Source of the DNA: a virus
Reading direction: 5' to 3' (one strand)
DNA length: 24,327 nt
Virus record (IMG/VR): IMGVR_UViG_3300009438_000024
Location: 1 to 24,327 of that record
The position numbers and the translations under genes are program-made. Under the pieces are notes generated by a model that did not search any database, had not been told where the DNA came from, and was given only the letters and a program-made list of their open reading frames with translations. Positions 1 to 24,327 of this stretch are shown piece by piece (position 1 is the first letter of the stretch; every line of letters starts with the position of its first letter).

Positions 1-15
1 AAAAAAATAAAAGTT

Positions 16-786
16 ATGAAATTATCTGCTGAAAAGATCCAATCAAATTGGATTGAATTTAACACTAACATTGAAACATATATTACTGGAGATCGTAAAC
101 AACGTTTACTTGATTTCTATAGTAAGTATGAAGACCGTATTATTCTAATGCCAGCGGCACATAAGAAAGAATATCATTCAGCATTCCCAGGTGGGTATGT
201 AGATCACGTTAATAGAGTTGTAAAAGCAGCTTTGTCCATGTCCGCTGTATGGGAGGGGTTTGGTTGTGATATGACGACATTTACCCAGGAAGAATTGGTA
301 TTTTCGGCGATCAACCATGACCTAGGTAAAATGGGGTCTGATACTGAAGAAGCATATATACCTCAGACAGATAATTGGAGACGTGATAAATTAGGTGAAG
401 ATTATATGTTTAATAAAGCATTATCATTTGCAGCTGTTCCAGATCGTGGATTATTTCTACTTCAGCAACATGATATTAAATATACTTTTAACGAGATGGT
501 TGCAATCCAAACACATGATGGTTTGTATGACTCAGCAAATGATAAATATTTAAAATCATTTATGCCAGAACAGAAACCTCGCACATCACTCCCATTCATT
601 TTACATCAGGCTGACATGATGGCTGCGCGTATTGAATTTGAGATTGAATGGTTACCAAAGTTCTCTAAGAATAGCGTGGATACCACAAAAAAGAATTATA
701 CATTGAATAATAATAAGAGTACCAAAAGCAAAGCCTTAACTGGCTTATCTAGCCCAGGGCTTAAAAATATGTTAGACAGTTTATGA
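16..786 (+). CDS. HD-domain phosphohydrolase
   Basis: This 256-residue protein carries the spaced metal-binding set of the HD superfamily: H64 in a YVDHVNRV segment, the H101-D102 doublet in INHDLGKMG, H167 in QTHDG, and D200 in LHQADMMAARIE. Such proteins hydrolyse phosphate esters, often nucleotides or nucleic-acid ends; the substrate here cannot be read from sequence. The C-terminal 40 residues are polar (Asn/Lys/Ser/Thr-rich) and end in a short hydrophobic LKNMLDSL segment, possibly a partner-binding tail. No Shine-Dalgarno site precedes the ATG, only an A-rich stretch. Its stop overlaps the next start as ATGA. Arginine is mostly CGN here, whereas downstream structural genes use mostly AGA, so codon use differs from its neighbours. 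In T4-like phages, genes of this kind usually belong to nucleotide or DNA metabolism expressed before the virion genes. The HD call is secure; the biochemical role is not. Confidence 0.85.
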   Translation: MKLSAEKIQSNWIEFNTNIETYITGDRKQRLLDFYSKYEDRIILMPAAHKKEYHSAFPGGYVDHVNRVVKAALSMSAVWEGFGCDMTTFTQEELVFSAINHDLGKMGSDTEEAYIPQTDNWRRDKLGEDYMFNKALSFAAVPDRGLFLLQQHDIKYTFNEMVAIQTHDGLYDSANDKYLKSFMPEQKPRTSLPFILHQADMMAARIEFEIEWLPKFSKNSVDTTKKNYTLNNNKSTKSKALTGLSSPGLKNMLDSL

Positions 787-1079
787 TATTACAAATAATT
801 TCAATAGTATTAGGTTTATTAGTCGTGATCTTAGGATTTACGACTTTTAATCTTTTACGTAAAACAGAAAAATTAGAAGATATTATTATTGATCAAAACA
901 AATATATTGATGAGTTCAACACACAAATAGATTATGCAGATAATCGTCTTAAAAAAATAGACCAAAAAGGTATATTTGAAGGAGATGATGAAATTGGTTG
1001 GTTTTTTTCACAAATAAAGGTTATACAAGAAAGTATATCTAAATTTAAAACCAATACTACCATTAATGGAACCAATTAA
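783..1079 (+). CDS. Small membrane-anchored coiled-coil protein, unknown function
   Basis: The product is 98 residues. Residues 3 to about 25 are uninterrupted hydrophobic (ILQIISIVLGLLVVILGF), a single N-terminal membrane segment with no obvious cleavage site. It is followed by a charged, heptad-like stretch (about 28-60) that could form a coiled coil, then an acidic FEGDDEIGWFFSQIK segment. Its ATG overlaps the stop of the HD gene as ATGA, and its own end overlaps the sigma-factor start by 14 bases, so it is probably co-translated with both. I do not recognise a functional family. A topology with a short anchor and a cytoplasmic coil is inferred. It is counted as real because of the tight overlaps and plausible composition. 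Confidence 0.7.
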   Translation: MILQIISIVLGLLVVILGFTTFNLLRKTEKLEDIIIDQNKYIDEFNTQIDYADNRLKKIDQKGIFEGDDEIGWFFSQIKVIQESISKFKTNTTINGTN

Positions 1080-1779
1080 AAAAAAGAGAAAACCAAAAAG
1101 CAAAAATTACTTTACCCAAGATACTGAAAATGCCATTGTAAGATATAATAATGAACCAGATCCTGAAATTCGAAGTAAAATATATGAATCAGAGATCCAT
1201 TATGCATTTTTTAAACTAACTCAGAATATTATTCACACATTTAAATTCTACCATACTGAGGTTGAGAATTTAGAACATTTACAACATGAAATAATTACTT
1301 TTTGTTTATCTAAATTTCACTTATTTGACCCAACAAGAGGGGCTAAAGCTTACTCCTATTTTGGTACTATAGTAAAACGTTGGTTAATTTTATATAATAC
1401 TAAAAATTATAGTAAAAAAATTAAAAAGATAGATGTAGATATATTAACTAAAGAGACTTCAAATCACACTTACAGTATGAGTGATGATCCCCAAAATACA
1501 GAATTAAGTAAATATATAGATTTATTTGTTGATCATGTTACATTAAATATTTATGATTTATTTCCAAAGAAAAATGATGCTAAAATAGCAGATGCCATAT
1601 TAGAGTTATTTAGAAATAGGGAAAATATAGAAATATTTAATAAAAAGGCACTTTATATCTACATAAGAGAGATGGTAGATGTAAAAACCCCTAAAATAAC
1701 TAAAATAGCTGACAAGCTTTATGGTATATTTAAATCACAATATATATTCTTTTTAGAAAACGGTCACGCTAAATTCTAA
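1066..1779 (+). CDS. gp55-like late RNA polymerase sigma factor
   Basis: This 237-residue protein starts with a basic Lys/Arg-rich tail and then an all-helical region resembling T4-type gp55 late sigma factors and sigma region 2: an N-terminal helix with NEPDPEIRSKIYE, then IIHTFKFYH, a helix around LQHEIITFCLSKFHLFDP, and the TRGAKAYSYFGTIVKRWLI segment (residues about 85-105), which matches the conserved -10 recognition stretch FDP-x-x-G-x-x-AYSYF in these proteins. There is no clear region 4, as in gp55. In T4, gp55 directs host RNA polymerase to TATAAATA late promoters with the sliding clamp. The C-terminus (IFFLENGHAKF) does not obviously match the T4 clamp-binding motif. The start at 1066 overlaps the preceding gene. 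A run of eight A bases near the start (1078-1085) is a weak spot for sequencing error. It probably reads the promoter motif repeated downstream in this window. Confidence 0.78.
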   Translation: MEPIKKKRKPKSKNYFTQDTENAIVRYNNEPDPEIRSKIYESEIHYAFFKLTQNIIHTFKFYHTEVENLEHLQHEIITFCLSKFHLFDPTRGAKAYSYFGTIVKRWLILYNTKNYSKKIKKIDVDILTKETSNHTYSMSDDPQNTELSKYIDLFVDHVTLNIYDLFPKKNDAKIADAILELFRNRENIEIFNKKALYIYIREMVDVKTPKITKIADKLYGIFKSQYIFFLENGHAKF

Positions 1780-1793
1780 ATCCTTCTTATATC

Positions 1794-1804
1794 CATATTT
1801 ATAA
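1794..1804 (+). promoter_or_regulatory. Candidate late promoter (CATATTTATAA)
   Basis: CATATTTATAA lies in the 37-base gap between the sigma gene and the next start at 1817. The core TATTTATA spans 1796-1803. The same element recurs in every other substantial intergenic gap of the window. With T4 late spacing the transcript would start near 1809, leaving a leader of about 8 bases with no Shine-Dalgarno site. It would drive the spike block 1817-4956. Confidence 0.65.
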
Positions 1805-1816
1805 TAAAATAACATT

Positions 1817-2173
1817 ATGGCTTTAGACAACATAGTATTTGGTAATAAAAAATTTTCTGACATACTCAGTGAAATTTATGACAACCAAAATAAAAAATCA
1901 TCTCAAATCTCAGGTTTAATTTCAGAATTAAAACCACTTATAAATGATATAGGGGATGCAACTCTTATAGTGCCACTTATAAAAGAATATTTAGAAATTG
2001 GCGTTCGTAACGATGAACAATTAATTAAAATGTCGACTATAATACAACGCGCGCTCAACAATAGTTCTAGTGAAGATGCACTAGGTATAACGGAAGAAGA
2101 AAAACAACAATTAATGAAGGAGATTGAAAATCTAAATAATAACTTCGAGGAAACTAAAGATGGCAGTAAATAA
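1817..2173 (+). CDS. Conserved small phage protein, unknown function, next to the spike gene
   Basis: The 118-residue product is hydrophilic and helical, with no membrane segment. It starts MALDNIVFGNKKFSDILSEI, and has a central hydrophobic helix region (ELKPLINDIGDATLIVPLIKEYLEIG) and a C-terminal acidic coil (EEEKQQLMKEIENLNNNFEE). From memory it resembles small proteins next to baseplate genes in uncultured marine T4-like phages, but I cannot name a function. It is first in the block behind the promoter at 1794-1804, and its last 14 bases overlap the spike gene start, suggesting coupled translation. A tail-assembly or adaptor role is inferred from position only. There is no similarity to PAAR tip proteins or to gp53 that I can see. 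Confidence 0.8.
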   Translation: MALDNIVFGNKKFSDILSEIYDNQNKKSSQISGLISELKPLINDIGDATLIVPLIKEYLEIGVRNDEQLIKMSTIIQRALNNSSSEDALGITEEEKQQLMKEIENLNNNFEETKDGSK

Positions 2174-3488
2174 AACTGGAATATCTAGATTATTTCAAGT
2201 ATCATCTAATACTAATTCAAGTATGGGTGGGACTACTGGTGAAGTCCCACAAATTGGAGAATTTATAGTTGCTAGAGTTACAGATATTAATCTTAATTCT
2301 AATTCCGATTTATTTACAAAAACAGGTCAATGGTCAGGAATAGGTACAATTAACTTTTCTGAAGTCAAAACCCCAGGTTCTACAAGTGTAGATAATGCTA
2401 CCCTCCAACTTGCTACCCCCTTATTCCCTAATTTAAAAAATTATCCCTTAGTTAACGAGTATGTGCTTATTGTAAAGGGACCATCAAATATAAACCCTGA
2501 TATAGGATCAGAATTAAAGAATTTTTATGTAAGTATTACTTCATTATGGAATAGCCAACATATGAATGCTGTACCCATAAGTTTAAATAATGATAGTAAC
2601 CTTTCCCCATCTTTAAATAAATCATATACCTCTATAGAAACAGGAAATGTAAATAGACCTACAACACAAAAACAAAGCCTAGATTTAAATGGTAATAGTG
2701 GTGGTACTTTTGAAGAAAAAGGAGATATTCATCCTATTTTACCTTTTGCTGGTGATAATATACTTGAAGGTAGATTTGGTAATAGTATTAGGTTAGGTAA
2801 TACATCTAAAGCTGGAGGTACTATAACAAACAATTGGTCCCGGGGTAGTAATACTGAGAATGGAGATCCAATTACTATTATAAAAAATGGTCAACCAACA
2901 AGTGGCTCATCAGAAGGTTATTTACCAATTACTGAAGATATAAATAACGACCCTACGTCTATATATTTAACTTCTACTCAAAATATCCCATTTGATATAG
3001 CTGTTGCTACAACACGTGAAGGCGAAGGTTCAACAATACCATATTCAAACATAATTTCTCCAGTTCCTAAATCACCTAAATTATATAATGACCCTCAGAT
3101 AATATTAAATTCTGGTAGATTATTATTTAATACCCATACAGATAATATATTATTTTCATCACAAAAGTCTATTGTATTAACATCAATTGAAGATTTGGGT
3201 ATACAATCTCAAACTAAAAATGTAAATATTATATCTGATAAAGGTGTAGTATCTCTAGGTAAACAAAATGCATCTGAATCCGTAATTTTAGGTGATACCT
3301 TTATAAATGATTTTACAGCATTAATAGATAACTTAAAGACTTTATGTAGTGCTTTAGGTAAAGAAGGTTCTCTTCCTATTGCTTCATCTTTAGCCAATAT
3401 TCTTAGTCAATCTGGGGGTGTATTAGATAATATATCTAACAGGGCACAAGCAGGTGATTATAAATCTAAAAAAGTAAAAACTACCTAA
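2160..3488 (+). CDS. gp5-like baseplate central spike protein (OB-fold plus beta-helix)
   Basis: This 442-residue protein has the layout of a contractile-tail central spike. Residues about 30-125 form a likely OB-fold (IGEFIVARVTDI ... LFPNLKNYPLVNEYVLIVKGPS), the region that sits on the tail hub. The middle holds a conserved phage segment (GDNILEGRFGNSIRLGNT, then ITIIKNGQ and SIYLTSTQNIPF). The C-terminal part, residues about 310-385, alternates short beta-strand repeats (ILFSSQKSIVLTSIEDLGI, VVSLGKQNASESVILGD) as in gp5/VgrG beta-helices, followed by a helical tail. No lysozyme domain lies between OB-fold and helix, unlike T4 gp5. It should form the trimeric spike that pierces the outer membrane on sheath contraction. 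Its start overlaps the previous gene by 14 bases; a weak GAGG lies about ten bases upstream. Confidence 0.8.
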   Translation: MAVNKTGISRLFQVSSNTNSSMGGTTGEVPQIGEFIVARVTDINLNSNSDLFTKTGQWSGIGTINFSEVKTPGSTSVDNATLQLATPLFPNLKNYPLVNEYVLIVKGPSNINPDIGSELKNFYVSITSLWNSQHMNAVPISLNNDSNLSPSLNKSYTSIETGNVNRPTTQKQSLDLNGNSGGTFEEKGDIHPILPFAGDNILEGRFGNSIRLGNTSKAGGTITNNWSRGSNTENGDPITIIKNGQPTSGSSEGYLPITEDINNDPTSIYLTSTQNIPFDIAVATTREGEGSTIPYSNIISPVPKSPKLYNDPQIILNSGRLLFNTHTDNILFSSQKSIVLTSIEDLGIQSQTKNVNIISDKGVVSLGKQNASESVILGDTFINDFTALIDNLKTLCSALGKEGSLPIASSLANILSQSGGVLDNISNRAQAGDYKSKKVKTT

Positions 3489-3489
3489 T

Positions 3490-4956
3490 ATGATAGATTC
3501 AAAAATATTAATAGATCTAGGTAAACAATTTTTACAAACACCTAAAGGTTTAGAAATTATAGCTAAAGCTGAGGGGGTACAGGGGGGTATTGAAGATTTT
3601 AAAGCAACAAAAGAAATTCTTGAAAAATACAAACCTGTTATCACTACTTTTTCTACTAAAGGAAGATTGTACAGTGAGCAAACAAGTGAACCTATTCAAG
3701 GAGTTGAAGTACAACCTCTCCTTGCTTTATTTCCTATGAAGCTAGTAACTAAAACTAGAAAAATTAAAGTTGACGACCCTAATGGTAAAATAAATAGAAT
3801 AACTGGTAAACCTAAACAAATAAAAAAAGAGGAAGAATACAAAGAATATGTATATGATAAAGATGGTAATAAAGACATAAAAACTGATGAAAATGGAGAA
3901 TATGAGATTAGGTTTGGAACAGTAACAATCGAAGCCTTACCTGAATTAGCTATATTAGAACCAATAGTTCTTTATAAAAAAGACCAATATGCCCCTGATA
4001 AACAATCTTTAATAACCCTTGCGGGTGAAGTACCACAAGTTCTACCTATAAAAAAATTAATTGATATAGATGAAGAATCTGAAAGGCGAGCAGACCAGGT
4101 AAAAAATGAAATGAATAAGCTAGCTGAAACCGCTGCCCTTATAGGTTTAGGAGCGGCCCAAATAGCTATAATCACAATAAAAGCCCAGATATTATCATTT
4201 GCTGCGGTAGCCCAAAACAAATTATTTCCTTTAGCTATATCTTTAATGGTTGTGTTTGGTATTACCAAATTAGAAAAAGAAGAACAAGAAAGGGCGGTAT
4301 GCCCTAATAATGAGCTTTTAAGAGAACTTATAAAACGAAGAAATTCTATAGTTAAACAAATAAACCAAATGTGGGTAGTAATAGCAGCTAATACAGCAAT
4401 AGCAGCTTTATTTCTTTATCTATCAGTCCAATTAAAGGGTGTAAAAAGTAGTATTTCCGCAATAGGTTTCCCAGTTGCCACACCCCCAGGTGTAGGTGTA
4501 CCTTATTCTTTAATAGCAAAATTAGAAGATGTTAAAGAGTTACTTAAAGATTTAGTTGATATATCTGAAGATTTAAAAAAGGCATTACTTATATCCCTTA
4601 TATTTTTAGTTATATCCCTAATAATAATATTAAGATACTTAAAACGTATTGATGAACTAATAGAAAATTGTGGAGGTGATATACCTATGGAACAAATAAA
4701 TGCTGAGCTTTTAGCAATACAAGCTAACTCACAAGAACAGGGTAACTCAATATTAGCTAATGTAAATGGTTTTGAACTATCTGTAATAAAAGAGGAAAAA
4801 TTTAAAGTCGGGGATCAATATAGAAGAAGAGCAATAGCTAAAAATTCAGGAGGAATTACAATATTACAAGGAGAACCTTCTTTTAGTGCTGAAGATCAAA
4901 TATTACTAGATGAACTATCATTTTATATAATACAAAACAATTTAAAAGCAGATTAA
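3490..4956 (+). CDS. Virion-associated protein with Ig/CarboxypepD_reg-like domain and hydrophobic helices
   Basis: The 488-residue product has three parts. Residues about 51-160 look like a carboxypeptidase-regulatory/transthyretin-type beta domain: KGRLYSEQTSEPIQGVEV, a Lys-rich insertion, then TDENGEYEIRFG. Residues 194-210 are charged and helical, leading into an Ala/Ile-rich stretch (213-258) with two possible membrane-crossing helices, a third at 294-314 (MWVVIAANTAIAALFLYL), a Gly/Pro loop, and a strongly hydrophobic fourth at 364-384 (ALLISLIFLVISLIIILRYL). The C-terminus is a mixed soluble tail. It begins one base after the spike gene stop and ends 18 bases before the next gene. A virion protein with membrane-type helices beside the spike could be ejected to line a DNA channel, or act as a short tape measure. 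Neither is shown. Neighbouring structural proteins lack comparable hydrophobic segments. Confidence 0.75.
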   Translation: MIDSKILIDLGKQFLQTPKGLEIIAKAEGVQGGIEDFKATKEILEKYKPVITTFSTKGRLYSEQTSEPIQGVEVQPLLALFPMKLVTKTRKIKVDDPNGKINRITGKPKQIKKEEEYKEYVYDKDGNKDIKTDENGEYEIRFGTVTIEALPELAILEPIVLYKKDQYAPDKQSLITLAGEVPQVLPIKKLIDIDEESERRADQVKNEMNKLAETAALIGLGAAQIAIITIKAQILSFAAVAQNKLFPLAISLMVVFGITKLEKEEQERAVCPNNELLRELIKRRNSIVKQINQMWVVIAANTAIAALFLYLSVQLKGVKSSISAIGFPVATPPGVGVPYSLIAKLEDVKELLKDLVDISEDLKKALLISLIFLVISLIIILRYLKRIDELIENCGGDIPMEQINAELLAIQANSQEQGNSILANVNGFELSVIKEEKFKVGDQYRRRAIAKNSGGITILQGEPSFSAEDQILLDELSFYIIQNNLKAD

Positions 4957-4960
4957 TTTA

Positions 4961-4970
4961 ATATTTATAA
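4961..4970 (+). promoter_or_regulatory. Candidate late promoter (ATATTTATAA), leaderless spacing
   Basis: ATATTTATAA, core TATTTATA at 4962-4969, fills most of the 18-base gap before the ATG at 4975. Only five bases separate the core from the ATG, so a T4-like start site falls on the A of the start codon, giving a leaderless transcript. It would drive the wedge operon 4975-15315, in which all later gaps are at most eight bases. Confidence 0.65.
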
Positions 4971-4974
4971 CTAT

Positions 4975-5373
4975 ATGAAACTAAGTCAATTAAAAACAAT
5001 CGTAAAGGAAGCCGTAAAGGAAGCAATCCAAGAAGAAATGAAAGATATTCTTATGGAAGCTGTACGTGCCCCTAGACAAACAGTTGTCGAAAGAATTACA
5101 GCAACTCCTTCAACAGGTATAGGAACACCTAGCCCAACTAACCCAATCATGCAACAACCTATGTCAGATGATAAAAGAATGGAAATGAAGGAAAATATAC
5201 AAGGTATTTTAGGTAGTATGATGCCTGATGCTAATGGTACTATAAGTGCAAATACAAATACGATGCCATTACAAATGAATGGTAATATGGATACAACTAG
5301 CCCAAATGGACAATTACCTCAAGGTGAGGTAGATATGAGCCAAATAATGGGTTTAATGAAAGGTAAAATATAA
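4975..5373 (+). CDS. Small helical protein with disordered tail, unknown function
   Basis: The 132-residue product opens with an amphipathic, charged helix (MKLSQLKTIVKEAVKEAIQE, then EMKDILMEAVR). A Pro/Thr-rich linker with TPSTGIGTPSPTNP follows, a short helix (KRMEMKENIQGILGSMMPD), an Asn/Met-rich low-complexity stretch, and a final helix (DMSQIMGLMKGKI). It is methionine-rich (including MMPD, NTMPLQMN and IMGLMKG). It is the first gene of the wedge operon and lies one base before gp25. Similar short proteins with an N-terminal VKEAVKEAI helix occur, from memory, near baseplate genes of marine phages, without known function. A flexible adaptor or chaperone used in baseplate assembly is plausible, but that is inference. 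Confidence 0.75.
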   Translation: MKLSQLKTIVKEAVKEAIQEEMKDILMEAVRAPRQTVVERITATPSTGIGTPSPTNPIMQQPMSDDKRMEMKENIQGILGSMMPDANGTISANTNTMPLQMNGNMDTTSPNGQLPQGEVDMSQIMGLMKGKI

Positions 5374-5374
5374 T

Positions 5375-5782
5375 ATGGCATTTAGAGCACCCAACCAGTT
5401 TGTTAATGACTTAAGCCCAGCAGTGGGTATTGGAGTAAATCTCCCATTCAATGAAGGTGGTGTGTTCACTCCTAATTACCAAACAGCAGAAGCAATTAAA
5501 AATAATTTAATTAATTACTTTTTAACTAATCCAGGTGAAAGACCTGGAAATCCTACATTTGGTGGGGGGTTAAGAAGATTTATATTTACCCAAATAAGTG
5601 AAGGTAATTTAGATTTTTTAAGAGAAGATGTAGAAACTAAACTTAAAAGAGAATTTCCTCTAGTAAACGTTCAAGAATTAAATGTTTTATCTAACCCAGA
5701 CAATAACGAAGTAACAGTACAAATATATTATAATGTTATAAATACTGCTATTGAAGATACTTTAAATTTAAATTTTAACTAA
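5375..5782 (+). CDS. 25: Baseplate wedge protein gp25 (GPW/gp25 family)
   Basis: At 135 residues it matches the usual length of gp25 (T4 gp25 is about 132). The diagnostic segment is TNPGERPGNPTFGGGLRRFIF at residues about 50-70: the GER turn followed by a FG-x-x-L strand-helix is the core of the GPW_gp25 family. Before it is the helix AEAIKNNLINYFL, and the C-terminus holds alternating strands (VNVQELNVLSNPDNNEVTVQIYYNVI). In contractile tails gp25 contacts gp6 and the first sheath ring, so it passes the baseplate signal to the sheath. It shares its last base with the gp6 start (TAATG), and this gp25-gp6 order is the common wedge arrangement. No Shine-Dalgarno site is visible. Confidence 0.93.
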   Translation: MAFRAPNQFVNDLSPAVGIGVNLPFNEGGVFTPNYQTAEAIKNNLINYFLTNPGERPGNPTFGGGLRRFIFTQISEGNLDFLREDVETKLKREFPLVNVQELNVLSNPDNNEVTVQIYYNVINTAIEDTLNLNFN

Positions 5783-7623
5783 TGGCTGTAAGAAAAGACA
5801 TAAAATACGTAAACAAAGAATTTACAGAATTAAGGAATCAGCTAATTAACTATTCACAAACTTACTTCCCAACTACTTATACCGATTTTTCTAACACATC
5901 CCCTGGGATGATGTTTATAGAACAAGCAGCATATGTAGGTGATGTATTATCCTTCTATTTAGATAATCAAATACAAGAAAACTTTTTACAATATTCTAGA
6001 CAACAAAGTAATATATTTGATATGGCTTATATGTATGGTTATAAACCTAAAGTTACAGGTTTATCAAATACTATATTAGATATATACCAACAAGTCCCTG
6101 CTAAATTAGTTAATAACGAATATGTTCCAGACTATGATTATGCTTTATATGTAGATTCTAACACATCAATATCAACAACCTCAGCAACCCCTGTAACGTT
6201 TACTCTTGATAATCCAATTGACTTTACAGTATCTAATTCTTTAGATCCAACTAATGTTTCAGTTGCTCAATTATCAGGTGGTAACCCCTCATTTTACCTA
6301 TTAAAAAAATCAAGAAATGTATTTTCAGGTAAAATTAATACAACATCATTTTCTGTAGGAAACCCACAAGCTTTCCTTACAATAGAAATTGATCAACCTA
6401 ACATAGCAGGTATAGTTGATATAGTAGATTCAGATGGTAATAAATGGTATGAGGTTGATTATTTAGGTCAAGATTTAGTATTTGATGGTATAAAAAACAC
6501 AAATGTTAATGACCCTAATACTTATTTAGATAGTGACACACCTTATTTATTACAAACTAAAGCTGTAGAAACTAGATTTGCAACTCGATTCTTAAGTAAT
6601 ACTCTTCTTCAACTTCAATTTGGTGTTGGTAACCCCAATAGTACAACTGAAGAAATTATACCAAATTCAATGAATGTTGGTTTAGGTTTACCTTTTGAAC
6701 AAAACAAATTAACAGCAGCTTATAGTCCTACAAATTTTGTATTTACAAATACTTATGGTATTGCCCCTTCAAATACAAGTTTGACAGTAAGATACTATAC
6801 AGGTGGGGGTGTTCAATCTAACGTGCTATCTAACACTATTACTAATATTAATACTTCAAATATAAAATTTATAAAAGGGGGGCTTAATCCTAGTTTAGCA
6901 CAGTATGTATTTGATTCTATAGCATCTAATAACCCACAAGCAGCCTCAGGAGGTCAAGATGGAGATTCAATAGAAGAAATAAGACAAAACAGTATATCTA
7001 ATTTCTCAACACAGTTAAGAAACGTAACAGCTAATGATTATTTAGTAAGAGCTTTAAGTATGCCTTCTAAATATGGTAGGATATCAAAAGCATGGACTCA
7101 AAAACCAAATGCTGATGAAGCTAATACAACTTTAGATCTTTATGTATTAACACAAGATAACCAAAAGAATTTAAATATTGCTTCTAATACTTTAAAACAA
7201 AATGTTAGAACATATCTTAATGAATATAAAATGATTGGTGATACTATTAATATTAAAGATGCTTTTATTATTAATTTTGGTGTAAATTTTGAAATTATTA
7301 CTTACCCTAATTTTAATAATAATGAAGTACTTGAAAGATGTATAACATCACTTCAAACATATTTTAATATTGATAGGTGGCAAATAAACCAACCTATAAT
7401 AATACCTGATTTATTTGTAATATTAGACAGATTAGAGGGGGTACAAACTGTTAAATCTATTGTAACATATAATATAGCAGGATCAAATAAAGGATATTCA
7501 GAATGGGCTTATGATATGTCCGGAGCTAATCAAAATGGGACAATATTCCCATCATTAGATCCTAGCATTTTTGAATTAAAATACCCAAATACAGATATTA
7601 AAGGAAAAGTAGTAAATTTATAA
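5782..7623 (+). CDS. 6: Baseplate wedge protein gp6 (baseplate J-like)
   Basis: This 613-residue protein is close in size to T4 gp6 (about 660). The N-terminal 110 residues carry the typical gp6/J signature: a helix VNKEFTELRNQLINYSQTYF, then SNTSPGMMFIEQAAYVGDVL, and the helical SFYLDNQIQENFLQYSRQQ. The centre is beta-rich (residues about 110-350). The segment IEEIRQNSISNFSTQLRNVTANDYLVRAL (about 394-424) followed by PSKYGRISKAWTQ is the conserved baseplate J core, and the C-terminus ends in the usual small alpha/beta domains with LEGVQTVKSI. gp6 forms the ring that joins wedges and drives baseplate rearrangement. It shares one base with gp25 and ends two bases before the next gene. Arginine is almost entirely AGA. 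Confidence 0.92.
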   Translation: MAVRKDIKYVNKEFTELRNQLINYSQTYFPTTYTDFSNTSPGMMFIEQAAYVGDVLSFYLDNQIQENFLQYSRQQSNIFDMAYMYGYKPKVTGLSNTILDIYQQVPAKLVNNEYVPDYDYALYVDSNTSISTTSATPVTFTLDNPIDFTVSNSLDPTNVSVAQLSGGNPSFYLLKKSRNVFSGKINTTSFSVGNPQAFLTIEIDQPNIAGIVDIVDSDGNKWYEVDYLGQDLVFDGIKNTNVNDPNTYLDSDTPYLLQTKAVETRFATRFLSNTLLQLQFGVGNPNSTTEEIIPNSMNVGLGLPFEQNKLTAAYSPTNFVFTNTYGIAPSNTSLTVRYYTGGGVQSNVLSNTITNINTSNIKFIKGGLNPSLAQYVFDSIASNNPQAASGGQDGDSIEEIRQNSISNFSTQLRNVTANDYLVRALSMPSKYGRISKAWTQKPNADEANTTLDLYVLTQDNQKNLNIASNTLKQNVRTYLNEYKMIGDTINIKDAFIINFGVNFEIITYPNFNNNEVLERCITSLQTYFNIDRWQINQPIIIPDLFVILDRLEGVQTVKSIVTYNIAGSNKGYSEWAYDMSGANQNGTIFPSLDPSIFELKYPNTDIKGKVVNL

Positions 7624-7625
7624 TT

Positions 7626-9113
7626 ATGGCAATATACAAATTATTCCCCTCACAAGACGCCTCAATATATAGTGCTTACCCGGCAATGAATACTGGGTTA
7701 GACCCTATATTAGATGTATTTAACACTTACCCATCAACAACACCTTCACCTCAAGTTGCTAGGTCAATTATCAAATTTGACCAGTCTGAGATTGAAGAAG
7801 TTATTGGTAGTATTGCCAAAGTAGATGGTCAAGCAGGTGAGTGGAACCAATGGTCAGGGAGTTTAAAGGCATATGTTGCAAAAGCAACAAACATAGTACT
7901 TAATTCTAACTTAGAAATATATCCAGTATCAGGTTCTTGGAACAATGGTACAGGTCAATATTTAGATAATAAAATTAATGGAACAGGAGTAAGTTGGGTA
8001 TTCCAAGACTATTCAGGTTCAAGACCATGGGTACAAGGAGGATTTCCACCATTAGTTACTGGTTCATTTTCAGGAAGTAATAATGCTGGAGGTGGTAATT
8101 GGTATACAGGTTCAGGGGGTTATCAAAATATTAATTCACTGACAGCATCACAAAACTTTAACTTAAGAAGTACAAAAGATTTAAATGTTGATGTCACTGA
8201 CATATTAAAAGTATGGTATTCATCATCTAAAGATATTAATCAAGGTTTAATTGAAATATCAAACGAGGGTTTCATGGTTAAGTGGGAAGATTCGAAAGAA
8301 TTTGTTACTGAAAGTGCTATTACACCTCAATTAAGCTTCTACTCAGTAGATACTAATACTATATACCCACCACAATTAGAAATAAAATGGAGGGATTATT
8401 CATATTCAACTAGTAGTGGTGATTTTAAATTTGGTAGAACCTTAACAGGTTCATACCCAACAAATGAATTAACAAGTTCTATTTCATGTTCATTTACACA
8501 ATCCTTACCAACACCTGATAGTAATACAGGTACAGGTACTGGAGCAACATTTGGAGCTACTTTTAATGGTACTTCTATGTTAAATGTATTTGTTAAAGAA
8601 TTAGGATTAGGATATAAAGAAGGAGATATATTACAATGGGATGCAGCAACAATAAATGCATTACCTTCTACTTCAGGAGCTATAACAAATGCTGTTACTA
8701 CGTTATCAACATTTGATATAACACAACTCCCAGTTTTAAGTACTCCTGATGTTTTTGTAGCTTTAGATAATAATCAAGGGGTATTTTATAGTGAAAGTAT
8801 TAATCAATTTAGAATAAATTCACGACCTTTATTTCCTACTAGAACCTTTACAACACAATCAGCTTATACTTTAAATTATGCTCTACCTTCATCTTCATAT
8901 TATGCTATAAAAGATTTAGATACTAATGAGTATGTAGTGGAATTTGATGAAGAGTTTACACAAATTAGTTGTGATTCAACTGGAAGTTTCTTTACTATTT
9001 ATATGAATGGTTTGGAGCCTGAAAGATATTATAATATATTAATAAAAACAGTAGTTGATAAACAAACAATAGTATCAGATGAAAATTATTACTTTAAAGT
9101 AATTAATGGTTAA
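7626..9113 (+). CDS. DNRLRE-like virion protein with inserted Gly/Thr module
   Basis: This 495-residue protein begins like a DNRLRE/CBM96-type beta domain: LFPSQDASIYSAYPAMNTG, then ARSIIKFD, LKAYVAKATN, LEIYPVSGSWNNGTG, and NVDVTDILKVWYSSS with GLIEIS (residues about 5-220). Those domains are known from carbohydrate-active secreted proteins. Residues about 302-368 hold a Gly/Thr-rich module (GTGTGATFGATF ... GYKEGDILQW) that recurs in two other proteins of this window. The C-terminal 125 residues look like a separate beta domain (YYAIKDLDTNEYVVEFDEEF, LEPERYYNILIKTVV). It lies between gp6 and the gp7-like gene, so it is probably part of the baseplate periphery, perhaps a receptor or fibre-attachment protein. 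The DNRLRE assignment is by eye and moderate; the virion role follows from context. Confidence 0.68.
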   Translation: MAIYKLFPSQDASIYSAYPAMNTGLDPILDVFNTYPSTTPSPQVARSIIKFDQSEIEEVIGSIAKVDGQAGEWNQWSGSLKAYVAKATNIVLNSNLEIYPVSGSWNNGTGQYLDNKINGTGVSWVFQDYSGSRPWVQGGFPPLVTGSFSGSNNAGGGNWYTGSGGYQNINSLTASQNFNLRSTKDLNVDVTDILKVWYSSSKDINQGLIEISNEGFMVKWEDSKEFVTESAITPQLSFYSVDTNTIYPPQLEIKWRDYSYSTSSGDFKFGRTLTGSYPTNELTSSISCSFTQSLPTPDSNTGTGTGATFGATFNGTSMLNVFVKELGLGYKEGDILQWDAATINALPSTSGAITNAVTTLSTFDITQLPVLSTPDVFVALDNNQGVFYSESINQFRINSRPLFPTRTFTTQSAYTLNYALPSSSYYAIKDLDTNEYVVEFDEEFTQISCDSTGSFFTIYMNGLEPERYYNILIKTVVDKQTIVSDENYYFKVING

Positions 9114-9121
9114 AAAATAAA

Positions 9122-9601
9122 ATGAATAAACTTACAGAAAAAATAGATTTAATAAAAAAAGTATATTCTAAAACCGAATATCCTAAAATTATAGACACTC
9201 GATTTCAACAATTGGGTAATCTTTCTGTAAACCAACAGATAGCAGAGACTGTTACTGTTGCTAATTTTTTTAAATATTATAATGATTTATTTTATGATAT
9301 TCCTGCTTATGGGTCTAGTAATTCACATGAATACCTAGTAAAAACAAGTGGTGACTATATAAATTTTGATCAAGATAATGAAATAATAGTGGCATTAAGG
9401 GCAGAAATAACTCAATTAAGAAGAGATTTATTACAAGCACAAATTTCAACTGCCGAAGCCCTTACAGGGGAAAAAATTAATTTAAATGTTGATAATATAG
9501 AAGATACTGATCTATCAGGAACTAAAGAATATAATGATATTCTAAATTCAATTCCTTCTACACCAACAGAAGCTAATACTACAAACACCACTACTTTCTA
9601 A
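9122..9601 (+). CDS. Conserved small baseplate-region protein, unknown function
   Basis: The 159-residue product has an N-terminal helical domain (KIDLIKKVYSKTEYPKIIDT, then IAETVTVANFFKYYNDLFYD) followed by IPAYGSSNSHEYLVKTSGDY, a heptad-like coil (IVALRAEITQLRRDLLQAQI, residues about 88-110) and a Thr/Asn-rich disordered tail ending TTNTTTF. From memory, proteins with the same KTYSK-x-EYPK-x-IDTRF opening and SH-x-YLVK-x-SGDY centre sit before the large LamG-type protein in marine phages, with no assigned function. Its position between gp6 and a gp7/gpI-like gene would suit a wedge component such as gp53, but I see no gp53 or LysM signature, so I leave it unnamed. It starts eight bases after the preceding stop and ends two bases before the next start. 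Confidence 0.8.
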   Translation: MNKLTEKIDLIKKVYSKTEYPKIIDTRFQQLGNLSVNQQIAETVTVANFFKYYNDLFYDIPAYGSSNSHEYLVKTSGDYINFDQDNEIIVALRAEITQLRRDLLQAQISTAEALTGEKINLNVDNIEDTDLSGTKEYNDILNSIPSTPTEANTTNTTTF

Positions 9602-9603
9602 AT

Positions 9604-12600
9604 ATGGAAGAAAATAAAATAAATATAGTCCAAGTTGACCCACAAACATTTGAGTTTCAACAGTATAAGGAGCAAGATAACATTTTAATCTCTTCTTCAA
9701 GATTAGATACTGCTTTTTCCTCATCTACGGACTACATAGAATATTATGCTTATGACGAAAGTAAAAATTTAATTTACCCTACAATAGGATCAGTAAAAGC
9801 AGTTCCTGTAACAAGTTATAGTGTAGTAAATGGGGATACTGAATTATACCCCTCTGAAGATCTCTCAGAATTAGGATATGATGAAGGTACCTTTTATGCC
9901 ACTTATAATTTCTACAGAAAGCAATTAGCTTCAGACATTGGAGTTAATTATTATATTAGTGAAATTAGCTCAGATAGAACTGAATTAAGATTAAATAGTA
10001 ATGTTATATCTAGTGAGTTAATTATTAGTTCAAGTGAAGCATTTATTGAGTTTCGTGAAACCCAAGACTATTTTGTAGATTTTTTACTTAATTTTGGTAA
10101 TGACCAACAAGTAATAGCAAATAATTTAAGATTAGATACTACAACAGCTGTAGAACCTTCATTACTAGTTAAATTATACGAACCTTTACCTCCCCAATTT
10201 GATTTAAAATCAACATTATGGGTAGTTGAAGAAATTTCATACCCCGAGGCATATAGTGTTACTTTTCCACCTTTTAATTTTGAATCAAATGATATTCAAT
10301 TTATAAAAGGTCCAAATTATAGTATTACTGCAACCCAAGAAACAGGGGAATCAAGTCAATTATTTAGTTATGATACCTTAATAGGTACCGATATAACTAG
10401 CTCCCAAAACCAATTAAAAAATTTATTAAACAGGAAAGAAATTAACATAAGTGTTGATTATAATGAATATAGTAATTTTGTTCACTTTTCTTCTGCTTAT
10501 ACTAGGTTAGATAATTTTTACTATAAAGTAGGATTAATCCAATCTTCTAGTAATGCTATAGAATCTCTACTAACTAACAGTGGTACTTATAGTTCTAGCA
10601 AAGCTGAACTTAATACAAGTATTGAAACCATTATTTCTAACTTTGATGGTTGGGAATATTTTATGTATTTCAATAGTGGATCAGCAAAATCATACCCAAA
10701 ACAAAATACAGAACCACCTTATATTTTATTCCCAACTGGAAGTGTTGAAGCATTAACATGGGTAGGTAGTACAGATGATACTAGTGCTTATTATGGGGGT
10801 CAAGCAGTTTCAGCTTCAGATTATGATTCTAATAATCCTGATTATTTATTTAATACAATCCCAGCATATCTTAGAGAAGACCCAGAAAACGCAAAATATG
10901 AATTATTCGTGGATATGGTTGCCCAACAGTATGATAACACATGGTTATATACTAAGAATTTAACCACTAGATTTGACGCAGATAACCGTTTAGACTTTGG
11001 TATTTCCAAGGATTTAGTAGCAGATGCCATTAAAGATTTTGGTATAAAAATATACTCAAATAATTTTAACTCAGACGATTTATATACAGCATTTTTAGGT
11101 ATAACCCCATCAGGTAGTACGTTCCCATTTCCTAATATGACTGGTAGTTACCCCACACCTTCTGGGTATGAGTACGTAAATACAACGATATCGGCATCGA
11201 ATGATATAGTGCCATTGGACAGTGTAAATAAATCGTTATATAAACGAATTTACCATAATCTACCCTATTTACTTAAAACTAAAGGTACAATAGCTGGTAT
11301 TAGAGCGTTAATAACTTCTTACGGGATTCCTTCAACAATTTTAAGGATAAACGAATTTGGTGGTAAGGATAGATTAAATTATAAAGATTGGGACTATAGT
11401 GAAGATGTTTTTAATTATGCTTTTCATTTAGATGGTAGCAGTTATATAACTTCTTCATTCTTAACAAACACACAATTTCATAAAGAAGCATCAGATACTG
11501 TACCTAGATCCTTACAATTTAGATTTAAAACCCCAGGTATTCCTACTTCATCTGCTTATTATAACGTATGGGTAGGAGATGAAACAAGAGCATTTATAAC
11601 TCTTGAATACACAGGTTCAGGAATGGGTAGTGGTTCATATTCAGGATCAATACCAAGCCAAAGTAATGCATTTGGTACACTAACCTTATACCCTGATGGT
11701 ATAACTAATGCCCAAAATACTGCTAGTATAGATTTACCATTTTTTGATGGTGGTTGGTGGTCAGTTCAAGCAACAGTAGATTATGATTCAAAAGTAGGTA
11801 ATAGTGAAGATGCTTTTTTATATGCCGCTAATAGGATAGATAATAAGATAGGATTCTCAGGATCTGATTCTACTAGCTATAATTGGCAATATTGGTCTAC
11901 AGTAGTAACTTCATCTTTTCCATCTATTTCAGGTTTTTCTTTAAATAGTAATACTTATGCCCCCTTAACTGGTGCTTTACAAGAAGTAAGATATTGGAAT
12001 GTTCCCTTAAGCGAAAGTTTATTTTTCGATTATGTAATGAACCCTTATTCTACACAAGGGAATACAATTAATTCTACACCTGATGATTTAACATTTAGAG
12101 CAGATTTAGGTACTCAATTAATAACTTCTAGTAGAAAATCAATCCACCCTAAAGTAACAGGATCTTGGGGAGTAACTCCATCTTTTACAAGTGGTAATAG
12201 TAATTTCTTTAGATATGGTAATTTTATTCAAAATAAAGAAGAAATATACTTAAACCAAGTCCCAGGAGGTATTAAAAATAGAATATCAGATAAAATTCAA
12301 ATAGTTGATGAGATATTACCTACAGGTTCTACTTTATCACCTTATAGATCTATTCAACAAACAACTTACCCAAGTGGTAGTGACCCAAATATAAACTATT
12401 TAGAAGTAGCATTTTCACCTACAGATCAAGTTAATGATGATATCATTGCTCAAATAGGTGCATTTAATTTAGGAGATTATATTGGTGATCCAAGACAAAT
12501 ATCTGAATCTGGGTATTCTTACCCACAATTAGATGCTTTAAGAGATGCATATTTTACAAAATATATAGATAGCTACGATGTAAATGATTTTATTAGGTTA

Positions 12601-15315
12601 ATTAAATTCTTTGACAATTCATTATTTAAAATGATTAAGGATTTTACACCTGCTAGAACAAGTTTATCTTCGGGAGTTGTAATTAAACAAAATTTATTAG
12701 AAAGAAATAGACAGGCACCTCCTTCAATATCTAATACAACCCCTACATATTCGGGTAGTGTTAAGTCATTCCCTAGAGATTATCAAATCCCAAATTCAAG
12801 TAGCTCATTTCCAGAATATGGTAATGTTAGTGGATCTGCTATATATAAATTTGGTGGAGGTACAGGTGGTGTATTTGAACCCTTTAATAATTTATATGCT
12901 GCACCTATTAGTGAATCTAACTCTAAAGTATGTTTAAACAACTACTTTATTTCAGCTTCAACTGATACCTTAGAACCAAATTCTAATAATGGTGAGTTCC
13001 TTTTAACAACTACTACAGTTATTACAACACCAAGTGGGGTAGTAGTAATAGACCCATCAAATATAACTAATACCATGAGTATTAGTACCACAGGAACTGA
13101 TTTACAAAAACATGCAGAATTAATGTCTTTAGTTTCTAGTTCTGCAGCTGGTCAAATTAATTATGTTAGAGTTACATCTATTGATAGACCTCAAAGATAT
13201 ATGCTGTGGCGAATTAACCAAGGTATATTTTATGCAGGGTATGGATCAGGGGATTCAACTTATGGTTCTGCTCCTTATGGTGATTATACTTCACAATATC
13301 AATTCTATTTAAGTGTAGAAGAAAATGGAATAACAGCCGGAGTTGGTGAAAGAAATCCTGGGTTTTGGAATGATGAGAGTATAGAAGTATGTTTTACCGT
13401 AGCCGGAAGCCCATATAGTAATTTAACAGAAGCTGAAATATCTGCCTCTTCATTTTTTACACAATATCCAGATTTTGTTCAATCCTGGAGTGAATCATTT
13501 GAACCTGGTAAAGGTATAGCTATGCCTAATGAATTATATGATACTAATTCTAACGGTTTATCTGCAGTAAATTACCCTAGAATTGACCAAAGGGAATTTT
13601 ACAATGGTGAATTTGGAAATCCTATTAATGTAGGAATAAATGATATATGTAGTGCATTCTTTGGACAGAACGATGTACCTGATTATTTTTATAGAATTCA
13701 ATGGTTTAACAGTCTTAATTATACAGATGAAGAGTTTCAACTCCAAACTCTTATCCCACAAGCAGGTAATACTTGGTTTTGGGCTGATACAGTTAATGTT
13801 AATGGAAGATTAACTCTTAATAAAAACGTAAACGTATCACAACAACCCAATACAAACACCTTTTCTAATTCAACAAACCAAACAAATACTTTAGTAGGGA
13901 ATCAATTTACAACAAATGGTACTGGTTCGGGTGCTACATTGTTTTTAAGATCTACACAAACCAAACCTTTTACAGTTCAATTTACTTCAACAGGAACAGG
14001 ATATATTCCTGGTGATACAATTACAATTACAGCCGGAACTTTACAAGCTTTAGGTATCGCTAATATTACTCGTGATTTAATTATAACATTAAGAACACAA
14101 GATGTAGCTTTTGAGTGTACTAATAAAGTTAAATACATAAAAATGTCGAATGTTGACATAAATGGAATAACAATTCTCCCATTTATTCAAAATAGTTTAT
14201 ATGTACAATTTAATTTAACAGGTGCTAGTGATTACCGAAATGTCTTAATTGAAGGTTACCAAACATGGTATATAGCTAACCAAACCTTCCAAGATGATAA
14301 TGATAGTAATACTACAGATGCTACTTTATTATATATAAACCAACCTCCATCTTCAACAGCAGTTAATTCATTTGATGTTGGTTTTTATGATTTATCATTT
14401 AGTGCAAGTGGTCAATTTAGTTATTATGCTACATCATCAGGAGAAGATCCAAATGTTTTACCTAGTTTAGGTATTACTGAGTCAGTAGCTCAAGGGTTTT
14501 TTCCACCTGTACCTACATTCCCAACAGAATCATTTTTTAAAGGATGGGGTGAATCAAATTATTTCCAAACAGATAATAATGGTAACATATTTAGAGTAGA
14601 TAGTGGAAATGGATTTAGTAGTGATACATTTGGTAATTTTAATACTGGTTCATATGAAATAGACAATGACCCAAGTGTACCATATACTGCAAGTTCTGGT
14701 CCTTGGTTTATGAATGCAAAACCTGCTACTATAATGGCGTTAAGTGCATCATCACTTTTAGGAGGTAATGGTCAAAACGATTTACAATTCTATACAGGAT
14801 CAATAACAGCATCCTCGGTACAAATAGGTCCTTGGTTTAAGGAATTAGACCCACCATCACCTATAGATTCTGGAATAAATTCAAATACAAATGCCCCACC
14901 AGCCCCAACATTAACTATAAATTGTTTGAATACATCTCCTTTTGCTCTTACTAACAATGCCAATAGACAAATTACAGTAACAACTAACAATCAATCTGCA
15001 GCTTGGTATGCAGTAGCTACTGTAACTAATGTCAATGAAAACCTTCCACCAAGTACTTATGATACTGTTGATTGGGTAAACTTTATAGGAGGTGGACAAG
15101 TTGGTCAAGGTAGTAGTACTATTACATTTAATGTAGATAATGCAATTTGTAATGCTCTACCACCTGCACCTTGTACTACTGATGAGCAATTAACTAGATC
15201 GGCTAGACTTTATGTAGTACTTGCAGATGATACTTATGTCCAATATTGTAGTATAACCCAATACATATATGATGGAGAGGGAGGTGGTAATCCACCACCA
15301 CCAAATGAACAATAA
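9604..15315 (+). CDS. Giant baseplate/tail protein: gpI/gp7-like segment, LamG-like domain, BACON-like C-terminus
   Basis: This 1903-residue protein is modular. Residues 1-260 are beta-rich (SYSVVNGDTELYPSEDLSEL, YYISEISSDRTELRL). Residues about 425-580 are helical and contain YKRIYHNLPYLLKTKGTIAG followed by IRALITSYGIP, matching the LP-x-LLK-x-KGT-x-x-GIR pattern of P2 gpI-type wedge proteins, related to T4 gp7. Residues about 604-820 resemble a laminin-G/concanavalin fold (YAFHLDGSSYI, WWSVQATVDYD, LTGALQEVRYWNVPLSESLF). Around 1211-1230 is a YG repeat (YGSGDSTYGSAPYGDY). Residues about 1438-1502 carry the shared Gly/Thr module. Residues about 1783-1890 look BACON-like (RQITVTTNNQSAAW ... 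SARLYVVLADD ... YCSITQYI), ending in a GGGNPPPPNEQ tail. It likely forms the outer baseplate wedge with surface-binding domains. It follows the previous stop by two bases; the 73-base gap after it holds a promoter. Confidence 0.75.
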   Translation: MEENKINIVQVDPQTFEFQQYKEQDNILISSSRLDTAFSSSTDYIEYYAYDESKNLIYPTIGSVKAVPVTSYSVVNGDTELYPSEDLSELGYDEGTFYATYNFYRKQLASDIGVNYYISEISSDRTELRLNSNVISSELIISSSEAFIEFRETQDYFVDFLLNFGNDQQVIANNLRLDTTTAVEPSLLVKLYEPLPPQFDLKSTLWVVEEISYPEAYSVTFPPFNFESNDIQFIKGPNYSITATQETGESSQLFSYDTLIGTDITSSQNQLKNLLNRKEINISVDYNEYSNFVHFSSAYTRLDNFYYKVGLIQSSSNAIESLLTNSGTYSSSKAELNTSIETIISNFDGWEYFMYFNSGSAKSYPKQNTEPPYILFPTGSVEALTWVGSTDDTSAYYGGQAVSASDYDSNNPDYLFNTIPAYLREDPENAKYELFVDMVAQQYDNTWLYTKNLTTRFDADNRLDFGISKDLVADAIKDFGIKIYSNNFNSDDLYTAFLGITPSGSTFPFPNMTGSYPTPSGYEYVNTTISASNDIVPLDSVNKSLYKRIYHNLPYLLKTKGTIAGIRALITSYGIPSTILRINEFGGKDRLNYKDWDYSEDVFNYAFHLDGSSYITSSFLTNTQFHKEASDTVPRSLQFRFKTPGIPTSSAYYNVWVGDETRAFITLEYTGSGMGSGSYSGSIPSQSNAFGTLTLYPDGITNAQNTASIDLPFFDGGWWSVQATVDYDSKVGNSEDAFLYAANRIDNKIGFSGSDSTSYNWQYWSTVVTSSFPSISGFSLNSNTYAPLTGALQEVRYWNVPLSESLFFDYVMNPYSTQGNTINSTPDDLTFRADLGTQLITSSRKSIHPKVTGSWGVTPSFTSGNSNFFRYGNFIQNKEEIYLNQVPGGIKNRISDKIQIVDEILPTGSTLSPYRSIQQTTYPSGSDPNINYLEVAFSPTDQVNDDIIAQIGAFNLGDYIGDPRQISESGYSYPQLDALRDAYFTKYIDSYDVNDFIRLIKFFDNSLFKMIKDFTPARTSLSSGVVIKQNLLERNRQAPPSISNTTPTYSGSVKSFPRDYQIPNSSSSFPEYGNVSGSAIYKFGGGTGGVFEPFNNLYAAPISESNSKVCLNNYFISASTDTLEPNSNNGEFLLTTTTVITTPSGVVVIDPSNITNTMSISTTGTDLQKHAELMSLVSSSAAGQINYVRVTSIDRPQRYMLWRINQGIFYAGYGSGDSTYGSAPYGDYTSQYQFYLSVEENGITAGVGERNPGFWNDESIEVCFTVAGSPYSNLTEAEISASSFFTQYPDFVQSWSESFEPGKGIAMPNELYDTNSNGLSAVNYPRIDQREFYNGEFGNPINVGINDICSAFFGQNDVPDYFYRIQWFNSLNYTDEEFQLQTLIPQAGNTWFWADTVNVNGRLTLNKNVNVSQQPNTNTFSNSTNQTNTLVGNQFTTNGTGSGATLFLRSTQTKPFTVQFTSTGTGYIPGDTITITAGTLQALGIANITRDLIITLRTQDVAFECTNKVKYIKMSNVDINGITILPFIQNSLYVQFNLTGASDYRNVLIEGYQTWYIANQTFQDDNDSNTTDATLLYINQPPSSTAVNSFDVGFYDLSFSASGQFSYYATSSGEDPNVLPSLGITESVAQGFFPPVPTFPTESFFKGWGESNYFQTDNNGNIFRVDSGNGFSSDTFGNFNTGSYEIDNDPSVPYTASSGPWFMNAKPATIMALSASSLLGGNGQNDLQFYTGSITASSVQIGPWFKELDPPSPIDSGINSNTNAPPAPTLTINCLNTSPFALTNNANRQITVTTNNQSAAWYAVATVTNVNENLPPSTYDTVDWVNFIGGGQVGQGSSTITFNVDNAICNALPPAPCTTDEQLTRSARLYVVLADDTYVQYCSITQYIYDGEGGGNPPPPNEQ

Positions 15316-15354
15316 AATTAAAACAATTAGGAGTAGCGAAAATTTTTTATTATA

Positions 15355-15364
15355 TTATTTATAA
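15355..15364 (+). promoter_or_regulatory. Candidate late promoter (TTATTTATAA)
   Basis: TTATTTATAA, core TATTTATA at 15356-15363, sits in the 73-base gap between the two giant genes. It differs from the other copies by T instead of A just before the core. A T4-like start near 15369 would leave about 20 bases of leader before the ATG at 15389. A 7-bp inverted repeat begins on its last base. Confidence 0.6.
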
Positions 15365-15380
15365 TAGTATCACATACTAT
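15364..15380. repeat. Inverted repeat at the promoter of the 1721-residue gene
   Basis: ATAGTAT (15364-15370) and its exact complement ATACTAT (15374-15380) are separated by CAC. The palindrome begins on the last base of the promoter motif and covers the predicted start site, so an operator read as DNA fits better than an RNA hairpin. It is A/T-rich and short, and chance is possible. Confidence 0.4.
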
Positions 15381-15388
15381 ACTTAAAC

Positions 15389-18300
15389 ATGGCGGATCAA
15401 ACAAACAAACAAATAAAATACTACTTTAAAGAGGATACTAATCAAATATTAGTGTCTGGATCTGACACAGTTGCTAAAACTAATGCTATACTTGAATTAG
15501 TTAAAGACCCAGCAACACAAGCTAATTTCTTCTATGATACTAAGATTGTAAATTATGGTGTTGATGCTACTTATGTAGTACAAAATGGTCCGGAATTTGT
15601 AAGTTTAGTAGAAAATCAGGCAATTTCTAATTTTTCATCTGTATCAGTTGATAATCAACTTCAAACATTCCCTTCTATACCTGTAACCGGTAACATAAAT
15701 GGGACAGGTGCTACTCTTACAATAAAATCATCACCCACTCTAAACATAGGTGTTTATGATATAACGTTAGTTAGAGTTAACGCTACAGGTTCAAATTGGA
15801 CATCAGGGGAAACAATTACAATCCCCCAATCGACATTAATTAGCGCTGGTTTCCAAAACCCAACTGCTGATTTAGTTGTTACTTTATCTACTAATAATGT
15901 AAATATATATAGTACTGAAATCCCATTAAAGTCAGATCAAGAACTTTGGGTACATAAAGGATATAATACAGTAGGAGGAGATGGGGATGAGTATAGATAT
16001 AACCCACACTTACATAGAGCATATAAAGCTTATATAGTAGTTGAAACAGGTTCTGGTATTCCATCTAACCCATGGTTACCTGTAGGTAACCCTATTAATA
16101 CAGGTTTACTTAGTGGGGGAGGAAATATCCCAGGTGTATATTTAGAAAAACAACTAGCAATATTAGGTAATGAAAGTGGATTATCCCCAAATAATATAAC
16201 GGGTTCATTTCAAATATATAACCCTTCTAGAAGTATTAGACCTTTTATATTTACTAAGTATACATCTCTACAAACCCCACCAATGTATGGTGCCTGGTTC
16301 AGAATATATCTAGAAAACCAAGAGCAATTATATACAAACTTTAGTTTTAATACCTCAACTACACCACCACCAGGATCAAATAAAATAAGTTTTAACTCAG
16401 TTGATGTAACTCTAGCTACAGAAATATATATAGACAACTATACACCAAATGGCATAGACATTTTTATGTCATCACTTTCTTCTTCTTATGATTTTGGTAA
16501 AACTGGAGGGAAATTAAGAATATCTTCAAATAATACAAATTACACTCAATATGATATAACTTCTATTGATGAAATTGGTAATGATTATTTTAAAGTAAAT
16601 GTTACATATGATGAACAATCACCCACATTTACACCCTTTACAAATTTTACAGCTATAAGTACCCTCTTTTCAGAAGTACCTAAGTATCAAGGACAATTTT
16701 CGCAATTTCAATATGGTGGAGCTCCATCACAACCTGAACTACCCCCTATAGGTTTCCGTACACCTGGTTTTTATACTTACACTAGTAGTGTATTCCCAGT
16801 AGTAGATGAAAACAATGTACCTGCAGTAGGTTCAACCCAATTTGGGTTATATGCAGATTACTCTTATTATATGGTATATAATGCTAGAGTAGACGCGAAT
16901 AATCCAGGCACAGTAAGAGTAACATTTACATCTTCAGCTAATATTCCTTCATATGTTGATATACCTGCTGGGTATAACGCAAATATACCAGCATTAGTAG
17001 GGACACTTTCACAAACTGGATTTACACCTGGACCCAATGACCCACCAGATTTTAGTATAGATTCAACATATTTTGGTGAGGATTTTACTGTAATAATTAA
17101 TGGGGCAGCACAAGGAACACCACCAATCCCACCTGATAATTTTGCTAAAAGATGGGAATCAGCTTATATATCATATTCATCATCATTATCTTCTAGTTTA
17201 GATGGTTTATATGTATTTAATCAACTACCTCAAAACGATGTTCAAGTAACAGCTTCTATGTTTATTACTGCATGGACTGGTAGTGCTGTGGGGACAACAT
17301 ATGGAGATGTTAATTCTGAATATGGTACTGCAACTTATGATGTAGGTGAAGCAGGAGATGGACCAACTTGGCCTACGGCTTCAATAAGAATTTATACAGG
17401 TAGTTATCCTACCTTTGTACCAACTACATTAGATGCTTTTGTAACACAATCTGAATTTAGAGATGAAAATATTCATGTTAATGGTTTAGCTATTACCATG
17501 AGTTACTTAATCCCATCACAATCCATAGGAATTAAAGATTGTTTGTCATTATCATTAGCTGTATCCTCAGGATCAGCACCCTCAGAATCAGTTGAAAATT
17601 CATTAGTAGTAAGAGAATATTATCTTGAGTTTAATACCCCACAAGGTGAAGTAATAGGAGATGGTATAGTTCCAACATTTGTACAAAATGCATTTAATGG
17701 AACTCAAGGTTTTACCAACGCCCCCGATTGTCAGCCTGTGTTAAACAATGCACTTGGAGAAAGAGAAAATAGACGTATCCAACAAGTAGATTATTCAACA
17801 GGGATATATGATCCAGTTAATTTCCAAGCTATATTATCGGGATCTGCTCAAAAATCAACAGTACCTGAATCTAATTATACACAATTAGCTAACATATTTC
17901 CAAGATATGTAGGTAGTAGAACATCTGCAAAGGAGGTTAATTCTATAGAAGGATTAGTTAATGGTTTTGGTACTTTACCTGTAATTGATTACCAAACAGC
18001 ATATTTTGCTTACTGTGACCAAATATTAGACCCCTACCCTGTAGTAAATAATAAGATTCTATTAAATTTAAAATATTTAATAAATGGGGCAGGTGATGCT
18101 CTAAATCCTTTACTATCCCCATATACTGGATTAGATGTAGAACAAAGTTGGGCTGAAGGAGGATTAGGTAACATTCAAGTAAACCAAATCTCAGGTTCAG
18201 CACAATATGATCAAATTAATGGGTTACAACCTATATTAACAGTAGCTAAACAACCTGTACCTATATTATATTCTCAAACATCTTCAAATGGGTATTTAGG

Positions 18301-20554
18301 TGAAAATGAATCAATCCCATTAGAAGGAAATCCAAATTTTGTTAGTAGTTTCTCTCAAAGTTATATGCAATATGGTCAAAGAATAGGGGGTAGTGTTTAT
18401 GATGTAAGTAAATCAAACAACCAACAGATTAATTATGCTAACTTACTTGGAGGGATTACATCCTCAGGAGGTAACTTAAATAGTCTCCAGGTTAGTTCAT
18501 CATTCCTTAATAGGTGGGGAGAATGGTATGATGAAAGTGCTTTTATATTGAGAAATGATCAAATAGGTAATGCTATTATTTTAAATGAATCAGATACTGC
18601 AAATTGGACAGGTTCTACTTTCCCTATCCCTACAGATGGTACTGGAGGTAACAATGCTACTACTAACCCTTACCTAGGAAATCCAGGGCAAATATTTTTT
18701 ACTATAGATCCAGTAGCTATGTCAGGTAGTGGAGGAGTAAATGTTGGGGAATTATCAGATAATTATATTGCTACAATCAATTACACCCAACCAAGTTCAT
18801 TCCCTAATATTTTTAGAACCCAAGTTGGAGAAGCAAGTTCTTGGAGTGATTGGAATGGTCAAAGTACAGAATATGGTACTAATAGAGTAGGAGATATTTC
18901 ATTTAGTTTACAAGCTGCTGCAGGTACTAGTCAAAATTGGCAAAATAAACCATTTACCTTTACAGAAGAACCTAAAATAGTAGCATATTTTGGTAATATA
19001 AACAATAACCAAGTAAATCTGGATGGTACTTCTACAACAATGTCATTAGCCCAAGTATCCTCAGATGAAGGAATAGTGAATAATAAATACTCTAGTGGTA
19101 TTTATCGAAACCTAATCCAAAATAAAATTAATAATGATACAGGTAGGGTTGATGATGTAGCTTATGTATCATTTATATTTAAAGCTCGATCTAATTTCCC
19201 ATTAAAAAGTGGTATTAAATATAGATGGAATGTTAATTTAGATTATTTAGAACAAAATAATTCTGTACTGGCTGCTGATGGGGTAACCAATTTTTGGAAT
19301 CCTACTAAGGTACCAAAGGGGTATGGCTTTACAGGACTTAGTGGTGGGACTGTTGCTGATGGTTTACCAATTGTAAACCCTCCAAAAGGTCCTTTTGTTA
19401 CTCTTGAGGTTGTATCATCACAAACCGAAGATCAAACTGAAGATAATGCTATTAATTATCCATATTGGGAATTTTCATCATCAAACGCAACACCCCCTCT
19501 AGAATTTAATTATACCTCTAGTCTTTCTGATACTGTACCACCAATGAATGGTAACACAGGTTTAGGTTCAATAAGATTTGATAATAGTGGATTTAATGAT
19601 ACAAACAATATTTATCTTACTGAAACATCATCAGCAGGTCAAATTATTAAACCTTATATAGACCATTTAAATTCTTTAAGCTCAAAGGGACAAGTAATAG
19701 TAACCAACAACTTAGGTTCAATAGTATACACAGGTTCTATTACTAACACAATCAATGCATCTGGAACACCAGCTAATAATGATAGAAGATATGAAATCCC
19801 AGTAACACCTGTTGTAGACAGTGATAATATGTTTGAGAATCAAAGTGATTTAACATTAATATTTACTACAGGATCCTCAGATTTAATCCCTCAAAGGAAT
19901 GTACTTTTAATGGTATCACCAAATGGTAACTTAACTTATGATAAGGATTATTATATAGGATATGTACCTTATGTACCCTCAAACAATAATGCTTTTCCTG
20001 GGGGACAAGAACCAACAGATACTGCTTGGCCTCGTCCTAACATACCATGGAATGTTCAACCTGGTGATGAAATTAGATTTGTAAACTCTGAAACTACAAC
20101 TAGAAGAATTACACAGATAACAACACCATCTGAATATCAAGAACAATCTGGTACTTTTCAATTAAGATTACAACTTGATGATTATATAGATAACGGGATT
20201 AATATTCAATTCTTTTTATTAAGAAGATACCTTAAGGCATATAATTCAATTTTAATTAATACCCAATTTTCTTATGGTTCTTTACCACAACTAACTAAAT
20301 GGGTAGATTCTAAAGATACTAAAATATTAAATACAGGTATTACAGATAGTAGTCAACCATGGACAGGAACATTCCCTTCATCTCAATCGATGACAGAAGA
20401 AGCATCTGGTAGTTATGTATCATATACACCACCATTAAAAAAAGCAGATAATACACCTTCAGGTTTCTTTTTCCCACATTTCCCAATAGCAGAAATAGAA
20501 CTAAACCCGGATGAAACATTAAAACAACTAAGAGACAATAAACTTATAACTTAA
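15389..20554 (+). CDS. Large virion structural protein (tail fibre or baseplate appendage), unknown function
   Basis: This 1721-residue protein has no recognisable enzyme domain. It is rich in Ser, Thr, Gly, Asn and aromatic residues with predicted beta structure throughout, as in phage fibre and appendage proteins. Its N-terminus (NKQIKYYFKEDTNQILVSGS) leads to the Gly/Thr module at residues about 103-172 (GTGATLTIKSSP ... SNWTSGETITIPQSTL), shared with two upstream proteins. A short YG motif (TTYGDVNSEYGTATYD) lies near residue 635. The C-terminal 150 residues differ in character, with charged strands (RRITQITTPSEYQEQSGTFQ, QFFLLRRYLKAYNS) and an ending rich in Pro and Phe (GFFFPHFPIAEIELNPDE), perhaps an attachment or trimer-forming end. 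It has its own promoter and stands alone between two promoters. Its place beside the gp7-like gene suggests a tail-periphery role. No Shine-Dalgarno site is seen. Confidence 0.72.
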   Translation: MADQTNKQIKYYFKEDTNQILVSGSDTVAKTNAILELVKDPATQANFFYDTKIVNYGVDATYVVQNGPEFVSLVENQAISNFSSVSVDNQLQTFPSIPVTGNINGTGATLTIKSSPTLNIGVYDITLVRVNATGSNWTSGETITIPQSTLISAGFQNPTADLVVTLSTNNVNIYSTEIPLKSDQELWVHKGYNTVGGDGDEYRYNPHLHRAYKAYIVVETGSGIPSNPWLPVGNPINTGLLSGGGNIPGVYLEKQLAILGNESGLSPNNITGSFQIYNPSRSIRPFIFTKYTSLQTPPMYGAWFRIYLENQEQLYTNFSFNTSTTPPPGSNKISFNSVDVTLATEIYIDNYTPNGIDIFMSSLSSSYDFGKTGGKLRISSNNTNYTQYDITSIDEIGNDYFKVNVTYDEQSPTFTPFTNFTAISTLFSEVPKYQGQFSQFQYGGAPSQPELPPIGFRTPGFYTYTSSVFPVVDENNVPAVGSTQFGLYADYSYYMVYNARVDANNPGTVRVTFTSSANIPSYVDIPAGYNANIPALVGTLSQTGFTPGPNDPPDFSIDSTYFGEDFTVIINGAAQGTPPIPPDNFAKRWESAYISYSSSLSSSLDGLYVFNQLPQNDVQVTASMFITAWTGSAVGTTYGDVNSEYGTATYDVGEAGDGPTWPTASIRIYTGSYPTFVPTTLDAFVTQSEFRDENIHVNGLAITMSYLIPSQSIGIKDCLSLSLAVSSGSAPSESVENSLVVREYYLEFNTPQGEVIGDGIVPTFVQNAFNGTQGFTNAPDCQPVLNNALGERENRRIQQVDYSTGIYDPVNFQAILSGSAQKSTVPESNYTQLANIFPRYVGSRTSAKEVNSIEGLVNGFGTLPVIDYQTAYFAYCDQILDPYPVVNNKILLNLKYLINGAGDALNPLLSPYTGLDVEQSWAEGGLGNIQVNQISGSAQYDQINGLQPILTVAKQPVPILYSQTSSNGYLGENESIPLEGNPNFVSSFSQSYMQYGQRIGGSVYDVSKSNNQQINYANLLGGITSSGGNLNSLQVSSSFLNRWGEWYDESAFILRNDQIGNAIILNESDTANWTGSTFPIPTDGTGGNNATTNPYLGNPGQIFFTIDPVAMSGSGGVNVGELSDNYIATINYTQPSSFPNIFRTQVGEASSWSDWNGQSTEYGTNRVGDISFSLQAAAGTSQNWQNKPFTFTEEPKIVAYFGNINNNQVNLDGTSTTMSLAQVSSDEGIVNNKYSSGIYRNLIQNKINNDTGRVDDVAYVSFIFKARSNFPLKSGIKYRWNVNLDYLEQNNSVLAADGVTNFWNPTKVPKGYGFTGLSGGTVADGLPIVNPPKGPFVTLEVVSSQTEDQTEDNAINYPYWEFSSSNATPPLEFNYTSSLSDTVPPMNGNTGLGSIRFDNSGFNDTNNIYLTETSSAGQIIKPYIDHLNSLSSKGQVIVTNNLGSIVYTGSITNTINASGTPANNDRRYEIPVTPVVDSDNMFENQSDLTLIFTTGSSDLIPQRNVLLMVSPNGNLTYDKDYYIGYVPYVPSNNNAFPGGQEPTDTAWPRPNIPWNVQPGDEIRFVNSETTTRRITQITTPSEYQEQSGTFQLRLQLDDYIDNGINIQFFLLRRYLKAYNSILINTQFSYGSLPQLTKWVDSKDTKILNTGITDSSQPWTGTFPSSQSMTEEASGSYVSYTPPLKKADNTPSGFFFPHFPIAEIELNPDETLKQLRDNKLIT

Positions 20555-20555
20555 T

Positions 20556-20566
20556 CATATTTATAA
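20556..20566 (+). promoter_or_regulatory. Candidate late promoter, upstream copy of a tandem pair (CATATTTATAA)
   Basis: CATATTTATAA, core 20558-20565, begins one base after the stop of the 1721-residue gene. It matches the copies at 1794 and 23380 over the full 11 bases. A T4-like start near 20571 would give a leader of about 26 bases for the gene at 20597. Confidence 0.62.
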
Positions 20567-20575
20567 CATATAACA

Positions 20576-20585
20576 ATATTTATAT
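20576..20585 (+). promoter_or_regulatory. Candidate late promoter, downstream copy of a tandem pair (ATATTTATAT)
   Basis: ATATTTATAT, core TATTTATA at 20577-20584, lies 19 bases after the first copy. It ends 12 bases before the ATG, almost the same spacing as at 1817. A T4-like start near 20590 would leave about 7 bases of leader. Two copies in 42 bases suggest strong expression of the operon 20597-23372. Confidence 0.55.
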
Positions 20586-20596
20586 AAAAAACAACA

Positions 20597-21262
20597 ATGG
20601 GATACTTAAATAATTCAGTAATAACAGTTGATGCTATCTTAACAACAAAAGGTAGAGAATTGTTAGCAGCAAACGACGGTTCATTCAGAATCACACAATT
20701 CGCACTTTCAGATGACGAAATAGATTACACACTATATAATCCAGCTCACCCATCAGGTTCTGCTTTTTATGGAGAAGCAATTGATGGAATGCCATTGTTA
20801 GAAGCTTTTCCTGAAGAATCACAAATAGTAAAGTATAAATTAGCAACTTTACCTAGAGGTACAGCTAAACTCCCTATCCTAAATTTAGGGTATTCTGCCA
20901 TTACTTTACAACAAGGAGCAGTAATAGCAATTACACCACAAACATTAAATTACTTAGGTAATGACCAAGTATTTGAAACAAGTGGGTATAGCTGTACAGT
21001 AGCAGATGTTCGTTTATTAAATACATTTGAAGCAACTGGTATAAATACAGCAGCCGCTACTAATTCTAATTTAAATTCAACAACAACAATTGGAACAAAC
21101 GTTTCATCAACCGTAACAGGTACTCAGATTACATTAAGAGCAACTACTATAAATACATTGTTTGGATCAAATTCAACATTAGTAAGTACTTTAACAGTTA
21201 ATGGTTTAGATAGTGGAGCTAGAATTACAATACCAATCACAATAACTAAATCAACAACATAA
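20597..21262 (+). CDS. Conserved phage virion protein, unknown function
   Basis: The 221-residue product has two parts. Residues 1-150 form a well-structured region: MGYLNNSVITVDAILTTKGR, ELLAANDGSFRITQFALSDD, EIDYTLYNPAHPSGSAFYGE, and MPLLEAFPEESQIVKYKLAT with LPRGTAKLPIL. The last 70 residues are Ser/Thr/Asn-rich and read as a small beta domain (TQITLRATTINTLFGSN, LTVNGLDSGARITIPITI). I recall closely similar proteins in uncultured marine T4-like phages, annotated only as structural. The phrase TTKGRELLA is also reminiscent of other phage virion proteins. Placed directly behind a tandem promoter, it is probably needed in many copies. It starts an operon with the two following genes. No Shine-Dalgarno site is visible, and the leader is A-rich (AAAAAACAACA). 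Confidence 0.82.
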   Translation: MGYLNNSVITVDAILTTKGRELLAANDGSFRITQFALSDDEIDYTLYNPAHPSGSAFYGEAIDGMPLLEAFPEESQIVKYKLATLPRGTAKLPILNLGYSAITLQQGAVIAITPQTLNYLGNDQVFETSGYSCTVADVRLLNTFEATGINTAAATNSNLNSTTTIGTNVSSTVTGTQITLRATTINTLFGSNSTLVSTLTVNGLDSGARITIPITITKSTT

Positions 21263-21272
21263 TATATAAAAC

Positions 21273-22304
21273 ATGGGATTTAAAAGATTAGAAGCAGACG
21301 ATTTTGTAGTAAGTGCACAAGCACAAACTCAAACCTGCTGGACAAATAACCAACCAGTATTAACTACATTTTATACACAATCAAACCAAGTTAATGGGGC
21401 TTCAGGAAAATACTATGTTACTGTATTTAACGAAAACCCAACAGGATCAAATTCACAAGCCCAATTTCAAATAGCATATGGAAATGAATCTGGAGGTGGT
21501 ACTTTAGCTTATAACCAACAAGCGGCACCTGGTGTATCTCCATCAAAAACTATATATGGTCAATACAGAACATTAGTTTTAGAAGATGAAAATTCATCAT
21601 TTGTATTTGGTGGGGTTACTGGAAGTTCAATTTATGCTTTAAGCATAGAAAGATCAGCTTATAAACAAGCATTATTCCCAGGTTCTTTAAACTTAACATT
21701 AAAAACCTCAAACAATCCAACAGGTTTACAATTAACAGACGATTCTAAAATGGTAAATGTTCCAACCTACTATGGTACAATGAGAGCTTATCAAATAATT
21801 AGTGGGTCAAACGGTACATCTTGGGATGCACCACTTAATGGGTATGCTGGAGCTAATAATGAACTGGGTTCATATGGTTTATTCTTACCTGACATTGGAA
21901 CTATTTTATTAAATGGGGATGTTTTGGATCTAGGAGGACCTCAAGGTATTCTTTTAGGAACTGTTGATGATGAGAATGTGAATGGTGCAAACCCTTTAAA
22001 ACTACTAAATGCCTTACAACAAGGTTCTTCATTTGGATTAAATTCTGAAGAAACTATTACATCTGATTATGTGTTTGTTAGAGCAAGAAACAGTGAATTT
22101 AACTATTCAGAAAACCCCTCATATATTTCAGGATCAACTGGTGAGGTAATTTATAATTATTTTATAAATAACCCACAAACTTACTTGACAACTGTAGGTA
22201 TGTATAACGATTCAAATGAGTTATTAGCGGTAGCAAAATTATCAAAACCTTTAAACAAAGATTTTACAAAAGAAGCTCTGATTAGAGTAAAACTAGATTT
22301 TTAA
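21273..22304 (+). CDS. Virion structural protein, paralogue A of a tandem pair
   Basis: This 343-residue protein is beta-rich with no enzyme motif. It opens MGFKRLEADDFVVSAQAQTQ and closes with NSEFNYSENPSYIS ... YLTTVGMYNDSNELLAVAKL followed by SKPL. The closing block aligns well with the end of the next gene, and weaker parallels run through the length (FKRLEADDFVVS with YKTLNSQDVIIS, LFPGSLNLTL with ILPNSIVITT, DIGTILLNGDV with EHGMIIYTGGT), so the two look like a duplication. The ending may be a shared docking or oligomerisation domain. It starts 10 bases after the previous stop and ends six bases before its paralogue. It is likely a tail or neck component; which one cannot be read. Confidence 0.78.
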   Translation: MGFKRLEADDFVVSAQAQTQTCWTNNQPVLTTFYTQSNQVNGASGKYYVTVFNENPTGSNSQAQFQIAYGNESGGGTLAYNQQAAPGVSPSKTIYGQYRTLVLEDENSSFVFGGVTGSSIYALSIERSAYKQALFPGSLNLTLKTSNNPTGLQLTDDSKMVNVPTYYGTMRAYQIISGSNGTSWDAPLNGYAGANNELGSYGLFLPDIGTILLNGDVLDLGGPQGILLGTVDDENVNGANPLKLLNALQQGSSFGLNSEETITSDYVFVRARNSEFNYSENPSYISGSTGEVIYNYFINNPQTYLTTVGMYNDSNELLAVAKLSKPLNKDFTKEALIRVKLDF

Positions 22305-22310
22305 AAATGA

Positions 22311-23372
22311 ATGGCTGCTTACAAAACTTTAAATTCACAGGATGTAATAATATCCCCATTAGACGTAGTTAAAGGATTTTCTTTTAATGGGGCCGCTATG
22401 ACCTCATCTAATGTTAATATTGATAGATATCTAGGGAATAAATTTGGAACTGGAAGTGCTACAGGCCACATAACAGAATACTCACAATCTGCAATATATT
22501 TTTCAGCACAACAACTATATTATTCAAACTACATTTCAAGTAGTAATGGTGAAGCTCAAGTAGCAAACACCCAATCAATATCCCCTGATGGTGTTACTGA
22601 TGGAAGAATAGCATCAAATGCTTTTTTTAATTATGAACAAACAGATTTAAACCCAGAAAAATACTGGCCTACTAGTTCATATACTGTTAAAACCCCCACA
22701 GCAACATATGGTGAGGCTATATATGGTGAAGCATTATATGGAGAAACAACATTTGAACCTTATATAGGTACAATGTCTATTCCAAAAGCAATGTTTGGAG
22801 ACTATATTTTACCTAACTCTATAGTAATAACTACCCCTAGTGGTAGTTACTTTGATGACGGTGAGGGCAGATTAAAAATGTTAACCCCTAATTTTATTGA
22901 TCAAGATTCTATTGTAGTAGGTAATGTTATCTATGAACATGGAATGATAATTTACACAGGAGGTACAAGAAAAGAAGGAACAGGAGTAAATGGAGGATAT
23001 GGAGATTCTGAATATGGAGTAAGTTTATGGGGAGGTAGAACAGTAGGTAATAACCATGTTGAAAACTTTGTAGAAACTGAAGACATTATTGTAGAGTTCT
23101 CATCTTCTTTTACTATGTATGAGACGCAATATAAGTGTACAATAGGAGAAAGTGAATTTAATTATACACTAAATCCTACGGTTATAAGTAATACAAGTAA
23201 TGATGGAACTGTGTATGATTATGTAACAGGATCTTATTTTTCTCCATATGTTACTACAGTAGGGTTGTATAATAATAATAATGAATTAATGGCTGTAGGT
23301 AAAATGGCACAACCTCTTCCTACATCTAGAACTACTGATACAACAATTTTAGTAAACATTGACAGACAATAA
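22311..23372 (+). CDS. Virion structural protein, paralogue B of a tandem pair
   Basis: The 353-residue product is related to the preceding protein, most clearly over its last 75 residues (ESEFNYTLNPTVIS ... YVTTVGLYNNNNELMAVGKM followed by AQPL). Unlike its paralogue it carries YG repeats: YGEAI-YGEAL-YGETT at residues 133-147, then GGYGDSEYGVSLWGG near residue 225. The start at 22311 (ATGGCTGCT) is preferred; an ATG four bases earlier is in another frame. It is last in the operon, with a promoter in the gap behind it before the collagen-like gene. The divergent middle, with the YG repeats, may present a surface specific to this copy while the C-terminus docks in the same place. This role is inference. 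Confidence 0.78.
   Translation: MAAYKTLNSQDVIISPLDVVKGFSFNGAAMTSSNVNIDRYLGNKFGTGSATGHITEYSQSAIYFSAQQLYYSNYISSSNGEAQVANTQSISPDGVTDGRIASNAFFNYEQTDLNPEKYWPTSSYTVKTPTATYGEAIYGEALYGETTFEPYIGTMSIPKAMFGDYILPNSIVITTPSGSYFDDGEGRLKMLTPNFIDQDSIVVGNVIYEHGMIIYTGGTRKEGTGVNGGYGDSEYGVSLWGGRTVGNNHVENFVETEDIIVEFSSSFTMYETQYKCTIGESEFNYTLNPTVISNTSNDGTVYDYVTGSYFSPYVTTVGLYNNNNELMAVGKMAQPLPTSRTTDTTILVNIDRQ
22707..22751 (+). repeat. Three tandem 15-base units coding YGEAx
   Basis: Three consecutive 15-base units encode YGEAI, YGEAL and YGETT, at 22707-22721, 22722-22736 and 22737-22751. The bases vary at third positions while the YGE core is kept, which suggests selection on the peptide. Related YG spacing appears elsewhere in this protein and in the 1903- and 1721-residue proteins. 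Confidence 0.7.
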
Positions 23373-23379
23373 ACCTTTA

Positions 23380-23390
23380 CATATTTATAA
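23380..23390 (+). promoter_or_regulatory. Candidate late promoter (CATATTTATAA)
   Basis: CATATTTATAA, core TATTTATA at 23382-23389, lies in the 38-base gap before the ATG at 23411. It matches the copies at 1794 and 20556 exactly. A T4-like start near 23395 gives a leader of about 16 bases with no Shine-Dalgarno site. It would drive the collagen-like fibre gene. Confidence 0.65.
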
Positions 23391-23410
23391 CAAAATAATA
23401 CTCAACATAA

Positions 23411-24327
23411 ATGGCAGCACCACAAATCCCAACAAGAACATTATCTAATAACGGTATAGAAACCGGAGAGATAATAGAGGCATTACAAGTCTCGCAATCC
23501 ATCCAAGCCTTTACAGGTGCGGATGCATACTCAATTACCATATCAGGATCTTTACAATTAACTGGATCATTTCTAACTACAGGATCAGTATACTTTTCTG
23601 AACTAATAGACACACCAGCAACAGCTAGTAATGAATTAGGGGCAGTAATGATAGATGCTGATGGTAGATTATATTCTGGGTCTTCTTCAGTAGGTTCACA
23701 AGGAATCACAGGTGCACAAGGTGCCCAAGGTATTACTGGTACAGGTACTCAAGGTGCAGATGGTGAAAAAGGTGCACAAGGTGTAACAGGTACTATAGGG
23801 GCCGATGGCCCACAAGGTGATAAAGGTGAAACTGGTGCACAAGGTATTACTGGTATACAAGGTATAACTGGTGAAAAAGGTGCTCAAGGAATCACAGGTG
23901 CTAAAGGAGAAATAGGTGCTCAAGGTATACAAGGTATAAGTGGTACTGTAGGTGCACAAGGTATACAAGGTATAACTGGTGATGTAGGTGCACAAGGTAT
24001 AACAGGTATAGGAACACAAGGTGATAAAGGTGCACAAGGTATCCAAGGTATACAAGGAACAATAGGATCAGGTACTCAAGGTAGTACAGGAGAAAAAGGT
24101 ATTGATGGTTTAAAGGGTGCAGATGGTGAAAAAGGTGCACAAGGAATATCAGGTACAAATGGTGAAAAAGGTGCACAAGGAATTGAAGGTGCTGTAGGTG
24201 CTCAAGGTATACAAGGTATAAGTGGTACTATAGGTACACAAGGTACAGATGGTGAAAAAGGTGCACAAGGTATAACTGGTACTGAAGGTGCTAAAGGTGA
24301 AACAGGACAAAAGGGTATTGATGGTAC
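23411..24327 (+). CDS. Collagen-like fibre protein, 3' end beyond the window
   Basis: The frame is open from ATG 23411 to the window end (305 complete codons, no stop), so the protein is partial. Residues 1-94 are a non-collagen head (PTRTLSNNGIETGEIIEALQ, ISGSLQLTGSFLTTGSVYF, AVMIDADGRLYSGSSS), typical of phage fibre N-termini and probably the attachment end. From residue 95 on it is Gly-X-Y, mostly GAQ, GIT, GIQ and GEK, with a single proline (P134) in about 210 residues. The triplet phase breaks three times, at residues 110-111, 199-200 and 219-220, each time just before a GTQ triplet. It should form a trimeric rod. A C-terminal tip, if any, is outside the window. It has its own promoter at 23380-23390. 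Long open frames on the opposite strand here are artefacts of the repeat. Confidence 0.9.
   Translation, partial: MAAPQIPTRTLSNNGIETGEIIEALQVSQSIQAFTGADAYSITISGSLQLTGSFLTTGSVYFSELIDTPATASNELGAVMIDADGRLYSGSSSVGSQGITGAQGAQGITGTGTQGADGEKGAQGVTGTIGADGPQGDKGETGAQGITGIQGITGEKGAQGITGAKGEIGAQGIQGISGTVGAQGIQGITGDVGAQGITGIGTQGDKGAQGIQGIQGTIGSGTQGSTGEKGIDGLKGADGEKGAQGISGTNGEKGAQGIEGAVGAQGIQGISGTIGTQGTDGEKGAQGITGTEGAKGETGQKGIDG
23915..23953 (+). repeat. 39-base direct repeat, copy 1
   Basis: This 39-base stretch, coding GAQGIQGISGTVG, is repeated at 24197-24235 with a single base difference (GTAGGT here, ATAGGT there). The copies are 282 bases apart, 94 codons, so a crossover between them would keep frame. 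Confidence 0.75.
24197..24235 (+). repeat. 39-base direct repeat, copy 2
   Basis: This is the second copy of the 39-base unit at 23915-23953, coding GAQGIQGISGTIG. The one base change turns Val into Ile. Recombination with copy 1 would delete or add 94 residues of rod in frame. Confidence 0.75.

Follow-up and report, generated by a model that had tools for sequence, protein, structure and literature searches.

The octamer TATTTATA, which occupies the wider intergenic gaps of a 24,327-nt stretch of viral DNA (IMG/VR record IMGVR_UViG_3300009438_000024, positions 1 to 24,327; hereafter the window), likely represents a class of late promoters with a changed specificity, for which a divergent gp55-like sigma factor would serve as reader. 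Such a class had been proposed in a sequence-only reading of the window. The proposal stands as regards enrichment of the octamer in related phages, its sense orientation and a T4-like anatomy devoid of a -35 element, but not as regards the description of the octamer as the T4 element 'reversed'. The placement, orientation, anatomy and lineage-wide conservation of TATTTATA, as well as its co-occurrence with a sigma family (with one exception, LR756508), were established by computation. From these features we infer that it is a promoter, that it would act late, where transcription would start and that the sigma-like protein encoded at 1066-1779 would read it. A phage protein distantly related to the late sigma factor of T4 is probably the reader.

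Placement in the window and in related phages

The six gap coordinates given in the earlier reading are all correct (Table 1), and the copies occupy each of the five window gaps of at least 18 nt (37, 18, 73, 42 and 38 nt, about 208 nt in sum; the last gene begins at 23411). Five of the six sites extend to TATTTATAA, as had been described. The statement that a single further copy exists, inside a gene, is accurate for the + strand; the - strand, uncounted at that stage, adds five (2939, 5737, 21040, 21148 and 22163), all within genes. The window total on both strands (12) is ordinary when compared to shuffles (9.1 +/- 3.2); hence, the count alone is uninformative and the placement is the signal. 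Shuffled gaps average 0.27 (dinucleotide) or 0.13 (mononucleotide) copies versus the 6 observed, and none of 20,000 shuffles yielded six copies or filled all five gaps (the last gap was taken 5 nt overlong, with immaterial effect). The T4 late octamer TATAAATA is absent from the + strand of the same five gaps. A copy of TATTTATA or of its variant TATTTAAA also lies directly 3' of the sigma gene in Flavobacterium phage immuto (78885) and in Rhodothermus phage RM378 (17831). The gene at 23411-24327, cut off by the edge of the window, has a product with collagen-like G-x-y repeats (GAQGITG and variants) and is probably a tail fibre gene.

Table 1. Features of the window; promoter assignments and +1 positions are predictions.
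Feature	Position	Strand	Remarks
Sigma-like protein, 237 aa	1066..1779	+	gp55-like region 2 (~residues 18-109) and all-helical C-terminal domain (~146-232)
TATTTATA octamer, predicted late promoter	1796..1803	+	directly 3' of sigma gene; predicted +1 1809, leader 8 nt
TATTTATA octamer, predicted late promoter	4962..4969	+	predicted +1 = A of ATG at 4975 (leaderless)
TATTTATA copy in gene 7626-9113	8996..9003	+	probably chance; within coding-DNA expectation
TATTTATA octamer, predicted late promoter	15356..15363	+	precedes 1721-aa gene; predicted +1 15369
TATTTATA octamer, predicted late promoter	20558..20565	+	tandem pair, first; predicted +1 20571
TATTTATA octamer, predicted late promoter	20577..20584	+	tandem pair, second; predicted +1 20590
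TATTTATA octamer, predicted late promoter	23382..23389	+	precedes collagen-like fibre gene, ATG 23411; predicted +1 23395

Genome-wide counts confirmed intergenic enrichment in the late half of immuto, in three long IMG/VR contigs (G001, G002 and G003) and in Microcystis phage Mel-JY01. Within the half of immuto that holds the late, structural genes ('late' being assigned from gene function and position), TATTTATA is the most gap-enriched of all 8-mers, with 17 copies in 2,077 intergenic positions (0.94 expected) versus 2 in 80,474 coding positions; the early half has 7 sites. The genes 3' of these sites include those for terminase, portal, tail sheath, tail tube and tape measure. An exact octamer is missing from roughly 50% or more of the wide gaps in the late half. 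The three contigs (95-139 kb, unannotated and processed with a simple gene caller) hold 18, 27 and 20 gap copies, respectively, versus 2.9, 1.6 and 1.3 in shuffles. Enrichment is weaker in G001 (18 copies in gaps, 19 in coding DNA), and the octamer is the top or near-top sense-gap 8-mer in G002 and G003. Across 37 deduplicated loci it ranks first among sense-gap 8-mers (78 vs 1.24), although many of these gaps are homologous to one another and hence not independent. For Mel-JY01, ATATTTAT, which overlaps TATTTATA, ranks first, with TATTTATA itself among the top gap 8-mers. Under the same shuffle control, TATAAATA stays near background in the gaps of the immuto late half and the relatives; the same pipeline returned TATAAATA for two gp55 phages, T4 and the AT-rich marine HTVC008M. 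In LR756508, a jumbo phage with a sigma homologue (42%), neither TATTTATA nor TATAAATA nor any other octamer is enriched over ~140 kb. No published report of the TATTTATA motif was found in a search that left subscription journals largely outside its reach, and its novelty is thus unproven.

Orientation and anatomy of the element

The IMG/VR loci offer too few gaps in minus-strand operons for a test of orientation. RM378 has genes on both strands. Here, TATTTAAA is the leading octamer in gaps, and AAAA comes after it at a distance of two unconstrained bases (TATTTAAA-NN-AAAA). When gene positions are taken from the deposited annotation, 17 of the 19 intergenic copies face the gene that comes next on their own strand, and one of the two misoriented copies is a reverse copy overlapping a forward site; none was found between convergent genes as delimited by the simple gene caller. 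The distance from TATTTAAA to the start codon is always at least 5 nt. Elements of this form are seen on either strand upstream of structural operons, among them those for tail sheath and terminase, and no report of them turned up in the literature within reach.

A logo of 91 aligned TATTTATA sites has a sharp 5' edge and a 3' A-rich tail up to octamer position +13, with neither a -35 nor any other conserved upstream element. Late promoters of T4 are built on a comparable plan, with a box of 8 bp that precedes the start by about one helical turn, an AT-rich 3' side and no -35 (PMC2988020); the box is TATAAATA in T4 and KVP40 and NATAAATA in cyanophage S-PM2 (PMC2984593). TATTTATA likewise is a single 8-bp, -10-like box that lacks a -35 and is followed by an AT-rich stretch, and it stands upstream of structural operons in phages whose virion genes are T4-like. 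It is not the T4 octamer itself: in the forward reading, -10 and -9 are the only positions at which it departs from TATAAATA (TT for AA). A further difference is the conservation of the A-rich tail up to the predicted start. An altered late promoter within T4-like phages has a precedent in the Aeh1 variant (a/gC at -13/-12) cited in the T4 review (PMC2988020), although the change in TATTTATA sits at the opposite end of the octamer.

The octamer, in its extended form A-TATTTATA-A[CT]AAAA, is probably the only core element of late promoters in this lineage, spanning -13 to -6, with transcription proceeding in the gene direction. Two observations bear on the predicted start point: the tail ends ~6 nt past the box, and the start codon in RM378 keeps its minimal distance. 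If the T4 spacing applies, +1 would be the final base of the A-rich tail; a spacing of 5 nt in RM378 would make the A of the ATG +1 and the message leaderless, and the site at 4962 in the window is of the same kind. Transcription would start ~6 nt past the octamer and yield leaders of 0 to ~30 nt.

The sigma-like protein and the search for a clamp

The presence of a gp55-like sigma factor at 1066-1779 was upheld as remote homology. Comparison of its family with the gp55 family gave an hhalign E of 5.6e-6 over 90 columns, and Pfam Sigma70_r2 matches 16 of 23 members (best E 0.001); the PHROG late sigma phrog_234 matches weakly (E 0.005, 2 of 23 members). Relatives in IMG/VR number in the hundreds (two scans, overlapping in coverage, confirmed 584 and 595). 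The named complete phages with a homologue are immuto (46%; KNV73_gp118) and Mel-JY01 (37%), both found by direct search, and RM378, which a profile comparison revealed (E 1.9e-8); G001, G002 and G003 encode homologues too. AlphaFold's model of the full-length protein (pLDDT 74.6, pTM 0.43) retrieves mostly sigma factors as top Foldseek matches in the PDB, none below E 0.18. Its C-terminal domain (window 1483-1776) is conserved, all-helical and modelled at pLDDT 88, with no fold match among solved structures. A fused sigma2-sigma4 protein was considered and rejected, as the Foldseek E values are at least 0.18 and no sigma region 4 resembles the C-terminal domain, which is modelled with confidence.

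In the cryo-EM structure of gp55, A-12 lies on Y97, A-9 contacts N13 and H95, and A-8 contacts T99 (PMC7892883). The new family resembles gp55 (PDB 7d7c, 7d7d) in having sigma region 2 and the Y97 equivalent of the A-12 pocket, which is invariant in 25 of 25 gp55 and new-family sequences. It differs in its low identity to T4 gp55 (~11-17%), in the additional C-terminal domain and in the contact residues: the N13 equivalent is N in all seven gp55s but T or D here, and the T99 equivalent is G, Q or S, though A-8 stays in TATTTATA. This pattern of replacement, read from a remote alignment, is consistent with a change of specificity at -9. H95 was dropped as a specificity residue because gp55s themselves vary at this position. 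Host RNA polymerase would be brought to TATTTATA by the phage sigma, which may still read A at -12 and -8 and favour T at -10 and -9.

T4-type late promoters are activated by the gp45 clamp together with gp33. A search with PF09116 detected a gp45-type clamp in T4 but none in immuto, Mel-JY01 and RM378, which are complete, or in G001-G003; a diverged clamp could be missed in this way, and a gp33 may be present. immuto has two family-A DNA polymerase genes alongside no detectable gp45-type clamp, which also differs from T4. It is conceivable, though doubtful, that T4-like phages possess a second widespread late system, in which the sigma serving TATTT-type promoters is a single piece and has its own C-terminal domain in place of gp33 and the sliding clamp. 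A 'fused late sigma' had not yet been found according to the T4 review (PMC2988020), and a one-piece sigma would be one. This reading is retained solely as a speculative case, since the C-terminal domain lacks a match to sigma region 4.

Competing explanations and implications

Recognition of TATTTATA by the primary sigma factor of the host, instead of a phage sigma, is improbable but survives better than the other alternatives. Flavobacterial sigma-A uses TAnnTTTG, a comparably AT-rich box that spans -12 to -5 and so lies near the start (PMC9723704), and Flavobacteriia are the likely host context (assigned from immuto, a phage of Flavobacterium sp. LMO8, and from bins containing some of the closest MAG contigs). 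Nevertheless, TATTTATA has neither the TTTG end nor the upstream element of a Bacteroidota sigma-A promoter; the immuto early region has a different repeat, GTTG-N20-TATATTTAGGTAT, nearer to the flavobacterial type; and the motif is common to phages of Flavobacterium and Microcystis and, as a variant, of Rhodothermus.

An RNA-level leader signal, for translation initiation or mRNA processing, is less probable still. The position of TATTTATA directly 5' of start codons would suit such a role, as would the lack of Shine-Dalgarno sites in Bacteroidota (PMC6847099). The spacing to the ATG is, however, variable (mostly 4-33 nt), and in immuto the octamer often lies directly 3' of a terminator-like T run. 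Every gene needs translation, yet TATTTATA lies within 45 nt upstream of only 1 of 276 genes at tight junctions, compared to 85 of 290 after wider gaps, which argues against a translation signal.

Another reading, in which TATTTATA would be an ordinary T4 late element belonging to the other strand and the gaps would be transcribed from it in antisense, is very unlikely. The octamer is indeed the exact reverse complement of TATAAATA; as TATAAATA is a near-palindrome, though, replacement of AA by TT at -10/-9 yields its reverse complement by coincidence, and the forward orientation is apparent from the flanks and from RM378. Conserved flanks are confined to the sense-downstream (3') side, as for a forward promoter, and it is on this side that the start codon follows, after a short stretch of limited length; furthermore, TATTTAAA tracks gene orientation on both strands of RM378 and the sigma of this family lacks the gp55 pocket residues N13 and T99. 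Chance occurrence in AT-rich spacers, with which the ordinary window total would agree, is scarcely credible, as shuffled gaps never match the counts in the window, the immuto late half or G001-G003 and the gaps of the AT-rich HTVC008M hold no copy.

Apart from the late class, the immuto early region (22-74 kb) carries 15 copies of GTTG-N20-TATATTTAGGTAT, ~20 nt upstream of mostly small genes, which likely constitute an early, host-type promoter class. With this repeat in the early region and TATTTATA in the late half, immuto seems to have both early and late classes.

A late-promoter class marked by TATTTATA supplies an operon map for very abundant aquatic phages, of which few are cultured and whose genes are mostly unannotated. 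The diverged sigma and the diverged promoter form a natural pair, in which the base choice at -10/-9 lends itself to tests against single residues. The class further raises the question whether a whole branch is without clamp-coupled late transcription, the textbook mechanism of T4; if the one-piece sigma were real, late transcription would be uncoupled from replication via gp45.
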